Assembly: GCF_015529805.1 (NCBI RefSeq)
Contig: NZ_CP064654.1
Coordinates: forward strand, 1,798,001-1,862,000
Source: Qipengyuania soli
GTDB taxonomy: Bacteria; Pseudomonadota; Alphaproteobacteria; Sphingomonadales; Sphingomonadaceae
DNA: 64,000 nt
Direction of reading: 5' to 3'
Shown here: piece after piece, positions 1-64,000 of the stretch
Layout: every line of letters starts with the position of its first letter
Numbering within the stretch: the first letter of the stretch is position 1
Translations under genes and position numbers: made by a program
The notes under the pieces: model-generated
Databases searched by the model: none
Seen by the model: only the letters and a program-made list of their open reading frames with translations
Told to the model about the DNA's origin: nothing

Positions 1-384
1 TTCGACCGCGATTGTACGAACCTGAGTCTTCTTGACCAGCACCGATACGCGCGGATCGCGCACATAGTCGGCGGCATAGGCCGCCTCGACCGCGTGGGCG
101 AGCTCGGTCGCAGTCAATCCGGCTGCATGTACGTCACCGATCAACGGCAGGCTGACGACACCCGCGTTGTCGAGCGCAATCTCTTCGACACTGAGATCCG
201 CCTCGTCGAAGACCCGAACGGAAATGACGTCACCTGGCGAAAGTGCGTAGCGGCTAGGCAGCCGGTCGGAATCGTCGATGGCAATCGCGGCATATCCCGC
301 ATCCCCCTCAGGGATGATGGAGTCATTGCCGCGCTGGCAGGCAGTCATGACCAGGCATGCGGCAAGAAGACCGATGTTACGCAT
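1..384 (-). CDS. polysaccharide export lipoprotein (Wza-like), 3' end outside the window
   Basis: The first 128 codons of an outer-membrane polysaccharide export protein are present; the gene runs off the left edge. The N-terminus is a lipoprotein signal with a cysteine at residue 16 (motif VMTAC). The Poly_export domain follows from about residue 47 (LSPGDVISVRVFDEADLS, then the conserved PLIGDV about 30 residues later and a DPRVSV strand). Proteins of this family form the outer-membrane channel for capsule or exopolysaccharide. The ATG overlaps the end of the O-antigen-ligase-like gene by 8 bases (ATGCGTAA), so the two are probably translationally coupled in one exopolysaccharide operon. 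The lipid anchor and Poly_export reading are strong; the polymer is unknown. Confidence 0.85.
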   Translation of the reverse strand, partial: MRNIGLLAACLVMTACQRGNDSIIPEGDAGYAAIAIDDSDRLPSRYALSPGDVISVRVFDEADLSVEEIALDNAGVVSLPLIGDVHAAGLTATELAHAVEAAYAADYVRDPRVSVLVKKTQVRTIAVE

Positions 385-1774
385 GCTGCGTAAACCCAAG
401 CTGCGAACCGTCATTTTCCGCGTCCATCCTGCGGTGATCCCCGGACACGCGAGACAATGCGCCCAGCAGGCCGACCGCGACCCCAGCAAGGCTCGCCAAT
501 GCCATGTTTCTCAGCGGATAATCAACGAGGCTGTGGAGCCCTATCACCATTAAAATACCGAAAGAGAGTAGGACCATCGGACGGTCGGCGGTGCCACGCG
601 ACCACGCCTTGCGTGCGAGCGGCAGAATCAGCGCCAGTACCGCTGCGAGTAGTAGCGGAGCCAGCACCCCTGCCTCGAGCAAGAACTCGAGGAAATCGTT
701 GTGCACGCGATTGGGAAACAGGTCATCGAGGACCTGCGCGCGCTCGACCGGGAGGAACACGCGGGTGAAGGTCCCAAGCCCACTGCCCGCGGGCCAGTAG
801 TGACCGATTGCGGTGACCGTGTCCTGCCACAGTTCGCTGCGGAAGTCGCGCGAGGCATCGAAGCGAGCGAGTACGGCGTCGATGCGGGGATTGCCGGACA
901 ATGTTGTAGCTGTCACTGCGACCGCCGCAACGAGCCCCCCCAGAGCAGCCATGCCGGCGGACAGCTGTCGCGCTAGCCCGACACTGCGCAGCATGAGGAA
1001 CTCCACCAAAAGGACCAGCGGCAACAGGCCGATACCTGCACGCGATCCTGTCAGTACGAGGGCGAGCAACAGGAAAGCCTGAAACAATAGCAACAGGCCA
1101 AGGTCGCCGCGGAAAAGCGGTCGCCTTCCGGTTGTCGTTGCCACCCAGGCAGTAAGCGCGAGCGATCCGATGAGAAGTGCATCTGCAGCCGAATTCCGGC
1201 TGGCATGGAAGGCCGTGAGCCAGAAATCGTGGCTGACCTCGTAGAGTCGGAACGCACCTGGCCCGCCTGCCATCTGCAATACCCCAAGTGCTGATCCAGC
1301 AAGGGCGAGCAGCCCGATGAGGAGGGTCACGGCACGCCGGTCGGCCGACCTAAGGGTCGAGACAGCGAGCATCGTCCCGGCGACAGGGATCAACGCGAGC
1401 AGGCTGGCCAGTGTGTTGAAGGGCGCAACTGACAGTGGCTGCCAACCCGACTCCGCGCCAACCAGTTCGAGCGAGCCCGCGAACAATTCGCGACCGGGCA
1501 AGGCCTTCCACAAGGACGGCGGCAGAGGAACCAGCTGAAGGATCGGCAAACCGACAATGAGCGCGGCAATCCAGACGATCTGCTTCGGCAGTCGCCGGGT
1601 CTCGCCGGCCCAGAATACCCATGCGATGACGCAGGCCGCAAAGCCGATCTGGACGAGGATTTCGGCCGCTGCACTCGGCGATCCGCCCCCACCCAGGACC
1701 ATGGCGATGGCGACATAGGCGGCCACGACCCAACCGTGGCGCGTTTGCGGCAGGCGCTTGTGCAGACCCGTCAT
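377..1774 (-). CDS. O-antigen ligase / Wzy-like polymerase family membrane protein
   Basis: A 465-residue polytopic inner-membrane protein with about 10-12 hydrophobic segments. The Wzy_C (O-antigen ligase) signature lies in the second half: an LTGSRAGIGLLPLVLL helix, a long periplasmic loop with the FRSELWQDT and GSGLGTF segments, then RVHNDFLEFLLEAGVLAPLLL. Family members join or polymerise lipid-linked glycans at the periplasmic face. Followed with an 8-base overlap by the polysaccharide export lipoprotein, so exopolysaccharide polymerisation is more likely than LPS ligation. The start ATG at 1774 is followed by a basic stretch and the first transmembrane helix. Polymerase and ligase cannot be told apart from sequence alone. 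Confidence 0.8.
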   Translation of the reverse strand: MTGLHKRLPQTRHGWVVAAYVAIAMVLGGGGSPSAAAEILVQIGFAACVIAWVFWAGETRRLPKQIVWIAALIVGLPILQLVPLPPSLWKALPGRELFAGSLELVGAESGWQPLSVAPFNTLASLLALIPVAGTMLAVSTLRSADRRAVTLLIGLLALAGSALGVLQMAGGPGAFRLYEVSHDFWLTAFHASRNSAADALLIGSLALTAWVATTTGRRPLFRGDLGLLLLFQAFLLLALVLTGSRAGIGLLPLVLLVEFLMLRSVGLARQLSAGMAALGGLVAAVAVTATTLSGNPRIDAVLARFDASRDFRSELWQDTVTAIGHYWPAGSGLGTFTRVFLPVERAQVLDDLFPNRVHNDFLEFLLEAGVLAPLLLAAVLALILPLARKAWSRGTADRPMVLLSFGILMVIGLHSLVDYPLRNMALASLAGVAVGLLGALSRVSGDHRRMDAENDGSQLGFTQHA

Positions 1775-1860
1775 GGCTCGTCCCGGCTCCTTCGGGAACC
1801 GGTTTAGATCGCGCCGCGCATACAGCGAACCTGCAGGCGCGGCCTATCCACCGCTTTCGC

Positions 1861-3024
1861 CTACATCGAGCGGGCGATCACCATCTTCATGACTTCGTTC
1901 GAGCCGCCGAAGATGCGGGTGATGCGGCTGTCACGATACATCCGTGCGATCGGATAATCGTTGATGTAGCCGGCGCCGCCGTGGAACTGCAGGCACTTGT
2001 CGACAACCTCGCCTTGCAGCTCGGTGACCCAGTATTTGGCCATGCAGGCGGTTGCGACGTCGAGTTCGCCCTTCAGGTGGCGGGCGATGCAGTCGTTGAC
2101 GAAGACTCGCGCCGCAGTGCCGCGCGCCTTGAGGTCGGCGAGCACGAACTGGGTATTCTGGAAATCCCAGATGGTCTGGCCGAAGGCCTTGCGGCTCTTG
2201 ACGTAGTCCAGCGTGACCTCGAGCGCTTTCTCGATCCCGTTCATCGCGCCCATGGCGATGATCAGGCGTTCCTGCGGCAGTTCCCCCATCAGCTGGTAGA
2301 AGCCCTTGCCCTCGACCCCGCCGAGAACATTTTCGGCCGGCACGAAGACATCGTCAAAGAACAGTTCGGACGTGTCGGCAGCGTCGAGACCGATCTTGTC
2401 GAGCTTCTTGCCGCGCTGGAAGCCTTCCGCCCCTTCGGTTTCGAGCAGCATCAGCGAAATGCCCTTGGCCCGCTCGTTGGGATCGGTCTTGGCGACGACG
2501 ACGATGAAGTCGGCGGTCTGGCCGTTCGAGATGTACGTCTTGGCCCCGTTGATGCGGTAACCGTTGCCGTCCTTCAGGGCTGTGGTGGTGATGCTCTGGA
2601 GGTCGGAACCCACGCCCGGTTCGGTCATGGCGATGGCGCTGACCAGTTCGCCGGAGACGAGCTTGGGCAGGTATTTCTTCTTCTGCTCCTCGGTCCCGTG
2701 ACGCACGAGGTAGGGCAGGATCACGGTATTGTGCAGCGAGGCGGCGAAGCCTTCGACCCCGTGCTTGCCCTGCTGGTCGATGACCACCATGTCGTGGCGG
2801 AAATCGCCGCCGTGGCCGCCGTATTCGACCGGAACCGACACGCCGAGCAGTCCGGCCTGGCCCGCCTCACGCCAGAAATCGCGTTCCACCTGCCCGTTCT
2901 CGCGCCATTGGAGGACGCGCTTTTCAGGCGCATGCTGCTGGTAGAACTTGCCCACGGCGTCGGCGAAGATCGAAATCTCCTCGTCGTTCATGAACTCGGG
3001 CTGCGGCACGTCGATTGCTGGCAT
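1861..3024 (-). CDS. acyl-CoA dehydrogenase
   Basis: An FAD-dependent acyl-CoA dehydrogenase of 387 residues, the normal family length. Visible landmarks are GLLGVSVPVEYGGHGGD near the N-terminus, the AMTEPGVGSDLQSI flavin and substrate loop, NGAKTYISNG in the middle beta-domain, a DFQNTQFVLADL helix, and the C-terminal QFHGGAGYINDYPIARMYRD and IFGGSNEVMK segments; the last contains the usual catalytic glutamate position. The start was placed at MPAIDVPQ (ATG at 3024) because an upstream in-frame extension would run into the preceding crotonase gene and an AGAGAGGA-type Shine-Dalgarno lies upstream. It is probably co-transcribed behind the crotonase (31-base gap) as part of a beta-oxidation unit. 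The chain-length specificity is not evident. Confidence 0.88.
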   Translation of the reverse strand: MPAIDVPQPEFMNDEEISIFADAVGKFYQQHAPEKRVLQWRENGQVERDFWREAGQAGLLGVSVPVEYGGHGGDFRHDMVVIDQQGKHGVEGFAASLHNTVILPYLVRHGTEEQKKKYLPKLVSGELVSAIAMTEPGVGSDLQSITTTALKDGNGYRINGAKTYISNGQTADFIVVVAKTDPNERAKGISLMLLETEGAEGFQRGKKLDKIGLDAADTSELFFDDVFVPAENVLGGVEGKGFYQLMGELPQERLIIAMGAMNGIEKALEVTLDYVKSRKAFGQTIWDFQNTQFVLADLKARGTAARVFVNDCIARHLKGELDVATACMAKYWVTELQGEVVDKCLQFHGGAGYINDYPIARMYRDSRITRIFGGSNEVMKMVIARSM

Positions 3025-3055
3025 TTCTCGGGGGTCCTCTCTCGTATTCTTTCGC

Positions 3056-3817
3056 TTACTTGCCGGTCCAGTTTGGCTTGCGCTTCTCGGCAAATGCAGC
3101 CGCGCCTTCGCGGGCATCATGGCTGACGAAGACCGGTGCGATCAGCTGGCCCTGGCGCGTGTAGCGTTCCTCCATCGGCCAGCCGCGCGATTCCTTGACG
3201 ATCTGCTTGGAGACACGGACAGCGAGCGGGCCGTTGGCCACGATGCTTGCGGCAAGTTCCTTCGCCCCGTCGAGCGCCGAGCCATCGGTCACGCGGTTGA
3301 TCAGCCCCAGTTCGTAGGCCCGCGCAGCAGAGATGAAATCACCGGTAAGGGCTAGTTCCATGGCGACTCGCTCGGGAATCTGGTCCGGCAGCATCATCAC
3401 GCCACCGGCTGCGGCGACGAGCCCGCGCTTTACTTCGGGAATGCCGAACTTGGCGCCGGAATGGGCCACCACCAGGTCACAGGCGATCATCAGTTCGAGC
3501 CCGCCCGCAAGGGCATAGCCTTCGACCGCAGCGATCAGTGGCTTCACTGGCGGCTTCTGCACGATGCCACCGAAACCGCGCCCTTCGATGCTGGGCGATT
3601 CGCCGCGCAGGAAGCCCTTGAGATCCATGCCCGAACAGAAAGTGCCACCAGCGCCGGTCAGAATGCCGACCCGCAGATTGTCGTCGCTGTCAAGGCGATC
3701 CATCGCTGCCGCGATGCCTTCCGCAGCCGCCTTGGTCATCGCATTCTTGGCTTCCGGGCGGTTGATGGTGACGACAAGGATGCCGTCTTCTTCGCTCGTC
3801 AGGACTTCTTCGCTCAC
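3056..3817 (-). CDS. enoyl-CoA hydratase/isomerase (crotonase family)
   Basis: A crotonase-fold protein of about 253 residues. Family landmarks are VVTINRPEAKNAM, the oxyanion-hole segments GTFCSGMDLKGF and AAVEGYALAGGLELMIACDL, and FGIPEVKRGL. It probably hydrates enoyl-CoA intermediates in fatty-acid breakdown with the neighbouring acyl-CoA dehydrogenase and divergent thiolase. The start was chosen as GTG at 3817 because GGGAGAGAG lies about 6 bases before it and the strand containing VVTINRP then begins at the usual distance; ATGs at 3832 and 3859 are in frame but lack a clear ribosome site. The C-terminus GAAAFAEKRKPNWTGK is typical of this family. Regulation is probably through the palindrome at 3872-3887. 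Confidence 0.85.
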   Translation of the reverse strand: MSEEVLTSEEDGILVVTINRPEAKNAMTKAAAEGIAAAMDRLDSDDNLRVGILTGAGGTFCSGMDLKGFLRGESPSIEGRGFGGIVQKPPVKPLIAAVEGYALAGGLELMIACDLVVAHSGAKFGIPEVKRGLVAAAGGVMMLPDQIPERVAMELALTGDFISAARAYELGLINRVTDGSALDGAKELAASIVANGPLAVRVSKQIVKESRGWPMEERYTRQGQLIAPVFVSHDAREGAAAFAEKRKPNWTGK

Positions 3818-3871
3818 GCGGCTCTCTCCCATTGCAAATTGAAACTTGCCTTGCGCCATTGCTGGGCTACG

Positions 3872-3887
3872 TTTACGCAAACGTCAA
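3872..3887. promoter_or_regulatory. LiuR-like (MerR family) operator candidate in a divergent promoter
   Basis: The sequence TTTACGCAAACGTCAA sits between the crotonase (start 3817, minus strand) and the thiolase (start 3915, plus strand). It includes the perfect inverted repeat ACGTTT-ACGC-AAACGT (3869-3884). It closely resembles the MerR-family LiuR type of operator (TTTACG-N-ACGTCAA) that controls branched-chain and fatty acid catabolism in proteobacteria. The regulator gene is not in this window. The palindrome is seen directly; the regulator assignment is inference from recalled consensus. Confidence 0.5.
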
Positions 3888-3914
3888 CCGTTATCAGAGC
3901 TGAGAGGAACTGCC

Positions 3915-5177
3915 ATGGCCGAAGCCTATATCATCGACGCCGTCCGTACCCCTAGGGGCATCGGCAAGCCCGGCAAAGGCGCGCTTTCGCACCTTCATCC
4001 CCAGCATCTGGCAGCCACCGTGCTGAAGGCACTGCGGGAGCGGAACCACCTCGATACGACGACCGTCGACGACATCATCTGGTCGACCAGCAGCCAGAAC
4101 GGCAAGCAGGGCGGCGACCTCGGTCGCATGTCCGCGCTCGCTGCAGGCTATGACATCAGCGCCAGCGGTACGACGCTGGACCGTTTCTGCGGCGGCGGCA
4201 TCACCTCGGTGAACCTTGCCGCAGCAACGGTCATGTCGGGCATGGAAGACTGCGTCATCGCGGGTGGTACCGAGATGATGAGCTACACCACGGCCTATGC
4301 CGCCGAGCAGGCCAATGCCGGCTTGCCTCCGCGCATGATGGGTGCCGGAAACGAGGCTCTGGACGTGCTTCACCCGCAGAGCCACCAGGGCGTGTGTGGC
4401 GATGCGATTGCCAGCATGGAAGGCATCAGCCGCGAGGATCTCGACGCACTCGCACTCGTGAGCCAGCAGCGGGCCAAGCGCGCCATCGACGAAGGCCGCT
4501 TCGCCAAGTCGGTCGTGCCGGTCTACAACGAGGATGGTTCGGTTGCCCTGGATCACGAGGAATTCCCGCGTCCGGAAACGACGGCAGAGGGCCTGGCCGC
4601 ACTCCAGCCCAGCTTTGGCAAGCTTGCCGATTTCGAAATCGGCGGCACGACCTTCCGCAAGCAAATCAACCGCAAGTATCCAGACCTGCAGATCGAGCAC
4701 TTCCACCATGCCGGCAACAGCTCGGGCGTGGTCGACGGGGCTGCGGCGCTGCTGATCACCTCGGACGAATATGCCAAGGAACACGGTCTCAAGCCGCGTG
4801 GCCGCATCGTCGCTTATGCCAACCAGGGCGATTGCCCGACGCTGATGCTCAACGCGCCCGTCCCGGCAGCCAAGAAGGTGCTCGAGAAGGCCGGCCTGTC
4901 GAAAGACGACATCGATGTCTGGGAAATCAACGAGGCGTTCTCGGTCGTCGCCGAGAAGTTCATCCGCGACCTCGACCTCGATCGCGAGAAGGTCAACATC
5001 AACGGCGGCGCGATGGCGCTGGGCCACCCGATCGGCGCAACCGGTTCGATCCTGATTGGCACCGCCCTCGACGAACTCGAGCGTTCGGGTGGCCGTTATG
5101 GCCTCGTGACCATGTGTGCCGCGGGCGGCATGGCACCCGCGGTCATCATCGAACGCGTCGACGGCTTCGTCGAGTAA
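3915..5177 (+). CDS. acetyl-CoA C-acyltransferase (thiolase)
   Basis: A 420-residue thiolase for the last step of beta-oxidation or for acetoacetyl-CoA metabolism. The nucleophilic cysteine is in TLDRFCGGGITSVN (about residue 90), the catalytic histidine in NINGGAMALGHPIGATGS, and the second cysteine in LVTMCAAGGMAPAVI. The NEAF motif is present (WEINEAFSVVAEKF). The ATG at 3915 was preferred to an earlier in-frame start because GAGAGGA precedes it and MAEAYIIDAVRTPRG is the standard thiolase N-terminus. Transcribed divergently from the crotonase with a shared palindromic operator. The sequence does not decide between acetoacetyl-CoA and 3-ketoacyl-CoA as substrate. Confidence 0.88.
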   Translation: MAEAYIIDAVRTPRGIGKPGKGALSHLHPQHLAATVLKALRERNHLDTTTVDDIIWSTSSQNGKQGGDLGRMSALAAGYDISASGTTLDRFCGGGITSVNLAAATVMSGMEDCVIAGGTEMMSYTTAYAAEQANAGLPPRMMGAGNEALDVLHPQSHQGVCGDAIASMEGISREDLDALALVSQQRAKRAIDEGRFAKSVVPVYNEDGSVALDHEEFPRPETTAEGLAALQPSFGKLADFEIGGTTFRKQINRKYPDLQIEHFHHAGNSSGVVDGAAALLITSDEYAKEHGLKPRGRIVAYANQGDCPTLMLNAPVPAAKKVLEKAGLSKDDIDVWEINEAFSVVAEKFIRDLDLDREKVNINGGAMALGHPIGATGSILIGTALDELERSGGRYGLVTMCAAGGMAPAVIIERVDGFVE

Positions 5178-5180
5178 GCG

Positions 5181-6590
5181 TTACCTGGCCGAGGTGGCCG
5201 CGAGCAGGCGATAAGCCCAAGGCGCCAGCGTCACGCTGTCGCCAGCGGCCACCTTGACCCCATTCCCGCCACGGAACTCGCGATAGGTTCCGTCGGCAAG
5301 CTTGCTGGTGACTTCGAATGTCACCGGTTGGCTCGAGAAATTGAAGAAGGCGAGCACCTTCCCACTTTCGTCGCGCCGTGCCCAGGCGAAGACCTGCTGC
5401 GGTTTGTCGGTATCGACTTTCTGCATCACGCCGCCCCATTGCCCGTTGTCGAGCACCGGGTTGGCCTTGCGGAAGGCGATGAGGTCCTTCAGCAGGGCTC
5501 CGTATTCGCAGCCCTCACCCTGGCTCCAGTCGATCGAATCCTTCTCGAAGAACTCGAGCCGCTTGGCATTGCAGGCTTCCATCCCGTTGTGCACCAGTGG
5601 CAGGCCCTGGCCGGTAAAGGACAACACGGTCATCGCGTCGAGCGCGGGGCCGTAGTTCTCCTTCATCGTCCCTTCCCACGCATTGCTGTCGTGGTTCTCG
5701 ATATAGGTCAGGCGCATCGCCTCACGCGGCCAGAGGCTCTCGTTCTCGGCGTAATAGCCGTAGAAACTGGTTGCATCGCCTTCGCCATGCGCGACCTTCT
5801 TCGAGGTGACATGCCAATCCCAGCCGTAGGTCGCGTCGAAGGCAGCGAAGTGGAACGCGGTCTGCTGGACCTCGCCGAGCATGAAGACCGGCCGGATCGC
5901 GTCGAGCCGCCCGCGCATCTTCTCCCAGAAATCGAGCGGGACGTAACCGGCGACGTCGGCGCGATAGCCGTCGATCCCGAAGTCGCGCACCCACATTTCC
6001 ATTGCCCCGCCGACATGCTCGCGCACGCCCGGCTTGGACCAGTCGAGGTCGATGATGTCTGACCAGTCCCACCACGGCGTGGGACGGAAATCGCCCTTCC
6101 AGTCCTTCTCGTACCAGTCGGGGTGGTCCTTCGCCATCTGGTTGTCCCACGCAGTATGGTTGGCCACGAGGTCGAGGATAACGTGGAAGCCCTGCCGGTG
6201 CGCCTCGTCGACGAAGGCCTTGAGGTCCGCCTTGGTCCCGAATTCGGGGTTCACCTCGTAATAGTCCTGCACCGAATAGGGGCTGCCGAGGCCACCCTTG
6301 CGGTTCTCCTTGCCGATCGGGTGGATCGGCATCAGCCACAGGATATCGACGCCCAGTTCCTTCAGCCGAGGCAATTGTTCCTGCGCGGCCTTGAAGGTGC
6401 CTTCCGGCGTGAACTGCCGGGTGTTGATCTGGTAGAGCACCGCCTTGCGCGACCAGTCGGGGTGGGTGAGCGTGACCTTGCTGTGCGGCTCCCAATCGTT
6501 CGCAGCGGGCTCCGCCGGGCTTTCCTTCATCGCATAGGCGGTGCCGCCCAGGAGCGCGACGGCAGCGGCGGCTGTCAGAAGACGTTTCAT
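5181..6590 (-). CDS. secreted alpha-amylase family protein (GH13)
   Basis: A GH13 enzyme of 469 residues with a Sec signal peptide (MKRLLTAAAAVALLGGTAYA), so it probably acts in the periplasm on maltodextrins. The four GH13 regions are intact: DLVANH at about 140-145, GIDGYRADVA with nucleophile Asp212, MLGE with acid/base Glu240, and ENHD at 298-301. A C-terminal beta-sandwich follows, with segments such as VLAFFNFSSQPVTFEV. It is the last gene of a minus-strand unit: its ATG overlaps the stop of the sugar-porter gene (ATGA). The substrate, alpha-1,4-glucan oligosaccharides, is inferred from family and context; neopullulanase-type activity is possible. Confidence 0.87.
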   Translation of the reverse strand: MKRLLTAAAAVALLGGTAYAMKESPAEPAANDWEPHSKVTLTHPDWSRKAVLYQINTRQFTPEGTFKAAQEQLPRLKELGVDILWLMPIHPIGKENRKGGLGSPYSVQDYYEVNPEFGTKADLKAFVDEAHRQGFHVILDLVANHTAWDNQMAKDHPDWYEKDWKGDFRPTPWWDWSDIIDLDWSKPGVREHVGGAMEMWVRDFGIDGYRADVAGYVPLDFWEKMRGRLDAIRPVFMLGEVQQTAFHFAAFDATYGWDWHVTSKKVAHGEGDATSFYGYYAENESLWPREAMRLTYIENHDSNAWEGTMKENYGPALDAMTVLSFTGQGLPLVHNGMEACNAKRLEFFEKDSIDWSQGEGCEYGALLKDLIAFRKANPVLDNGQWGGVMQKVDTDKPQQVFAWARRDESGKVLAFFNFSSQPVTFEVTSKLADGTYREFRGGNGVKVAAGDSVTLAPWAYRLLAATSAR

Positions 6591-7924
6591 GATGAAGAAC
6601 TCCGATTCGAATTGACGAGTTGCGCGGCAACATCCTCGAGCGCGCGGCCCCGGGTCTCGACCATTGCGAAACGCACCCAGAGCAGTTGAAGGACCATCAT
6701 TCCGGCAAAGGTGAGGAAGATCGTCACGGGTGAAACGCTGGCCAGCACCGCAGGCATGACCAGAGTGAGGCCGGCAGCGAATACCCAATGCGTACCCGCT
6801 CCCAGGCTTTGCCCCTTGGCGCGCGCGGCGCTCGGGAAGATCTCGGAGATATAGACCCAGATGACTGCGCCCTGCCCCACCGCATGGGCCGCGATGAAGG
6901 CGAAGATGAAAGGCAGAACCAGGGCAAACTGTCCGCTCGCAAAGCCGTAGGCGGTCATCGACAGCGACAGGATGTAGCCGACACTGCCGAGATACATCAG
7001 CGCCTTGCGTCCGGCCCGGTCGATGAGCGCGAGCCCGACGAAGGTGAAGGCAAGATTGATCACCCCGATGCCGACGGTCGCGAGCAGCGCAGTCGAAGCC
7101 GCGGCGCCGCTCATCTCGAAGATGCGTGGTGCGTAATAGATGATCGCATTGATGCCGGAGAGCTGGTTGAAGAAGGCGATCAGGAAGGCGAGCATGATCG
7201 GGCGTCGCAAATGCCCGTCGAAAAACCGGCCCCAGCTGATCGAGCGTGCATCCTCGCTTGCCTCGGCCCGTATCGCAGCCAGCGTCTCGTCAACCGTTGC
7301 CGGATTGATGGCGGCGAGGATGGTGCGTGCCTTGTCCACCTCGTCGCGATTTACGCAGAGCCATCGCGGACTTTCGGGAATGAACAGCGTGGCCAGCAGG
7401 TAGGCAATGGCCGGCAAAGTTTCCGCACCAAGCATCCAGCGCCAATCGCTGTCCCCCATCCCCCCGAGCATCCAGTTGGAAGCGAATGCGACAAGGATGC
7501 CGAGGACGATCATGAACTGGAACAGTGCGACAAGGCGGCCGCGTTGTTCGCGCGGGGCGATCTCGGCGATATAGGCGGGTGCGGCGACCGAACTGGCACC
7601 AACCCCGACGCCACCAATCAAGCGGAAGATCATGAAGCTGACCGGGTCCCAGGCCAGCGCGGAACCGATGGCCGAGACCGCATAGAGCACGCCGATCCAG
7701 ATGAGCGTCTGCTTGCGGCCAAAACGGTCAGCGGGCCAGCCGCCCATCAAGGCGCCGATGACCGTGCCCCAGAGCGCCGCCGAAATGGCAAGTCCATGGA
7801 CCGCATCGCTCATCGACCAGACACGCTGGACGGCCTGCTCGGCCCCAGAAATGACTGCAGTGTCGAAGCCGAAGAGGAAGCCCGCGAGTGCGGCGACCAG
7901 CGCCCAGCTCGACGCGCGGCCCAT
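6587..7924 (-). CDS. MFS sugar porter (SP family)
   Basis: A 12-helix major facilitator of the sugar-porter subfamily, 445 residues. Diagnostic motifs are FLFGFDTAVISGAE in helix 1, GRKQTL and DRAGRK loops, the PESPRWL motif at the middle of the protein, QLSGINAIIYYAP in helix 7, and a VETRGRALED end (the PETKG-like sugar-porter signature). It probably brings glucose or maltose across the inner membrane. The ATG at 7924 shares one base with the stop of the upstream transporter (TGATG), and its own stop overlaps the amylase start. The longer in-frame N-terminal extension was rejected because it is basic, not hydrophobic, and lies inside the upstream gene. Confidence 0.87.
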   Translation of the reverse strand: MGRASSWALVAALAGFLFGFDTAVISGAEQAVQRVWSMSDAVHGLAISAALWGTVIGALMGGWPADRFGRKQTLIWIGVLYAVSAIGSALAWDPVSFMIFRLIGGVGVGASSVAAPAYIAEIAPREQRGRLVALFQFMIVLGILVAFASNWMLGGMGDSDWRWMLGAETLPAIAYLLATLFIPESPRWLCVNRDEVDKARTILAAINPATVDETLAAIRAEASEDARSISWGRFFDGHLRRPIMLAFLIAFFNQLSGINAIIYYAPRIFEMSGAAASTALLATVGIGVINLAFTFVGLALIDRAGRKALMYLGSVGYILSLSMTAYGFASGQFALVLPFIFAFIAAHAVGQGAVIWVYISEIFPSAARAKGQSLGAGTHWVFAAGLTLVMPAVLASVSPVTIFLTFAGMMVLQLLWVRFAMVETRGRALEDVAAQLVNSNRSSSS

Positions 7925-9438
7925 CAGAGCGCGGCCTTGACGCGCTGCATGGCGACTGCAGCAACCAGCCACGAGGCCGCAGCGAAGAGCATGGTCCACA
8001 CCGGCTCGCCGGGGAAGAAGGCATTCATGATGCTGCCCATCACCGTGGCCACGAGCAACTGCGGGACCACGATGAAGATATTGAACAGGCCCATGTAAAT
8101 GCCGAGTTTGGCCTGCGGCAGGTTACTGGCGAGGATCGCATAGGGCATGGCGAGGATGCTCGCCCAGGCAATGCCGATCCCGACTTCGGCCATCAGCAGG
8201 ACCTGCGCATCACGGACCAAGAAGAACATCAGGAAACCGATGGCGCCCAGCGTCAGGCAGATCGAATGCGTCATCACCTGGCCGAACTTGCGGCTCAGCC
8301 AAGGCAGCAAGGCAAGCGCGGCGACAGCGGCCACGCCATTGTAGACGGTGAAGAGGACATTCACCCAGTTCGCGCCCTCGTTGTAGACGGCGCTGGCCGT
8401 GTCGCTGCTGCCGAAGACATACTGGGTCACCACGGGGGTCGTGTTAATCCACATGATGAACAGCGCCGACCAGCTGAAGAACTGCACCAGCGCGAGGCGT
8501 TTCATCACGTCGGGCATGCCGGAAAAGTCGCCGACGATGCTCGACAGCATGTTCGCTGCGCGGCCCTTCTTCGCCATGGAAATCGCGAGCGCGCTGAGAA
8601 CGCCGTAAAGGGCCAGCAATCCGCCCAGGAGAAAGACCTCCTTCTCGAGCGCCAGGGCCTCGACCGCCAAGGCGACGAGGACGCCTGCCACGATCCAGAC
8701 CATCGCCGATCCGTAGCTCTTTGCAGCGAGCGCTCGCAGCGTCACGCCTTCGTCGACAGCCTCCTCGGCTCCGCCGAACGCCGCCTGCTCTTCCGGACTG
8801 TATTCGCGCGTCGTCAGGATGGTCCACATGACTGCCGCGAAGAGGGCTATGCCGCCGCCCCAGAAGCTCCATTTCACGGTGTCCGGCAGCGCGCCGTCAG
8901 CTGCGAGGTTGCTCACCCCGAGCTGTTCGAGGAACCAGGGAAAGATCGAGCCGACGACCGCGCCAGCGCCGATGAAGGCCGTCTGCACGGCATAACCCGC
9001 CGCGTGCTGGTCGGCGCGAAGCATGTCGCCCACGAATGCGCGGAACGGCTCCATCGAAATGTTGAGGCTGGCATCGAGCATCCACAGCATCGCTGCGGCA
9101 AACAGTAGCGGCGCGCCCATCGTCGGAGCGAAGGGCATCAGCAGCAGGGCAAGCGCCGACAGCACCGCACCGGTCAGGAAGTAGGGCCGGCGCCGCCCGA
9201 GCCGGTTCCAGGTGCGGTCCGAAAGGTGGCCGATGATCGGCTGGACCAGCAGGCCGGTCAGCGGCGCGGCGACCCATAGCGCGGGGAGGTCGTCTATCGA
9301 GGAGCCCAGCGTCTGGAAGACGCGGCTCATGTTGGCATTTTGCAGCGCGAAGCCGATCTGGATGCCGAAAAAGCCGAAGCTGATGTTCCATAGCCCGGCA
9401 AAGCCCTGGCGCGGCTTTTCGCGCAGCGTCTGTTCCAT
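7924..9438 (-). CDS. MFS transporter, GPH/SLC45-like (disaccharide uptake)
   Basis: A 504-residue major facilitator of the glycoside/SLC45-like type used for maltose or sucrose uptake in sphingomonads and Caulobacter. Landmarks are [19 protein letters not shown] at the N-terminus, [12 protein letters not shown] and [13 protein letters not shown] (the conserved loop 2-3 motif), and a long central loop with many charged residues at about 215-250. It is the first transporter gene after the LacI regulator, with GAGGGACTG as ribosome site and a CGTATACG operator core about 85 bases upstream. The role in bringing maltose or maltodextrin into the cytoplasm is inferred from family and context. Confidence 0.85.
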
Positions 9439-9521
9439 TTCAGTCCCTCATCCCCGACGGGTCTTCGGCCCGTCCTCAATCAATCCGACATGGCTCGCAC
9501 GAAGAGCCAGTGGCAACAAGG

Positions 9522-9533
9522 ACGTATACGAAT
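9522..9533 (-). promoter_or_regulatory. LacI-type operator candidate upstream of the transporter-amylase unit
   Basis: The core CGTATACG (9523-9530) is a perfect 8-bp palindrome. Read on the minus strand the site is ATTCGTATACGT, which differs at one base from the site before the TonB receptor (ATGCGTATACGT at 10724-10735). It lies between the LacI gene and the first transporter. A CG-centred palindrome before both arms of a locus with a LacI gene is the expected pattern for autoregulated sugar control; binding is inferred. Confidence 0.55.
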
Positions 9534-9543
9534 GTGAAGCGCG

Positions 9544-10581
9544 CTAGACGGCGGCGCTGGATCCCCGAACGATGAGCCGTCCGGGCAGCTTGCGCAGCGG
9601 CAGTTCGCCGCCTTCCAGTTGGGCGAGCAGGGTTTCTACCAGCGCTTCGCCGGCCCCGCGAATATCCTGCATCACCGTGGTCAGCGGTGGCGTGGTCAGG
9701 CTGGCCGATGGAATGTCGTCGAAGCCGACCACGGCAACGTCCTGCGGAACCCGCCTCCCGGCTTCCGCCAGCGCGCGCATCGCGCCAATCGCGATTAGAT
9801 CGCTGGCGGCGAAGATCGCATCGAATGCGGCGCCACTGGCGATCAGCTTCTTCGCTGCCGCATGTCCCGCCTCTTCGGTGGTCAGGGCATCGAACTGGAG
9901 CGCCGGGTCGTGCTCGATACCGGCGGACTTCAGGGCATCGCACAAGCCCGCATAGCGTCCGGCGAACTCCGGATAGTGCTCGTCGGCGTCGCCAAGGAAG
10001 GCGATCCGGGTGCGCCCGTTCTCGATGAGATGGCGCCCGGCAAGCCGGCCCGCCTCGACATTGTCGGTGCCGACCGTGACCCCGCTGGTGTCGCTCGATA
10101 CCGAGCCCCAACGCGCATAGTGCGTGCCCTGCGCCTTCAGCTGGTCCAGCCGTTCGCGATAGACGGTGTAGTCGCCGTACCCGAGAAGGATCAGCCCGTC
10201 GGCGCGGTGGCTGTCCTGGTAGCGGACGTGCCAGTCGTCCTCCATCCGCTGGAAGGAGATCAGCAGGTCCAACCCGCGATCGGCACACGCCCGCGTGATC
10301 GAGCCAAGCATGGCCAGGAAGAACGGGTTGATCATGCTGGCGTCGGGCGTCGGGTCCTCGAAAAACAGCAGGGCGATCGTGTTCGACCGCTGCGATCGCA
10401 GCGAGGAAGCGTTCTTGTCGACAGTGTATTTGAGGTCACGCGCGATCTGCTGGATCTTCTCGCGGGTCGACTTGCTGACCGAGCGGTCGCCGCGCAGGGC
10501 ACGGCTGACGGTGGGCTGCGAAACACCCGCCGCATAGGCAATATCGAAGCTGGTCGGCCGACCCGTCGGCTTTCGACCCAT
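9544..10581 (-). CDS. LacI family transcriptional regulator of the maltodextrin locus
   Basis: A 345-residue LacI/GalR repressor. The N-terminal helix-turn-helix is clear: [22 protein letters not shown] at about residues 10-31, then the hinge region SLRSQRSN. The rest is a periplasmic-binding-protein-like effector domain ([62 protein letters not shown]). The ATG at 10581 has an excellent GGGAGGAGAG ribosome site; the longer frame upstream is not coding-like. It stands between and divergent from the TonB-receptor operon, and just upstream of the transporter/amylase genes. The likely effector is maltose or a maltodextrin breakdown product; this is inference. Confidence 0.88.
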
Positions 10582-10723
10582 CACTCTCCTCCCGGCCTTT
10601 CCTACCAGGCCTTGGAAAGGGACATTAGGGAGGCTGCAAGTCACTGGCAATCGTGCGAAACGTGGTCGTCCCGGCCTGTTCCGGCGTGTGACATTTCGGC
10701 GACTCCACCCCCAGGCACATCAA

Positions 10724-10735
10724 ATGCGTATACGT
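10724..10735 (+). promoter_or_regulatory. LacI-type operator candidate upstream of the TonB receptor operon
   Basis: ATGCGTATACGT contains the same CGTATACG palindrome as the site at 9522-9533 and lies about 130 bases before the TonB receptor start, in the region between the divergent LacI gene and the receptor. The 285-base region 10582-10866 otherwise holds the two divergent promoters and a long receptor leader; no other gene is seen in it. Confidence 0.55.
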
Positions 10736-10866
10736 ATGCCATCTATCGGGAAGGCGGCACTCCAACATATCCAGACGATGAACAGGGGGGCGGAAAGCCT
10801 CCTGTGGAATTTGGATTCGGCCCGGGGACTGCCCTTGAGGATCGGGCCAATTGGGAGAGCAAAGTA

Positions 10867-13593
10867 ATGGCATTTCGCAAGCATCTTGCCGGCGGCATCA
10901 GCATGGGCGCCGTCACCATCGCACTGGCGTCGCTGGCCACACCTGCCTTCGCGCAGGACGCCGACGCGAACCCGTCGACAAGCGAAGACGACAACGTCAT
11001 CCTCGTCACCGGTTTCCGCGCCTCGATCGACACATCGGTCGAGAAGAAGAAGGACAACACCTCGATCGTCGAAGTGGTCAGCGCTGAAGATCTCGGCAAG
11101 CTGCCCGACCTCTCGATCGCCGAATCGCTCTCTCGCCTGCCTGGCCTTGCCACGCAGCGCCTCGACGGTCGCGCAAACGTCGTCTCGATCCGCGGTCTCG
11201 CTCCCGACTTCACGACCACGCTGCTGAATGGCCGCGAACAGGTCAGCGCCAACAACAACCGCGGCGTCGAACTCGACCAGTACCCTTCCGAACTGCTGAA
11301 CGGCGCCGTTGTCTACAAGACGCCGGATGCAATGCTGATCGGCCAGGCGCTGGGCGGCACCATCGACATGCAGACCGTCCGTCCGCTGAGCTACGCAAAG
11401 CGCCAGCTGGTCATCGGCGTGCGCGGCGAGCTCAACGACCTCGGCAAGCTCAATCCCGATATTTCGGACAAGGGCTATCGCGCCAACTTCTCCTACGTGG
11501 ACCAGAACGCTGACGGCACGCTCGGCTGGGCCATCGGCTATGCCCGCATGCAGTCGCCGACGCAGGAAGAACGCTGGAACGCCTGGGGCTACCCCAACCT
11601 CGATGCCGACACCCAGGTCATCGGCGGTGCGAAGCCCTACGTTAAGTCGAACAAGCTCAAGCGCGACGGCCTGATGGGCGTGCTCGAGTACGAACCCAAC
11701 GACAAGTTCCACGCGACGCTCGACGGTTACTGGTCGAAGTTCAACGACGACCAGCGCCTGCGCGGCATCGAACTTCCGCTGCAGTGGTCGGCGGCCTCGC
11801 TTCAGCCCGGTTATACCGAAAGCGGCGGCCTCGTGACCTCGGGCCAGTTCAACGGTGTCGAAGCGGTCATGCGCAACGACGTCGTGCACCGTAAGTCGGA
11901 AATCTTCGCCGGCGGTCTCAACACCGAATTCGCCGCCAGCGACACGCTGAAGTTCGAACTCGACGTCAGCTATTCGAAGCTGAAGAAGACCGAAGAGAAC
12001 CTCGAAATCTACCTCGGCACCGGCCGTGGCGGCGGTGTCGGCGCAACCGACAACCTCGGCTTCACCATGCCGGCGGACGGTGGCGTCATCACCTTCGATC
12101 CGACCATCGACTATTCGGATCCGGACCTCTTCGTCATCACCGACCCGCAGGGCTGGAACAGCTGCGGCGGCACGGTCCCGAACTGCCAGGACGGCTTCGT
12201 CAACCGTCCGCGCATCAAGGACCGTCTGCAGTCGATCCGCCTTCAGGCGATCCAGTCGCTCGACAGCTTCGTCGAAACCGTCACCGTCGGTGCGAACTAT
12301 TCGGACCGCCGCAAGCAGCTGATCGACGAAGGCTTCGTGCTCACGCACAGCGACTATCCGGCCGACACGCCGGTTCCGTCGGAATACCTGTTTGATCCCG
12401 TATCGCTCGGTTTCATCGGTATCCCGGGCATGGTCGCCTTCGACAGCTGGCGCTTCTACAACGACGGCAACTACGACCTCACCAGCGAGGCATTGTGGAC
12501 GCCGGGCCGCCTGACCAACAGCTATGTGGTCAATGAAAAGGTCCTGACCGGCTTCGTCCAGGCGAACTTCAACAGTGGCCCGGTTCGCGGCAATGCCGGC
12601 GTGCAGGTCGTCCACACCGATCAGAGCGCAGATGGTTATGCTGCGTTCAATCCCGGCGGCGGCACCATTGCCACGCCGATCACGGATGGCGACAAGTATA
12701 CGCACGTCCTGCCGAGCATGAACATCTCGTTCGAGTTCGCTCCCGAAGCCTACCTCCGCTTCGGCGCGGCCCGCATGCTGGCACGTGCCCGCATGGATCA
12801 GCTCAATCCGGGCGTCGGCTACGGCTTCAACGCCGCCAACAACGTTCCGGGCGCCGGCATCAACAACTCGCCCTGGTCGGGTACCGTCGGCAATTCGAAG
12901 CTGCGTCCGCTGCTTGCCAATACCGTCGACGTCGCCGTCGAGAAGTACTTCGGTCGCGGCGGTTACGTCTCGCTCGGCGGGTTCTACAAGTATCTCGACA
13001 ACTGGATCTATCGCCAGAACGACATCTTCGACTTCACCGGCTATCCGACGCCGGGCAACGTCACGCCGACCTTCAACTATGGCATCGTTTCCCAGTGGAA
13101 GAACGGCCGCGGCGGCAGGCTGCAAGGTCTCGAAGGCTCGTTCTCGCTTCCCTTCGGAACCTTCTCGTCTTCGCTTGACGGTTTCGGCGTCCTCGGCAGC
13201 GGTTCCTACACCCACAGCCGGGTACGTGAGGGCGGAGCGGCTCCGATCTCGATGCCGGGTCTGTCGAAGTGGGTGCTCAACGGCACGGTCTACTTCGAAA
13301 AGAACGGTTTCCAGGCACGCGCCTCGGCCCGTTATCGCTCGAAGTTCCTTGCAGAAGTCTCTGGCCTCAGCCTGGCGCGTGATCGCGTGATGGCCCGATC
13401 CGAGACTGTGATCGACGCCCAGATCGGTTACACCTTCCAGGATGGCATGCTTGAAGGACTCGGTGTTGTGCTTCAGGGCAGCAACCTGACCAATGAGCCC
13501 TTCATCACCTACTACAACAACGACATCCGCCAGGTGCGCGATTACCAGAACTACGGCCGGAACTTCATGGCCGGCATCACCTACAAGTTCTGA
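10867..13593 (+). CDS. TonB-dependent outer-membrane receptor, maltodextrin uptake
   Basis: A 908-residue TonB-dependent receptor of the TonB-Xanth-Caul type. A signal peptide ends near ATPAFAQ; a TonB-box-like NVILVTGFRAS follows, then a plug domain (SIVEVVSAEDLGKLPDLSIAES as contiguous plug sequence, SIRGLAPDF, TTLLNGREQ, GGTIDMQTVRPL) and a long beta-barrel ending in aromatic GRNFMAGITYKF, the usual terminal strand with C-terminal Phe. It imports oligosaccharide across the outer membrane, as MalA does in Caulobacter. The ATG at 10867 has GGGAGAG upstream and gives a complete signal peptide; a much longer open frame extends 5' but is noncoding. First gene of the operon with the halogenase homologue and three glycosidases. 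Confidence 0.9.
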   Translation: MAFRKHLAGGISMGAVTIALASLATPAFAQDADANPSTSEDDNVILVTGFRASIDTSVEKKKDNTSIVEVVSAEDLGKLPDLSIAESLSRLPGLATQRLDGRANVVSIRGLAPDFTTTLLNGREQVSANNNRGVELDQYPSELLNGAVVYKTPDAMLIGQALGGTIDMQTVRPLSYAKRQLVIGVRGELNDLGKLNPDISDKGYRANFSYVDQNADGTLGWAIGYARMQSPTQEERWNAWGYPNLDADTQVIGGAKPYVKSNKLKRDGLMGVLEYEPNDKFHATLDGYWSKFNDDQRLRGIELPLQWSAASLQPGYTESGGLVTSGQFNGVEAVMRNDVVHRKSEIFAGGLNTEFAASDTLKFELDVSYSKLKKTEENLEIYLGTGRGGGVGATDNLGFTMPADGGVITFDPTIDYSDPDLFVITDPQGWNSCGGTVPNCQDGFVNRPRIKDRLQSIRLQAIQSLDSFVETVTVGANYSDRRKQLIDEGFVLTHSDYPADTPVPSEYLFDPVSLGFIGIPGMVAFDSWRFYNDGNYDLTSEALWTPGRLTNSYVVNEKVLTGFVQANFNSGPVRGNAGVQVVHTDQSADGYAAFNPGGGTIATPITDGDKYTHVLPSMNISFEFAPEAYLRFGAARMLARARMDQLNPGVGYGFNAANNVPGAGINNSPWSGTVGNSKLRPLLANTVDVAVEKYFGRGGYVSLGGFYKYLDNWIYRQNDIFDFTGYPTPGNVTPTFNYGIVSQWKNGRGGRLQGLEGSFSLPFGTFSSSLDGFGVLGSGSYTHSRVREGGAAPISMPGLSKWVLNGTVYFEKNGFQARASARYRSKFLAEVSGLSLARDRVMARSETVIDAQIGYTFQDGMLEGLGVVLQGSNLTNEPFITYYNNDIRQVRDYQNYGRNFMAGITYKF

Positions 13594-13601
13594 TGCAACG
13601 C

Positions 13602-13636
13602 GGCGGGTCCGGACCACTCCGGACCCGCCATTTTTT
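13602..13636 (+). terminator. intrinsic terminator after the TonB receptor
   Basis: A perfect 12-bp stem, GGCGGGTCCGGA with TCCGGACCCGCC, closes a 4-base CCAC loop and is followed by A and six T. It begins 8 bases after the receptor stop and ends 44 bases before the halogenase start. Since the downstream genes appear to belong to the same locus and no second promoter is obvious, it probably lets only part of the transcripts continue, giving more receptor than enzymes. Confidence 0.85.
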
Positions 13637-13680
13637 CCGACGCGGTGCCAACATGTGCCGCCACGGCCGGGAGCAGGAAA

Positions 13681-15198
13681 GTGAACGATAGTCGCATCCG
13701 CGACGTCGTCATCGTGGGCGGAGGGACCGCGGGGTGGATGGCCGCCGCGGCACTGTCGGCAACGATGGGCGAACAGTTGCGCATTCGCCTTGTCGAAAGC
13801 GAGCAGATCGGCACCGTCGGCGTCGGCGAAGCCACCATTCCGGCAATCCGCCTGTTCAACGGCCTCGTCGGGATCGACGAGAACGAATTCATCTGCGCCA
13901 CCCAGGGCAGCTTCAAGCTGGGCATCGAGTTCATCGACTGGGGTCGCGTGGGCGAAAGCTACATGCACGTCTTCGGCCAGCTCGGACAAAGCCTCGACCT
14001 GATCGAATTCTGGCAATACTGGCTGCGCGGTCGCGAAGAGGCGATCAGCGAGCCGATCGGCCACTATTCCTTTAACGAGGAAGCGGCCCGCAATCTGCGT
14101 TTCGCCCGTGTTCCGCGAATCCCCAACACCCATCTGGATGGCATTTCCTACGCCTTCCATTTCGATGCCGGCCTTTACGCCAAGTTCCTGCGCGGCCTCG
14201 CCGAGAAGAACGGCGCGACCCGGACCGAGGGCATGATCACGGGGGTTTCACGCAATCCGGAGAACGGCCACATCCGTTCGATCACGCTCGATTCCGGCGA
14301 AGAGATCGCAGGTGAACTTTTCATCGACTGTTCGGGTTTCCGCGGCCTGCTGATCGAGCAGGAGCTGGAGACGGGCTACGTAGACTGGACGCACTGGCTG
14401 CTTTGCGATCGTGCCATTGCGGTCCCGACCGAGAACGTCGGTCCTCCCCGCCCCTACACCCAGTCCATCGCGCACCCTGCAGGGTGGCAATGGCGGATCC
14501 CGCTGCAGCATCGCACGGGCAACGGCCATGTCTTCTCTACCGAGTACATTAGTGAGGACGAGGCAACCGCCTTGCTGCTCAAGACCGTGGAGGGCAAGCC
14601 GCTGGCCGACCCGCGCACAATCCCGTTCAAGACAGGGATGCGGCGGAAGGCGTGGAACGCGAACGTGATCGCGCTCGGCCTGTCCTCGGGTTTCATCGAA
14701 CCGCTGGAATCGACCAGCATCCACCTGATCCAGAACGGTATCGCCAAGCTTATCTCGCATTTCCCGGACCGGGAATTCCGGCAGGCCAATGTCGATGCCT
14801 ACAACCGCCGGATCGAATACGATTACGAGCGCATCCGCGACTTCATCATCCTCCACTACCACGCCAACCAGCGCGACGAGGCCTTCTGGACCCGCTGCCG
14901 CGAAATGGATGTGCCGGATACGCTGCGCGACAAGATCGACCTCTTCCGTGCGACCGGTCGCATCTTCCGCGAGCAGGAAGAACTGTTTGTCGAAGTGGGC
15001 TGGTTCCAGGTCCTGAATGGCCAGAACATCGTGCCGGAAACCTATCACCCCCTGGCCGACGCCCTTACGAAGGAGGAGCTTGCCGGCTTCCTTCGCGACA
15101 TTCGCACGATCGTGGCCAACAATGCCGCCCGTTTGCCCACCCACGCCGAGTTCATCGCCGCAACATGCGCAGCGCAGGCGCCTGGAGTTCCCGCATGA
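13681..15198 (+). CDS. flavin-dependent tryptophan halogenase family protein in a sugar locus
   Basis: A 505-residue protein of the flavin-dependent tryptophan halogenase family. The N-terminal FAD site is VVIVGGGTAGWMAA. The catalytic lysine aligns as Lys79 in GSFKLGIEFIDW, the halogenase signature WxWxIP is WQWRIP at 269-274, and the active-site region GFIEPLEST holds Glu340 and Glu343. The start is GTG 13681, with GGAG 7 bases before it; the earlier ATG lies just after the terminator with no ribosome site. In sphingomonads and Caulobacter such genes commonly accompany TonB receptors for sugars, and their substrate is unknown; free tryptophan is not implied by the name. The stop overlaps the amylase start (ATGA). 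A flavin reductase partner is not seen nearby. Confidence 0.85.
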   Translation: MNDSRIRDVVIVGGGTAGWMAAAALSATMGEQLRIRLVESEQIGTVGVGEATIPAIRLFNGLVGIDENEFICATQGSFKLGIEFIDWGRVGESYMHVFGQLGQSLDLIEFWQYWLRGREEAISEPIGHYSFNEEAARNLRFARVPRIPNTHLDGISYAFHFDAGLYAKFLRGLAEKNGATRTEGMITGVSRNPENGHIRSITLDSGEEIAGELFIDCSGFRGLLIEQELETGYVDWTHWLLCDRAIAVPTENVGPPRPYTQSIAHPAGWQWRIPLQHRTGNGHVFSTEYISEDEATALLLKTVEGKPLADPRTIPFKTGMRRKAWNANVIALGLSSGFIEPLESTSIHLIQNGIAKLISHFPDREFRQANVDAYNRRIEYDYERIRDFIILHYHANQRDEAFWTRCREMDVPDTLRDKIDLFRATGRIFREQEELFVEVGWFQVLNGQNIVPETYHPLADALTKEELAGFLRDIRTIVANNAARLPTHAEFIAATCAAQAPGVPA

Positions 15199-17024
15199 TC
15201 CGTTTCGCCCTTCCCCTTCTCGTCCTTGGCATTGCAGGATGCGCTCATGCCCAGGCTGCCCCGACCATCGCGGCACCTAGCCTGAGGGACCGCACGCCAT
15301 CGGAAGAGATCGTCTACTTCGTCCTTCCCGACCGCTTCGAGAACGGCGACAGGACCAACGACAAGGGCGACTTCAAGGGTGACCGTCTCGCAACCGGGTA
15401 CGATCCGACCGCGAAGGGTTTCTACCACGGCGGCGACCTCAAGGGACTGACCTCGCGCCTCGACTATCTCGAGAAGCTGGGCGTCACTGCAATCTGGTTC
15501 GCGCCGATCTTCCAGAACAAGCCGGTGCAAGGTCCCAAGGGAGACGAGAGCGCCGGATACCATGGCTATTGGGTCACCGATTTCACCCGTCCCGACGGTC
15601 ACTTCGGCACGCGCGCGGAATTCAAGGCATTCGTCGATGCGGCGCATGCGAAGGGGATGAAGGTCTACATGGACATCATCACTAACCACACGGCGGACGT
15701 CATCACCTACGCCGATGGCGACGAAACCAATTTCGAATACCGCAGCAAGGGCGACTATCCCTATTCGACTGTCGGCAAGGCCGACGGTGCCGCGATCAAC
15801 CCTGGTTTCATGGGCGACGAGGACAGCAGGGAGACGAACTTCGCCAAGCTGACCAATCCCAATTACGCCTATCGCCCGGTCGTCCCTTCGTCGGAAAAGG
15901 ACGTGAAGGTCCCCGCCTGGCTCAACGACCCGGTTTACTACCACAACCGCGGCAACAGCTCCTTCACCGGCGAAGACAGCCGTTTCGGCGACTTCTCGGG
16001 CCTCGACGACCTCTTCACTGAACACCCGCGTGTTCGCGCCGGGATGATCGAGATTTTCTCCGGCTGGGTGCGCGATTTCGGCATCGACGGCTTCCGCATC
16101 GATACCGCGCGCCACGTCGATCCCGGCTTCTGGCAGACCTTCGTCCCCGCGATCGAGAAGGTAGCGCACGAGAACGGCATCCCGAACTTCACCATGTTCG
16201 GCGAGGTCTACAAGGACGTGCCCGAAAGCGGATACATTGCGGAGTACACTCGCCGCGACAAACTTCCGGCCGTGCTCGACTTCGCCTTCCAGGCGGCGAT
16301 GCGCGAACTGCTGGGCCGCGACAGGGGCACGGTGGTCCTGGCGCACATGTTCGATGGCGACGTGCTCTATGAAGGCGGTGAAGATGCTGCGCGCAATCTC
16401 CCGACCTTCCTTGGCAACCACGACATGGGTCGCTTCTCGACCCTGCTCAAGGCCGACAAGCCCGAGATTTCGCAGGACGAACTGCTGCAGCGGGTCATGC
16501 TCGGTCATGCCATGATGCTGAGCCTGCGCGGTGCGCCGGTGATCTACTACGGCGACGAGCAGGGTTTCGTCGGCGACGGGGGCGACCAGCTCGCGCGCGA
16601 AGACATGATGCCGAGCAAGACTGCGGTTTATAACGACAACGACCTGATCGGCACCGACGCGACGACGGCCGAGAGCAATTTCGACGAGAGTCACCCGCTG
16701 TTTCGCTTGATCCGCGAATTCTCGCTTATCCGTCGTGCCCATCCTGCCCTTACCCGCGGGAAACAGGTGGTTCGCCATTACGAGCAGACCCCGGGGATTT
16801 TTGCAGTCAGTCGCTTCGATCCGGTGAACGGCGACGAATATCTTGCAGTGTTCAACACCGGCAATGCGCCCCGCAGCGCGAACGTCACTCTCGGATATGA
16901 TGCTCGAGCCTTCGAAAGCTTGTCTGGCAGCTGCCCGGCGGCAGTGACTGCTCCGGGAAGTGCGGCCTTCAACCTGCCTGCCTTCGGTTGGGCACTTTGC
17001 CGGGTATCGGAGACGGCCGAGTGA
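15195..17024 (+). CDS. lipoprotein alpha-amylase (GH13)
   Basis: A 609-residue GH13 enzyme with a lipoprotein signal (lipobox IAGC, Cys16), so it is membrane-anchored, probably in the outer membrane or periplasm. GH13 regions are complete: DIITNH at about 160-165, GIDGFRIDTARHVD with nucleophile Asp303, MFGE with acid/base Glu337, and FLGNHD with Asp410. An N-terminal Asp/Asn-rich metal-binding-like stretch (DRFENGDRTNDKGDF) and a C-terminal beta-domain are present. It is translationally coupled to the halogenase homologue (ATGA) and to the next glucosidase (GTGA). It probably cleaves starch fragments into oligosaccharides taken up by the TonB receptor. Confidence 0.87.
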   Translation: MIRFALPLLVLGIAGCAHAQAAPTIAAPSLRDRTPSEEIVYFVLPDRFENGDRTNDKGDFKGDRLATGYDPTAKGFYHGGDLKGLTSRLDYLEKLGVTAIWFAPIFQNKPVQGPKGDESAGYHGYWVTDFTRPDGHFGTRAEFKAFVDAAHAKGMKVYMDIITNHTADVITYADGDETNFEYRSKGDYPYSTVGKADGAAINPGFMGDEDSRETNFAKLTNPNYAYRPVVPSSEKDVKVPAWLNDPVYYHNRGNSSFTGEDSRFGDFSGLDDLFTEHPRVRAGMIEIFSGWVRDFGIDGFRIDTARHVDPGFWQTFVPAIEKVAHENGIPNFTMFGEVYKDVPESGYIAEYTRRDKLPAVLDFAFQAAMRELLGRDRGTVVLAHMFDGDVLYEGGEDAARNLPTFLGNHDMGRFSTLLKADKPEISQDELLQRVMLGHAMMLSLRGAPVIYYGDEQGFVGDGGDQLAREDMMPSKTAVYNDNDLIGTDATTAESNFDESHPLFRLIREFSLIRRAHPALTRGKQVVRHYEQTPGIFAVSRFDPVNGDEYLAVFNTGNAPRSANVTLGYDARAFESLSGSCPAAVTAPGSAAFNLPAFGWALCRVSETAE

Positions 17025-18634
17025 ACCGCTTTTCCGCCCTTTCGATGGAAAACGCCGAGGCCGGCACGCGCCCATGGTGGAAGGGAGCGGCGATCTACCA
17101 GATCTATCCGCGCAGCTATATGGACTCGAACGGCGACGGCATCGGCGACCTGCCCGGCATCACCCAGCGACTGCCGCACATCGCCACACTTGGCGTCGAT
17201 GCGATCTGGATTTCGCCTTTCTTCGTCTCGCCGATGAAGGACTTCGGATATGACGTCGCCGACTATTGCGACGTCGATCCGATCTTCGGCACGCTCGCAG
17301 ACTTCGACGCTCTGGTCGCACGCGCCCATGAGCTCGGTCTCAAGGTGCTGATCGACCAGGTCTACTCGCACACTTCCGACGAACATCCATGGTTCGCCGA
17401 AAGCCGCTCCGACAGAACCAATCCGAAGAATGACTGGTATGTCTGGGCAGACGCCAAGCCCGACGGGTCGCCTCCGTCTAACTGGCAATCCGTGTTCGGG
17501 GGTCCCGCGTGGACGTGGGACGCCCGACGCGGCCAGTACTACATGCACAATTTCCTGAATTCGCAGCCGCAACTCAACCTGCACAATCGCGAGGCTCAGG
17601 ACGCGGTGCTGGATGTCATGCGCTTCTGGCTGGATCGGGGAGTGGACGGCTTCCGCATCGATGCGCTCAACTTCGCGATGCACGATCCCGAATTGCGCGA
17701 CAATCCGCCGGCACCTGCCAGCGACAAGCCGCGCACTCGTCCGTTCGATTTCCAGCTGAAGAAATTCAACCAGAGCCATCCGGCAATTCCCGGCTTCATC
17801 GAACGCATTCGTGCGCTAACCGACGAATACGAGGCGGTTTTCACGGTCGCTGAAGTCGGCGGGGACGAGGCCGAAGCCGAAATGAAGGCGTTCACCGAAG
17901 GCGAGACCCATCTGAACTCCGCGTACGGATTCAACTTCCTTTATGCCGACAGGCTGACGCCCGGACTCGTCTGCGGCGCCCTTGCGCAGTGGCCGGATGA
18001 AGAAGGCGTCGGCTGGCCGAGCTGGGCCTTCGAGAACCACGATGCCCCCCGCGCTATCAGCCGTTGGTGGAAGGAGGACGAACGTGACGCGGCGGCACGG
18101 ATGAAGATCCTGTTGCTGGCCTCCTTGCGCGGCAACATCATTCTCTACCAGGGCGAGGAACTGGGGCTGACGCAGGTCGACATCCCCTTCGAGCAACTCC
18201 ACGATCCCGAAGCCATTGCGAACTGGCCGCTGACACTCAGCCGCGACGGAGCGCGCACCCCGATGCCGTGGACGGGTGCCGTCGATGCCAGCTTCGGATC
18301 GCAAGAGCCCTGGCTTCCGGTTGGTGAAGAGAACCGCGCGCGCTCGGTCGAGGCGCAGGAAGCCGACGACGGTTCGCTCCTGAAAGCCACGCGCGCAGCG
18401 ATTGCCCTGCGCAATGCGAACCCGGCCCTCCATCACGGCGCAGTCGCAAGCTGCCGTGCCGAGGGTGACCTCCTTGAACTGGTTCGGGCGGTCGGCAGCC
18501 AGCGTATCCGCTGCCTGTTCAACCTCGGCCGCAACACCCTGACGGTTGCTGCAACCGGCAAGGTTCTTGCTGCCGAAAACGGGGCGTCGTTCGATGCCCT
18601 GCCCCCATTCTCCGCCCTTATTCTGGAGCTTTAA
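17021..18634 (+). CDS. GH13 alpha-glucosidase (oligo-1,6-glucosidase type)
   Basis: A 537-residue enzyme of the GH13_23-like alpha-glucosidase group with no signal peptide, so probably cytoplasmic. Landmarks are IYQIYPRSYMDSNGDGIGDL at the N-terminus, DQVYSH (region I), GVDGFRIDALN with nucleophile Asp214, VAEVG with acid/base Glu278, FENHD with Asp341, and the YYMHNFLNSQPQLNLHN motif of this subgroup. The start GTG at 17021 overlaps the preceding stop (GTGA) and has GGAG upstream; a later ATG at 17045 lacks a ribosome site. It releases glucose from maltose or short maltodextrins brought in by the MFS transporters. Confidence 0.86.
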   Translation: MNRFSALSMENAEAGTRPWWKGAAIYQIYPRSYMDSNGDGIGDLPGITQRLPHIATLGVDAIWISPFFVSPMKDFGYDVADYCDVDPIFGTLADFDALVARAHELGLKVLIDQVYSHTSDEHPWFAESRSDRTNPKNDWYVWADAKPDGSPPSNWQSVFGGPAWTWDARRGQYYMHNFLNSQPQLNLHNREAQDAVLDVMRFWLDRGVDGFRIDALNFAMHDPELRDNPPAPASDKPRTRPFDFQLKKFNQSHPAIPGFIERIRALTDEYEAVFTVAEVGGDEAEAEMKAFTEGETHLNSAYGFNFLYADRLTPGLVCGALAQWPDEEGVGWPSWAFENHDAPRAISRWWKEDERDAAARMKILLLASLRGNIILYQGEELGLTQVDIPFEQLHDPEAIANWPLTLSRDGARTPMPWTGAVDASFGSQEPWLPVGEENRARSVEAQEADDGSLLKATRAAIALRNANPALHHGAVASCRAEGDLLELVRAVGSQRIRCLFNLGRNTLTVAATGKVLAAENGASFDALPPFSALILEL

Positions 18635-18635
18635 C

Positions 18636-20666
18636 GTGATCCGTCTCTTCCTGCTTTTCATCGCGGCCACCTTCCTCCCGGCCGCGGCTGTGCAGGCGGA
18701 GACGGTGTCCTCGCCCGACGGTCGTACCGTGGTTACACTCGACACCGACGGCGAGGGCATCCCTTTCTACGAGGTCGTCCGCGACGGCACCCCCGTGATC
18801 GCCAAGTCGACCCTTGGCTTCACGTTTACCGATGCCGACCCGATGCGCCGCAATTTCGAAGTCGTTGCGGTGACCGCCGACGCAGCCGATACCCGTTGGG
18901 AGCAACCCTGGGGCGAACGCCGGTGGGTGGCCGACCGCCATAACGAGATCGCCCTCACCTTCCGCCAGAAGGATGCGACTGCTCGCGAGGTAACCGTGCG
19001 GTTGCGCGTTTTCGACGACGGAATGGGCTTCCGCTACGAATTCCCCCAGAGCGATGCGCAACCGGTCCGCCGCATCGCCGAGGAGCTGACCGAGTTCAAC
19101 ATCGCCAGCGACGGCACCGCATGGTCGATCCCGGCCGGCGACTGGAACCGGTACGAATACCTCTATTCGCGAACTCCGATCTCGGCGCTTTCGACGGTGC
19201 ATACGCCCGTGACGATGGTGCTGGCGAACGGTACCCACCTGTCCTTCCACGAGGCCGCGCTGGTCGACTATTCTGGCATGTGGCTGAAGCGTATGGAGGG
19301 CACGCGGCTGCGCGCCCTGCTCGCCCCGTCACCGCAGGGCGCCAAGGTCGTTCGCGAAGGCGCCTTCACCACCCCCTGGCGGACAATCCAGATTGCCGAC
19401 GGTCCGGCAGGGCTCTTCGAAAGCAGCCTGATCCTCAATCTCAACGAACCCAACACGCTCGGTGATGTGAGCTGGTTCAAGCCGCACAAGTACATCGGAA
19501 TCTGGTGGGAGATGCACCTCGACAAGACCAGTTGGGCGAGCGGTCCAAAGCATGGTGCAACCACGGAAAATGCGAAGAAGTACATCGACTTCGCGGCAGC
19601 GAATGGCTTTCGCGGCGTGCTGATCGAAGGCTGGAACAAGGGCTGGGACGGCACCTGGTTCGGCAATGGTCGCGAATTCAGCTTTACCGAAGCCTATCCC
19701 GACTTCGACCTCAAGGCAGTGACCGATTACGCCCGCAAGAAGGGCGTGCACCTGATCGGCCATCACGAGACAGGCGGGAACATCGCGGTCTACGAAGACC
19801 AGCTGGAAGACGCGATGGCACTCTACGAGAAGCTTGGCGTCGATGCCGTCAAGACCGGCTACGTCGCCGACGCAGGTGGCATCATCACGCGCGATGCCGA
19901 GGGCAAGGACCTGCTGGTCTGGCACGACGGTCAGGAAAATGTCCGCCACCACATCAAGGTCGTCGAGACCGCGGCCCGCCACCATGTCGCGGTCAATCCG
20001 CATGAGCCGGTGAAGGATACGGGCCTGCGTCGTACCTATCCCAACTGGGTCGCCCGCGAGGGTGCGCGCGGTGCGGAATACGACGCTTGGGGCGTGCCGA
20101 AGAACACCCCGGATCATGTCCCCGAGCTGATCTTCACGCGCCTGCTCGCCGGTCCCATGGACTATACCCCCGGCGTCTTCTCGCTCGAAGGCCGGGGCGC
20201 AACGGCGCCCGATATCCCGAGCACCCTCGCCCGCCAGCTGGCCTATTACGTGGCGATCTACTCGCCGATCCAGATGGCCGCCGACCTGCCGGAAAATCTC
20301 GCGAAATGGCCCAAGGCGCTCGACTTCGTGAAACGGGTCCCCGCCGACTGGAGCGAGAGCAAGCTGATCGAGGGTGCGGTCGGCGAATACGCTATCATTG
20401 CCCGGCAGGATCGCAATTCGCACGCCTGGTATGTCGGCGGCGTCACCGACGACAAGGAACGTGCGGTCAAACTGCTTCTCGCCTTCCTCGACAAGGGCAA
20501 GCGCTACACGGCGACGATCTGGCGCGATGGCGCCACGGCCGACGGTCTCGGCAGCGATCGCCATGCGATGGACGTGATCACTCAGAAGGTCACATCCGAC
20601 AGCGTAATCGACCTGCGGATGGCTCGCGCCGGCGGGTTCGCGATCGAAATCAAGCCGACGAAGTAG
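18636..20666 (+). CDS. GH97 alpha-glucosidase (SusB-like), secreted
   Basis: A 676-residue glycoside hydrolase family 97 protein with a signal peptide (hydrophobic LFLLFIAATFLPAAA, cleavage after VQA), hence periplasmic. The N-terminal beta-supersandwich runs to about residue 270 (SSPDGRTVVTLDTDGEG). The catalytic barrel contains KYIGIWWEMHLDKTSW, GFRGVLIEGWNKGWDG, HLIGHHETGGN, DAVKTGYV and VNPHEPVKDTGLRRTYPN, all typical of SusB-type enzymes with conserved glutamates for inverting hydrolysis. The GTG at 18636 lies one base after the previous stop with GGAG upstream; an earlier in-frame start would overlap the glucosidase. It probably trims maltodextrins to glucose in the periplasm and ends the operon. 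Confidence 0.87.
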   Translation: MIRLFLLFIAATFLPAAAVQAETVSSPDGRTVVTLDTDGEGIPFYEVVRDGTPVIAKSTLGFTFTDADPMRRNFEVVAVTADAADTRWEQPWGERRWVADRHNEIALTFRQKDATAREVTVRLRVFDDGMGFRYEFPQSDAQPVRRIAEELTEFNIASDGTAWSIPAGDWNRYEYLYSRTPISALSTVHTPVTMVLANGTHLSFHEAALVDYSGMWLKRMEGTRLRALLAPSPQGAKVVREGAFTTPWRTIQIADGPAGLFESSLILNLNEPNTLGDVSWFKPHKYIGIWWEMHLDKTSWASGPKHGATTENAKKYIDFAAANGFRGVLIEGWNKGWDGTWFGNGREFSFTEAYPDFDLKAVTDYARKKGVHLIGHHETGGNIAVYEDQLEDAMALYEKLGVDAVKTGYVADAGGIITRDAEGKDLLVWHDGQENVRHHIKVVETAARHHVAVNPHEPVKDTGLRRTYPNWVAREGARGAEYDAWGVPKNTPDHVPELIFTRLLAGPMDYTPGVFSLEGRGATAPDIPSTLARQLAYYVAIYSPIQMAADLPENLAKWPKALDFVKRVPADWSESKLIEGAVGEYAIIARQDRNSHAWYVGGVTDDKERAVKLLLAFLDKGKRYTATIWRDGATADGLGSDRHAMDVITQKVTSDSVIDLRMARAGGFAIEIKPTK

Positions 20667-20702
20667 ATTGCTATGGCAGGGCTTGCGCCAGCGGCCCGCA
20701 GC

Positions 20703-22352
20703 CTAGCCCTGCCCTGCCAGTAGCCCCCGTCCGATCACCTGCGCCTGGATTTCGCCGGCACCTTCGAAAATATTGAGAATGCGGGCGTCGCACAGCACGC
20801 GGCTGATCTCGTATTCCAACGCATAGCCGTTGCCGCCATGGATCTGCAGCGCGTTGTCGGCATTGCTCCAGGCGACCCGCGCCGCCAGCAACTTGGCCAT
20901 CCCCGCCTCGATGTCGCACCGCTCGCCTTTGTCCTTGTGACGCGCGGCGGAATAGGTCAGCTCCCGCGCCATCACCAGTTCTGCGGCCATCAGTGCCAGC
21001 TTGTCGGAGACCCGCGGGAAGCCGATCAGCGGCTTGCCAAACTGCTTGCGATCGAGCGCGTACGCCATGCCGAGGTCGAAGGCATTCCACGCCACCCCGA
21101 TGGCGCGCGCCGCAGTCTGGATGCGGGCACCCTCGAAGGTGCGCATGAGCTGCTTGAAGCCCTGCCCTTCCGCCCCGCCCAGCAGGCCGTCATGGCCCAC
21201 GGCGAAACCGTCGAAGCCGATCGCGTATTCCTTCATCCCGCGATAACCGAGCACCTCGATCTCGCTGCCGTCGATGCCGGGATCGGGGAACGGCTCCGCA
21301 TCGGTGCCGCGGGTCTTTTCGGCCAACAGCATGGACAGGCCGCCATACCCGGGCGTGTCCGCGTCGGTGCGGCACAGGACCGTCATCAGGTCGGCACGGG
21401 CCGCATGGGTGATCCAGTTCTTCGCCCCGTCGATGCGCCAGCTTCCGTCATCGGACTTTCGCGCTCGTGTGCGCACCGATGCAAGGTCGGAGCCGGTGTC
21501 GGGTTCGGTGAATACGGCAGTGGGCAGGATCGAACCGTCGGCAATCCTCGGCAGGTATTTCGCCTTCTGTTCGGCCGTGCCGTTCTCCCCGATCAGTTCA
21601 CCGGCGATCTCCGAGCGGGTGCCCAGCGATCCCGCGCATATCCAGCCGCGCGACAGTTCTTCCGAGACGAGGCACATGGCGGTCTTGCCAAGGCCGAGGC
21701 CTCCGAATTCTTCGGCAATGCAGACGCCGAACACCCCGAGCGCAGCCATTTCCTCGACCACCTCGATCGGGATCAACGCGTCGGCGAGATGCCATTTGTG
21801 CGCGTTGGGAGCGATCCTGTCGGCGGTGAAGCTGCGAAACTGCTCGCGGATCATATCCAGCGTCTCGTCATCGAAGGTCTCGTCCGGACGACCGCAGTCA
21901 GCCAGCAGTGCGGCCAGATCCGCGCGGCTTTCCGCCGTGTTTCCTGCCACCATGAACTGTGCGACCGCAGGTGACGCCCGCAGGGTATCGGCAGCCTCGG
22001 CGACGCCGAGTTCGGCCGGACGGACGAATTCGTTCTGGCTCATCGGGACCGAAGCGGCGAGCTGGTTGAGGTATTCGCCAAAGCCGATCCGCAGAACCAG
22101 TTCCTCGATCGCGCCGAACCGTCCCGCCTTGCGCGAACGTGAGGCCCAGTCCGCAGTGGCCTCGAGCGCCGCCACGGTCGTTCCGATCCAGGCAAAGCCA
22201 TGCACGCGGCGCTGGTGGCGCTCGACAAGTGCCGCCTCGATCCGGCCCTCATCCGCACCTTGCACCTCCGCAAGGGTCGCAACACGCGCCGCCGCGGCAA
22301 AATTCTTTGCCGCTCCGCAAGCGTCGTGCGCCAGGCTTATCCAGTCCGTCAT
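20703..22352 (-). CDS. acyl-CoA dehydrogenase with long N-terminal extension, probable methylsuccinyl-CoA dehydrogenase
   Basis: A 549-residue flavoenzyme. The acyl-CoA dehydrogenase fold starts only at about residue 170 ([16 protein letters not shown]), after a helical extension. Landmarks are [98 protein letters not shown] and [18 protein letters not shown]. The length, the extension and the segments [11 protein letters not shown] and [12 protein letters not shown] match my recollection of (2S)-methylsuccinyl-CoA dehydrogenase of the ethylmalonyl-CoA pathway. No other gene of that pathway is visible here, so the specific call rests on family resemblance; the general acyl-CoA dehydrogenase call is firm. 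Divergent from the aldehyde dehydrogenase. Confidence 0.72.
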
Positions 22353-22460
22353 CGATCAGTGCCCCAGAGACAATCTTCATCGCCACATTGGCGGTGCCTT
22401 CCTGAAAAGGTCAATGGCGCTGCCACCCCGAAACGTCCGGCAGGAATGCCTTCTCTTACC

Positions 22461-22475
22461 CCAAGGTACAATTGG
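22461..22475 (+). promoter_or_regulatory. PQQ-island box 1, upstream of aldehyde dehydrogenase
   Basis: CCAAGGTACAATTGG on the plus strand ends 64 bases before the aldehyde dehydrogenase ATG. It is one of six copies of a directional box (CCvAArGTnCAAT) found before genes of the alcohol oxidation island. It probably binds the LuxR-type response regulator encoded at 28088-28771; that link is inference. Confidence 0.6.
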
Positions 22476-22539
22476 CGACTCCGAGGAGCAGGCCCAAGCT
22501 GAAATCCGAATTTCGTATAGGGCGAGAGGAGAATGACAG

Positions 22540-24060
22540 ATGCTTGAGCAAGCCCTCAGCAAGTTCAGCGGCAAATCGCTGATCAAGGAAAAGTTCGACA
22601 ACTTCATCGGCGGCAAGTGGGTCGCCCCGGTCAAGGGTCAGTATTTCGACAATATTTCACCCGTCACGGGCAAGCCGGTATGCCAGGTTGCACGCGGCAG
22701 CGCGGAAGACATCGAACTCGCACTCGACGCGGCCCACAAGGCGAAGGATGCATGGGGCAAGACCTCGACAACCGAGCGCGCCATCATCCTGAACAGGATT
22801 GCCCAGCGCATGGAGGACAACCTCGACATGCTGGCCATGGTTGAAACGATCGACAACGGCAAGCCGATCCGCGAAACGACCGCGGCGGACATGCCGCTGG
22901 CGGTCGACCACTTCCGCTATTTCGCCGGTGCCCTGCGCGCGCAGGAAGGCTCCATTTCCGAGATCGACCACGATACCGTGGCGTATCACTTCCACGAGCC
23001 CCTCGGTGTCGTCGGCCAGATTATCCCGTGGAACTTCCCGATCCTGATGGCGGTGTGGAAGCTCGCGCCAGCGCTTGCAGCAGGCAATTGCGTCGTGCTC
23101 AAGCCGGCCGAGCAGACCCCCATGTCGATCATGGTTCTTATGGAACTGATCGGCGACCTGCTCCCCGATGGCGTGGTCAATGTGGTCAACGGCTTCGGTC
23201 TCGAAGCTGGCAAGCCGCTCGCCAGCAACAAGCGTATCGCCAAGATCGCATTCACCGGCGAAACGACCACCGGTCGCCTCATCATGCAATATGCCTCGGA
23301 AAACCTAATTCCGTGCACGCTGGAACTGGGCGGCAAGAGCCCCAACATCTTCTTCGCCGACGTCATGCGCGAAGACGACGACTTCTTCGACAAGGCACTC
23401 GAAGGCTTTGCCATGTTTGCGCTGAACCAGGGCGAAGTGTGCACCTGTCCCAGCCGCGCACTTGTCCATGAATCGATCTACGACCGCTTCATGGAACGGG
23501 CCATCGCCCGGGTCGAAGCAATCAAGCTCGGCAGCCCGCTGGATGCTGCGACCATGGTGGGTGCCCAGGCATCGAACGACCAGCTCGAAAAGATCCTCAG
23601 CTACATCGACATCGGCAGGGACGAAGGTGCCAATGTGCTGACCGGTGGCGGCCGTCAGGTTCACGATGGCGAACTGGCCGAGGGCTATTACGTCAAGCCG
23701 ACGGTTCTCGAAGGCCACAACAAGATGCGGATCTTCCAGGAAGAAATCTTCGGCCCAGTCCTATCGGTGACGAAGTTCTCTTCCGACGAGGAGGCGCTCA
23801 GCATCGCCAACGACACGCTCTATGGCCTCGGAGCCGGGGTGTGGAGCCGCGATGCCAACACCTGCTACCGCTTCGGCCGAGCCATCCAGGCCGGCCGGGT
23901 ATGGACCAATTGCTACCATGCCTATCCCGCGCACGCTGCCTTCGGCGGCTACAAGCAGTCGGGTATCGGTCGCGAGAACCACAAGATGATGCTCGAGCAC
24001 TACCAGCAGACCAAGAACCTGCTGGTCAGCTATAGCCCAAAGGCGCTCGGCTTCTTCTGA
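22540..24060 (+). CDS. NAD-dependent aldehyde dehydrogenase (ExaC/AcoD-like)
   Basis: A 506-residue aldehyde dehydrogenase. Seen are the cofactor-loop [21 protein letters not shown], the KPAEQTP segment, the general-base glutamate in LELGGKSPN and the nucleophilic cysteine in [12 protein letters not shown]. The N-terminus ([20 protein letters not shown]) and C-terminus ([17 protein letters not shown]) match the acetaldehyde/short-chain ExaC type. It should oxidise the aldehyde made by the PQQ alcohol dehydrogenase at 28834-30576, with NAD in the cytoplasm. GGAGAATGACAG precedes the ATG. The next gene is DUF779, its usual partner. One of the six shared boxes lies in its promoter. Confidence 0.9.
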
Positions 24061-24141
24061 TGCCGCGCGGCGCATCGCCGATATCGTTTCCCGTCGCGCC
24101 GACTGGTTCCTCTCGAGGCGGTCGGGAAACGGTTCCCCAGA

Positions 24142-24167
24142 GACGGGCAGGCTTGCGCCTGCCCGTC
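24142..24167 (+). terminator. strong hairpin between aldehyde dehydrogenase and DUF779
   Basis: A perfect 11-bp stem GACGGGCAGGC/GCCTGCCCGTC with a TTGC loop lies 8 bases before the DUF779 ATG; only CGATTT follows, so the U-tract is weak. A second complementary pair, CGTTTCCCG (24085-24093) and CGGGAAACG (24123-24131), lies just upstream. This could be a leaky terminator or a structure covering the DUF779 ribosome site. Confidence 0.5.
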
Positions 24168-24175
24168 CGATTTGC

Positions 24176-24601
24176 ATGATCCGGCCGATGGAAAGGCTTC
24201 TGGTCCCGCCGCGCATTCTCGCCACCGCCGAAGCGGAAGAGTGGATCCTCAAGCTGGAGGACATCCACGGCCCTCTGATGTTCCATCAGTCCGGTGGCTG
24301 CTGCGACGGTTCCGCGCCGATGTGCTTCCCGCGCGGGGAGTTCCGCGTCGGCGGGCAGGACGTGTTGCTCGGCCACCTCGTCAACGACACGCCGGTATGG
24401 ATCGGCGCTGCCCAGTTCGAATACTGGCGCCATACGCAGGTCACCATTGACGTCGTTCCCGGACGGGGATCGGGCATGAGCGTGGAAGCGCCCGAAGGCA
24501 TCCGCTTCATCGTGCGCAGTCGCGTATTCAGCGACGCCGAGGCAGAGGCCCTTGCCGCATGTGGCGAGCCTCAAAGAGGAGACACTTACGTAGGGCCCTG
24601 A
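24176..24601 (+). CDS. DUF779 protein, aldehyde dehydrogenase partner
   Basis: A DUF779 protein of 141 residues if started at 24176, or 137 from the second ATG at 24188. The signature is MFHQSGGCCDGSAPMCFPRGEF with its CC pair and third cysteine, followed by QFEYWRHTQVTIDVVPGRGSGMS and SVEAPEGIRFIVRSRVF. Family members almost always stand beside ExaC-type aldehyde dehydrogenases; no biochemical role has been settled to my knowledge. The conserved cysteines suggest metal or redox chemistry. No clear Shine-Dalgarno precedes either ATG, and a strong hairpin ends 8 bases upstream, so translation may depend on the structure or on coupling to the upstream transcript. Confidence 0.82.
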   Translation: MIRPMERLLVPPRILATAEAEEWILKLEDIHGPLMFHQSGGCCDGSAPMCFPRGEFRVGGQDVLLGHLVNDTPVWIGAAQFEYWRHTQVTIDVVPGRGSGMSVEAPEGIRFIVRSRVFSDAEAEALAACGEPQRGDTYVGP

Positions 24602-24736
24602 GCGCACCAAGACGCTTGGAAATCAGCGTTGCTTGGGCCATAATTTGACGCTCCCGCAAAACAGAAACCGACAGGTTCACGCGCGGGATAGGGGAGAGAG
24701 GTTCTGCACCGGAGACGCCAGGATCTGGACGGTCTC

Positions 24737-25855
24737 GTGACCGCTGCATCGCATGCCGACGATCCGGCATTGGCGGTGGCAGAAGTCGTGTCAGCAATCG
24801 GTGATCGGGCGCTTGCCGGTGGCGTGCTGTTCTGTTCGCAGAAGTTCGATCGCGAGGCACTCGCCGCCGAAATTTCGAGCCACCTCGCCCATTTTCCGCT
24901 GATCGGCTGTACCAGTGCAGGCGAACTCACGCCGCGAGGGTACGACGAGGACAGCCTTGTCTTCGTTGGTTTCCCGGCGGCGAGTTTCGCCATGTCGGTG
25001 CTGACCTTCACCGACCTCGATGGCTTCGACCGCGATGGTGCGCGCAGCCGGATCAGGCACCTCGCCGCCAACGCCCGGCAGGAAGCCCGGGTCCTTGGTA
25101 ACGAGCTTCACCAGGTGGCGCTGTTCCTCGTCGACGGGCTTTCCCACCGCGAGGAAGTCCTGACCATGACGGCACAGGATGCGTTGGGAGAAATCGAACT
25201 CGTCGGCGGGTCGAGCGGTGACGGTCTGCTGTTCCGCGAAACCGGCGTCCTTGTCGACAACGAGTTCCGCCGCGATGCCGCCGTCATCGCCATCCTGACC
25301 AGCTCGCGACCGCTGCACGTGTTTTCGGCAAACCATTACCAGCCCGGGCCGGAACGCATGGTAGTGACCGAAGCCGACAGCGAACGGCGGATCGTCTACG
25401 AGATCAACGCCGCTCCGGCGGCCGAGGAATATCTGCGCCTCGTAGGTGGCCCCGCTTCCAAGCTCGATACCGGCTTCTTCGCCGCCCACCCTCCGATGGT
25501 GCGCACCGGCGGAACCTACCATGTCCGGTCGATCCAGTCGGCCAATCCCGACGGCAGCCTGACCTTCTACTGTGCGATCGATACCGGCATCGTCCTGACC
25601 ATCGGCGAGCCCGTCGACCGGATCGCCCAGCTGAAGAGGATGTTCGAGGACCTGGAACAGCATGTAGGCTCACTCGACGCCGTTCTGGGGTTCGATTGCG
25701 TGCTCAACCGGGTCGATGCCGAGGATCGCCAACTGGCGCGGCAGGTGTCGGAAATCTATGCGGAAAACAACGTCATCGGCTTCAACACCTATGGCGAGCA
25801 GTATCTAGCAGCACACGTCAACCAGACCCTGAGCGGCTTGGCGATCGGCCGCTGA
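24737..25855 (+). CDS. FIST domain sensory protein
   Basis: A 372-residue protein made of FIST N and FIST C domains: GVLFCSQKFDREALAAEISSH, LIGCTSAGELTPRGYDEDS and VGGSSGDGLLF in the first part, and GFNTYGEQYLAAHVNQTLSGLAIG at the C-terminal end. FIST domains are proposed small-ligand sensors of signal transduction. It is fused in operon (TGATG overlap) to the hybrid kinase, as in the Pseudomonas ErcS' region that controls PQQ ethanol oxidation. The start is GTG 24737; in-frame stops close upstream exclude a longer ATG start, though its ribosome site is weak. It has no signal peptide, so it senses in the cytoplasm. The ligand is unknown. Confidence 0.85.
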   Translation: MTAASHADDPALAVAEVVSAIGDRALAGGVLFCSQKFDREALAAEISSHLAHFPLIGCTSAGELTPRGYDEDSLVFVGFPAASFAMSVLTFTDLDGFDRDGARSRIRHLAANARQEARVLGNELHQVALFLVDGLSHREEVLTMTAQDALGEIELVGGSSGDGLLFRETGVLVDNEFRRDAAVIAILTSSRPLHVFSANHYQPGPERMVVTEADSERRIVYEINAAPAAEEYLRLVGGPASKLDTGFFAAHPPMVRTGGTYHVRSIQSANPDGSLTFYCAIDTGIVLTIGEPVDRIAQLKRMFEDLEQHVGSLDAVLGFDCVLNRVDAEDRQLARQVSEIYAENNVIGFNTYGEQYLAAHVNQTLSGLAIGR

Positions 25856-28080
25856 TGGCCAGCAGGTTGCACATGCCCGGTCCTGCCATCGAGGAGGAAG
25901 AGGACGTTGCCGCCCTGCGCGCGCGGATCGAACGTCTCGAGAAGATCAACAACGCCCTCATCGACCGCGTGGAGCGTTCGACCGATATCCAGGGTGGGGC
26001 ATTCTCGATGTTCGAGACTGCCATCACGCTCGAGGCGATGGTTCGCGACCGGACTTCCGATCTCGAAGAAGCGATGGGCCAGCTCAACGTCGCGAACGCC
26101 AAGCTGGAAGCAGCGCACCACGATGCCGACGCGGCCCGCGCCCGTCTGCGCGATGCGATCGAGTCTCTCAACGATGGTTTCGCGCTGTTCGATGCCAACG
26201 ACCGGCTGCTGATGTGCAACCGCGCCTTCCTCGCCTTCTGGCCGGAACTGGAAGAGGTTGCAGAGGACGGTCCCAACTTTGCCGAGCTGGCCGAACGCCT
26301 CGCGAGAAGCGGGCGGACGATCGGCTCGCTGGTCGCCCCCGAGCGGTGGGTCAAGGATCGCATCGAGCGCCACGCACGCGCCGATGGCGTCCATGTGCAG
26401 GCGATGAGCGACGGGCGCTGGGTCCAGATCAACGAACTGCGAACCAGCGAAGGCGGCACTGTCGGCATTTATACCGACATCACCAGCGTGAAGGCGGAAG
26501 ATGCACGCCAGCGCGCCAAGGAGCTGGCGGCCAGGAACCTGGCGCTGCAATCGACGCTCGACACGCTGTCCGAAGGCGCCTGCCTGTTCGATGAAAACCG
26601 CAAGCTGCAGGCGTGGAACGGCGGGCTCGCCGACATGCTCAAGCTCGACAAGGGCGTGCAGTCGATCATCGGCACCCATGAAGAATTGGCAGCCTATTGC
26701 ATCGACGAACGCGGGCTGGATCGCCCGCAGGCTGTCGAATGGCGCGACGGGCGGAGCCCGCGAATCAGCACCGAATGCATGATGGGCGACCGCAACTTCG
26801 TCGTCCGCTCGGTCACGCTGGCGACGGGCGGGATGGCCTTTGCCTTCGACGATGTCACCGACCGCATCCGCTTCCAACGCTCCCTGACCGAGACGGCCGA
26901 GATGCTCGAGCGTGCGGTTGAGCAGCGAACCGCCGAACTGGTCGATGTGAACCGCGAACTGGTCGAAGCGAAGAACGAGGCAGAACGCGCCAACAAGTCG
27001 AAGACGAGCTTTATCGCCGCGGCAAGCCATGACCTGCTTCAGCCGCTGAATGCCGCGCGGCTGTTCGTATCGGCGCTCGGTGACCAACGGCTTCCCGGCG
27101 AGGCCAAACGCCTGACTGGCCAGGCTTCGGTGGCGCTCGATTCGGTGGAGGAACTGCTCGAGGCCCTGTTCGAAATTTCCAAACTCGATGCCGGTGCGGT
27201 TGCTCCGGACATCGAATCCCTGGACCTCGGCAAGACCTTCACCGCCCTGCGGATCGAGCACGGTCCTGCCGCCGAGGCCAAGGGCCTCGTCTTCAATGTC
27301 GAGCCGACCGACCAATGGGCGATGAGCGACCAGAGGATGCTGCGCCGCATTCTCCAGAACCTCGTTTCGAATGCGATCCGGTATACCGAGGAGGGCACGG
27401 TATCGCTTTCCGTGACCGAGGATGGCGATGAGGTGCGGATCCAGGTGCGCGACACCGGCCCCGGCATCCCGCCTGAGAAGCGCGAAGCGATCTTCGAGGA
27501 ATTCCGCCGGTTGAGAAGCACCAGCAAGCAACCGGGGCATGGTCTCGGACTTGCGATCGTCCGGCGGTATTCGGCGACACTGGGACACGCGATCGAGATA
27601 GATTCAGAGGCAGGTGATGGTGCGCAGTTCACCGTTATCGTGCCGAAGGGCGAACGCAGCCCGGTCCCTGCAGACGCGCGCCCGCAACGTCGCAGCAGGT
27701 CGCCCGCTTCCGCCGGTGCGGCGCTGCTGATCGACAACGATCCGGCCATCCTCGACGGTATGGAGGCCCTGTTGTCGGGTTGGGGATTGAATGTCGTCGC
27801 CGCAACTTCGCACGAGGATCCGCTTGTTCAGGCGGCTGCACTCGCTAACCCGGCGGTTCTGATTGCCGACTATCATCTCGACGACGGGATGACGGGCAAT
27901 GCGGCGATTACCGATTTGCGGAAGGCCGCAAACGTCGACCTGCCCGCCCTCGTCATCACCGCCGACCGCAGCGACGAGGTGAAGAACGAACTTTCCGACC
28001 TTGGAGTCCAGGTGCTGACCAAACCGGTCAAGCCAGCCCAACTGCGCGCGCTGCTGAGACAGCTCGGCGTGCTCCGCTAG
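25855..28080 (+). CDS. hybrid sensor histidine kinase/response regulator (NahK/ErcS'-like)
   Basis: A 741-residue soluble hybrid kinase. An N-terminal coiled coil (about 15-110, rich in Glu/Arg/Leu) is followed by two PAS-like domains beginning DAIESLNDGFALFDAND and DTLSEGACLFDENRK, another coiled coil, HisKA with phospho-His392 (AAASHDLLQPLNAARLF), HATPase (NLVSNAIRYTEEG, DTGPGIP, GHGLGLAIVRRY) and a C-terminal receiver with Asp672 (LIADYHLDDG). There are no membrane segments. It is translationally coupled to the FIST gene and convergent to the LuxR-type regulator. The likely role is to signal alcohol availability to that regulator; the order of phosphotransfer is unknown. Confidence 0.88.
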   Translation: MASRLHMPGPAIEEEEDVAALRARIERLEKINNALIDRVERSTDIQGGAFSMFETAITLEAMVRDRTSDLEEAMGQLNVANAKLEAAHHDADAARARLRDAIESLNDGFALFDANDRLLMCNRAFLAFWPELEEVAEDGPNFAELAERLARSGRTIGSLVAPERWVKDRIERHARADGVHVQAMSDGRWVQINELRTSEGGTVGIYTDITSVKAEDARQRAKELAARNLALQSTLDTLSEGACLFDENRKLQAWNGGLADMLKLDKGVQSIIGTHEELAAYCIDERGLDRPQAVEWRDGRSPRISTECMMGDRNFVVRSVTLATGGMAFAFDDVTDRIRFQRSLTETAEMLERAVEQRTAELVDVNRELVEAKNEAERANKSKTSFIAAASHDLLQPLNAARLFVSALGDQRLPGEAKRLTGQASVALDSVEELLEALFEISKLDAGAVAPDIESLDLGKTFTALRIEHGPAAEAKGLVFNVEPTDQWAMSDQRMLRRILQNLVSNAIRYTEEGTVSLSVTEDGDEVRIQVRDTGPGIPPEKREAIFEEFRRLRSTSKQPGHGLGLAIVRRYSATLGHAIEIDSEAGDGAQFTVIVPKGERSPVPADARPQRRSRSPASAGAALLIDNDPAILDGMEALLSGWGLNVVAATSHEDPLVQAAALANPAVLIADYHLDDGMTGNAAITDLRKAANVDLPALVITADRSDEVKNELSDLGVQVLTKPVKPAQLRALLRQLGVLR

Positions 28081-28087
28081 GTTCCGC

Positions 28088-28771
28088 TCAGGACGTGAAG
28101 CCGACCCGGTTGGCGAGAATCACCGCCTGTGTGCGGTTGTAGACGTTCATCTTCTGCAGCACCGCGGAGACATGCGCCTTTACCGTCGTCATGGACACAC
28201 CGAGGTCATAGGCGATCTGCTTGTTGACCCGGCCATTGACGAGCAGCCCGAGCACCACGCGCTGCTGCGGGGTCAGCGTATCGATCCTTTCGCGGATCGA
28301 GGCTTCTTCCTGGGCCTGCGGATCTTCGGCGAGTTCGCCCGGCATGTAGATTTCGCCGGCGAGCACCTGTTCGAGGGCATCGACGATCTGGTCGCGCTTC
28401 ATGGATTTGGGAATGAAGCCCGCCGCGCCAGCCTCCAAAGCCTCCTCCACGGTCTGGCGATCGTAAACGCCCGATACCATGACTACCGGAGTGCTGGGAA
28501 AGTCGCTGCGCAGCTGCTGGAGTGCTGAGAGGCGCGATGCGTCGGGAATATTGAGATCGAGGAGGACCAGGTCGACCTCTTGCGCCTCCGCCAGCATGTC
28601 GAGGGCTTCGGCGAAATCGCCTGCTTCCAGGATCTCGGCACCGGAATAGCGGAATTCCAGGATGCTGCGCAGGCCGTCGCGAACCAGCGAATGGTCATCG
28701 ACGATAAGGACGCGTTCGGGTGCCAGCGTGTCGCTCACTTCGGTCCTTTTCAGAGCCTGGGCATATGCCAT
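28088..28771 (-). CDS. LuxR-family response regulator (ErbR/ExaE-like)
   Basis: A 227-residue NarL/LuxR response regulator. The receiver has the acidic pair in VLIVDDHSLVRDGL, phospho-acceptor Asp72 (VLLDLNIPD), Ser/Thr in VVMVSG and Lys in GFIPKS. The DNA-binding domain at about 160-225 carries TLTPQQRVVLGLLVNGRVNK followed by IAYDLGVSMTTVKAHVSAVL. Such regulators activate the PQQ alcohol dehydrogenase genes in Pseudomonas (ErbR, ExaE). It lies directly downstream of, and convergent with, the hybrid kinase (7-base gap) and upstream in orientation of no other gene. It is the best in-window candidate for binding the six CCvAArGTnCAAT boxes; its own promoter does not show one. Confidence 0.87.
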   Translation of the reverse strand: MAYAQALKRTEVSDTLAPERVLIVDDHSLVRDGLRSILEFRYSGAEILEAGDFAEALDMLAEAQEVDLVLLDLNIPDASRLSALQQLRSDFPSTPVVMVSGVYDRQTVEEALEAGAAGFIPKSMKRDQIVDALEQVLAGEIYMPGELAEDPQAQEEASIRERIDTLTPQQRVVLGLLVNGRVNKQIAYDLGVSMTTVKAHVSAVLQKMNVYNRTQAVILANRVGFTS

Positions 28772-28833
28772 TGTATATCCCGTGGTTTGCGAACCGCGCC
28801 ACCCGTCAGGACGGCGCGGTCCACGATTTCGGA

Positions 28834-30576
28834 CTACTTGTTGACCTTGAACACCCAGAGCGCACCGCCCTGGCTAATGTCCTTGAAGGTCTTGGCGACC
28901 TCGCCGCCCCAGAGCGGCACTGCGCCACCCCAACCGGACATGACAGCGACGTACTGCTCGCCGTCCTGCGTCCAGGTGACCGGCGAACCGACCACGCCCG
29001 AACCGGTCTGGAACTTCCACAGCTCGGTTCCGGTCTTGGCGTCGAACGCCTTGAGGTAGCCTTCAGGCGTGCCGGTGAAGACGAGGTTGCCTGCCGTCGT
29101 CAGGACACCACCCCAAAGCGGGGCCTTGTTCTTGTATTCCCACACGATCTTGCCGGTCTTGGGGTCCATCGCACGCAGCGCGCCGATATGGTCTTCGGCG
29201 ATCGGCCTAATGGTGAAGCCGGCACCCAGGTAGGCCGCGCCCTTCTTGTAGGCGATCGGTTCGTTCCAGATGTCCATGCCCCAGTCGTTCGACGGAATGT
29301 AGAACAGGCCGGTGTCCTGGCTGTAGGCCATCGGCATCCAGTTCTTGCCGCCGAGGAACGACGGGCTGGAGAACACGACCGTGCCCTTTTCGGTGCCGTT
29401 CGGCGGACCGGGACGATTGGCGTCCACATAGTTCGGACGGCCGGTCTTGAGGTTGATGCCGTCCGCCCAGGTCGTCTGCATGACGAACTTGTGGGCGCCC
29501 ATCAGCTTCCCGGTGGTCCGGTCGAGGACATAGAAATAACCGTTACGGTCGGCCTTGGCGCCAAGCTTCATGTCCTTGCCGCCCAATTTGGCGTCGAAGG
29601 GAATGAACTCGTTCACACCGTCGAAGTCCCAACCGTCGTGCGGCGTGGTCTGATAATGCCACTTGATCTTGCCGGTGTCGGCATCGATCGCGAGCGTGGA
29701 CGAGGTGTAGAGGTTGTCGCCGGGGCGCAGGTGGCTGTTCCACGGCGCCGGGTTGCCGGTGCCGAAGTAGACGAGGTTCGTACCCGGATCGTAAGTGCCA
29801 CCAAGCCAGGTTGCGCCGCCACCGGTCTTCCAAAGGTCGCCCTGCCAGCTGGCATTGGTCTTGCCGGTGATGCCGTTGTCCTGGCCGTTGAGCGTGCCCA
29901 TGTGGCCTTCGATCACCGGACGCCGCCAGATGAGCTCGCCCGTGTCGACGTTGCGCGCCTCGACTGCACCGACGGCACCGAATTCGCCACCCGAGTTGCC
30001 GGTGATGACCATGTTCTTGACGATCAGCGGAGCCGCCGTGGCGGAATAGCCGGCCTTGTAGTCGGCGATTTCCTTGTTCCAGATGACCTTGCCGGTCTCC
30101 CGGTTCAGCGCGACGAGATGCGCATCCAGCGTGGCGAAGATGATCTTGTCGCCGTGGATTGCGGCACCGCGGTTGACCACGTCACAGCAGGGCATGATGC
30201 CGTCGGGAAGGCGAGCATTGTATTCCCACTTCTTCTCGCCTGTGCGCGAATCGAAGGCATAGAGGCGGGAATAGGAACCCGTGACGTAGATCGTGCCGTC
30301 ATAGACGATCGGCTGCGATTCCTGGCCGCGCTGCTTCTCGCCGCCGAGTGATGCGGCGAACACGGGAACGAGTTTCGCGACGTTGCCGGTATCGATCTGG
30401 TCGAGCTTGCTGAAGCGCTGCTGCCATGGCCCCATGCCATAAGTAAGCACGTCGCCCGGCGTGTTGGCATCGTTGACGAGGTCCTCGCTTGTCGGACCTT
30501 CGGCCCTTGCCGGTGCTGCCAGCGCGACCCCTGCGAGCGCGGTGGCGGCAATCAATGATTTGTACATGCCCTTCAT
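28834..30576 (-). CDS. PQQ-dependent alcohol dehydrogenase (quinoprotein), periplasmic
   Basis: A 580-residue eight-bladed propeller quinoprotein with a signal peptide (cleavage near APARA). It has the vicinal disulphide Cys130-Cys131 (MPCCDVV), the [10 protein letters not shown] segment, [28 protein letters not shown], and tryptophan-docking repeats such as [20 protein letters not shown]. There is no fused heme domain, so electrons go to a separate cytochrome (31582-32025). The pair Asp298-x-Asp300 fits the DxD signature of lanthanide-dependent enzymes, but alignment is needed. The start ATG 30576 has AGGAGGGAAGG upstream; a longer frame was rejected because it buries the signal peptide. A shared box lies about 95 bases upstream. 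Confidence 0.9.
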
Positions 30577-30671
30577 CCTTCCCTCCTGTGATTTTGACGG
30601 CCCGACTGGAGTTGGATCGCGCCGATGGATGGCTCCCATGATGCGCGAGCCTATCTCCGGCGCAGCGGGCA

Positions 30672-30686
30672 GCAATTGAACCTTGG
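30672..30686 (-). promoter_or_regulatory. PQQ-island box 2, upstream of the PQQ alcohol dehydrogenase
   Basis: On the minus strand the sequence is CCAAGGTTCAATTGC, ending 95 bases before the dehydrogenase ATG and 26 bases after the stop of the binding-protein gene. Its presence suggests that the dehydrogenase has its own promoter apart from the cytochrome/binding-protein unit. Confidence 0.6.
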
Positions 30687-30712
30687 GCTAAGGCGACGAC
30701 CCGCAGAGCCGG

Positions 30713-31579
30713 TCACGCGAGGGGCTTGGCAGCCTCGGCCGCCTCCCAGGCGACACCGTGTCCGGCGAAGATTTCCGTCATGCGACCGCTGGAGGCCATT
30801 TCGGCGACTACGTCTTCGATCGCAAAGCCAAGCGAGCGGCTGTTTTCCTTGACCGCCATGCCGATGTCCCACCCGCGCGAGGGCATGAGCGGCAACGGGC
30901 TCTTGCGCAGCTGCGCGCCGGCGTCGGGCCGATCGGCTATCGCAGCCTCGATCTGCGCCTTTGTCGCGACGGCCATCTCGGCATCGCCCGCCTGCACCGC
31001 CTCTGCGGCAGCATAGCCACTGGGATAGTGCTTGATGTCGCCGCGCAGGATCCCGCCGAAGCCGCCGAGCAGGTAGAAGTCGGGAATGGAATCGATCTCG
31101 GCTGCCACGGGCTTGCCGACGAACAGCTGCGGCGGGGCGTCGCAATTGCGCGTGCCCGAACTGCAGATGCCGGTGAAGCTTTCATGGTAATAGGGCGCGA
31201 TGAAGGCGACCTGGTCTTCCTGCTTCGCGAACTCCAGGTCGAACGGGACGTGCAACATCACATCGCATGGCTGGAAACCGAGCAGGCCTCCGCGCCAGAC
31301 TACGTTGCGCAGATCGTCCGAGACTTCCTCGTCAGCGGCAAACAGGACAACGTCTGCACGCAGTCCCAGCTTCTCCGCGATCACCTTGGCAATATCGACG
31401 TCGATACCGGCCGGTCGGCCTTCACGCTCCCACGACCAAGGCCGGTAGTCATTGTAGAGCCCGATCCTGAGAACACCGAGTTCGCGGACTTTTTCCAGCG
31501 GTGCGGCGCTGAGGGGCGAGCTGACGGCCAGAGCCCCTGCCGCACCGACCAGCCCCGCAATGAACCCCCTGCGGTCCAT
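30713..31579 (-). CDS. periplasmic substrate-binding-like protein (MoxJ/XoxJ-type) of the PQQ system
   Basis: A 288-residue protein of the extracellular solute-binding family 3 fold with a twin-arginine-like signal (MDRRGFIAGLVGAAGALA). The segment LRIGLYNDYRPWSWEREGRPAG is the typical ligand-domain start, followed by GIDVDIAKVIAEKLGL. Two CSSGTRNC-region cysteines may form a disulphide. In methanol and ethanol quinoprotein loci the MoxJ/XoxJ-like protein helps assemble or activate the dehydrogenase instead of importing a solute, and no ABC transporter is seen here. The ATG lies 2 bases after the cytochrome stop with GGAAGAATAG as ribosome site, so the cytochrome and this gene form one unit. 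Confidence 0.8.
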   Translation of the reverse strand: MDRRGFIAGLVGAAGALAVSSPLSAAPLEKVRELGVLRIGLYNDYRPWSWEREGRPAGIDVDIAKVIAEKLGLRADVVLFAADEEVSDDLRNVVWRGGLLGFQPCDVMLHVPFDLEFAKQEDQVAFIAPYYHESFTGICSSGTRNCDAPPQLFVGKPVAAEIDSIPDFYLLGGFGGILRGDIKHYPSGYAAAEAVQAGDAEMAVATKAQIEAAIADRPDAGAQLRKSPLPLMPSRGWDIGMAVKENSRSLGFAIEDVVAEMASSGRMTEIFAGHGVAWEAAEAAKPLA

Positions 31580-31581
31580 CA

Positions 31582-32025
31582 CTATTCTTCCGTGTACTGC
31601 GTTTCGAGCCAGGCACGGATGGTCCAGCCGGCCTTCTGTCCCAGCACCTCGTCGAACGGCGGCATGTAGACCTTGCCATCGCGGACCGAGCCGTGACGGA
31701 ACCGCTCCTGGAACCACTCGTCACCGCTTTCGCCCGGCTCGAGATAGCGCAGGTCGGGCGCGATACCGCCCGAGATGGCCTGCAGGCCGTGACAACGCGC
31801 ACAGTTCTGGTTGTAGGCCGAAGCGCCGATTTCGATCGCGCGGGCATTGCCGGAATAGGGGTTCCTCGCCACCCAGACATCGTTGCCTCCCTCGATATCG
31901 GGAAGGTCGGAGGTGTCGACCGGTTGCGGGGTCACGTCACCGTGTGCCATCAGCTGGGGCGCGAGCGCCACCGCAAGGGTCGCCGCTGCTGCCGAAAGCG
32001 CTATGCGGCTGGCAAACTTCATCAT
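31582..32025 (-). CDS. cytochrome c-550 (PedF-like), electron acceptor of the PQQ dehydrogenase
   Basis: A 147-residue c-type cytochrome with a signal peptide (cleavage near APQLMA). One heme site CARCH occurs at about residue 75, and the distal Met is probably in KVYMPPFDEVLGQK. The segment IEGGNDVWVARNPYSGNA before the heme is characteristic of the ethanol-oxidation cytochromes c-550 (PedF/ExaB type). It takes electrons from the PQQ enzyme in the periplasm and passes them to the terminal oxidase. Two adjacent ATGs (32025, 32022) are possible; AGGATATTTGAAAG precedes them. A shared box lies 97 bases upstream. First gene of the unit with the MoxJ-like protein. Confidence 0.87.
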   Translation of the reverse strand: MMKFASRIALSAAAATLAVALAPQLMAHGDVTPQPVDTSDLPDIEGGNDVWVARNPYSGNARAIEIGASAYNQNCARCHGLQAISGGIAPDLRYLEPGESGDEWFQERFRHGSVRDGKVYMPPFDEVLGQKAGWTIRAWLETQYTEE

Positions 32026-32122
32026 CTTTCAAATATCCTCTGCGACCAAGTCGTCACGTGTCCACCTGAGCGTGAACAGTTCATCCCACCGGTCCCAGAG
32101 ATAGCGGCTGGGTCTACCAGCC

Positions 32123-32137
32123 CCATTGTACTTTCGG
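32123..32137 (-). promoter_or_regulatory. PQQ-island box 3, upstream of cytochrome c-550
   Basis: On the minus strand CCGAAAGTACAATGG ends 97 bases before the cytochrome ATG, a distance very close to that at the alcohol dehydrogenase. It also sits 40 bases before the divergent beta-propeller gene, so one site may serve both; its orientation favours the cytochrome. Confidence 0.6.
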
Positions 32138-32176
32138 AGAATACCGACGCGCGCGCAGGCGGATAGACAGGCTGGT

Positions 32177-33148
32177 ATGTTGATCCGATCCATCATAGCC
32201 GCGGCATGTTGCGGGGCTGTCCTCGCAGCAACGCCGGCTTCCGCCGAAATCGCCTATGTCAGCAACGAGCGGTCGGCTTCGGTCAGCGTGATCGACCTTG
32301 AGAGCGGCACGCTGGTCGACACCTTTGCAGTGGGTGAGCGCCCCCGTGGCATCCTGCTCAGCAAGGACGGCAAATACATCTATGTCTGCGCAAGCCTCGA
32401 ACACGCGGTGGAGGTGCGCGATGCCAAGACAGGGGCGCTGGTGGCGGTGCTGCCATCCGGCAACGATCCCGAACAGTTCTTCCTTTCGAACGACGGGAAG
32501 CTCCTGTTCGTCGCCAACGAGGACAATGCCGCGACCACCGCCATCGATCTCGAGGCGGGCAAGGTCGCCTGGCAAATCCCGGTCGGCGACGAACCCGAGG
32601 GAATTGCCCAGAGTCCCGACGGCAAATGGCTGCTCGTCACCAGCGAGGAGGACAATCTCGTCAGCTGGATCGACCTTGCGACCCGCGAGGTGGTGCACGA
32701 GACCGAAACCGACGTCCGACCGCGGCACGTCGAATTCACTCCGGACGGCAAACAGGTCTGGGTGGCTGCCGAAGTGGGCCAGAAAGTCCATGTCGTCGAC
32801 GTTGCCAGCAAGTCGATCGTCGACACGCTGGAATTCGCTCCTCCCGGCGCCCTGCCCTACAAGATCCTGCCCTGTGGCATCCGCTTCACATCGGACGGCA
32901 AGACCGCGGTGATCGCCTTGGGACGCGCCGACAGCATCGCCGTGGTCGACGTGGCCAGCCACGAGATCAGGGGGTACGTGAAGACTGGCGGACGACCCTG
33001 GCACCTCGCGATCACGGCGGACGACAGCAAGGCGATCGTCGCCAATGGCGGAAGTGACGATATTGCGATCGTCGACCTTGCGAAGCTCGAAGTCGTTTCG
33101 CGCGTCGCGGCCGGAAAGGGTCCCTGGGGCGTCGTGCTCGCCAAGTGA
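32177..33148 (+). CDS. PQQ-catabolism-associated YVTN beta-propeller protein
   Basis: A 323-residue secreted propeller (signal peptide ending ATPASA). It contains seven repeats of the YVTN type, for example AYVSNERSASVSVIDLESGT, VCASLEHAVEVRDAKTGA, FVANEDNAATTAIDLEAG, LVTSEEDNLVSWIDLATRE and IVANGGSDDIAIVDLAKLE. A single CG pair, PYKILPCGIRF, interrupts the fifth blade. This matches the PQQ-dependent catabolism-associated beta-propeller family found beside quinoprotein dehydrogenases; the function is not known. The ATG at 32177 gives a proper signal peptide; an upstream in-frame start would add a basic stretch. Divergent from cytochrome c-550. Confidence 0.86.
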   Translation: MLIRSIIAAACCGAVLAATPASAEIAYVSNERSASVSVIDLESGTLVDTFAVGERPRGILLSKDGKYIYVCASLEHAVEVRDAKTGALVAVLPSGNDPEQFFLSNDGKLLFVANEDNAATTAIDLEAGKVAWQIPVGDEPEGIAQSPDGKWLLVTSEEDNLVSWIDLATREVVHETETDVRPRHVEFTPDGKQVWVAAEVGQKVHVVDVASKSIVDTLEFAPPGALPYKILPCGIRFTSDGKTAVIALGRADSIAVVDVASHEIRGYVKTGGRPWHLAITADDSKAIVANGGSDDIAIVDLAKLEVVSRVAAGKGPWGVVLAK

Positions 33149-33185
33149 TCCCTTCGCTCGGCTTCATTGGTCCAAAGTAGGACGA

Positions 33186-33200
33186 CCAAAGTCCAATTTC
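33186..33200 (+). promoter_or_regulatory. PQQ-island box 4, upstream of the porin
   Basis: CCAAAGTCCAATTTC ends 72 bases before the porin ATG, matching the spacing at the aldehyde dehydrogenase (64). An imperfect second copy of the box's first half, TCCAAAGTAGG, begins 15 bases upstream at 33171, and the pair TTGGTC/GACCAA frames it. Confidence 0.55.
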
Positions 33201-33272
33201 GGCGGAACGAGTGCCGCCCCATTTTCCCCCACGCCGGCAAAGACGGCCCAGATACAAGAAGGGGGAAGGACT

Positions 33273-34691
33273 ATGATCTCCAAATACCTGCTGCGCAGCG
33301 CTGTAGCGGCCGTCGCCCTGACGTCCATGAGCGCGCCAGCCTACGCGCAAAGTAGCGGCACGGCATCGCTGCTCCAACGGCTTCACGAAAAGGGCATCCT
33401 CACCGACGAGGAATATGCCGAGATCATGGCCGAGATGAAGCAGGACGCCGCGACGGCACCCGCTCCCGCTCCCATGGCATCCGCCGAAAGCGCACTGGAT
33501 TCGAGCCGCATGGTCCGCATGACCGAAAGCGGTATCGGCTTCGAAGTTGGCCCGGCGACGATCAAGTTCTCGGGTTCGGTCAACGGCTTCTACGTCCACG
33601 ACAATCCCGACACGCCGAGTGCAACCACTGCTGTCACTGGCGGCATCGCCAATGTCGGCGGTTCGAACAGCAGCTCGGTCCGCAACGGCCTGCTCCCCGG
33701 TTTCCTCAAGGTTGATGTGACGACCAAGCAGGCCGGTCTCGATATCGGTGCGCACTTCGGCATGTATCCGGGCATCAACAGCACCGCCTGGGGCGCGCTG
33801 GGAGCCAACAACGGTGGCCAGCCCACTGCGCTGGCGACTGCCGGCATCGACTTCCGCCAGACCTACATGACGATCGGCGGCGGCTTCGGTGAACTCAAGA
33901 TCGGGCGCGACATCGGCCTGTTCGGATCGGAGGGCATCCTCAACGACATCACCCTGCTTTCCTCCGGCGCGCCGGGCGGCAACGTTGCCCCCGGCAACAC
34001 CACGCTGGGTCGCATCGGCAGCGGCTACATCTACACCGACTTCCAGCCGCAGATTACCTACACGACCCCGAATTTCGGCGGTTTCCAGGCATCGTTCGGT
34101 GTGTTCGAACCGCTCATGTCACTGACGGCTCCGGCGCAGGACCAGGCATCCCCGGGCTACCAGGGCAAGCTGACCTACGACGGCAGTTTCGGCGGTGTCG
34201 GTACCCGCCTGTGGGTGTCGGGCGTCACGCAGAAGCATAGCACAATCGGTGCCGGCACCGGCGGCCTGGTCGACTACACCGGCAAGGGCCTCGATGCAGG
34301 TGCCAAGCTTACCGTCGGTCCGTTCGCAGCCACTGGCTACTGGTACACCGCGAAGGGTCTGGGCACGACCGTGCTCAACCTGCTGGACACCGACGCCTTC
34401 GGCAATGCCCGCAGCAGCGACGGCTTCTATCTCCAGGGCCTCGCCACTTTCGGCAAGGTTTCGATCGGCGGCAGCTACGGCGAAAGCTCGCTCGACTATG
34501 CCAATGCGGCAGACGAGCTGGCAAACCCGACGCTGGTCGACACGAACTCGAGCTGGGTCGGACAGGTCCGCTACGGCCTGACCAGCTGGGTCACGCTGAT
34601 CGGGGAATATGTCCACGCCAAGGCGGAAGCGCACAACGGCAACCAGGCCGAGAGCGACGCGATCGCGTTGGGCGGCATCCTGTTCTTCTGA
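33273..34691 (+). CDS. outer-membrane porin of the PQQ island
   Basis: A 472-residue porin-like protein with a signal peptide (cleavage after APAYAQ). A short helical module follows (LLQRLHEKGILTDEEYAEIM, a SHOCT-like segment), then an Ala/Pro-rich linker and a beta-barrel with alternating strands and conserved GGFGELKIGRDIGLFGSEG, ending ESDAIALGGILFF with the C-terminal Phe. The ATG at 33273 has a perfect GGGGGAAGGA ribosome site. The barrel probably lets alcohols or organic acids across the outer membrane; that is inferred from its place in the island and its shared box. A hairpin after the stop acts as terminator. Confidence 0.82.
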   Translation: MISKYLLRSAVAAVALTSMSAPAYAQSSGTASLLQRLHEKGILTDEEYAEIMAEMKQDAATAPAPAPMASAESALDSSRMVRMTESGIGFEVGPATIKFSGSVNGFYVHDNPDTPSATTAVTGGIANVGGSNSSSVRNGLLPGFLKVDVTTKQAGLDIGAHFGMYPGINSTAWGALGANNGGQPTALATAGIDFRQTYMTIGGGFGELKIGRDIGLFGSEGILNDITLLSSGAPGGNVAPGNTTLGRIGSGYIYTDFQPQITYTTPNFGGFQASFGVFEPLMSLTAPAQDQASPGYQGKLTYDGSFGGVGTRLWVSGVTQKHSTIGAGTGGLVDYTGKGLDAGAKLTVGPFAATGYWYTAKGLGTTVLNLLDTDAFGNARSSDGFYLQGLATFGKVSIGGSYGESSLDYANAADELANPTLVDTNSSWVGQVRYGLTSWVTLIGEYVHAKAEAHNGNQAESDAIALGGILFF

Positions 34692-34730
34692 GCTTGGCCG
34701 GAGCCAAGGGCTCTGTATGATCTCTCCCTG

Positions 34731-34770
34731 GAGCCGGCGGGCGTCTCTCGACATCCGCCGGCTCTCTTTG
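34731..34770 (+). terminator. terminator after the porin
   Basis: A 10-bp stem GAGCCGGCGG/CCGCCGGCTC with a 14-base loop is followed by TCTTTGT. It separates the porin from the TonB receptor operon that begins 28 bases later. Confidence 0.7.
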
Positions 34771-34797
34771 TCCAAGAATAGCACTATGTTGGGGTCG

Positions 34798-36831
34798 ATG
34801 CGGGAACACGGAAAAACATACTGGATGGCGGGCGCAGCAGCGGTTTGCACTGCATTCCTCCCGACAATTGCCCAGGCAGACGAGGCCGACGAGGACCAGC
34901 AACGCGTCATCGTGGTGACTGGCGAGGGGCTCGAGGACACTCCGGCGACACCCGCCTACGACACGCAGATTATCGAGCGCGAGGATCTCGTTTCGACAGC
35001 GTCCGGACGGATCGAGGATGCACTTTCATCGGTCGCCGGCTTCCAGCAGTTCCGGCGTTCGGACAGCCGTTCGGCCAATCCTTCCGCCCAGGGCGCGACC
35101 TTGCGTGCGCTCGGCGGCAACGCATCGAGCCGCGCGCAGGTCCTGCTCGATGGGGTGCCGATGACCGATCCGTTCTTCGGCTACATTCCCTTCAGTGCCA
35201 TCGCGCCCGAACGCCTTGACCGGGTGCGGGTGACCCGGGGCGGCGGCTCGGGCCCGTTCGGGGCCGGAGCGCTCGCTGGCACGATCGAACTCACCAGCGC
35301 CGATGCCGACGCGTTGGGCAGTTTCGGTGGCCAATTGCTCACCAATGACAGGGGTGAAACCGAAGCGAGCGCAACCGCCGCATCGCGGCTCGGCGCCGGG
35401 TTCGCTTCGATTTCGGCCCGCTGGGACCGAGGCAAGGGGTTCTGGACCACGCCGGAAGACCAGCGCGTTCCGGCAAGCGCGCGCGCCGCCTATGACGGGT
35501 ACTCGATCCAGGTCCGCGGCGTTGCCCCGCTCAATGACACGGTCGAGTTGCAGGCACGAGGCCTCATCTATCGTGACGAGCGTACCTTGCGCTTCGATGG
35601 CGGCGACAGCAGCATGGAGGGGCAGGACGCCAGCCTGCGACTGGTCGGTCGCGGCGACTGGCAGTTCGACGTGCTCGGCTATGTGCAGGCGCGCAATTTC
35701 ACCAATGTCGTCATCTCTTCGACGCGGTTCGTCCCCGTCCTCGACCAGAGCAATACGCCGGCCACGGGGCTTGGCGGCAAGATCGAACTTCGGCCGCCAA
35801 CGGGGGACAACAATGTCCTTCGCCTCGGGGTGGATTATCGCAAGTCCGATGGCGAGCTTTTCGAGACTGCGCTGAGCGCACTCAGTGGCGCGGTGACGGC
35901 AAGGCGGAACGCGGGCGGGACCAATACCGACCTCGGCTTCTTTGCCGAGAACGACTTCTCGCTCGGCGCTCTCACCTTGACCGCGGGTGCACGGCTTGAC
36001 CGATTTACCATCCGCGACGGCTTCTTTGTCGAACGCAACGGATCGGGCGTGATCACGAGCGATCTCGTCTACCCCGACAGGTCGGGCTGGGATGCGTCCT
36101 TCCGTGGCGGTGTTCTGTACCGGCTCGGCGACACCGCCAGCCTGCGCGCCGCAGCCTACTCCGGGCTGCGCCTGCCGACGCTCAACGAGCTTTACCGCCC
36201 CTTCGTCGTCTTTCCCGTCACCACGCGCGCCAATGCCGATCTGGCGAACGAGCGGCTGGAAGGCTTCGAGGCCGGTGTCGACCTCGCTCCGGCGGACGGC
36301 GTCCGCATCGCCTTCACTGCGTTCGACAACAAGGTGAAGCACGCCATCGCCAATGTGACGATCGCCAACAATTTGCGCGAGCGCCAGAACATCGACGCCA
36401 TCCATTCACGTGGCGTCGAGGCGAGCGCAGCGCTGGAGCTGGGCAAGTTCAGCCTCGACGGCGCGGTCGCCTATACCGATGCCGAAGCGCAGGGTTCCGG
36501 CTTTGCAGCGGCGCTGGACGGAAATCGTCCGGCACAAACCCCGAAGTGGGTGGCCGGTGCGACGCTTGCCTATCGCCCCGCGAACAACTGGCTGCTCTCT
36601 GCCACCCTGCGATATGTCGGCGCGCAGTTCGAGGACGATCTCGAAACCGACGTGCTGCCTTCTGCGACGACCCTCGATGCCTTTGCGCAGGTGCCGCTGT
36701 TACGGCAGGTCGCGCTGGTGCTTCGGGGCGAGAACCTGACCGGCGAAACCATTGTCACCCGCAACCAGGGCGGTTCGGTCGACCTCGGTACACCGCGAAC
36801 TATCTGGGCGGGCATCAAGGTCGGCTTCTGA
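34798..36831 (+). CDS. TonB-dependent receptor (BtuB/vitamin B12-like class) in the PQQ island
   Basis: A 677-residue TonB-dependent receptor. The signal peptide is followed by a TonB-box-like QQRVIVVTGEGLE, a plug with GRIEDALSSVAGFQQFRR, GATLRALGGNASSRAQVLLDG and FGAGALAGTIELTS, and a barrel ending TIWAGIKVGF. The class resembles BtuB/cobalamin-type receptors for small cofactors, not the sugar receptor at 10867. Two ATGs, 34786 and 34798, are possible; the second is preferred because GGGG lies before it. Its stop shares a base with the cytochrome b561 start (TGATG). The cargo could be PQQ, a metal chelate or another cofactor; the sequence does not say. Confidence 0.85.
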   Translation: MREHGKTYWMAGAAAVCTAFLPTIAQADEADEDQQRVIVVTGEGLEDTPATPAYDTQIIEREDLVSTASGRIEDALSSVAGFQQFRRSDSRSANPSAQGATLRALGGNASSRAQVLLDGVPMTDPFFGYIPFSAIAPERLDRVRVTRGGGSGPFGAGALAGTIELTSADADALGSFGGQLLTNDRGETEASATAASRLGAGFASISARWDRGKGFWTTPEDQRVPASARAAYDGYSIQVRGVAPLNDTVELQARGLIYRDERTLRFDGGDSSMEGQDASLRLVGRGDWQFDVLGYVQARNFTNVVISSTRFVPVLDQSNTPATGLGGKIELRPPTGDNNVLRLGVDYRKSDGELFETALSALSGAVTARRNAGGTNTDLGFFAENDFSLGALTLTAGARLDRFTIRDGFFVERNGSGVITSDLVYPDRSGWDASFRGGVLYRLGDTASLRAAAYSGLRLPTLNELYRPFVVFPVTTRANADLANERLEGFEAGVDLAPADGVRIAFTAFDNKVKHAIANVTIANNLRERQNIDAIHSRGVEASAALELGKFSLDGAVAYTDAEAQGSGFAAALDGNRPAQTPKWVAGATLAYRPANNWLLSATLRYVGAQFEDDLETDVLPSATTLDAFAQVPLLRQVALVLRGENLTGETIVTRNQGGSVDLGTPRTIWAGIKVGF

Positions 36832-37364
36832 TGGGAGATTTGCGGCAGGATTACGTGAGGTACAACAAGGGCGCGCGGACCTTGCACTGGGCAATTGCGG
36901 TGCTGGTCATCGCCAACCTCGCGACCGGCCTGCTGCATGATCCGCTCGAGCCCTATGTCCGGCTGATGCCGTTCCACAAAGCAACCGGCATGACCATTCT
37001 CGCCCTGTCCGTGGTGCGCATCGTCTGGCGCGCCATGTGGCAGCGGCCCCCGTATCCGCCCGGGATCTCCCGCAACGCGATCCTCTCTGCGCGCGTGGTG
37101 CAGGCCGCGTTCTACGCCCTGATGATCGTGATGCCGGTCACCGGATGGATTCTCGCATCGGCAGGGAAGTATCCGCTCGACTGGTTCGGACTGTTCGAAC
37201 TTCCCAAACTCCCGGTCGTGCGCCACAGCGCCGCTTATTCCATCGGGCACGAGATGCACGAGATCCTCGGCTGGCTCTTCCTTGCCCTTGTCGTGCTCCA
37301 TGTCGCGGCAGCCCTGCGCCACCATTTCCTCCTGAGGGAGCCGATCCTGCGACGGATGATGTGA
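36831..37364 (+). CDS. cytochrome b561 family membrane protein
   Basis: A 177-residue diheme-type cytochrome b561 with four transmembrane helices. Candidate heme ligands are His19 (ARTLHWAIAVLVIANL), His49 (MPFHKATGMTILALS), and the two histidines in SIGHEMHEILGWLFLALVVLHVAAALRHH. It is translationally coupled on both sides (TGATG with each TonB receptor), which is an unusual place for it. It may move electrons from the quinone pool to a periplasmic substrate, for example to reduce an imported metal complex. The ATG at 36831 is fixed by the overlap. Confidence 0.85.
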   Translation: MGDLRQDYVRYNKGARTLHWAIAVLVIANLATGLLHDPLEPYVRLMPFHKATGMTILALSVVRIVWRAMWQRPPYPPGISRNAILSARVVQAAFYALMIVMPVTGWILASAGKYPLDWFGLFELPKLPVVRHSAAYSIGHEMHEILGWLFLALVVLHVAAALRHHFLLREPILRRMM

Positions 37365-39613
37365 TGCGTCGCTGGGTTCTTGCTCCCCTCCTTGCCCTGC
37401 CCGTTCCGGCATTCGCGGAAGACGTAGAGCCGGTCATCATCGTCACTGCACCCGGCGGCGGGGTCGATGCGGACGAGGCTCTTGCTGCGAACCGCGAGGC
37501 GATCAGGCGTGGCAGCCGTCCGGACCTGTTCGGCGCGCTGGCGAACGAGGTGCCAGGCGTCTCGATCGCCGAAGCGCAGGGCAATCCGTGGGCGGGAGCG
37601 ATCACCTGGCGCGGTTTCTCGGCTTCCGCCCTGCAGGGCACCGAACAGGGCATGGCCGTCTATCTCGATGGCGTGCGCTTCAACCAGCCCTTCGGCGACA
37701 CGCTGACGCTCGACCTCGTTCCCGAAGCCGCCCTGGCCAGGGCCGAGGTGCGCGAGCCCAACCCGGTGTTCGGCCGCAACGCGCTTGGCGGCGCATTGCT
37801 GCTCCAGACGGCGACAGGTGCCGACCTGCCGGGGCTGAGGGGCTCAATTTCGACCGACAGCTTCGGCGGCTATGGCGGCAACGCGTCCTATGGCGGAAAG
37901 AACGGACTGCTGGTGGTTGAGGTGCTGCACGACGAAGGGTGGCGCGACTACAGCCCTTCGCGCCTGCTCCGCGGATTTGCGTCACTGGGCCACCATGGCG
38001 ACAGCTGGGGTGTCGATGGGACGCTGATCGCAGCCTCCACCAGGCTCACCGGTAACGGCGTCGCTCCGGTCGAACTGCTGGCTGCCGACTACCGCGCGAT
38101 CTTCACCCGGCCCGACTATTCGGACTCACGCTTCGGGCGCGTCACGGTGGCGCCCTATCTAGAGGTGGGGAAATCAGGACGGCTGACCGCCACGGTGCAT
38201 TACCAGTCATTGAAACGGGTTTCAGCGAACGGTGACCTGGCTGACTTTTCGGAATGCGATGCGGATCCCTCCCGGTTGTGCCTGTCCGACGACGACGAGG
38301 AGGCGAGCGACGTCCTGCTCGACGTGATCATGCGCGAGCCGGTGGCCGTGGACCCGACGGTGGACGAGTACGCCGTGTTCAACCGGGGTCGCGAGCGAAC
38401 CCGCGGCGGCGGGCTCGGCCTGCAGTATGTTGACGAAGTCGAAACCGATCTCGGCACGAGGCGAATAGCCCTCGGTGCCACCTGGGATCGCTACATGACC
38501 CGCTTCGACACGCGGGCCGAACTCGGCGAATTGCTCGACGACCGCTCGGTCGTCCCTCTAGGAACCGACCTCGTGGCAGCGAGCGGCGCGATTACGCCTG
38601 TGTCGGTGGACACCACCTTGCGGGATCTGTCGGTCTTCGCGAGCGTCGACATGCCGCTTGCCACATGGCTGGCAATCGAAGGCGGTGTGCGCTGGTCCGA
38701 CAATCGGGTCGAACTGGTGGACCTCATCGGCAGCGAGCTCAACGGAAACCACCGCTTCCAGCGCATCTCGCCAGCGGTGGAAGTCGATATCGAACCGACG
38801 GAAGATCTCGACGTCAGCCTTGGCTATGCCGAGACGAGCCGCAATCCCACCCCTGCCGAGCTTTCCTGCGCCGATCCCGATGCGCCCTGTGCCCTTGCCA
38901 ATTTCTTCGTCGCCGACCCGCCGCTGGAACAGGTCGTGGCGCGCAACTGGCATGCCGATGCGGGATGGGGATCAGGCGCGCTGGAACTCCGCCTTGGACT
39001 GTGGCGCAGCGATACGCGCAACGATATCCGCCACGTTGCCTCCGAAGTCCGCGGCCGCGCCTTTTTCGTCAATCTCGGCGGAAGCCGTCGTCAGGGCTTC
39101 GACGTGGCAGCTGATTGGCACCAGGGGCCATGGCGATTGGGTGCCGACTACAGCCTGACCGACGCGCGGTTTCGCAGCGATTTCTCGATCAGCAGCCCCG
39201 CCAATCCGCAAGCAGATGAAGACGGCCAGATCGCGGTCCGCCATGGCGACCGTCTGCCGGGTGTTCCGCGCCAAGCAATCAATGCCCGCGCGGGATACGA
39301 AAGCCAACGATGGGCGCTCAATGCGCAGGTCCGCTGGCGTTCCGGTCAGTTGCTGGTCGGCGATGAGGGCAACGACCTCGCAACAACGCCGGACTACTTC
39401 CTCGTCGACCTGACCGGCAAGCTCAGCCTGACGCGGCAACTCGACCTCGTCCTTGAAGTGCGCAACCTTTTCGATCGCAAATACGCGACCTTCGGCACCC
39501 TGGCCGAAATCGACGAGATCGAGCTGGAGGAAGCGCCCGGCGCCAGCGACCCGCGAGCCTATGCCCCGGGAATGCCGCGCCGCCTTTCGGTCGCCCTGAA
39601 GGCGCGCTTCTAA
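37364..39613 (+). CDS. second TonB-dependent receptor of the PQQ island
   Basis: A 749-residue TonB-dependent receptor with a signal peptide (cleavage near PVPAFA), a TonB-box-like EPVIIVTAPGGG, plug segments DLFGALANEVPGVSIAEAQGN, GMAVYLDGVRFNQPFGD and VFGRNALGGALLLQTATG, and a barrel ending RRLSVALKARF. An acidic loop with SECDADPSRLCLSDDDEEAS (about residues 292-311) contains two cysteines and eight acidic residues, unusual for a receptor loop and a possible metal-binding site. The stop overlaps by two bases the stop of the convergent metallo-beta-lactamase-fold gene. Cargo unknown; a metal or cofactor is more likely than a sugar. Confidence 0.85.
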   Translation: MRRWVLAPLLALPVPAFAEDVEPVIIVTAPGGGVDADEALAANREAIRRGSRPDLFGALANEVPGVSIAEAQGNPWAGAITWRGFSASALQGTEQGMAVYLDGVRFNQPFGDTLTLDLVPEAALARAEVREPNPVFGRNALGGALLLQTATGADLPGLRGSISTDSFGGYGGNASYGGKNGLLVVEVLHDEGWRDYSPSRLLRGFASLGHHGDSWGVDGTLIAASTRLTGNGVAPVELLAADYRAIFTRPDYSDSRFGRVTVAPYLEVGKSGRLTATVHYQSLKRVSANGDLADFSECDADPSRLCLSDDDEEASDVLLDVIMREPVAVDPTVDEYAVFNRGRERTRGGGLGLQYVDEVETDLGTRRIALGATWDRYMTRFDTRAELGELLDDRSVVPLGTDLVAASGAITPVSVDTTLRDLSVFASVDMPLATWLAIEGGVRWSDNRVELVDLIGSELNGNHRFQRISPAVEVDIEPTEDLDVSLGYAETSRNPTPAELSCADPDAPCALANFFVADPPLEQVVARNWHADAGWGSGALELRLGLWRSDTRNDIRHVASEVRGRAFFVNLGGSRRQGFDVAADWHQGPWRLGADYSLTDARFRSDFSISSPANPQADEDGQIAVRHGDRLPGVPRQAINARAGYESQRWALNAQVRWRSGQLLVGDEGNDLATTPDYFLVDLTGKLSLTRQLDLVLEVRNLFDRKYATFGTLAEIDEIELEEAPGASDPRAYAPGMPRRLSVALKARF

Positions 39614-40554
39614 CCGTCAATACGCGGGAAGAGTTCGGCTTCCAGGCGCGGGTAGAAGTGCGAAACGCTGCGCTGCAACTCGTAGCGCGCCGCTGCCATT
39701 CTGGCAAAGCGTGCCGGAATTTCCATCCGCCCCGCCTCGGTCATGTCGAGCCCGTTCGCAACTGCGCTGCGTAGCGCGGACTCGAGCCAGACCAGCCAGT
39801 CGCGCGTCTGGGCGATGCCCCTACCCTCGCGATCGAGGGGGCCGTGTCCGGGAACCAGCTGCCGATGGGCGATGGTTTCGAGCCGATCGAGGGTGGCGCG
39901 CCAGACCGCGAAGTCTGCATTGGGGGTGGCAGGTGCCCGGTCGAGGAAGACAGTATCGCCTGCCACCAGCGTGCCGGTTGCATGATCGACCAGGGCAAGG
40001 TCGCCCTCGCTGTGTCCCGCGAGCGCCAGCAGTTGGAGCTTCCGGCCGCCAAACTCCACCGGTCCTTCGGTCAGGTCACCGCTTGGCAACACCACCTCGG
40101 TTCCGGTCATCCATCCGGACAACAGCCGGTACATTCCGTCCGAAAAGCCGGAACCGTCCCGTTCGAGGTCGTGGCGGGTTGCCGGCAATGCGTGGATCTC
40201 CGCATCGGGAAAGGCCCCGGAAGCGAAGGAGTGATCGGGGTGCAGATGGCTGACGTAGACCAGCGAGACCGGAGCACCAGTCGTCCGTTCGATCAAGGCT
40301 GACAATGTCTTGCCGAACTTGAGCGAGGGGCCCGGGTCGAAAAGGATCGTCCCCGCGTCGCTGGCCATGAACACCGAATTCGCAACTGCGCCGCCATTTT
40401 CGAACAGCAAGGCATCGTCCGCCCCACGCACGAGCCAGATGCCATCCCCGATGCTGGTCGCCTGCGGGGTATAGGTCCCGGCATACTGCTCGGCCCGTGC
40501 GGCGACCGGCAATGCCGCCGCACCGGCAAGGAAGGCGCGACGCGCTAGCCTCAC
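39610..40554 (-). CDS. quinoprotein relay system zinc metallohydrolase (MBL fold)
   Basis: A 314-residue metallo-beta-lactamase-fold protein with an export signal (RRAFLAGAAALPVAARA, twin-arginine-like). The metal motif is HLHPDHS (about residues 103-109), with further ligands in LAGHSEGDLALVDHATG and a QLVPGHGPL segment. It fits the 'quinoprotein relay system zinc metallohydrolase' group associated with PQQ dehydrogenases and SoxYZ-like carriers. The start is GTG at 40554, overlapping the stop of the SoxYZ-like gene (GTGA), so the two form an operon. The substrate is unknown; a thioester or persulphide on the SoxYZ-like carrier is a possible target. Confidence 0.8.
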   Translation of the reverse strand: MRLARRAFLAGAAALPVAARAEQYAGTYTPQATSIGDGIWLVRGADDALLFENGGAVANSVFMASDAGTILFDPGPSLKFGKTLSALIERTTGAPVSLVYVSHLHPDHSFASGAFPDAEIHALPATRHDLERDGSGFSDGMYRLLSGWMTGTEVVLPSGDLTEGPVEFGGRKLQLLALAGHSEGDLALVDHATGTLVAGDTVFLDRAPATPNADFAVWRATLDRLETIAHRQLVPGHGPLDREGRGIAQTRDWLVWLESALRSAVANGLDMTEAGRMEIPARFARMAAARYELQRSVSHFYPRLEAELFPRIDG

Positions 40555-41336
40555 GGACGTGCTGCGGCGAGCCTGCGCCCAGTCGCGGCGTCGAGCGAGC
40601 CGGAAAACTCAAGGCCATTGGTGTCGCGTGCCGCAACGTCCAGTTTACCGGAAACTTTCGGCTCGACGATCAGGGTGAAAGACGGGTCTTCCGATACTGA
40701 GCCATAGATCGTCATGTCCGCCAGCAACGTACCTCCAGCATCGCGAACCTTCACCGTGTCGATGTTGTAGCCTGGAATATTCTCGACGAGGCCCGTGTCC
40801 ATCGGATGGCGGAACCCGAAGCGCAGGCGCGTCTCTTCGCCTTCGGCCCATGCAGCGCCGCGCATTTCGCCCAGATGGTCAGCCCAGTCGCCCTTCACCC
40901 GGCTCACCGGAGGCGCGGAGCATCCGCCGCCTGCGGCGTCCACCCACCCGCCGGAGACATGCCACAAGCCGTCCGCAGTAAGCACTGCTGCGCGGACGGG
41001 GGTGCGCTGGTCGAGCTTGATCCTGGTAGCGACGAAGGCTTCGGCAGCGAGCGGCCTGTAGTCGAGCGCGATGGGGATGGGGTTGAGATCGGCAAAGAGG
41101 ACGATCCGCCTGACCTCTCCGAGCGCGCGCGCATCGACCGTGACCGGCATCACGTGCTGGTTTTCCGTGACCACCGGCAGTTCGACCTTCACCGCATCGT
41201 CGAAGGTGTAGGAAGCGCCTTCGAACACCTGCGCGGCATGGAAATCCCACATCGGCGAGCCGAGTGGATCAGGCTCTCCCGCCTGTGCCATGGCAGGAAG
41301 CACTAGCGCCGCAATGACAATCAGGATGCGTCTCAT
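40551..41336 (-). CDS. quinoprotein-dehydrogenase-associated SoxYZ-like carrier
   Basis: A 261-residue periplasmic protein (signal ending AMAQA) that fuses a SoxY-like domain, ending in GGWVDAAGGGCSAPP with the single carrier cysteine, to a SoxZ-like domain (LRFGFRHPMDTGLVENIPGY). In Sox systems the SoxY cysteine carries sulphur intermediates. Here, next to a PQQ dehydrogenase and without other sox genes, the fused carrier defines the 'quinoprotein-associated' family of unknown chemistry. The ATG at 41336 gives the signal peptide; the longer frame upstream is not signal-like. A shared box is centred about 43 bases upstream. Confidence 0.84.
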   Translation of the reverse strand: MRRILIVIAALVLPAMAQAGEPDPLGSPMWDFHAAQVFEGASYTFDDAVKVELPVVTENQHVMPVTVDARALGEVRRIVLFADLNPIPIALDYRPLAAEAFVATRIKLDQRTPVRAAVLTADGLWHVSGGWVDAAGGGCSAPPVSRVKGDWADHLGEMRGAAWAEGEETRLRFGFRHPMDTGLVENIPGYNIDTVKVRDAGGTLLADMTIYGSVSEDPSFTLIVEPKVSGKLDVAARDTNGLEFSGSLDAATGRRLAAARP

Positions 41337-41371
41337 ACCAAAGGACAATACACGCTTCCTTGCCCCAACGC

Positions 41372-41386
41372 CCATTGGACTTTCGA
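41372..41386 (-). promoter_or_regulatory. PQQ-island box 5, upstream of the SoxYZ-like gene
   Basis: On the minus strand TCGAAAGTCCAATGG ends 35 bases before the SoxYZ-like ATG, the shortest spacing of the six. It also lies 15 bases before the divergent rhodanese-like gene, where it would occlude its promoter more than activate it. Confidence 0.5.
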
Positions 41387-41401
41387 ACGAAAGAGAATTT
41401 C

Positions 41402-41968
41402 ATGGCCAAGGCCCAATATCTGCGCATCGCCCTTGCCGGGGTCCTGCTTTCGGCGGCGCCGGTGACCGCGCAGGATTTCGATGCCGACGGCTATCGCAGC
41501 ACACGCTATCGTGCGCCCGTCCAGTCAAACCCTTCCCCCGCCCGACCGATCGCGCTCGATGCTGCCCTGCAACTCCAGCCCGGTAAGGAGGCGCTGTTCC
41601 TCGACGTGATGCCGGTAGAAGGCGGGGTGCGGGACGAGGTCAGCGGCAAATGGCGTCTCTCGAGCTCGCACGAGACCATTCCCGGCGCCCAATGGCATCC
41701 CGAGACGGGCCGTTCCCCGGTGAACGAGGCCCTGTGGTCCGCGCTCGTCGCTTCGGTCGCCGAGGCGAGACAGGCGTCACCCGACCTGCCCGTCGTCGTC
41801 TTTTGCCGCTCCGATTGCTGGATGAGCTGGAATGCCGCGCGCAGGCTCGCGCGCCAAGGGTTCAAGGACATCTTCTGGCTGGCCGAAGGCACCGACGGCT
41901 GGCACGAGAGCGGGCGCAGACTCGTCGTCGCAGTACCGATCGTGGTTCCCTACAAGACCTGCAATTGA
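41402..41968 (+). CDS. PQQ-catabolism-associated rhodanese-like protein (CXXCW family)
   Basis: A 188-residue periplasmic protein with a signal peptide (cleavage near APVTAQ). The rhodanese-like fold centres on VVVFCRSDCWMSWNAARRLARQG, where the cysteine pair is spaced C-x3-C followed by Trp, and IFWLAEGTDGWHE near the end. The family is known as the PQQ-dependent catabolism-associated CXXCW proteins. A cysteine pair in a rhodanese fold next to a SoxY-type cysteine carrier and a metallohydrolase suggests sulphur or thiol transfer; this is inference. The next gene is 12 bases away. Confidence 0.82.
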   Translation: MAKAQYLRIALAGVLLSAAPVTAQDFDADGYRSTRYRAPVQSNPSPARPIALDAALQLQPGKEALFLDVMPVEGGVRDEVSGKWRLSSSHETIPGAQWHPETGRSPVNEALWSALVASVAEARQASPDLPVVVFCRSDCWMSWNAARRLARQGFKDIFWLAEGTDGWHESGRRLVVAVPIVVPYKTCN

Positions 41969-41980
41969 AGGAGAGAGAAT

Positions 41981-42274
41981 ATGGCAAGCCTGGTTGTGAG
42001 TTACCCCGCCAAGGAAGGGGCCAAGTTCGACGCGGACTATTACCGCGACACGCATATCCCGCTGGTCGAAAAGCATTGGGGCAGCCACGGCATGACGGGA
42101 GCAGACGTCTACTGGCCAGCCGATGGCGAGCAGCCCAATGTCGCGATGGTGGTGCTCAATTTCTCCAGCAGCGATGCGATCGACGCGGCACTCGGGTCGG
42201 CTGGCACGGCAGAAGTCATGGGCGACGTGCCCAAGTTCACCGACATCCAGCCGACGATCTATCGCACGGCGTAG
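41981..42274 (+). CDS. EthD family protein
   Basis: A 97-residue protein of the EthD fold (dimeric alpha-beta barrel). Landmarks are LVVSYPAKEGAKFDADYYRDTHIPLVEKHWG at the N-terminus and VGDVPKFTDIQP-like MGDVPKFTDIQPTIYRTA at the end. EthD proteins are small auxiliary or heme/ligand-binding proteins of oxidation systems, of uncertain function. AAGGAGAGAG precedes the ATG and the gene follows the rhodanese-like gene by 12 bases, so both probably share a transcript ended by the hairpin at 42282. Confidence 0.83.
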   Translation: MASLVVSYPAKEGAKFDADYYRDTHIPLVEKHWGSHGMTGADVYWPADGEQPNVAMVVLNFSSSDAIDAALGSAGTAEVMGDVPKFTDIQPTIYRTA

Positions 42275-42281
42275 GACACAT

Positions 42282-42317
42282 GAAAGGGCCGGTCCGCGCG
42301 GCGGAGCCGGCCCTTTC
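42282..42317. terminator. bidirectional terminator between EthD and the lipoprotein cytochrome
   Basis: An 11-bp stem GAAAGGGCCGG/CCGGCCCTTTC with a 14-base loop. The A-rich left arm and T-rich right arm let it work for both converging genes. Confidence 0.7.
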
Positions 42318-42328
42318 TCATACCGTCC

Positions 42329-42913
42329 TCAGCGTTGCTTCTTCAGGTAGTCGATGATTTCCTGGCGCTTCGCGGCGTCCTTGATACCCGGAAAGCTCAT
42401 GCGATTGCCCGGCACCAGCGCGCGCGGGTTTTCCAGCCATGAGTGAAGCGTCGCCTCGTCGAAGGTAAGGCCCGAATTCTTGAGCGCATCGGAGTAGGAA
42501 AAGCTCCCCTGCCCCGCCTTCGCCCCGTATGCACCCCAAAGGTTCGGACCAAGCTTGTCCTCGCCCCCCTTGTTGGCGGTGTGGCAAACGGCGCACCGGC
42601 CGAATGCTGCGGGCGGAGCGGCGGCGACGACTGCCGCAGCCTCTGCAACAGCGGCCTTGGTCGGTTCGGCAGCAGGCTTGGCCGTTTCGACCGCCTTCGG
42701 CGTGTCCTCCTTTGCGACCTCGGCTTCAGCAGCAGCTTCAGGAGCCGCACCTTCTTCTACAGGAGCTGCTGTTTCCTCTACAGCAGGCGCATCGACCGGC
42801 GATGCCATCGTCGTGTCGTCGGCTGGCACTTCGGCAACATCGTCACTGCCACCCGAACACGCGGCGAGAGAAAACGCCAGTGCGGAACCGGCCAGAAGTG
42901 CGCGAAATGCCAT
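42329..42913 (-). CDS. lipoprotein cytochrome c with Ala/Glu-rich tether
   Basis: A 194-residue c-type cytochrome. The lipobox LAAC puts the lipid on Cys at about residue 18. An 80-residue Ala/Glu/Pro/Val-rich tether follows (for example VEETAAPVEEGAAPEAAAEA), then a cytochrome c domain with heme site CAVCH (RCAVCHTANKGG), LGPNLWGAYG, and distal Met in RMSFPGI. The anchored, tethered head can shuttle electrons from periplasmic donors such as cytochrome c-550 to an oxidase. GAGGGAAGGATTACG precedes the ATG at 42913. A shared box is 64 bases upstream, linking it to the alcohol oxidation island despite separate transcription. Confidence 0.85.
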   Translation of the reverse strand: MAFRALLAGSALAFSLAACSGGSDDVAEVPADDTTMASPVDAPAVEETAAPVEEGAAPEAAAEAEVAKEDTPKAVETAKPAAEPTKAAVAEAAAVVAAAPPAAFGRCAVCHTANKGGEDKLGPNLWGAYGAKAGQGSFSYSDALKNSGLTFDEATLHSWLENPRALVPGNRMSFPGIKDAAKRQEIIDYLKKQR

Positions 42914-42977
42914 CGTAATCCTTCCCTCGAGAAATTCCCTCACCTGGAGCGATGTGTCGCATGCTGCGCATCGCCAC

Positions 42978-42992
42978 GACATTGGACCTTGG
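42978..42992 (-). promoter_or_regulatory. PQQ-island box 6, upstream of the lipoprotein cytochrome
   Basis: On the minus strand CCAAGGTCCAATGTC ends 64 bases before the cytochrome ATG, the same spacing as at the aldehyde dehydrogenase. Confidence 0.6.
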
Positions 42993-43114
42993 AATAACGC
43001 AATTCAAACCCTGCAACAGGGTGTTGCACGCGTTACATCGAGGCAGGAAGCCGGATAATGACTGGCGCCCAAGTGAAGGCGGGCAAGGCGTTGCTGGCGA
43101 CCGAGATTTGGGAT

Positions 43115-43207
<93 letters not shown>

Positions 43208-43330
43208 GCTCAAGTAGGGTGCGCTTGCGGGCCATGGCCCCGGTCGAAGCGAGGGCGCCGATTAGCCGAGCCCCCTGCCCTTGCCAAGCCCTTTTGCATG
43301 CGAAATCGGGGGATGGCCGAAAGGTCGCGG

Positions 43331-43360
43331 CTTGTTTCCTTGCCGCAGCGCACCATATTC
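43331..43360 (+). promoter_or_regulatory. candidate sigma-32-type promoter of hspQ
   Basis: CTTGTTT (43331-43337) and CCATATT (43353-43359) are spaced 15 bases apart and resemble the heat-shock sigma -35 and -10 elements. Initiation about 7 bases on would put the RNA start near the hspQ ATG at 43370, giving an almost leaderless messenger; no Shine-Dalgarno is seen. The match is partial (CTTGTTT instead of CTTGAAA). Confidence 0.35.
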
Positions 43361-43369
43361 TACCCAATC

Positions 43370-43750
43370 ATGGAAAGAGCACTGTTTTTCTCCGCCCAGG
43401 CCGGTCGCACCATCGAGGCGCCGCGCCGCGTAAAGTCACGCTTTGCGATTGGCGACGTCGTCAAACACAAGGTGTTCGATTTCCGCGGGGTCATCTTCGA
43501 TGTCGATCCGGTCTTCGCCAACAGCGAAGAGTGGTACAACTCGATCCCGGAGGATATTCGGCCGGATCGAAACCAGCCGTTCTACCACCTCCTCGCCGAG
43601 AGCGACGACAACACTTATGTCGCCTACGTCAGCCAGCAGAACCTGCTCAACGACTCGCTTGGCGGTCCGGTCGAACATCCGGACGTCCATGCCTATTTCC
43701 AGCAGTTCGAGAACGGGCGCTATCGCATGCGCCGCAGCCTGACGCACTGA
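43370..43750 (+). CDS. hspQ: heat shock protein HspQ (hemimethylated-DNA-binding/YccV-like)
   Basis: A 126-residue protein of the HspQ/YccV family, with the SH3-like SRFAIGDVVKHKVFDFRGVI and VIFDVDPVFANSEEWY strands, RPDRNQPFYHLLAE and TYVAYVSQQNLL. HspQ modulates protease action (Lon) or replication proteins in enterobacteria; in alphaproteobacteria its role is less clear. The start at ATG 43370 gives MERALFFSAQAGRTIEAP; there is no ribosome site and a sigma-32-like promoter lies directly upstream. Convergent with the ABC permease gene (9-base gap). Confidence 0.87.
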   Translation: MERALFFSAQAGRTIEAPRRVKSRFAIGDVVKHKVFDFRGVIFDVDPVFANSEEWYNSIPEDIRPDRNQPFYHLLAESDDNTYVAYVSQQNLLNDSLGGPVEHPDVHAYFQQFENGRYRMRRSLTH

Positions 43751-43759
43751 ACTCGGGCG

Positions 43760-44659
43760 TCAGCTCTTTATCTTCCAGCCCGATTTCAACAGGCGGTAGG
43801 CGATCGCTGCCAGCAGGGCGTTGAATGCCAGAAGGCCAAGGGCCGCCCATGCAACATGCGTGGCATCACCGATGTCGCTCTGGCCAAGGAAGCCATAGCG
43901 GAAGCCGGAAATGACGTAGAAGAACGGGTTCGCGCGGCTGATCCCCTGGAAGACGCCATGGAGGTTCTCGATTACGTAGAATGTGCCCGAGAGCATCGAA
44001 AGCGGCGCAATGACGAAATTTGTCACGGCCGCGTTGTGGTCGAATTTCTCCGCCCAGATCGACGCCATCAGGCCGAGGATCGCCAGCATGCCGGCACCCA
44101 TCAGGCCGAACCATGCGACCGCCCACGGGTGCGCCATCGCCAGGCTCACGCCGGGATAGAGCAACATGGCGAGCGCCACCACGAAGCCGACTGCAAGCGA
44201 GCGGGTCACCGCCGCGCCCACGATGCCGGTCATCAGTTCGCCTTCGGAGAGCGGGGGCATCAGAAGGTCGATGATCGTCCCCTGGATCTTGCCCGAGAGC
44301 AGCGAAAAGGAAGAATTGGCGAAGCCGTTCTGCATCATTGCCATGGCAATCAGGCCAGGCGCGACGAATGTCGGGAAGTTCACTCCCAGCACTTCGCGTT
44401 CGCCGCGTCCCAGCGCGACAGAGAAAATCACAAGAAACAGCAGCGTGGTGACCGCGGGAGCCCAGATTGTCTGCGTCTGGACCTTGAGAAAACGGCGGAC
44501 CTCCTTAATATAGAGGCTCCACAGGCCGATCCGATTGATCCCATTGATCACCGGACGTCCCCGCGGCGGAAATCGCCCTCCCCCTCCGGCATCCACCTCA
44601 GTGAACGAGGCGTCCGGTCGTTCGCCGCTCGGCGGCAGGGTCGGGGCTTGATCGGCCAT
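43760..44659 (-). CDS. ABC-2 type transporter permease
   Basis: A 299-residue ABC-2 membrane protein. A soluble N-terminal stretch of about 45 residues is followed by six hydrophobic segments; landmarks are IKEVRRFLKVQTQTIWAPAV, FPTFVAPGLIAMAMMQNGFANSS, QGTIIDLLMPPLSEGELMTG, a PLSMLSGTFYVIENLHG segment and NPFFYVISGFRYGFLG. Such permeases export polysaccharides or drugs with a separate ATPase, which is not in this window. The start ATG at 44659 lacks a good ribosome site, so a later start is possible (the first helix begins about residue 60). Divergent from gcrA. Confidence 0.82.
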   Translation of the reverse strand: MADQAPTLPPSGERPDASFTEVDAGGGGRFPPRGRPVINGINRIGLWSLYIKEVRRFLKVQTQTIWAPAVTTLLFLVIFSVALGRGEREVLGVNFPTFVAPGLIAMAMMQNGFANSSFSLLSGKIQGTIIDLLMPPLSEGELMTGIVGAAVTRSLAVGFVVALAMLLYPGVSLAMAHPWAVAWFGLMGAGMLAILGLMASIWAEKFDHNAAVTNFVIAPLSMLSGTFYVIENLHGVFQGISRANPFFYVISGFRYGFLGQSDIGDATHVAWAALGLLAFNALLAAIAYRLLKSGWKIKS

Positions 44660-44730
44660 GGAGGCGCGACTACGGCCAAGCGCTCCGGCTGGCAAGCCGC
44701 GGCGTCACGAATCGAGATACAGGATTGCTG

Positions 44731-45414
44731 ATGAGCTGGACCGACGAACGGATCGCAACACTCAAGAAGATGTGGGAGAGCGGGTCGACCGCCAGCCAGA
44801 TCGCCGACGAACTCGGCGGGGTCAGCCGCAATGCGGTGATCGGCAAGGCGCACCGGCTGGGCCTCAAGTCGCGCCCTTCGCCGGTGAAGGCGAATGAGGC
44901 GAAGGCGGCCAAGCCCAAGCCCGCCGCCAAACCGGTGGCCAAGGCGCCTGCGGCAAAGCCCGCGCCGCGGCCCTCGGCTGCCTCTGCCGCTGCACCGGCC
45001 AAACCGGTCGCGAAGCAGCCCGCGCGCGCGGATGCCGCAGTTCCCTCACAGCCGCTCCCGAACAAGACCCCTGACCTGCCGAAAATCGTTTCGGTCGGAC
45101 CGGGCGGCTTCCTGCGCCAGGGTCCGGGCGACCAGCAGGCTCCGATCCCGCCTGCGCCGCCTCGGCGACTGGTTCCGGCCAAGCCCGACCCGTCGATTGC
45201 CGACAAGACGAGCTTGCTCGACCTCAGCGACAAGGTCTGCCGCTGGCCGATGGGCCATCCGGGCGAGCCCGATTTCCACTTCTGCGGTGAACAGGTGAAC
45301 CCTGGCTTCCCCTATTGCGTCGAACATTGCGGCCGTGCCTACCAGGCACAGCTCCCGCGTGGTGCGCGCCGTCCACCTCCGCCGCTGCCCTTCGGCGGAC
45401 CGCGGGTTCGCTAA
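44731..45414 (+). CDS. gcrA: GcrA cell-cycle regulator
   Basis: A 227-residue GcrA. The N-terminal helix-turn-helix, MSWTDERIATLKKMWESG with ASQIADELGGVSRNAVIGKAHR, binds methylated GANTC DNA and sigma-70. A long Ala/Pro/Lys-rich linker (about 50-145) leads to the conserved C-terminal domain with KVCRWPMGHPGEPDFHFCGE and YCVEHCGRAY, whose four cysteines probably hold zinc. In Caulobacter GcrA with CcrM methylation drives S-phase genes. A GAATC (GANTC) site lies at 44709-44713, 18 bases before the ATG. AGGA is the ribosome site. Confidence 0.93.
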   Translation: MSWTDERIATLKKMWESGSTASQIADELGGVSRNAVIGKAHRLGLKSRPSPVKANEAKAAKPKPAAKPVAKAPAAKPAPRPSAASAAAPAKPVAKQPARADAAVPSQPLPNKTPDLPKIVSVGPGGFLRQGPGDQQAPIPPAPPRRLVPAKPDPSIADKTSLLDLSDKVCRWPMGHPGEPDFHFCGEQVNPGFPYCVEHCGRAYQAQLPRGARRPPPPLPFGGPRVR

Positions 45415-45427
45415 ACCGATTTCAAGA

Positions 45428-45462
45428 AAGCCCGGCGGTCACGAGATTGCCGGGCTTTTTCT
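45428..45462 (+). terminator. terminator of gcrA
   Basis: A 9-bp stem AAGCCCGGC/GCCGGGCTT with a 12-base loop is followed by TTTCTT. It lies between gcrA and the DUF1993 gene. Confidence 0.85.
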
Positions 45463-45482
45463 TGCCCCCAAAGGAGAGAGAC

Positions 45483-46010
45483 ATGGCCCTGAGTTTGTAC
45501 GAAGCCTTCGTTCCCAACTGCCAGCAGGCGATCGGCGCACTGCCCGGCATGATCGACAAGGGCGAGGCCTTCGCCAAGGAAAACGGCATCTCCGAAGAAG
45601 AGATGATGGGTTGTCGCCTGATCGACGACATGTGGAACCTTCCGTGGCACATCCGCAGCTGCTGGGTGCATTCGGCCTACGTCATCAGCCTCTTGCCGAC
45701 TGGCGAATTCTCGCCCGATTTCACCGAGTTGCCGCAAAGCTGGGACGCGATGCGGGCGATGGTAAAGAAGACGCTGGACGAGCTGGCAGCGGTGACGCCT
45801 GAGCAGCTCGAAGACGTGGCGGACTCAACCATCGGCTTCGTGCTCGGCGGCAAAAGGCTGATGGACTTCACCGGCCAGAACTTCCTGATGAGCTTCAGCC
45901 AGCCGAACGTATATTTCCACGCGACGACATTCTACGACATCTTGCGCATGAAGGGCGTGCCCCTGGGCAAGCGTGACTTCATGGGCATGCCGCGGATCAA
46001 GGTCGGCTAG
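45483..46010 (+). CDS. DUF1993 family protein
   Basis: A 175-residue protein of the DUF1993 family (DinB-like four-helix bundle). Landmarks are YEAFVPNCQQAIGALPGMIDKG, CRLIDDMWNLPWHIRSCWVHS and QPNVYFHATTFYDILRMKGVPLGKRDFMG. His residues in the DinB-like core (for example in WHIR and YFHATTFYD) may bind metal. Function unknown. The ATG follows an AAGGAGAGAGAC ribosome site. Its stop overlaps the convergent spermidine-synthase-like stop. Confidence 0.82.
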   Translation: MALSLYEAFVPNCQQAIGALPGMIDKGEAFAKENGISEEEMMGCRLIDDMWNLPWHIRSCWVHSAYVISLLPTGEFSPDFTELPQSWDAMRAMVKKTLDELAAVTPEQLEDVADSTIGFVLGGKRLMDFTGQNFLMSFSQPNVYFHATTFYDILRMKGVPLGKRDFMGMPRIKVG

Positions 46011-46687
46011 CCCTTCCTGGCAAACCAGATAGTGTGGCGCGGTCCCTTGTTGTTGGGCCGCGCACGCACTTCGCGCACTTCGACGTCGAAGCCGCTCTCC
46101 TTGAGACGGACAGTGAACTTGTGGTCTGGGGCAGCCGACCAAACGGCAAGGATGCCGCCAGGACGCAGTGCGTCGCGTGCCTTGCCCAGCCCGGTTTTGC
46201 TGTAGATGCGATAGTTGGCATCGCGCACGATGCCATCGGGGCCGTTATCGACGTCGAGCAGGATGGCGTCGTACTTTGCGGTCGTACCGTCGTTCGCGTC
46301 GTCGATCAGGGCGGCGACATCGCAGATTACCACTTCGCCACGCGGATCATCGAGCGTGTCGCCGGTGAGATGCGCCAGCGGCCCCTTCGCCCACTCGAGA
46401 ATATCGGGCACGATCTCGGCCACCGTCACCGAACCGCCCTCCGGCAGCTTGTCGAGCGCGGCACGGAAGGTGAAGCCCATGCCATAACCGCCGATGAGAA
46501 CGCGAGGCGTCTTGGCCTCGAGCTCTGCCAGGGTGAGGATCGCGAGCTGCTCCTCCGAGAACTGCATACGCGTGCCCATCAGCTCGTCACGGCCGAGCAT
46601 GATGACGAAGTCGCGTCCATGGCTGACCAGGGTCAGCGTCTCTCCGTCGGGAATCTGGGCAGTGGCGAGGGTCTCGCGCGGAAGCAT
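46007..46687 (-). CDS. spermidine synthase-like methyltransferase-fold protein
   Basis: A 226-residue protein with the Rossmann fold of spermine/spermidine synthases: VLIGGYGMGFTFRAAL (aminopropyl/SAM-binding glycine loop), a VTVAEIVPDILEW strand, ICDVAALIDD, and YDAILLDVDNGPDG. It lacks the N-terminal beta-domain of true spermidine synthase, so a methyltransferase-like role is more likely; the substrate is not evident. Convergent with the DUF1993 gene, whose stop overlaps by 4 bases. Confidence 0.75.
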   Translation of the reverse strand: MLPRETLATAQIPDGETLTLVSHGRDFVIMLGRDELMGTRMQFSEEQLAILTLAELEAKTPRVLIGGYGMGFTFRAALDKLPEGGSVTVAEIVPDILEWAKGPLAHLTGDTLDDPRGEVVICDVAALIDDANDGTTAKYDAILLDVDNGPDGIVRDANYRIYSKTGLGKARDALRPGGILAVWSAAPDHKFTVRLKESGFDVEVREVRARPNNKGPRHTIWFARKG

Positions 46688-46755
46688 CTGGCAATCTCCA
46701 AAGAAAAGGGACCGCAGGCGAACCCGCGGCCCCTCTCTATAACCTTAGAAGGCGC

Positions 46756-49032
46756 TTAGTCCTTCAGGAAGTCGGGAACGTGGGCCTCGCCACCGCCGTC
46801 GCGGTCGCGACGGGGGCCACGGTCACCGCGGTCGCCACGGGGCCCGCGACCACCACGACGGTCACCACCACGGTCGCCACGAGGACCGCGATCGCCACGG
46901 GGCTCACGGGGTTCGCGGGGGGGACGGGTGTCCTCCAGCTCTTCGCCGGTTTCCTGGTCGACGACGCGCATCGACAGGCGAACCTTCCCACGGTTGTCGA
47001 TCTCGAGGACCTTGACCTTAACTTCCTGACCTTCCGACACGACGTCGGTCGGCTTCTCGACGCGCTCGTTCTTCATTTCGCTGACGTGGACGAGGCCGTC
47101 CTTGCCGCCCATGAAGTTCACGAAGGCACCGAAGTCGACGATGTTGACGACCTTGCCGTTGTAGATCTTGCCGACTTCCGGCTCTTCCACGATGCCCTGG
47201 ATCCAGGCCTTGGCAGCCTCGATCTGCGACAGGTCGGACGAGCTGATCTTGATCAGGCCTTCGTCGTCGATGTCGACCTTGGCGCCGGTCTCGGCGACGA
47301 TCTCGCGGATCACCTTGCCGCCGGTACCGATAACGTCGCGGATCTTCGACTTGTCGATCTGCATGGTTTCGATGCGCGGTGCGTGAGCCGAAAGCTCGGT
47401 ACGAGCCGAACCAAGGGCCTTGGTCATTTCGCCGAGGATGTGCGCGCGGCCACCCTTCGCCTGCTCCAGAGCAGCCTGGAAAATCTCGCGCGTGATGCCC
47501 GCGACCTTGATGTCCATCTGCATCGTGGTGATGCCTTCGCTGGTGCCGGCCACCTTGAAGTCCATGTCGCCAAGGTGATCTTCGTCACCCAGGATGTCGG
47601 ACAGCACGGTGAAGTCGTCGCCTTCGAGGATCAGGCCCATCGCGATACCGGACACCGGACGGGTGATCGGAACGCCTGCATCCATCATCGACAGCGCGCC
47701 GCCGCAGACGGTGGCCATCGAGGAAGAACCGTTGGACTCGGTAATGTCCGAGACCACACGGATGGTGTAGGGGAAGTCTTCCTTGCTCGGCAGGACCGCC
47801 TGCAGCGCACGCCAGGCAAGCTTGCCGTGGCCGGTGTCACGACGCGAGGGAGCGCCGAAGCGGCCCACTTCACCGACCGAATAGGGCGGGAAGTTGTAGT
47901 GCAGCATGAAGTTCGAGTAGCTCAGGCCTTCGAGGCCGTCGATCATCTGCTCGCTGTCCTTGGTACCCAGCGTGGTGGTGCAGATCGACTGCGTTTCACC
48001 GCGGGTGAAAAGGGCCGAACCGTGGGTACGCGGGAGGAAGCCGACCATGGCTTCGATCGGGCGGACCTGATCGACCTTGCGGCCGTCGATGCGGGTGCCG
48101 TCCTTGAGGATCGCACCGCGCACGATATCGGCTTCGACCTTCTTCATGGTCTTGATGGCGACCATCTGGGTCTGGGCGTCTTCGCCGGCGAAAGCTTCCT
48201 TGGCCTTGTCGCGAGCCGCATTGAGAGCGGCCGAGCGGGCCGACTTGTCGGTCAGCTTGTAGGCAGCGGCAACGTCGTCACCGATGAGCTTCTTGAGCTG
48301 GTCCTTGATCGCCGAATTGTCGTTGACCGCGACTTCCCAAGGTTCCTTGGCAGCCTTCTCAGCCAGGTCGACGATCAGGTTGACGACCTTCTTGCACTCT
48401 TCGTGCGCGAAGATGACCGCGCCGAGCATGACGTCTTCCGAAAGCTCCTTGGCTTCGGATTCAACCATCATCACGGCATTGCCGGTGGCAGCTACGACGA
48501 GATCGAGTTCGCCTTCGGCGATAGCGACGTCCTGCTTCGGGTTCAGCGTGTATTCGCCGTCCTTGTAGCCGACGCGGCAGGCCCCGATCGGGCCCATGAA
48601 GGGCACACCCGAGATCGTCAGGGCAGCCGAGGCGGCGATCATCGCCAGCACATCGGGTTCGCACTCGCCGTCGAACGACAGGACCTGTGCAATGACGTTG
48701 ATTTCGTTGTAGAAACCTTCGGGAAACAGCGGGCGGACCGGACGGTCGATAAGGCGGGAAACTAGCGTTTCCTTTTCCGTCGCGCCGCGTTCACGCTTGA
48801 AGAAGCCACCGGGGATGCGGCCCGAGGCAAAGAACTTTTCCTGATAGTGAACGGTGAGCGGGAAGAAGTCCTGCCCTTCCTTCACGTTCTTGGCGGCGGT
48901 CACGGCGCACAGCACCACGGTTTCGCCATAGGTGGCCAGAACAGCGCCGTCGGCCTGACGGGCAATGCGGCCGGTTTCGAGGGTGAGGGTTTTTCCGCCC
49001 CACTCCATCGATACGGTTTTCGTGTCGAACAT
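46756..49032 (-). CDS. pnp: polynucleotide phosphorylase
   Basis: A 758-residue PNPase. Two RNase PH domains are separated by a helical domain (visible as [20 protein letters not shown] and [21 protein letters not shown]), followed by KH ([22 protein letters not shown]) and S1 ([21 protein letters not shown]) domains and an Arg/Gly/Asp-rich tail with repeated RGDRG units. It degrades RNA 3' to 5' and, in the alphaproteobacterial degradosome, binds RNase E. It follows rpsO as in most bacteria. The 173-base gap to rpsO contains a hairpin and inverted repeats that could serve RNase III processing and autoregulation. Confidence 0.96.
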
Positions 49033-49170
49033 TGATTTTCCTTTTCGAACCCACGCGCCACATTGCGTCGTGGGGCCTGCAGTGCCGGGTATGCCGTCCC
49101 GGTCCGGTGCGGGGCTATCTGCGCCCCTTGGTCCGCTCCCAGCCGGATTGCACGGGAGCCGGATAGACGA

Positions 49171-49195
49171 AGGGGCGGCCTTGTGAGCCGCCCCT
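49171..49195 (-). terminator. hairpin after rpsO, before pnp
   Basis: A 9-bp stem AGGGGCGGC/GCCGCCCCT with a 7-base loop, followed on the minus strand by TCGTC, not a T-run. It probably attenuates read-through into pnp or shapes the pnp leader. Confidence 0.55.
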
Positions 49196-49205
49196 CCGGA
49201 AACTC

Positions 49206-49475
49206 TTACTTGCGAAGACCCAGCTTCGCGATCAGCGCATTGTACCGCTCAACATCCTTCTTCTTCAGGTATGCGAGCAGGTTGCGGCGCTTGTTGACCA
49301 TCATCAGGAGGCCACGGCGCGAGTGGTTGTCCTTGTGGTGATCCTTGAAGTGGCCCGTGAGGTTACGGATGCGTTCGGTGAGGATCGCGACCTGGACTTC
49401 CGGCGAACCGGTGTCGCCCTTGGCGACGGCGTTGTCCTTGATGATCTCTTGCTTCTTTTCGGCGGTAACCGACAT
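49206..49475 (-). CDS. rpsO: 30S ribosomal protein S15
   Basis: An 89-residue S15: [57 protein letters not shown] and [15 protein letters not shown] are all conserved. It binds 16S rRNA in the central domain. It is preceded at 5 bases by truB and followed by pnp, the classical order. Confidence 0.97.
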
Positions 49476-49480
49476 TCAAT

Positions 49481-50401
49481 TCACTCCGCGACATCTGGGA
49501 TATTGAAGCCCCGCACGACCTTGGCCGAGCCACCGCTGAGTTCCATCAACGCCACCGGGGTCTGGCCCAGCCTCGCAAGATAGAGCCCGTCGGTATGGGG
49601 CAGTTCCGACAATACCCGGCCCTGGCGGACCGCCTGCGCGCTGTCGGGATCGAGTTGCAAGGCCGGGATGTCGTCCAGCCCCGCCTCGAGCGGCAGGAGT
49701 AGGTATTCAATCGGCGCGCCCTTAGCGACTTCCTCCAGTTTGTCCAGCGGAATCGCCCCATTTTCGAGGAAGGGACCGGCCTTTATGCGCCTTAAATAGG
49801 TGACGTGTCCGAGGCTTCCAACCGCATGTGCGATATCCCGTGCCAGCGAACGGATGTACGTGCCCTTCGAGACATGGGCGCGCAGGGTCGTCTCGCCCGG
49901 GGTGGAGTCGTCGACGACATCGAGCGCATGGATCGTGACGGGCCGCAATTTCATCTCCACCTCCTCGCCAGCCCGGGCGCGGTCATAGGCACGTTTCCCA
50001 TCGACCTTTATTGCCGAATACACCGGCGGGGCCTGCTCGATGGGCCCCGTGAATTGCGGGAGGATGGCCGCAACTTCGGCAGGAGAAGGCAGCTTTTCCG
50101 ACCGTCCGACGACTTCGCCCTCGGTGTCGAGCGTGTCGGTCTCTTCGCCGAAGCGGATCGTGAAATCGTAGATCTTGTCGGAATCGAGCATCCGCCCGGC
50201 CAGCTTGGTCGCCTCTCCCAGTGCGATCGGCAGGACGCCCTCGGCGAGCGGGTCGAGCGTACCGCCGTGGCCGACCTTGGACTTTGCGTAGCCGCCCTGT
50301 CGCAAGACGCGCTTGACCATGCCGACCGCCTGTGTCGAGCCAAGCCCGCGCGGCTTGTCGAGGATCAGCCAGCCGTGGGGTGCAGGTTTCGCGTCGCTCA
50401 T
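49481..50401 (-). CDS. truB: tRNA pseudouridine(55) synthase TruB
   Basis: A 306-residue TruB. The catalytic Asp is in GHGGTLDPLAEGVLPIALG, with GWLILDKPRGLGSTQ at the N-terminus and the KVDGKRAYDRARAG and YIRSLARDIAHAVGSLGHV motifs. It isomerises U55 of tRNAs. The ATG at 50401 overlaps the stop of the M50 protease (ATGA); the longer frame upstream lies inside that gene. Confidence 0.95.
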   Translation of the reverse strand: MSDAKPAPHGWLILDKPRGLGSTQAVGMVKRVLRQGGYAKSKVGHGGTLDPLAEGVLPIALGEATKLAGRMLDSDKIYDFTIRFGEETDTLDTEGEVVGRSEKLPSPAEVAAILPQFTGPIEQAPPVYSAIKVDGKRAYDRARAGEEVEMKLRPVTIHALDVVDDSTPGETTLRAHVSKGTYIRSLARDIAHAVGSLGHVTYLRRIKAGPFLENGAIPLDKLEEVAKGAPIEYLLLPLEAGLDDIPALQLDPDSAQAVRQGRVLSELPHTDGLYLARLGQTPVALMELSGGSAKVVRGFNIPDVAE

Positions 50402-51081
50402 CCGCGGATGGCGTTGGCGATGCCGTCGGCAAGACCGAAGAACCGTTCGACGATCCACTGCACCGGCGGCAAGACCACGTGCTCGATAATCCCGCTATTC
50501 GGAAAAGCCCAAGTGGCGGCGATCAGGACGATGATCAGCAGCATGCCCAGTTGCTGCAGTTTCTGCCATTGTACGGCCATGCTGCGAGGCAGCAGCCCAC
50601 CCACGATGTGCGACCCGTCGAACGGCGGGAGCGGCAGCAGGTTGAAGAACGCGAGGAAGGCGTTGATCATGATGAAGCTGGCGAATGCGGTCATCGCCCA
50701 GTCGGGCAGGTCCGAGCCGCTGACGCCCCATGCTACGCCGGTGATTACGGCCCCGATGAAGGCCAGCAGGATATTCGTCGCGGGCCCCGCTGCGGCCACC
50801 ACCATCATGCCGTAACGCGGGTTGTTGAGGCGCCGCGCATTGACCGGCACGGGCTTGGCCCAGCCGAAAACCGGCCCGCCGAACAGTGCCAGCGCACCTG
50901 GTACCAGCAGCGTGCCAACCGGATCGACATGACGGAGCGGGTTCAGCGACAAGCGCCGCTGTTCCTTGGCAGTCGGGTCGCCAAGCGCGAGCGCGGTCCA
51001 GCCGTGCGCGACCTCGTGAAAGACTATGGCAATGATCAGGCACGGAATGAGGATCAGTGCCATGAGGATGGTATCGGTCAT
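50398..51081 (-). CDS. site-2 protease family (M50) membrane metalloprotease
   Basis: A 227-residue rhomboid-unlike M50 peptidase of the short YfiD-like/'site-2 protease' group with five to six transmembrane helices. The metal site HEVAHG lies in IIAIVFHEVAHGWTALALGD, and the second ligand motif is NLLPLPPFDGSHI. Members of this short group lack a PDZ domain, so their substrates are unknown. Translationally coupled to truB. Confidence 0.85.
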   Translation of the reverse strand: MTDTILMALILIPCLIIAIVFHEVAHGWTALALGDPTAKEQRRLSLNPLRHVDPVGTLLVPGALALFGGPVFGWAKPVPVNARRLNNPRYGMMVVAAAGPATNILLAFIGAVITGVAWGVSGSDLPDWAMTAFASFIMINAFLAFFNLLPLPPFDGSHIVGGLLPRSMAVQWQKLQQLGMLLIIVLIAATWAFPNSGIIEHVVLPPVQWIVERFFGLADGIANAIRG

Positions 51082-51106
51082 GTCGCGCTAGATAGGGTGC
51101 GCAGGC

Positions 51107-51682
51107 CTAACCCGCCAGCGCTTCCACGAAATGCTTGCGGCACAGGGCTACGTAGCGGTCGTTACCGCCGATTTCAGTCTGCTCGCCGGCCTTCACCGCC
51201 TTACCATCGGCATCGACACGCAGGTTCATCGTCGCCTTCCGCCCGCAGTGGCACACGCCTTTCAGTTCGACGAGCTTGTCCGCAATTCCCAGCAGCGCCG
51301 CCGAACCGGGAAAAAGCTCGCCCTGGAAATCAGTTCTCAGGCCATAACACACAACGGGGATCCCTGCCTCGTCCGACAGCCGTGCAAGCTGCCAGACTTG
51401 CGCCTTGGTAAGGAATTGCGCCTCATCCACAAGCACGCAGTCGATAGGCTGGACCCGGTTCGCGGCGGCAACCTCTGCCCACAGGTCGGTTTCCGGAACG
51501 TAGCGGTGCGAATCCGCTTCCAGCCCGATGCGACTGCGGACCATTCCCTCGCTTCTGGTATCGAGCTTCGCAGTCCAGAGCATGGTTCGCATCCCTCGCT
51601 CGCGATAGTTGAAATCCGCCTGCAACAGGGTCGAAGATTTACCGGCATTCATGCTGGCGTAGTAGAAGTAGAGCTTGGCCAT
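51107..51682 (-). CDS. tdk: thymidine kinase
   Basis: A 191-residue type II thymidine kinase. The P-loop is SMNAGKSSTLL, the DEAQFL Walker B-like motif holds the catalytic Glu, and a zinc-type CHCGRKATMNLRV with later CRKHF completes the structural zinc site. It salvages thymidine to dTMP. The ATG at 51682 gives the standard MAKLYFYYASMNAGK N-terminus; a longer frame upstream is not conserved-looking. Confidence 0.94.
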   Translation of the reverse strand: MAKLYFYYASMNAGKSSTLLQADFNYRERGMRTMLWTAKLDTRSEGMVRSRIGLEADSHRYVPETDLWAEVAAANRVQPIDCVLVDEAQFLTKAQVWQLARLSDEAGIPVVCYGLRTDFQGELFPGSAALLGIADKLVELKGVCHCGRKATMNLRVDADGKAVKAGEQTEIGGNDRYVALCRKHFVEALAG

Positions 51683-51798
51683 GAGGATGAGCCTAGCGGC
51701 CAGCGCAAAGCTTCGGGAGGGTGGCGTGATCGGCAATCCCAAGGTTTGACGCGCCGCTGGAAAAGGCCGACAATCGCTTCGGGGTACGGAGAGAGAAA

Positions 51799-52362
51799 AT
51801 GCGCTTAATGCCAGTCGCAGCCCTCGCCCTCGGTTGCCTCGCCGCAGCTCCTGCAGCACAGCGTTATTCGCTACAGAGCGATGCCAGCGATGTCTCTGCA
51901 AAGGTCGCGTTCTTCGGCCTCGCCAGCAAGACAGCCAAGTTTCCCAAGGTCAGCGGCACCGCCCTGCTGCCCGCAGGCGATCCGTCGGGTATGTCGCTCG
52001 AGGTAACGCTCGACGCTCGCGCGCTCGAAGCTCCAGACAAGGTGACCCTTTCGCGCCTCCGGGGGCCGAAATTCTTCTGGGTCGAGAAGTACCCGACCGT
52101 GCAGTTCAGCGGCAAGGGCATGGCGATGACCGACGAACGCAATGGACGCGTGTCCGGCAATCTCACCGCGCGCGGAATCACCAAGCCGGTGACACTGGAC
52201 GTCGCATTCGACACGCCGCCCTCGAAGGCCAGGGCCGGCGAAGCGCTGGCGCTGACGGCAAGGACCACCATCGACCGCCGTGATTTCGGCATGACCTCCT
52301 ATTCGCTGATCGTCGGCCGCAAGGTCGACATCAGGATCAGGACCCGGATGACACCGGGCTGA
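51799..52362 (+). CDS. YceI family periplasmic lipocalin-like protein
   Basis: A 187-residue YceI protein with a signal peptide (cleavage near AAPAAQ). The fold shows in RYSLQSDASDVSAKVAFFGLAS, FPKVSGTALLPAG, FFWVEKYPTVQFSG, NLTARGITKPVTLDVAF and RTTIDRRDFGMTSY. YceI proteins bind isoprenoid or amphiphilic lipids in the periplasm. The ATG has ACGGAGAGAG as ribosome site. Convergent with the GNAT gene (1-base gap). Confidence 0.86.
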   Translation: MRLMPVAALALGCLAAAPAAQRYSLQSDASDVSAKVAFFGLASKTAKFPKVSGTALLPAGDPSGMSLEVTLDARALEAPDKVTLSRLRGPKFFWVEKYPTVQFSGKGMAMTDERNGRVSGNLTARGITKPVTLDVAFDTPPSKARAGEALALTARTTIDRRDFGMTSYSLIVGRKVDIRIRTRMTPG

Positions 52363-52363
52363 G

Positions 52364-52858
52364 CTAGGCGAGGTCGAGCAGCCACGTCTCGCTGACTTCG
52401 GGCCTGCCGAATTCCTCCTGGGTCTCCGAAGCGATGATCCGATACCCCTCGGCGGCGTAGATGCGGCGTGCGCTTTCGAGCACGGCATGGGTCCACAGCA
52501 CGATCCGATTGTAGCCAGACTCGCGCGCGAACCTTGTGCATTCGGCAACCAGCGCATTGCCGATACCCAGCCCCCTCGCCTCGGGTTCGACATAAAGGAG
52601 ACGCAACCGCGCGGTTTCCGGTTCGCCGGGCTCCTTGACCATGAAGACCGATCCCAGGATGCGCCCGTCACGCTCTGCGACCCAGCATTGCTCCTTCGCA
52701 GGGTCGAACTCGCGCAGGAAGCGTGCAGCGATGTCGAGAATGATCGCCTCCAGCTTCGTCCCCCAGCCATTCTCCTGTTCGTAGAGGATCGCCTGCCGCG
52801 CGGCGATCGTGCCCATGTCGCCTGTACGGAAAGGCCGCAGCACCCAGTCGCCTGCCAA
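52364..52858 (-). CDS. GNAT family N-acetyltransferase
   Basis: A 164-residue GNAT with the acetyl-CoA motif LLYVEPEARGLGIGNALVAE and RIVLWTHAVLESARRIYAAEGYRI as the later helix-strand. No substrate can be assigned. The start is TTG at 52858, 2 bases after the crotonase stop, with GGGGGAGGGC as ribosome site. Confidence 0.83.
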   Translation of the reverse strand: MAGDWVLRPFRTGDMGTIAARQAILYEQENGWGTKLEAIILDIAARFLREFDPAKEQCWVAERDGRILGSVFMVKEPGEPETARLRLLYVEPEARGLGIGNALVAECTRFARESGYNRIVLWTHAVLESARRIYAAEGYRIIASETQEEFGRPEVSETWLLDLA

Positions 52859-52860
52859 GC

Positions 52861-53700
52861 TCAGCCCTCCCCCTTGGCTTCACGCCGGATCGTTTCGGCC
52901 CCGCTGGGGTCGACGGGCATTCCATGGACCAGCCGCGCATTCGCATGACCGACCTGCTGCCAGCCCATCGCCGCCTGCAATGCGGTGGAATAGCCTTGCG
53001 CATCGAGGCTCTGGTTGCAGGCCAGCTTGGCGAGCCGCAGGCCGATGAGCGGGCGGCGCGCAATGCGAGCAGCCATGTCGAGCGTGAAATCCTCTAGCCT
53101 GGCGCGCGGGACCACGTGATTGACCATGCCGAGCTGGCGGCACTCCTCCGCCGTCATCTCCCCGCCCACGAAAAGCAACTCGCGCGCCTTGCGATGGCCG
53201 AGCTCCCAGACGTGCGCGAAATATTCCACCCCGTTGACGCCGAAGGCCACGGTCGGATCGGAAAAGCGCGCATCGTCGCTGGCGATGACGATGTCGAAGG
53301 GCCAGACCAGCATCAGCCCGCCGGCCATGCACTTGCCCTGGACCTGAACGACCACGGGCTTCGGCAGGTCGCGCCAGCGACGGCACAGGCCGAGGTACAT
53401 CTCGTGCTCCGAAGCCATCTGCCCGGCCTGCCCCGCGTCGTCGAACCCGCTCCACAGGGTTACCGGATGATGATCCGACAGCGAGGTATCTTCGCGCAGA
53501 TCGTGACCGGAGGAGAAGTGTTCCCCCTCCGCAGCAAGCACGATGCAGCGCACGGCATCGTCGCGCGCAGCCTGCGCCAGCGCATGGTCGAGCTGGTAGA
53601 GCATCGCCTTGTCCTGCGCATTCGCCTTGTCGGGCCGGGCAAGCGTGATCCGGGCCACGCCATCGCGCGGCCGGTCGCAGGCAATCCGAGTATAGTCCAT
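52861..53700 (-). CDS. enoyl-CoA hydratase/isomerase family protein
   Basis: A 279-residue crotonase-fold protein. Landmarks are ITLARPDKANAQDKAM, EGEHFSSGHDLRED (oxyanion loop), QVQGKCMAGGLMLVWPFDIVIAS and FSDPTVAFGVNGVEYFAH. The chain continues to a C-terminal helix carrying KGEG. It differs from the crotonase at 3056-3817 and is not obviously part of a beta-oxidation unit; it is followed by the GNAT gene 2 bases on. Specific substrate unknown. Confidence 0.83.
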   Translation of the reverse strand: MDYTRIACDRPRDGVARITLARPDKANAQDKAMLYQLDHALAQAARDDAVRCIVLAAEGEHFSSGHDLREDTSLSDHHPVTLWSGFDDAGQAGQMASEHEMYLGLCRRWRDLPKPVVVQVQGKCMAGGLMLVWPFDIVIASDDARFSDPTVAFGVNGVEYFAHVWELGHRKARELLFVGGEMTAEECRQLGMVNHVVPRARLEDFTLDMAARIARRPLIGLRLAKLACNQSLDAQGYSTALQAAMGWQQVGHANARLVHGMPVDPSGAETIRREAKGEG

Positions 53701-53736
53701 CCGCCCCTCCCCGCTTCTTGCGGGAAGGCTAGCAGA

Positions 53737-54138
53737 TCATTCCTCTTCGTCGAGGTCCCGCGTGACCTTGGGATCGGACAGCAGCCGTTCGATCCGGTCG
53801 GCCTCGTCGAAGCTCTCGTCGGGCTGGAAATTCAGCTTGGGGGCGAACTTCAGGCCGAGGCGCTGGGCGACTTCTTTCTGGAAGAAGGCCGTATTGGTCC
53901 GCAGCGCCTTGAGAACCACCGCCTCGTCCTTGCCGAGAAGCGGCTTCACATAGGCCTTCGCATTGCGCAGGTCGGGCGTCATGCGAACCTCGGTCACCGA
54001 GATATGGTGCGCGCGCAGGATATCGTCGTGCGCCTCGCCTCGGGCCAGCAGTTCAGACAGGATGTGGCGCACCCGCTCGCCCACCTTGAGGACGCGGACC
54101 GATTGCTGTTCGGGGGTGGAGTGCTGGTGACGGGCCAT
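53737..54138 (-). CDS. rbfA: ribosome-binding factor A
   Basis: A 133-residue Rbf[67 protein letters not shown] and [11 protein letters not shown]. It matures the 30S subunit. It is in the same direction as infB, downstream of two small genes; the ATG shares a base with the stop of the DUF1697 gene. Confidence 0.95.
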
Positions 54139-54695
54139 CAGGCGGGTTCTTCCATCTTTGCGAGTATGCGTTTGAGCGAGGTCATGTTGCGTGCGGTGCC
54201 CTTGCACCCCAGTCGCCGCTCGAGAAGCTTGTTCGACAGGTCCGATACACCCACTCCGTGCACGTAGTCGAGGAAGAGCACGCGATTGCTGCCAAGGGCC
54301 AGCCGCTCGCTGCCTTTCGTCCGGTGCTCCTCGATCAATGCGTCGACCGCCGACGGGTCGGGCTGCTGGCTGAGGAAGATGGAATGGACCATCTTGTCCG
54401 AACCGTGTTGCGGACCCATTCCGTGAAAGGGATTGTCCAGGATCGCGGACCGGATTTCGTCCGCACTGCGGACCATGGCGCAGGATTTGAACCCGAAGCG
54501 CTGCTGGACCACGCTTTCGAGACGCATCTCCAACATTGCGGGATCGTGTCGGTCGGGAAGGATCACATTGCCGCTGGCGGCGACGGTCGAGACGTCCTCG
54601 AACCCGGCATCGTTCAGCGCGGCGACGAGATCGACCATCTTGATCCGGTTTCCGCCGACATTGATGCTGCCGAGGAAAGCTACCACGCGCCCCAT
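54138..54695 (-). CDS. DUF1697 family protein
   Basis: A 185-residue DUF1697 protein: [32 protein letters not shown] at the N-terminus, then ASGNVILPD and [16 protein letters not shown] at the end. Its function is not established. Coupled on both sides by single-base stop-start overlaps (TGATG) with the thioesterase and rbfA. Confidence 0.84.
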
Positions 54696-55111
54696 CAGCG
54701 CGGCTCGACGACCGGCCTCGGTGTGGGGATCGCCGTGCTTGTCGATCGGGCGAGCAGGTTGCCCGCCTCGTCGAACAGTTCGCCTTCGAGGAAAATGACC
54801 TTGCGACCGCGCCGGACGACGCGGCCCTTGCCGACGATCGGACCCTTGAGGACCGGCTTCAGCAGGCTCATCGAAATCTCTAGATTGAGCGGTGCTTCTT
54901 CCTGGTCTGTTGCCCAGACATGCGCCCAGCCCATCACCTCGTCGAGGAAGCCCGCGACGAGGCCGCCCTGCACGGACCCGCGCGGGGTGATGAAGCTGTC
55001 AGGCGCGTGGAAGCGCAAGGTAATTTCCTCGCGCTCCCTGTCGAAGCTGACGAACTGCACGCCCATCAGTTCGGCATGGGCGTGCCCCAGGGCGTGCTCG
55101 GTCGCGCTCAA
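54695..55111 (-). CDS. PaaI-type hotdog-fold thioesterase
   Basis: A 138-residue hotdog-fold thioesterase with the family signature [20 protein letters not shown] (the helix start bearing the catalytic Asp) and [28 protein letters not shown]. It probably hydrolyses aryl- or acyl-CoA. The start is TTG at 55111, overlapping the infB stop (TTGA); a later ATG at 55066 is the alternative. Substrate not determinable. Confidence 0.82.
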
Positions 55112-57603
55112 AGCGTGCGCTCACGCTCCTCGACCTCGAAGACTTCGAGCTGGTCGCCCGGCTGGATGTCGTTCGTGTCGGCGAGGACCACACCGCATTC
55201 GAGGCCCGCGCGAACTTCGTCGACGTCGTCCTTGAAGCGGCGCAGCGAGGCGATGGTCGTCGCCGAAACGATGACGTCGTCGCGCGTGAGACGGGCATGG
55301 AGGCCCTTGCGGATGACGCCTTCCTCGACCAGCAGGCCTGCGGCCTTGTCGCGCTTGCCCGAACGGAAGACTTCCTTGACCTGAGCGCGGCCGACCACGT
55401 GCTCGATCCGCTCGGGACCCAGCTCGCCTGCCATCTCCTTCGCGATTTCCTCGGTCAGGTGATAGATGACATCGTAGTACTTCATCTCGACCCCGTCGCG
55501 CTTCACCAGCTCGCGAGCCTTGGCGTTGGGACGGACGTTGAAGCCGATGATCGGGGCCTTGGAAGCCGAAGCGAGAGTAACGTCGCTTTCGGTAATCGCA
55601 CCAACACCGGCGTGCAGCACGCGCACCTTGATCTCGTCGTTCGAGAGGTTGTGCAACGCAGTCACGATCGCTTCGACCGAACCCTGGACGTCGGCCTTCA
55701 CCACGACAGGGAATTCGATCACGTTCGATGCGAGGTTGTTGAACATCGTGTCGAAGCTGGTCGGGGCCAGCGCCGTGCGCTTTTCGGTCGCCTTTTCCTG
55801 ACGGTAGGCAGCAACTTCACGCGCACGCTGTTCGTTCTCGACGACGGTCAGCTGGTCACCGGCACGCGGCACCCCGCCGAGGCCGAGGACCTCGACCGGC
55901 ATGGAGGGCCCGGCTTCCTTGATCTGCTTGCCCTTGTCGTCGATGATCGCACGGACGCGACCGCTTTCGGTGCCGACGACGAAGGTGTCGCCACGCTTCA
56001 GCGTACCACGGGTGATCAGCACGGTCGCAACCGGTCCGCGGCCCTTGTCGAGCTGCGCCTCGATCACGGTCGCCTCGGCCATGCGGTCGGGGCGAGCTTT
56101 GAGTTCCAGCAGTTCGGCCTGCAGGGCAATCTTCTCGAGCAGTTCGTCGAGCCCGGTCTTGGCCTTGGCCGAGATCTCCACGTCCTGCACATCGCCCGAC
56201 ATCGCTTCGACGATCACCTCGTGCTCAAGCAGGCGGGTGCGGATGTTGTTCGGATCGGCTTCCGGCTTGTCCATCTTGTTGATGGCCACGATCATCGGGA
56301 CGCCGGCAGCCTTGGTGTGATTGATGGCCTCGATCGTCTGCGGCATGATGCCGTCGTCTGCGGCCACCACAAGCACCACGATATCGGTCACGTTGGCACC
56401 GCGCTGGCGCATTTCGGTAAACGCGGCGTGGCCCGGCGTGTCGAGGAAGGTGATGGTGTCACCGCCCTTGGTCTTAACCTGGTAGCTGCCGATGTGCTGG
56501 GTGATGCCACCGGCTTCGCCCTTGACCACGTTCGCACCGCGAAGAGCGTCGAGCAGCGAGGTCTTGCCGTGGTCGACGTGGCCCATGATGGTCACGACCG
56601 GCGGACGCGGCTTCAGCGTTTCTTCCGGATCCTGGTCCTCGGTCGTATCGATGTCGACGTCGGCTTCGGAAACCTTCTGGATGTTGTGGCCGAACTGCTC
56701 GACGAGCAGCTCTGCAGTGTCCTGGTCGATGGTCTGGTTGACGGTGACCATCATGTCGAGGTTGAAGAGCTCCTTCACCAGGTCGGCGCCCTTCTCGCCC
56801 ATGCGCTTGGCCAGCTCGCCGACGGTGATCGCCTCGGGGACGACAACGTCGCGAACCTGCTTTTCACGAGCCTTCTGCGGACCGCCCTGCATGCGGCGTT
56901 CCTTCTCGCGGGCACGCTTGAGCGCGGCGAGCGAACGGGCACGACGACCTTCGTCCTCGTTGAGGGCACGATTGACGGTCAGCTTGCCCGAACGACGCTT
57001 GTCGGCGCGCTCGTCCGACTCCGGAGCGGGGCGCTTTTCGTCCTTCTTCTTCTTTTCGGGCTTCTTGGGTTCCGGACGGGCGACCGGCGTGAAGCGGCGC
57101 GGCGCGGGCGTGGGAGTGCCGTCTTCGGAAACTTCCTGCTCGCCTTCGGGCTCCTCTGCCGGCGCGGCCTTGGCCTCTTCGGCGGCGCGCTTGGCGGCTT
57201 CTTCCTCAGCCTTGCGATTTTCCTCTGCGCGCTTCTTCTCGTCTTCGGCAGCAAGGCGAGCTTCTTCGGCTTCGCGCGCGGTCTGCTCGGCAAGGGTGGC
57301 GAGGCGAGCTTCTTCGGCTTCGCGCTGGAGGCGAGCGACGCGCTCCTGCGGCGTTTCTCCCGAAGGAACAGCCTTCTTCGGGGCAGGCTTTGCAGCTGCC
57401 GGAGGCGGCGGAGGCGGCGGAGGCGGCGGAGGCGGCGGAGGCGCGACCTCACCGGGCTTGCCGACCAGGCGACGGCGCTGCTTCACCTCGACCACCACCT
57501 TGTTGGTGCGGCCGTGGCTGAAGGTCTGCTTGACCTCGCCAGCATCCACCGACCTCTTGAGGCCGAGGGGCTTGCGGGCAGGTTTGTTTTCGTCGTCGCT
57601 CAT
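55108..57603 (-). CDS. infB: translation initiation factor IF-2
   Basis: An 831-residue IF-2. The variable N-terminal half contains a run of 14 prolines (57400-57441), long Ala/Glu/Arg coiled-coil-like stretches and Lys-rich segments. The G domain begins with [15 protein letters not shown], then [11 protein letters not shown] and INKMDKP, followed by the four C-terminal domains. It delivers initiator tRNA to the 30S subunit. It overlaps the thioesterase by 4 bases and follows the YlxR gene, as in the conserved nusA-infB operon. ATG at 57603 gives [18 protein letters not shown]. Confidence 0.96.
57400..57441 (-). repeat. (GGCGGAGGC)n tandem repeat encoding 14 prolines in IF-2
   Basis: About 42 bases of a 9-base unit, GGAGGCGGC in four-plus copies, in the infB N-terminal region. 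It reads as 14 consecutive CCN codons (mixed CCG and CCT) on the minus strand. Such runs stall ribosomes and normally need EF-P, and the tandem units could change number by slippage. Confidence 0.9.
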
Positions 57604-57639
57604 TATCGCTCGTTTCTCTTCTTCGTATCGTTCAAATCG

Positions 57640-58353
57640 TCATTCGGCGCGCGCGATTGCGCGCCCATCTGCGGCGGGCAGGTCCTGCCCGAGAAAATGC
57701 ATGAGGCGCGTCAGGGGCTTGAGCACCCGATCAGCCGCGGCATCATCGGCAAGCGCCAGATGGACGACATTGTCGCGGCCCAATGCCACAGACAAAGCGT
57801 TCCGGTCCAGAGGCAGTTCGAGCCCCCGCTCGCCCGATCCTTCGGTCTCGCGCCCGACACGCCAGGCCTGGTCGAGCTTCTTGCGTCCGTCCTCGCTTGC
57901 GTCACTGGCATGGCACAGCAAAGCCAGGGCGCCGCCACGGGCATGTTCGGCAATCCGCTGCGTCCCCAAGATAAGGTGGCCAACGCGCATTTCGAGACCA
58001 AGGCGGTCAAGAAACACGCGGGTCAGCGCATCCTCGACCAGCTGCGGAAGGTTATCGGGGATGTCGAGGTCGCCCGTCTTGAAGGCACGCGACAATCCGC
58101 CCTTGAGCTTGCCGCTGGCAATCGCCTGCTCCAGCCCGGCACGGTCAACACCGATCCATGCGCCGCGTCCGGGTGCCTTCTCCTGCGCATCGGGCAGCAC
58201 GAGGCCAACCGGCGAGACCGCCAGCCGCACAAGGGTCTCGCGCAGGGCAGTCTCTCCCGAGATGACGCAGCGCCGTTCGGGCTCGGAAGCAGTCCGTGCC
58301 CGTGGCGTGTCAGCGATGTCCGGCGTCAGGCGCTCATTGGGTGGAGTCCGCAT
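57640..58353 (-). CDS. YlxR (DUF448) RNA-binding protein with a C-terminal L7Ae-like domain
   Basis: A 237-residue protein. The DUF448 segment holds [41 protein letters not shown] and [11 protein letters not shown], followed by an L7Ae-like domain ([39 protein letters not shown], and [16 protein letters not shown]). Such fusions stand between nusA and infB in alphaproteobacteria and bind RNA, possibly in transcription-translation coupling. The start ATG at 58353 overlaps the end of nusA by 20 bases and has CAGGAGG upstream. Confidence 0.85.
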
Positions 58354-59980
58354 CGGCGGCCTCCTGGGTGTCAGGCCCGGAGACGTCTTCGTCTTCGAAC
58401 CAGTGCGCACGGGCTGCCATGATGATCTCGTTGCCCTGCTCTTCGCTCAGGCCATATTCGCCGAGAACGCCGCCCTTGTCCTGCTCGCGCACCGAGGGAC
58501 GCCGCATCGGCGGGCCATCGGCGTTGTTGCGACGACGCGGGGCTTCGCGCTTCTTGGCGATGAGTTCGTCGGTCGCCAGGTCGGCAAGATCGTCGAGGGT
58601 CTTGATGCCTGCCTTGCCCAGGGTGACCAGCATGGCCTCCGTAAGGTGCGGCAGTTCGGCGAGGTCATCCTCGACACCGAGTTCGCGGCGGGCCTCGCGA
58701 TGCGCGGCCTCCTGGCGTTCAATGGCTTCGAGCGCACGGCTCTGAAGTTCCTGCGCCAGTTCCTCGTCGAAACCTTCGATGCCGGCCAGTTCGTCGAGTT
58801 CGACATAGGCGACCTCTTCCAGCTCGGCGAAACCTTCGGCGACGAGCAGCTGCGAAAGCGTTTCGTCGACATCGAGCTCTTCCTCGAACATCTTGGAGCG
58901 CTCGGCGAATTCCTTCTGGCGCTTCTCCGAGGCTTCTTCCTCGGTCATGATGTCGATCTGGTTGGCAGTCAGCTGGCTCGCGAGGCGCACGTTCTGGCCG
59001 CGACGGCCGATGGCAAGCGACAGCTGGTCGTCGGGAACGACGACTTCGATGCGACCATCTTCCTCGTCGAGGACGACGCGGCTGACGGTGGCGGGCTGGA
59101 GCGCGTTGACGATGAAGGTCGCCTGATCTTCCGACCAAGGGATGATGTCGATCTTCTCGCCCTGCAGTTCCTGCACGACGGCCTGGACGCGGCTGCCCTT
59201 CATGCCGACGCACGCGCCGACAGGGTCGATGCTGCTGTCATGGCTGATGACGCCGATCTTGGCACGGCTGCCCGGGTCGCGCGCGGCGGCCTTGATCTCG
59301 ATGATGCCATCGTAGATTTCGGGCACTTCCTGCGCGAAAAGCTTCTTCATGAAGTCGGGGTGCGCGCGGCTGAGGAAAATCTGCGGGCCACGGTTGTTGC
59401 GCTCGACCTTGGTGATCAGCGCGCGGACACGCTCGCCGGTACGGGCGGCTTCGCGCGGGATCTGCTGGTCGCGGCGAATGACGCCTTCGGCGCGGCCGAG
59501 GTTGACGATCACGTGGCCGAATTCGACCGACTTGATCACGCCGGTGATGACTTCGCCCGCACGATCCTTGAATTCCTCGTACTGGCGCTCGCGCTCGGCA
59601 TCGCGGACCTTCTGGAAGATCACCTGCTTGGCCGACTGCGCGTCGATGCGGCCGAGATCGACCGGGGGCAGCGGGTCGACGATGAAGTCACCCAGCTTGG
59701 CGTCCTTGTCGAGCTTGGCAGCCTGCTTGAGGTCGACCTGCTTGAAGTAGTCCTCGACATCCTCGACGACTTCGACGACGCGCCACAGGCGCAGGTCACC
59801 GGTCTGCGGGTCCAGCTTGGCGCGGATGTCGTTCTCGGCACCGTAGCGGGCGCGCGCGGCCTTCTGGATCGCCTCTTCCATCGCCTCGATGACGATGGAC
59901 TTGTCGATCATCTTTTCCGACGCGACCGAATTGGCGATCGCGAGGAGTTCGGCCTTGTTGGCGGAAATGGCACTGGCCAT
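58334..59980 (-). CDS. nusA: transcription elongation/termination factor NusA
   Basis: A 548-residue NusA. The N-terminal RNA-polymerase-binding domain ([23 protein letters not shown]) is followed by S1 ([21 protein letters not shown]), two KH domains ([26 protein letters not shown] and [16 protein letters not shown]) and two C-terminal acidic repeats ([18 protein letters not shown]). It modulates pausing and termination. Its start shares a base with the rimP stop (TGATG), confirming the rimP-nusA-ylxR-infB order. Confidence 0.96.
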
Positions 59981-60555
59981 CAGTCGTCTGCCTCTTCTTC
60001 AGTTTCGACGAAATCGTCGGCACCGCTCGTGTCGAGCGGCTGGGTGGCGGCGATCAGCGCGTCGGTCAAGACGAGCTGGGCCGAATGGATCATTTCGCGG
60101 GGGACGGACACTTTGCCCGCCTTGCGATCGGTGATGGTGACGGTGTCGCCCCCAGGACCATTGGCGATGCCCTCAAGGATCCCGCGCAGGGTGCGCTGGC
60201 CATCCCAGGACTTGTCCATCGCAATCTTTGTCTCGTGTCCGGCCCAATTGGCGAAATCCTTCGCGCGGGTCAGCGGGCGGTCGATGCCGGGGCTCGAAAC
60301 TTCGAGGTGGTAGGCGCCTTCGATCAGCATCTCACCCGCTTCCTCGAGCGCGTCGATCCGGTCGGAGACGCGGCGCGAGAGCGCGGCACACTGATCGATG
60401 ATCAGCTGGCCCGTCGCCGGGTCCTCGGCCATGATCTGGAGCGCCTGCCCGCCATCGCCGGCTTCGGACGGCATCATCTTCACGCGCACGAGGTCGAAAC
60501 CCAGCGCATTGGCTTCGGGCTCGATCACTTCGGTCAGGCGTGCGATATCGCTCAT
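59980..60555 (-). CDS. rimP: ribosome maturation factor RimP
   Basis: A 191-residue Rim[55 protein letters not shown] and an SH3-like C-terminal domain. It helps 30S assembly. The ATG at 60555 is the first gene of the block; a longer in-frame extension upstream has no ribosome site. The region 60556-60686 is its promoter and leader and includes the palindrome TTGTCGCGACAA (60627-60638). Confidence 0.93.
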
Positions 60556-60686
60556 TCGGTCTCCGGTCGGGTCGACATTGCAGCAACGGGGTTTGGTGCC
60601 GGCCCCTTTCGGCGCCAGCCCCTCCTTTGTCGCGACAATGTCGGGATGGCGTTCAGATAGGCGCGAGTCCCCGAATTTGCAACCGC

Positions 60687-60720
60687 AAAAGGAAAGGGGC
60701 CCGGTTCGCACCGGACCCCT
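60687..60720 (-). terminator. terminator of the metzincin-like gene
   Basis: On the minus strand the stem AGGGGTCCGGT/ACCGGGCCCCT (one mismatch, GCGA loop) is followed by TTCCTTTT, ending 24 bases after the metzincin stop and before the rimP promoter region. Confidence 0.75.
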
Positions 60721-60744
60721 CGTTGTCCAAGGTCGAAGCTCGGC

Positions 60745-61575
60745 TTATTCGCGTGCTGCCGGCACCTTCACATGCGGAGCCCACGTGACATGGGTAATGA
60801 CAGTGTAGCCGTTGAAGTTGCGCACGAACTCGTTGGGCCGCCCTGCCGCATCCTTGCCGACGGCTTTCCCCCACTGGGCAGGACTATCGCCAGGCTCGAT
60901 ACCAAGGGGCTTGCCCTTGCCGCCGCCATTGCCCGGACCACCGCTGCTTCCGCCACTCGACGAAGTCGAACCACCACCTTCGGAGTGATTATAGATCAGA
61001 GCGAGTTGATCGTAGTCATGCTTGTCAGGGTGTTCGTTACCGCTTGGGTCGCTGGTGTATTCCATGCACGACGACGTCAGATCGGTGGAGAAATCCTCGT
61101 TCTGGTGACCGAGGCCGTAATCGTGGCCGATCTCCTGACAGGTCACGAGCTGCTTCCAGGTTTCCGTGTTGTACTGCGGATAAGAGAAATAGGTGTCGTT
61201 CAGCTTGGTCGAGCCAGCGACGATGTGACCGCCCGAAAGGCTGATCGAGGCAATACCCAGCCAGCCCGTCTGGCCATATGCCGAATTGCATACCTGGATT
61301 GTCCCCGAAGCCATGGGGCAGCGCTTGGCGTTTGCCGTGCCGGCTGACGTCGCGCTCTGGATATGTGCGGAGCCGTTCCAGTCACCCATGGCGATGGCAA
61401 CACGCGCAGGCCAAGACCCGACCGTGTTGTCGACCACGTCGGGCCGCGCAACGCCATCGGTCGTCGACCAGTGGTAGTTGCTCCACGAATGGTTCGCGAG
61501 GCTTGGCCCTGCAAAAACTGCGGCAACCGCTGCTGTTGCGGTGCCGGCGGCGATAAACAACTTGTTCGGTTTCAT
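60745..61575 (-). CDS. secreted metzincin-like protein with variant zinc motif QExxHxxGxxH
   Basis: A 276-residue secreted protein (signal peptide ending FAGPSLA). It contains CQEIGHDYGLGHQNED at about residues 167-182. This is the metzincin zinc motif HExxHxxGxxH with its first His replaced by Gln, Glu retained at the catalytic place, and a CMEYTS Met-turn-like segment 20 residues on. A Ser/Gly-rich linker (SSSGGSSGGPGNGGGKG) leads to a small C-terminal domain ending HVTWAPHVKVPAARE. GGAGGGTCTGGG is the ribosome site. Substrate and activity unknown. Confidence 0.75.
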   Translation of the reverse strand: MKPNKLFIAAGTATAAVAAVFAGPSLANHSWSNYHWSTTDGVARPDVVDNTVGSWPARVAIAMGDWNGSAHIQSATSAGTANAKRCPMASGTIQVCNSAYGQTGWLGIASISLSGGHIVAGSTKLNDTYFSYPQYNTETWKQLVTCQEIGHDYGLGHQNEDFSTDLTSSCMEYTSDPSGNEHPDKHDYDQLALIYNHSEGGGSTSSSGGSSGGPGNGGGKGKPLGIEPGDSPAQWGKAVGKDAAGRPNEFVRNFNGYTVITHVTWAPHVKVPAARE

Positions 61576-61685
61576 CCCAGACCCTCCATTTGAGACGAAC
61601 GGATCATGCTCGGATTGGCCAACGATAGCAAGTTGCCTGTTCCGTAAGGGAAAGTCCCGTTTCGGGACATCCAAAACGGTAGATC

Positions 61686-62708
61686 TCATTCGCCGTCGGT
61701 CAGGCCATGTTTCTTTATGCAGTGGCGCAGCTGGTCATAGCTGAGTCCGAGAGCCTTGGCGGTCTGGCGCTGGTTCCAGCGATGCTTACCCAATGCGTGC
61801 TCGACGATTGCGCGCTCGTGTGCATCGACTGCCGTCCGCAGGTCATCGATGGCCTCGAAATCGGTCGACGGGACGCTGGCCCTGGGAACGGGAGAAGCGG
61901 CGCTCCGCGCAGCCGCAGGCGCATTGACCGGCTTCCACGGGCTTTCGAACGGATCGAACTGGACATGGCCGATCGGCTGTTCCCAGTCGTCCCAGCGATA
62001 GACCGCGCGTTCTACGACATTGCGCAATTCACGCACGTTACCGGGCCAGTCATGTTTTTCCATCTGGTCCGCGACATGAGCGGCAAAACCCGGCCAGCCT
62101 TCCCAACCCAACTCCGCCGCCATCCTGCGCCCGAAGTAATCGGCAAGCACTTCGACATCGCCTTCGCGAACGCGCAATGGCGGCAGGGTAATGACTTCGA
62201 AGCTCAGCCGGTCGAGCAGGTCGGCACGAAATTCGCCTCGCGCGGCCTTGGCGGGCAGGTCTTCGTTTGTCGCCGCCACGATGCGGACATCGACCCGTAT
62301 CGGCCTGCTCGACCCGATGCGCGTGACTTCGCCATATTCGACGGCACGCAACAAACGCTCCTGGGCCCCCATGGAGAGAGTGCCCAGTTCGTCGAGAAAC
62401 AAAGTGCCCTTGTCGGCTTCCTCGAACCTACCGGCGCGCTGTCTGGTGGCACCGGTGAAGGCCCCCGCCTCATGCCCGAACAGCTCGGCCTCGATCAGTG
62501 TTTCGGGCAACGCGGCGCAGTTCAATGTGACGAGCGGTTCGTCCCAACGGGTAGACAAGCGATGCAGGCGTTCAGCGATCAGTTCCTTGCCGGTGCCACG
62601 CTCTCCGATAACCAGAACCGGGCGGCGCATCGGAGCCGCGCGACTGGCGCGCTCCACCGCGTCGAAGAACTCGGCCGACTGCCCGATAAACTGACCTTCC
62701 CGATCCAT
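61686..62708 (-). CDS. pspF: sigma-54-dependent activator PspF
   Basis: A 340-residue enhancer-binding protein without a receiver domain, as in PspF. The AAA+ domain has Walker A GERGTGKEL, the sigma-54-contact loop GAFTGA (FGHEAGAFTGATRQ), Walker B GTLFLDELG and the R-finger motif; a linker rich in Ala/Pro/Ser precedes the Fis-type HTH (RQTAKALGLSYDQLRHCIKKHG). It controls the psp operon that starts 180 bases away in the opposite direction. The ATG at 62708 gives MDREGQFIGQSAEF. Confidence 0.93.
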   Translation of the reverse strand: MDREGQFIGQSAEFFDAVERASRAAPMRRPVLVIGERGTGKELIAERLHRLSTRWDEPLVTLNCAALPETLIEAELFGHEAGAFTGATRQRAGRFEEADKGTLFLDELGTLSMGAQERLLRAVEYGEVTRIGSSRPIRVDVRIVAATNEDLPAKAARGEFRADLLDRLSFEVITLPPLRVREGDVEVLADYFGRRMAAELGWEGWPGFAAHVADQMEKHDWPGNVRELRNVVERAVYRWDDWEQPIGHVQFDPFESPWKPVNAPAAARSAASPVPRASVPSTDFEAIDDLRTAVDAHERAIVEHALGKHRWNQRQTAKALGLSYDQLRHCIKKHGLTDGE

Positions 62709-62809
62709 GCCCAAGAGATAGTGAAAATTACCAAGGGTTGGCAATCGGAACCAATATGCTGTTTGTCGAATAATTTCAGGAGTGGCGGAATTGCGTTGTT
62801 TTGCGAGTT

Positions 62810-62825
62810 TGGCACGCCCTTTGCT
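62810..62825 (+). promoter_or_regulatory. sigma-54 promoter of the psp operon
   Basis: TGGCACGCCCTTTGCT matches the -24/-12 consensus TGGCACG-N4-TTGCW exactly. It sits 64 bases before the small membrane-protein gene and faces away from pspF. The AT-rich stretch 62745-62790 upstream is the expected PspF enhancer position. Confidence 0.92.
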
Positions 62826-62888
62826 GAATATCCCACAACAGCAAATTCGCCCTCCGGTTCATCGGCGGGCATCAGGGAGGACCCCAAG

Positions 62889-63041
62889 ATGTACAACCGC
62901 AGCTTCTTCCGCAGCCAGCTCGGACAAGCCGCAATTGCCAGCATCGCCGCGATGATCACTTTCGCGGTTCTGAGCTCGCAGATCGCCGTGACCGCGCCGA
63001 ACCCGGCGCTGGCCGCTTACGAACAGGTCGAGATCGCATGA
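62889..63041 (+). CDS. small membrane protein of the psp operon
   Basis: A 50-residue protein with one transmembrane segment (GQAAIASIAAMITFAVLSSQIAV) flanked by a basic N-terminus. It is the first gene after the sigma-54 promoter. The ATG has GGGAGGA as ribosome site. I recognise no family. The stop overlaps a downstream in-frame ATG at 63038 (ATGA) that could start an extended PspA. It may be a membrane partner for the phage-shock response. Confidence 0.8.
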   Translation: MYNRSFFRSQLGQAAIASIAAMITFAVLSSQIAVTAPNPALAAYEQVEIA

Positions 63042-63244
63042 CCCTGCCTCCCGACCATGATCCCCTTGGGCCGGAGCGCCGCTCCCCCGACAGTCCCCGC
63101 GGCTTTGATGCCGATGGCGCTTCGGCCCGCCCCCGCTTGTCGCGGATCGAGGAAGAGGTAGAACGGTTGCGCCGCTCGCCGACTCCGACCCGCGACGGTG
63201 GGCGCAGCGCAGGATCGGACTTTTTCTCCAGTGGAGCACCTTTG

Positions 63245-63934
63245 ATGGGCATTTTCAGCCGTACCCGCGATATCATCGCCGCCAACTTCAACGACATGCT
63301 CGACAAGGCGGACGACCCCCAGAAGATGATCCGCATGATCATCCTCGAAATGGAGGAGACGCTGGTCGAGGTCCGCGCCAGTGCCGCTCGCACGATCGCC
63401 GACCAGAAGGAAATGCACCGCCACACGGTCAAGCTCGACAAGCTCCAGGCCGACTGGTCGGAGAAGGCCCAGCTGGCCCTTTCGAAGGACCGCGAGGACC
63501 TGGCCCGCGCCGCTCTGGTCGAGCGCAAGAAGGCTGCCGACATGTCGGAACAGCTGAAGCAGGAAATCGCCGTGCTCGACGATGCCCTGCGCGCCTATGA
63601 GCAGGACATCCAGAAGCTGCAGAACCGCCTGCGCGAAGCCCGCAGCCGCCAGACGGCGATCGCTGCCCGCCTCGAAAGCGCCGAGAACCGCGTCAAGCTG
63701 CGCAGCCTGATGACCAACGAGCGCGTGGACGAGGCGCTAAGCCGCTTCGACCAGCTCGAACGCCGCGTCGACTACGCCGAAGGCCGTGCCGACGCCCTCA
63801 AGATTGCCGATGGCAGTGGCCAGCCGAGCCTCGCGGACGAGATCGCCGCGCTCGAAGGCCAGGATGCGATCGACGACGAACTCGAACAGATGAAAAAGGC
63901 GCTCGGAATGGGCAGCGCCGACAAGGAGGACTGA
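63245..63934 (+). CDS. pspA: phage shock protein A
   Basis: A 229-residue PspA/IM30: MGIFSRTRDIIAANFNDMLDKADDP and KMIRMIILEMEETLVEVRA as helix 1-2, then the long coiled coil (ERKKAADMSEQLKQEIAVLD and RDRLREARSRQ-like NRLREARSRQTAIAARLES). It binds the membrane under stress and inhibits PspF. The canonical start is ATG 63245 with GGAG 8 bases before it. An in-frame ATG at 63038 would add 69 residues; it overlaps the preceding stop. A reader should treat the extension as unproven. Confidence 0.85.
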   Translation: MGIFSRTRDIIAANFNDMLDKADDPQKMIRMIILEMEETLVEVRASAARTIADQKEMHRHTVKLDKLQADWSEKAQLALSKDREDLARAALVERKKAADMSEQLKQEIAVLDDALRAYEQDIQKLQNRLREARSRQTAIAARLESAENRVKLRSLMTNERVDEALSRFDQLERRVDYAEGRADALKIADGSGQPSLADEIAALEGQDAIDDELEQMKKALGMGSADKED

Positions 63935-63937
63935 CCC

Positions 63938-64000
63938 GTGAGCGATTTTCCGAGCGAAATCATTATCGTCCCGATACTCTTTATCGCGCTGCCGTGGCTC
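63938..64000 (+). CDS. pspB: phage shock protein B, 5' end only
   Basis: The first 21 codons: GTG start (63938) with AAGGAGG upstream, then a Ser-Asp-Phe-Pro beginning and an Ile/Val/Leu/Pro-rich membrane segment (SEIIIVPILFIALPWL). The position 3 bases after pspA and the membrane N-terminus fit PspB. The rest is outside the window. Confidence 0.7.
   Translation, partial: MSDFPSEIIIVPILFIALPWL

Follow-up and report, generated by a model that had tools for sequence, protein, structure and literature searches.

A 64,000-nucleotide stretch of the Qipengyuania soli genome (the window; all positions refer to it) holds an island of alcohol-oxidation genes whose promoters share a short directional box, which raises the question of what protein reads this box and to what effect. 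From comparative sequence evidence, we consider it highly probable (about 85%) that the boxes are bound by a NarL/LuxR-type regulator encoded in the island itself (28088-28771, minus strand), which would switch the alcohol-oxidation genes on jointly.

Seven boxes in an alcohol-oxidation island

An earlier note on this DNA had listed six such boxes. All six were found at their coordinates, each oriented toward its own gene, which confirms the shared directional promoter boxes as real. The set was incomplete, a seventh, divergent box (core at 41338-41349, plus strand) lying 5' of the PQQ_CXXCW gene and opposite SoxYZ. The proposed consensus CCvAArGTnCAAT, read with N for v, fits three of the six exactly; the porin, SoxYZ and lipoprotein cytochrome sites deviate at the first letter, and the 15-mers originally given are not all in the same register. 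The common core of the six is the 12-mer C[CG]AA[AG]GTNCAAT. An imperfect 18-bp inverted repeat, ATTGnACC-AA-GGTnCAAT, abuts the predicted -35 element, and the box makes up its centre and its proximal half.

Box 1 (22455-22472, plus) precedes the gene for an ExaC-type acetaldehyde dehydrogenase (22540-24060, plus; NF050026, 946 bits, cut-off 900), with a predicted -10 CAAGCT at 22495-22500. The DUF779 gene that follows (24176-24601, plus) is possibly on the ExaC transcript and has no box of its own (0/22 promoters among the sequences compared below). Box 2 (30675-30692, minus; predicted -10 TAGGCT) precedes a PedH-like PQQ alcohol dehydrogenase gene (28834-30576, minus; TIGR03075). The best PDB match of this enzyme is 6zcv (848 bits), which we take to be PedH; the two have an identical DGWDFDG stretch where 1flg (ExaA) has DAWDFSG. 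A second Asp two residues after the catalytic Asp (D-x-D) is the mark of lanthanide-type PQQ alcohol dehydrogenases (PedH/ExaF), and the predicted island enzyme carries this signature (DFD; ExaA has DFS). Box 3 (32125-32142, minus) stands before the gene for a cytochrome c-550 of the PedF family (31582-32025, minus; TIGR04494, 204 bits, cut-off 122), downstream of which a periplasmic binding-protein-like gene (30713-31579, minus; PF00497) lacks its own box (0/22 promoters).

Box 4 (33180-33197, plus; predicted -10 CATTTT) precedes a porin gene (33273-34691, plus; Porin_4, 5.7e-15). TonB-dependent receptor 1 (34798-36831, plus) begins about 107 bp past it; the gap holds no terminator-like site and one promoter-like site (34694-34721), and the receptor may be co-transcribed with the porin or have its own promoter. 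Box 5 (41374-41391, minus; predicted -10 TATTGT) serves a SoxYZ-like carrier (40551-41336, minus; PF13501, PF08770) whose start codon lies just 37 nt past the box and whose downstream neighbour encodes SoxH-like quinoprotein relay metallohydrolase 1 (39610-40554, minus; TIGR04558). The previously overlooked box 6 (41332-41349, plus) opposes box 5 at 47 bp and precedes the gene for a rhodanese-like, PQQ-dependent catabolism-associated CXXCW protein (41402-41968, plus; TIGR03865, 140 bits, cut-off 128). Box 7 (42981-42998, minus) lies before a lipoprotein cytochrome c gene (42329-42913, minus; PF00034; lipobox by eye). Both the porin and the tethered cytochrome that had been placed in the regulon have boxed promoters, in a set of seven members rather than six.

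In a matrix scan, a check of the kind that the note had suggested, a 20-position matrix built on 93 relatives' sites matched the window seven times at or above 18.0, only in the seven island promoters, with a runner-up of 8.8 and two matches at or above 18.0 in twelve order-1 Markov copies altogether; the 93 sites had been chosen through a window-site matrix, and the window test is not fully independent. The exact 12-mer has nine copies across the 2.91-Mb genome, at the six boxes of the note and at three other positions; with one mismatch allowed, there are 82 matches against 41 for the reversed pattern, so that about half of these are background. Judged by eye, one extra copy lies before an unidentified ORF, another precedes an atpH-like gene by about 150 bp and the third is inside an ORF; given these positions, the three are likely due to chance and were not taken as regulon members. 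The ORF holding the last copy appears TonB-receptor-like and lies on the opposite strand. The word is short and degenerate, and its extra exact copies would suit mere chance similarity of the boxes as well; set against the matrix specificity in the window, the conservation in orthologous promoters and the CCAARGTNCAAT counts relative to controls, this explanation is extremely improbable.

Promoter geometry and a two-way promoter

The inverted repeat recurs in a logo of the 100 sites scoring at least 10 with the window matrix, a selection that partly determines the 12-bp core and leaves the upstream half-site and the -10 outside the 12-mer used. The flanks of the logo are flat and positions 11-13 are TTG-like. 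A -10-like xAnnnT occurs at registers 33-35 in 82 of the 100 sites and in at most 16 at any other register, overlapping ones apart; its signal reaches 1.1 bits, compared with a jitter-null maximum of 0.41. Within the window, the pattern is absent from the predicted registers of three of the seven promoters (c-550, CXXCW and lipoprotein cytochrome). Placed just upstream of the predicted -35 and at a fixed distance from the -10-like hexamer, the box is in the position of an activator, as judged from the predicted promoter elements. The same constant distance could mean that an alternative sigma factor recognises the boxes as core elements of its promoters. We regard this as very improbable, since the inverted-repeat symmetry points to a dimeric activator, TT-centred versions of the site stand before ExaC in relatives, and a sigma-70-like -35/-10 pair lies downstream of the box.

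The SoxYZ and CXXCW promoters interlock; 10 of 12 genomes have the two boxes opposed at 47-49 bp. Each box therefore overlaps the -10 predicted for its partner, so that occupancy of one could obstruct the other. This arrangement is what a repressor or dual-use site would offer, for instance with repression at the interlocked pair; the general position of the boxes, upstream of -35 and fixed to the -10-like hexamer, is instead that of an activator, as for CrbR at acs, and we judge repression or dual use improbable.

Under the preferred reading of the boxes as activator sites, an inducing signal would lead to phosphorylation of the regulator, presumably via the hybrid kinase, with which the FIST protein would act as co-sensor. 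A regulator dimer would then bind the 18-bp repeat, centred near -44, and recruit sigma-70 RNA polymerase. The periplasmic alcohol-oxidation system would be turned on as a single unit, made up of the PedH-like dehydrogenase, c-550, aldehyde dehydrogenase, porin, SoxYZ/SoxH, CXXCW accessories and lipoprotein cytochrome, perhaps with TonB receptor 1 switched on along with the porin.

Conservation of the boxes and the candidate regulator

Orthologous promoters were compared in 28 sequences, namely the genome itself, 12 relatives, G048, G091 and a further 13 loci, either named or from metagenomes (L042, the same genome as G165, was left out), using 220-bp upstream stretches from tblastn-extrapolated starts. 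Each count, window included, takes in those sequences where the gene in question was located, and the relatives are mutually non-independent. The box precedes the PQQ alcohol dehydrogenase gene in 22 of 23 promoters, c-550 in 21 of 22 and the porin in 20 of 21, and so recurs in relatives, a check that the earlier note had proposed. ExaC has the box in 14 of 23 promoters by matrix; inspection by eye shows a TT-centred version in six of the other nine, with a mismatch in one. The remaining targets gave 9/12 (SoxYZ), 8/12 (PQQ_CXXCW) and 6/9 (lipoprotein cytochrome c). Upstream regions of TonB receptors 1 and 2 contained a box in 3/15 and 2/15 cases, respectively, the window not being among the latter. 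As had been claimed for the window, the FIST, kinase and regulator promoters carry no box, there or in relatives (0/23, 0/25 and 0/28), and none was found in the regulator's own operon. ExaC genes of regulator-less genomes, a small control, had none either (0/4).

Of 199 family genomes, 12, the present one among them, have the dehydrogenase orthologue (E<=1e-150), and the regulator accompanies it in 12/12. Exact CCAARGTNCAAT matched 46 times in these 12 genomes against once for a reversed-pattern control, and 37 of the 46 matches are no more than about 17 kb from the regulator (hand count). A further 38 genomes gave 29 matches with a control of 20; 35 of them come from the 184 family genomes that have no regulator match, and the remaining three, G133, G048 and G091, have such a match and lack the dehydrogenase. 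All six exact CC-type sites of G061 fall within its cluster; G106, G167, G147 and G009 have some outside. When outside-cluster boxes in relatives (L152-L158) were scored and some of the downstream ORFs read, no cluster gene was recognised.

The regulator has REC and GerE domains (PF00072, PF00196), belongs to the NarL/LuxR family and retains its phospho-acceptor D72 invariantly in 28 sequences. Its best NCBIfam model is ErdR (NF041830), at 168 bits with a cut-off of 390, which places it in the same subfamily and not as ErdR itself. On the opposite strand are genes for a FIST sensor-domain protein (24737-25855, plus; PF08495, PF10442) and a hybrid histidine kinase, PAS-PAS-HisKA-HATPase-REC (25696-28080, plus), whose longest ORF starts before the FIST ORF ends and which has no evident membrane span (hydropathy maximum 1.17). 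Of 14 Rhizobiales loci that have the FIST-kinase-regulator genes and no alcohol dehydrogenase, 13 carry the box before a coxS-like 2Fe-2S gene; most of the 14 are close relatives, and the coxS query came from one of them. A box scoring 22.2 also lies before an acs-like ORF (by eye) adjoining a regulator homologue in Chromohalobacter.

Together, the boxes in orthologous promoters, the co-occurrence of dehydrogenase and regulator, the likeness to the CrbR site (see below) and the boxes of the Rhizobiales module support the local LuxR-type response regulator as the activator of this regulon, and it is, as first suggested, the best candidate binder. The boxes could be real and yet be read by another NarL/LuxR-family regulator or an unrelated factor, the local regulator having other targets. 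Binding of the local regulator is a prediction, other LuxR-type regulators are surely present in this genome, and two loci carry the regulator with no box nearby: G133 (regulator at 55%, FIST, ExaC and porin; no box of at least 10 in 40 kb) and L048 (regulator at 62%; no box of at least 11 in 20.6 kb). The orthologous dehydrogenase is absent from both loci. This alternative is unlikely, as the regulator is the single match at E<=1e-40 in its genome, co-occurs with the cluster in 12 of 12 genomes, is accompanied by the box in Rhizobiales despite a different target, and is related to CrbR, whose site is similar. Further points against the main reading are that no box of at least 11 was found in the locus DNA scanned of L052 (regulator, partial FIST and kinase) or of L107, where regulator, FIST and kinase are joined by a 67% dehydrogenase lying at the edge of the contig, and that boxes are mostly missing near regulators that have a similar recognition helix and lack FIST neighbours.

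Related systems and the supply of PQQ

The CrbS/CrbR (MxtR/ErdR) acetate regulon of Pseudomonas and Vibrio has a regulator of the same NarL/LuxR subfamily. Its operator, ACTU, is described in the available part of the source as an imperfect 17-18 bp inverted repeat with an ACC..GGT-like core, at -52 to -36 directly before the RpoD promoter, and as needed for activation (PMC5715377). The island sites have the same architecture, an imperfect inverted repeat with an ACC-centre-GGT core just upstream of a predicted -35. When 8 of the 23 ACTU sequences (Table 4, PMC5715377) were scored with the matrix, each exceeded 99.9% of random 17-mers; five of the eight reached the lowest island site (7.6) and the other three scored 1.2-2.9, most of the eight falling well short of the island sites. 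By sequence, the box operator thus resembles the published ACTU as a close relative, differing in its preference for the GGTnCAAT half. The kinases differ: CrbS is an SLC5 transporter-kinase fusion, and in the island a FIST protein accompanies a PAS hybrid kinase. The targets differ too, acs/actP for CrbR and alcohol oxidation here. The site is of a known kind; this gene set and the two-way promoter look new.

The island also resembles the ped/exa clusters of Pseudomonas, a likeness that is in part general background. According to the portion of PMC12997753 available, these clusters share with the island a PQQ alcohol dehydrogenase, c-550, ExaC, SoxYZ/SoxH-like and CXXCW genes, and their systems (PedH, PedE/ExaA, PedF, AgmR/ErbR) likewise pair LuxR-type response regulators with hybrid kinases. 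The available text of PMC12997753 and PMC6115532 gives no common binding site for the ped regulators, and that of the latter, on PedS2/PedR2, contains no binding site, motif or consensus. The EmaR motif of Acinetobacter, as far as presented in the accessible part of PMC9603970, looks different and was rejected as a counterpart of the box. Among the papers listed in our literature search, none showed a FIST-kinase-NarL regulator module in this role. For this module, the present analysis supplies a testable operator together with its promoter architecture and a list of targets; the operator matrix is usable to find regulon members in relatives.

Unlike the ped/exa clusters, the island has a porin, two TonB receptors and the FIST-kinase pair, and lies in a genome in which no PqqC match was found. 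The same was true of 10 of the 12 regulator-bearing relatives searched, and this suggests PQQ auxotrophy; the other two (G009 and G133) matched at 382-385 bits in the same search. For PqqE, the genome gave only sub-threshold radical-SAM matches and no true PqqE. The findings point to bacteria that possess a PQQ alcohol dehydrogenase and, it appears, rely on others for PQQ itself. The route of PQQ entry then becomes a question, as the available text of PMC12124388 reports PqqU to be almost absent from such bacteria, with one report in Alphaproteobacteria. TonB receptor 2 (37364-39613, plus) is a distant sequence relative of PqqU (YncD) (4e-18). It was rejected as PqqU itself: of the signature Y/F/W99, R304 and R365 (PMC12124388, as far as available), position 99 was covered and Y99 aligns to Q, read by eye, the R304 and R365 stretches falling outside the alignment. 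A YncE-like propeller gene is present in the island.

A wider proposal, which we offer tentatively and hold to be doubtful as a whole, is that the FIST-hybrid kinase-regulator module may be a widespread alphaproteobacterial alcohol/aldehyde sensor with its own operator code. In PQQ-nonproducing sphingomonads, it would run a scavenger alcohol-oxidation regulon, importing its cofactor (PQQ, perhaps with lanthanide) via an island TonB receptor other than PqqU and dividing SoxYZ and CXXCW expression by a mutually exclusive interlocked promoter. In the two PqqC-bearing relatives, the pqqC locus of G133 has one weak site (10.6), and in G009 a box scoring 14.6 precedes the run cupredoxin-EthD-pqqB-pqqC, the third gene of which we take to be pqqB.

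Boxes and genes of the island

The earlier note had proposed that six promoters of the island share a directional box, at 22461-22475 (ExaC aldehyde dehydrogenase), 30672-30686 (PQQ alcohol dehydrogenase, ADH), 32123-32137 (cytochrome c-550), 33186-33200 (porin), 41372-41386 (SoxYZ) and 42978-42992 (lipoprotein cytochrome). All six were found at these positions, each oriented toward its own gene. They share the 12-mer C[CG]AA[AG]GTNCAAT as a core, and the 2.91-Mb genome holds nine exact copies of it, namely these six within 20.5 kb and three elsewhere. With up to one mismatch, there were 82 genome matches versus 41 for the reversed pattern, and about half of such matches are therefore background; this search also identified a seventh island box (41338-41349, plus strand) before the PQQ_CXXCW gene divergent from SoxYZ. 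A matrix from 93 sites of relatives detected exactly seven sites scoring at least 18.0 (18.0-25.3) in the 64-kb window, the next best reaching 8.8, and two such sites in total in twelve Markov copies of the window; this test is not fully independent because a matrix built from those seven window boxes had served to pick the 93 sites. Outside the island, an exact box scoring 17.8 (G000:C1:1703903, locus L160) precedes an atpH-like gene by about 150 bp, probably by chance.

The island comprises genes for ExaC, a DUF779 protein, a FIST protein, a PAS-PAS hybrid kinase with a receiver, a NarL/LuxR regulator and the ADH. These are followed by a binding-protein-like gene, c-550 PedF, a YncE-like propeller, the porin and two TonB receptors, and then by a SoxH-like hydrolase, SoxYZ, the CXXCW protein, an EthD-like gene and the lipoprotein cytochrome. 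The best alignment of the ADH (848 bits) was to 6zcv, which we take to be PedH; the two share a DGWDFDG stretch, at the place of which ExaA (1flg) has DAWDFSG. The second Asp of the DFD stretch is a mark of lanthanide-dependent enzymes. Hydropathy peaks at 1.17 in the hybrid kinase, which shows no clear membrane span; in the FIST protein a single stretch of 19 residues reaches 1.77, and this protein could be soluble or membrane-bound. Elsewhere in the window (9862-20666), a tryptophan-halogenase-like gene lies beside a TonB receptor, alpha-amylase and GH97 genes in what looks like a carbohydrate-use locus.

Conservation of the promoters in relatives

The regulator was present in 15 of the 199 family genomes sampled, own included (E<=1e-40); the three congeners among them had no match. 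This patchy distribution suggests gain of the cluster by transfer or repeated loss. The names attached to the closest homologues of the regulator, and to loci carrying the cluster, point to a sphingomonad as the source organism. We mapped the neighbourhoods of 12 relatives plus further loci with the same cluster and counted, window included, boxes scoring at least 10 and lying no more than 220 bp upstream of each gene; scores came from a 12-position matrix built on the window's seven boxes. Conservation in orthologous promoters was high for ADH (22/23), c-550 (21/22) and porin (20/21), and boxes also preceded ExaC (14/23), SoxYZ (9/12), CXXCW (8/12) and lipoprotein cytochrome (6/9) genes. Six of the nine ExaC promoters below threshold carry a site centred on TT instead of AA, one of the six being mismatched. 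The FIST, kinase and regulator genes, described in the earlier note as lacking the box, were without any throughout (0/23, 0/25 and 0/28), as were the control promoters of DUF779 (0/22), the binding protein (0/22) and SoxH (0/14). Counts were low for EthD (1/13), receptor 1 (3/15), receptor 2 (2/15) and the propeller gene (3/23), which has a common intergenic region with c-550. The gap between the porin gene and receptor 1 contains one promoter-like site (34694-34721, 9/12 matches) and no terminator-like site; receptor 1 is a possible member of the regulon. We consider the proposed regulon real and well supported.

Anatomy of the site

A logo of 100 sites revealed an 18-bp imperfect inverted repeat, ATTGnACC-AA-GGTnCAAT, with flat flanks. 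The box as originally described corresponds to the centre plus the better conserved, promoter-proximal half, so that calling it directional was right in effect. Positions 11-13 are TTG-like (T in 98%; T in 53% or G in 33%; G in 56% or T in 37%), as expected of a -35. The -10-like hexamer xAnnnT occurs at registers 33-35 in 82 of the 100 sites and, overlapping registers aside, in no more than 16 elsewhere; 300 draws of a jitter test gave a maximum of 0.41 bits versus 1.1 observed. Given the TTG-like positions and the xAnnnT spacing, the site is predicted to be centred at about -44, with transcription starting about 34 nt behind CAAT. Four of the seven window promoters (ExaC, ADH, porin and SoxYZ) have xAnnnT at the predicted place, and those of c-550, CXXCW and the lipoprotein cytochrome do not. 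The SoxYZ start codon lies 37 nt behind the box in the own genome, where the predicted transcript would be almost leaderless.

The SoxYZ and CXXCW promoters are interlocked, their boxes facing each other 47 bp apart at 41332-41391. Of 12 genomes compared, 10 have the top-scoring boxes of the two strands opposed at 47-49 bp in this interval (L043 and L046 fall outside this pattern), despite an intergenic gap that varies from 50 to 125 bp, and both boxes score at least 10 in 8 of 12. Each predicted -10 would overlap the proximal end of the opposite box and its -35, and the two promoters therefore probably cannot be occupied simultaneously.

The regulator and the supply of PQQ

The island's own NarL/LuxR regulator is the candidate protein that would bind the boxes. 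An ADH orthologue (E<=1e-150) was found in 12 of the 199 genomes, own included, all of them regulator-bearing. These contain 46 exact copies of CCAARGTNCAAT, 37 of them no more than about 17 kb from the regulator, and one of the reversed control; 38 comparison genomes, 35 without a regulator match plus G133, G048 and G091, contain 29 copies and 20 of the control. Evidence against this candidate comes from regulator-bearing G133 and locus L048, which have no boxes nearby; the orthologous ADH is absent from both loci. L052 and L107 encode the regulator, FIST protein and kinase and have no box of at least 11 in the DNA examined; the L107 contig has a 67% dehydrogenase starting at its edge. As a small control, four ExaC genes from genomes lacking the regulator were scored, and none had a box.

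In Rhizobiales, 14 loci within the series L053-L074, mostly of Mesorhizobium and near relatives, combine the regulator, kinase and FIST genes with a coxS-like 2Fe-2S gene, the coxS query having been taken from one of them. In 13 of the 14, the 300 bp preceding the 2Fe-2S gene contain a box scoring at least 11 (for example L068:7439), which argues that the box goes with the FIST-kinase-regulator module rather than with one target. xAnnnT follows at equal spacing in 8 of the 14, and no dehydrogenase or ExaC match was found within the 12-21 kb examined. The boxed 2Fe-2S gene is of the molybdenum-hydroxylase type.

The nearest named subfamily to the island regulator is CrbR/ErdR. For acs, the reported CrbR/ErdR site is the ACTU motif, an imperfect inverted repeat that spans -52 to -36, and four ACTU mutations abolish activation (PMC5715377); ErdR is reported to shift an actP-I promoter fragment and not acsA-I, which has no motif (PMC8402216). 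Table 4 of PMC5715377 lists 23 sequences, some as predictions only; eight of these, scored with the island matrix, each exceeded 99.9% of random 17-mers, and only five of the eight reached the lowest island site. The matrix, with a background of about 0.47 matches of at least 11 per 20 kb, also scored 22.2 at a Chromohalobacter site upstream of an ORF that looks acs-like by eye and adjoins a homologue of the regulator. Recognition helices are similar: the island regulator has SMTTVKAHV, the Rhizobiales module GETTVKAHV and the Chromohalobacter protein SEATIKAHV. Since the last type also occurs in the box-free Bradyrhizobium locus L075, the helix alone is not decisive. We regard the boxes as marking a putative new regulon, under a variant form of CrbR/ErdR-type control. 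By title or abstract opening, and with most subscription journals outside coverage, we found no publication describing the operator, nor one on the module as a controller of PQQ alcohol oxidation.

The search for PqqC had no match in the own genome, and none in 10 of 12 relatives that carry the regulator; the other two, G009 and G133, gave matches of 382-385 bits. Some of the relatives are drafts, in which a single absence is not certain. PqqE matches were weak, of the same kind as in all 14 control genomes. As PqqC was not found and PqqE matched only weakly, these bacteria probably take up PQQ, and the own genome is that of a probable PQQ auxotroph with a PQQ ADH. PqqU is reported once in Alphaproteobacteria (PMC12124388). 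Receptor 1 matches PqqU marginally and receptor 2 (37364-39613) resembles it distantly; identity of receptor 2 with PqqU was rejected, its signature residue Y99 aligning to Q, and this receptor may provide a different route of uptake, for PQQ or for a lanthanide. The earlier note had suggested looking for boxes before pqq genes, and one case was found, in G009, where a box (L137:4013) precedes a cupredoxin-EthD-pqqB(-like)-pqqC run.
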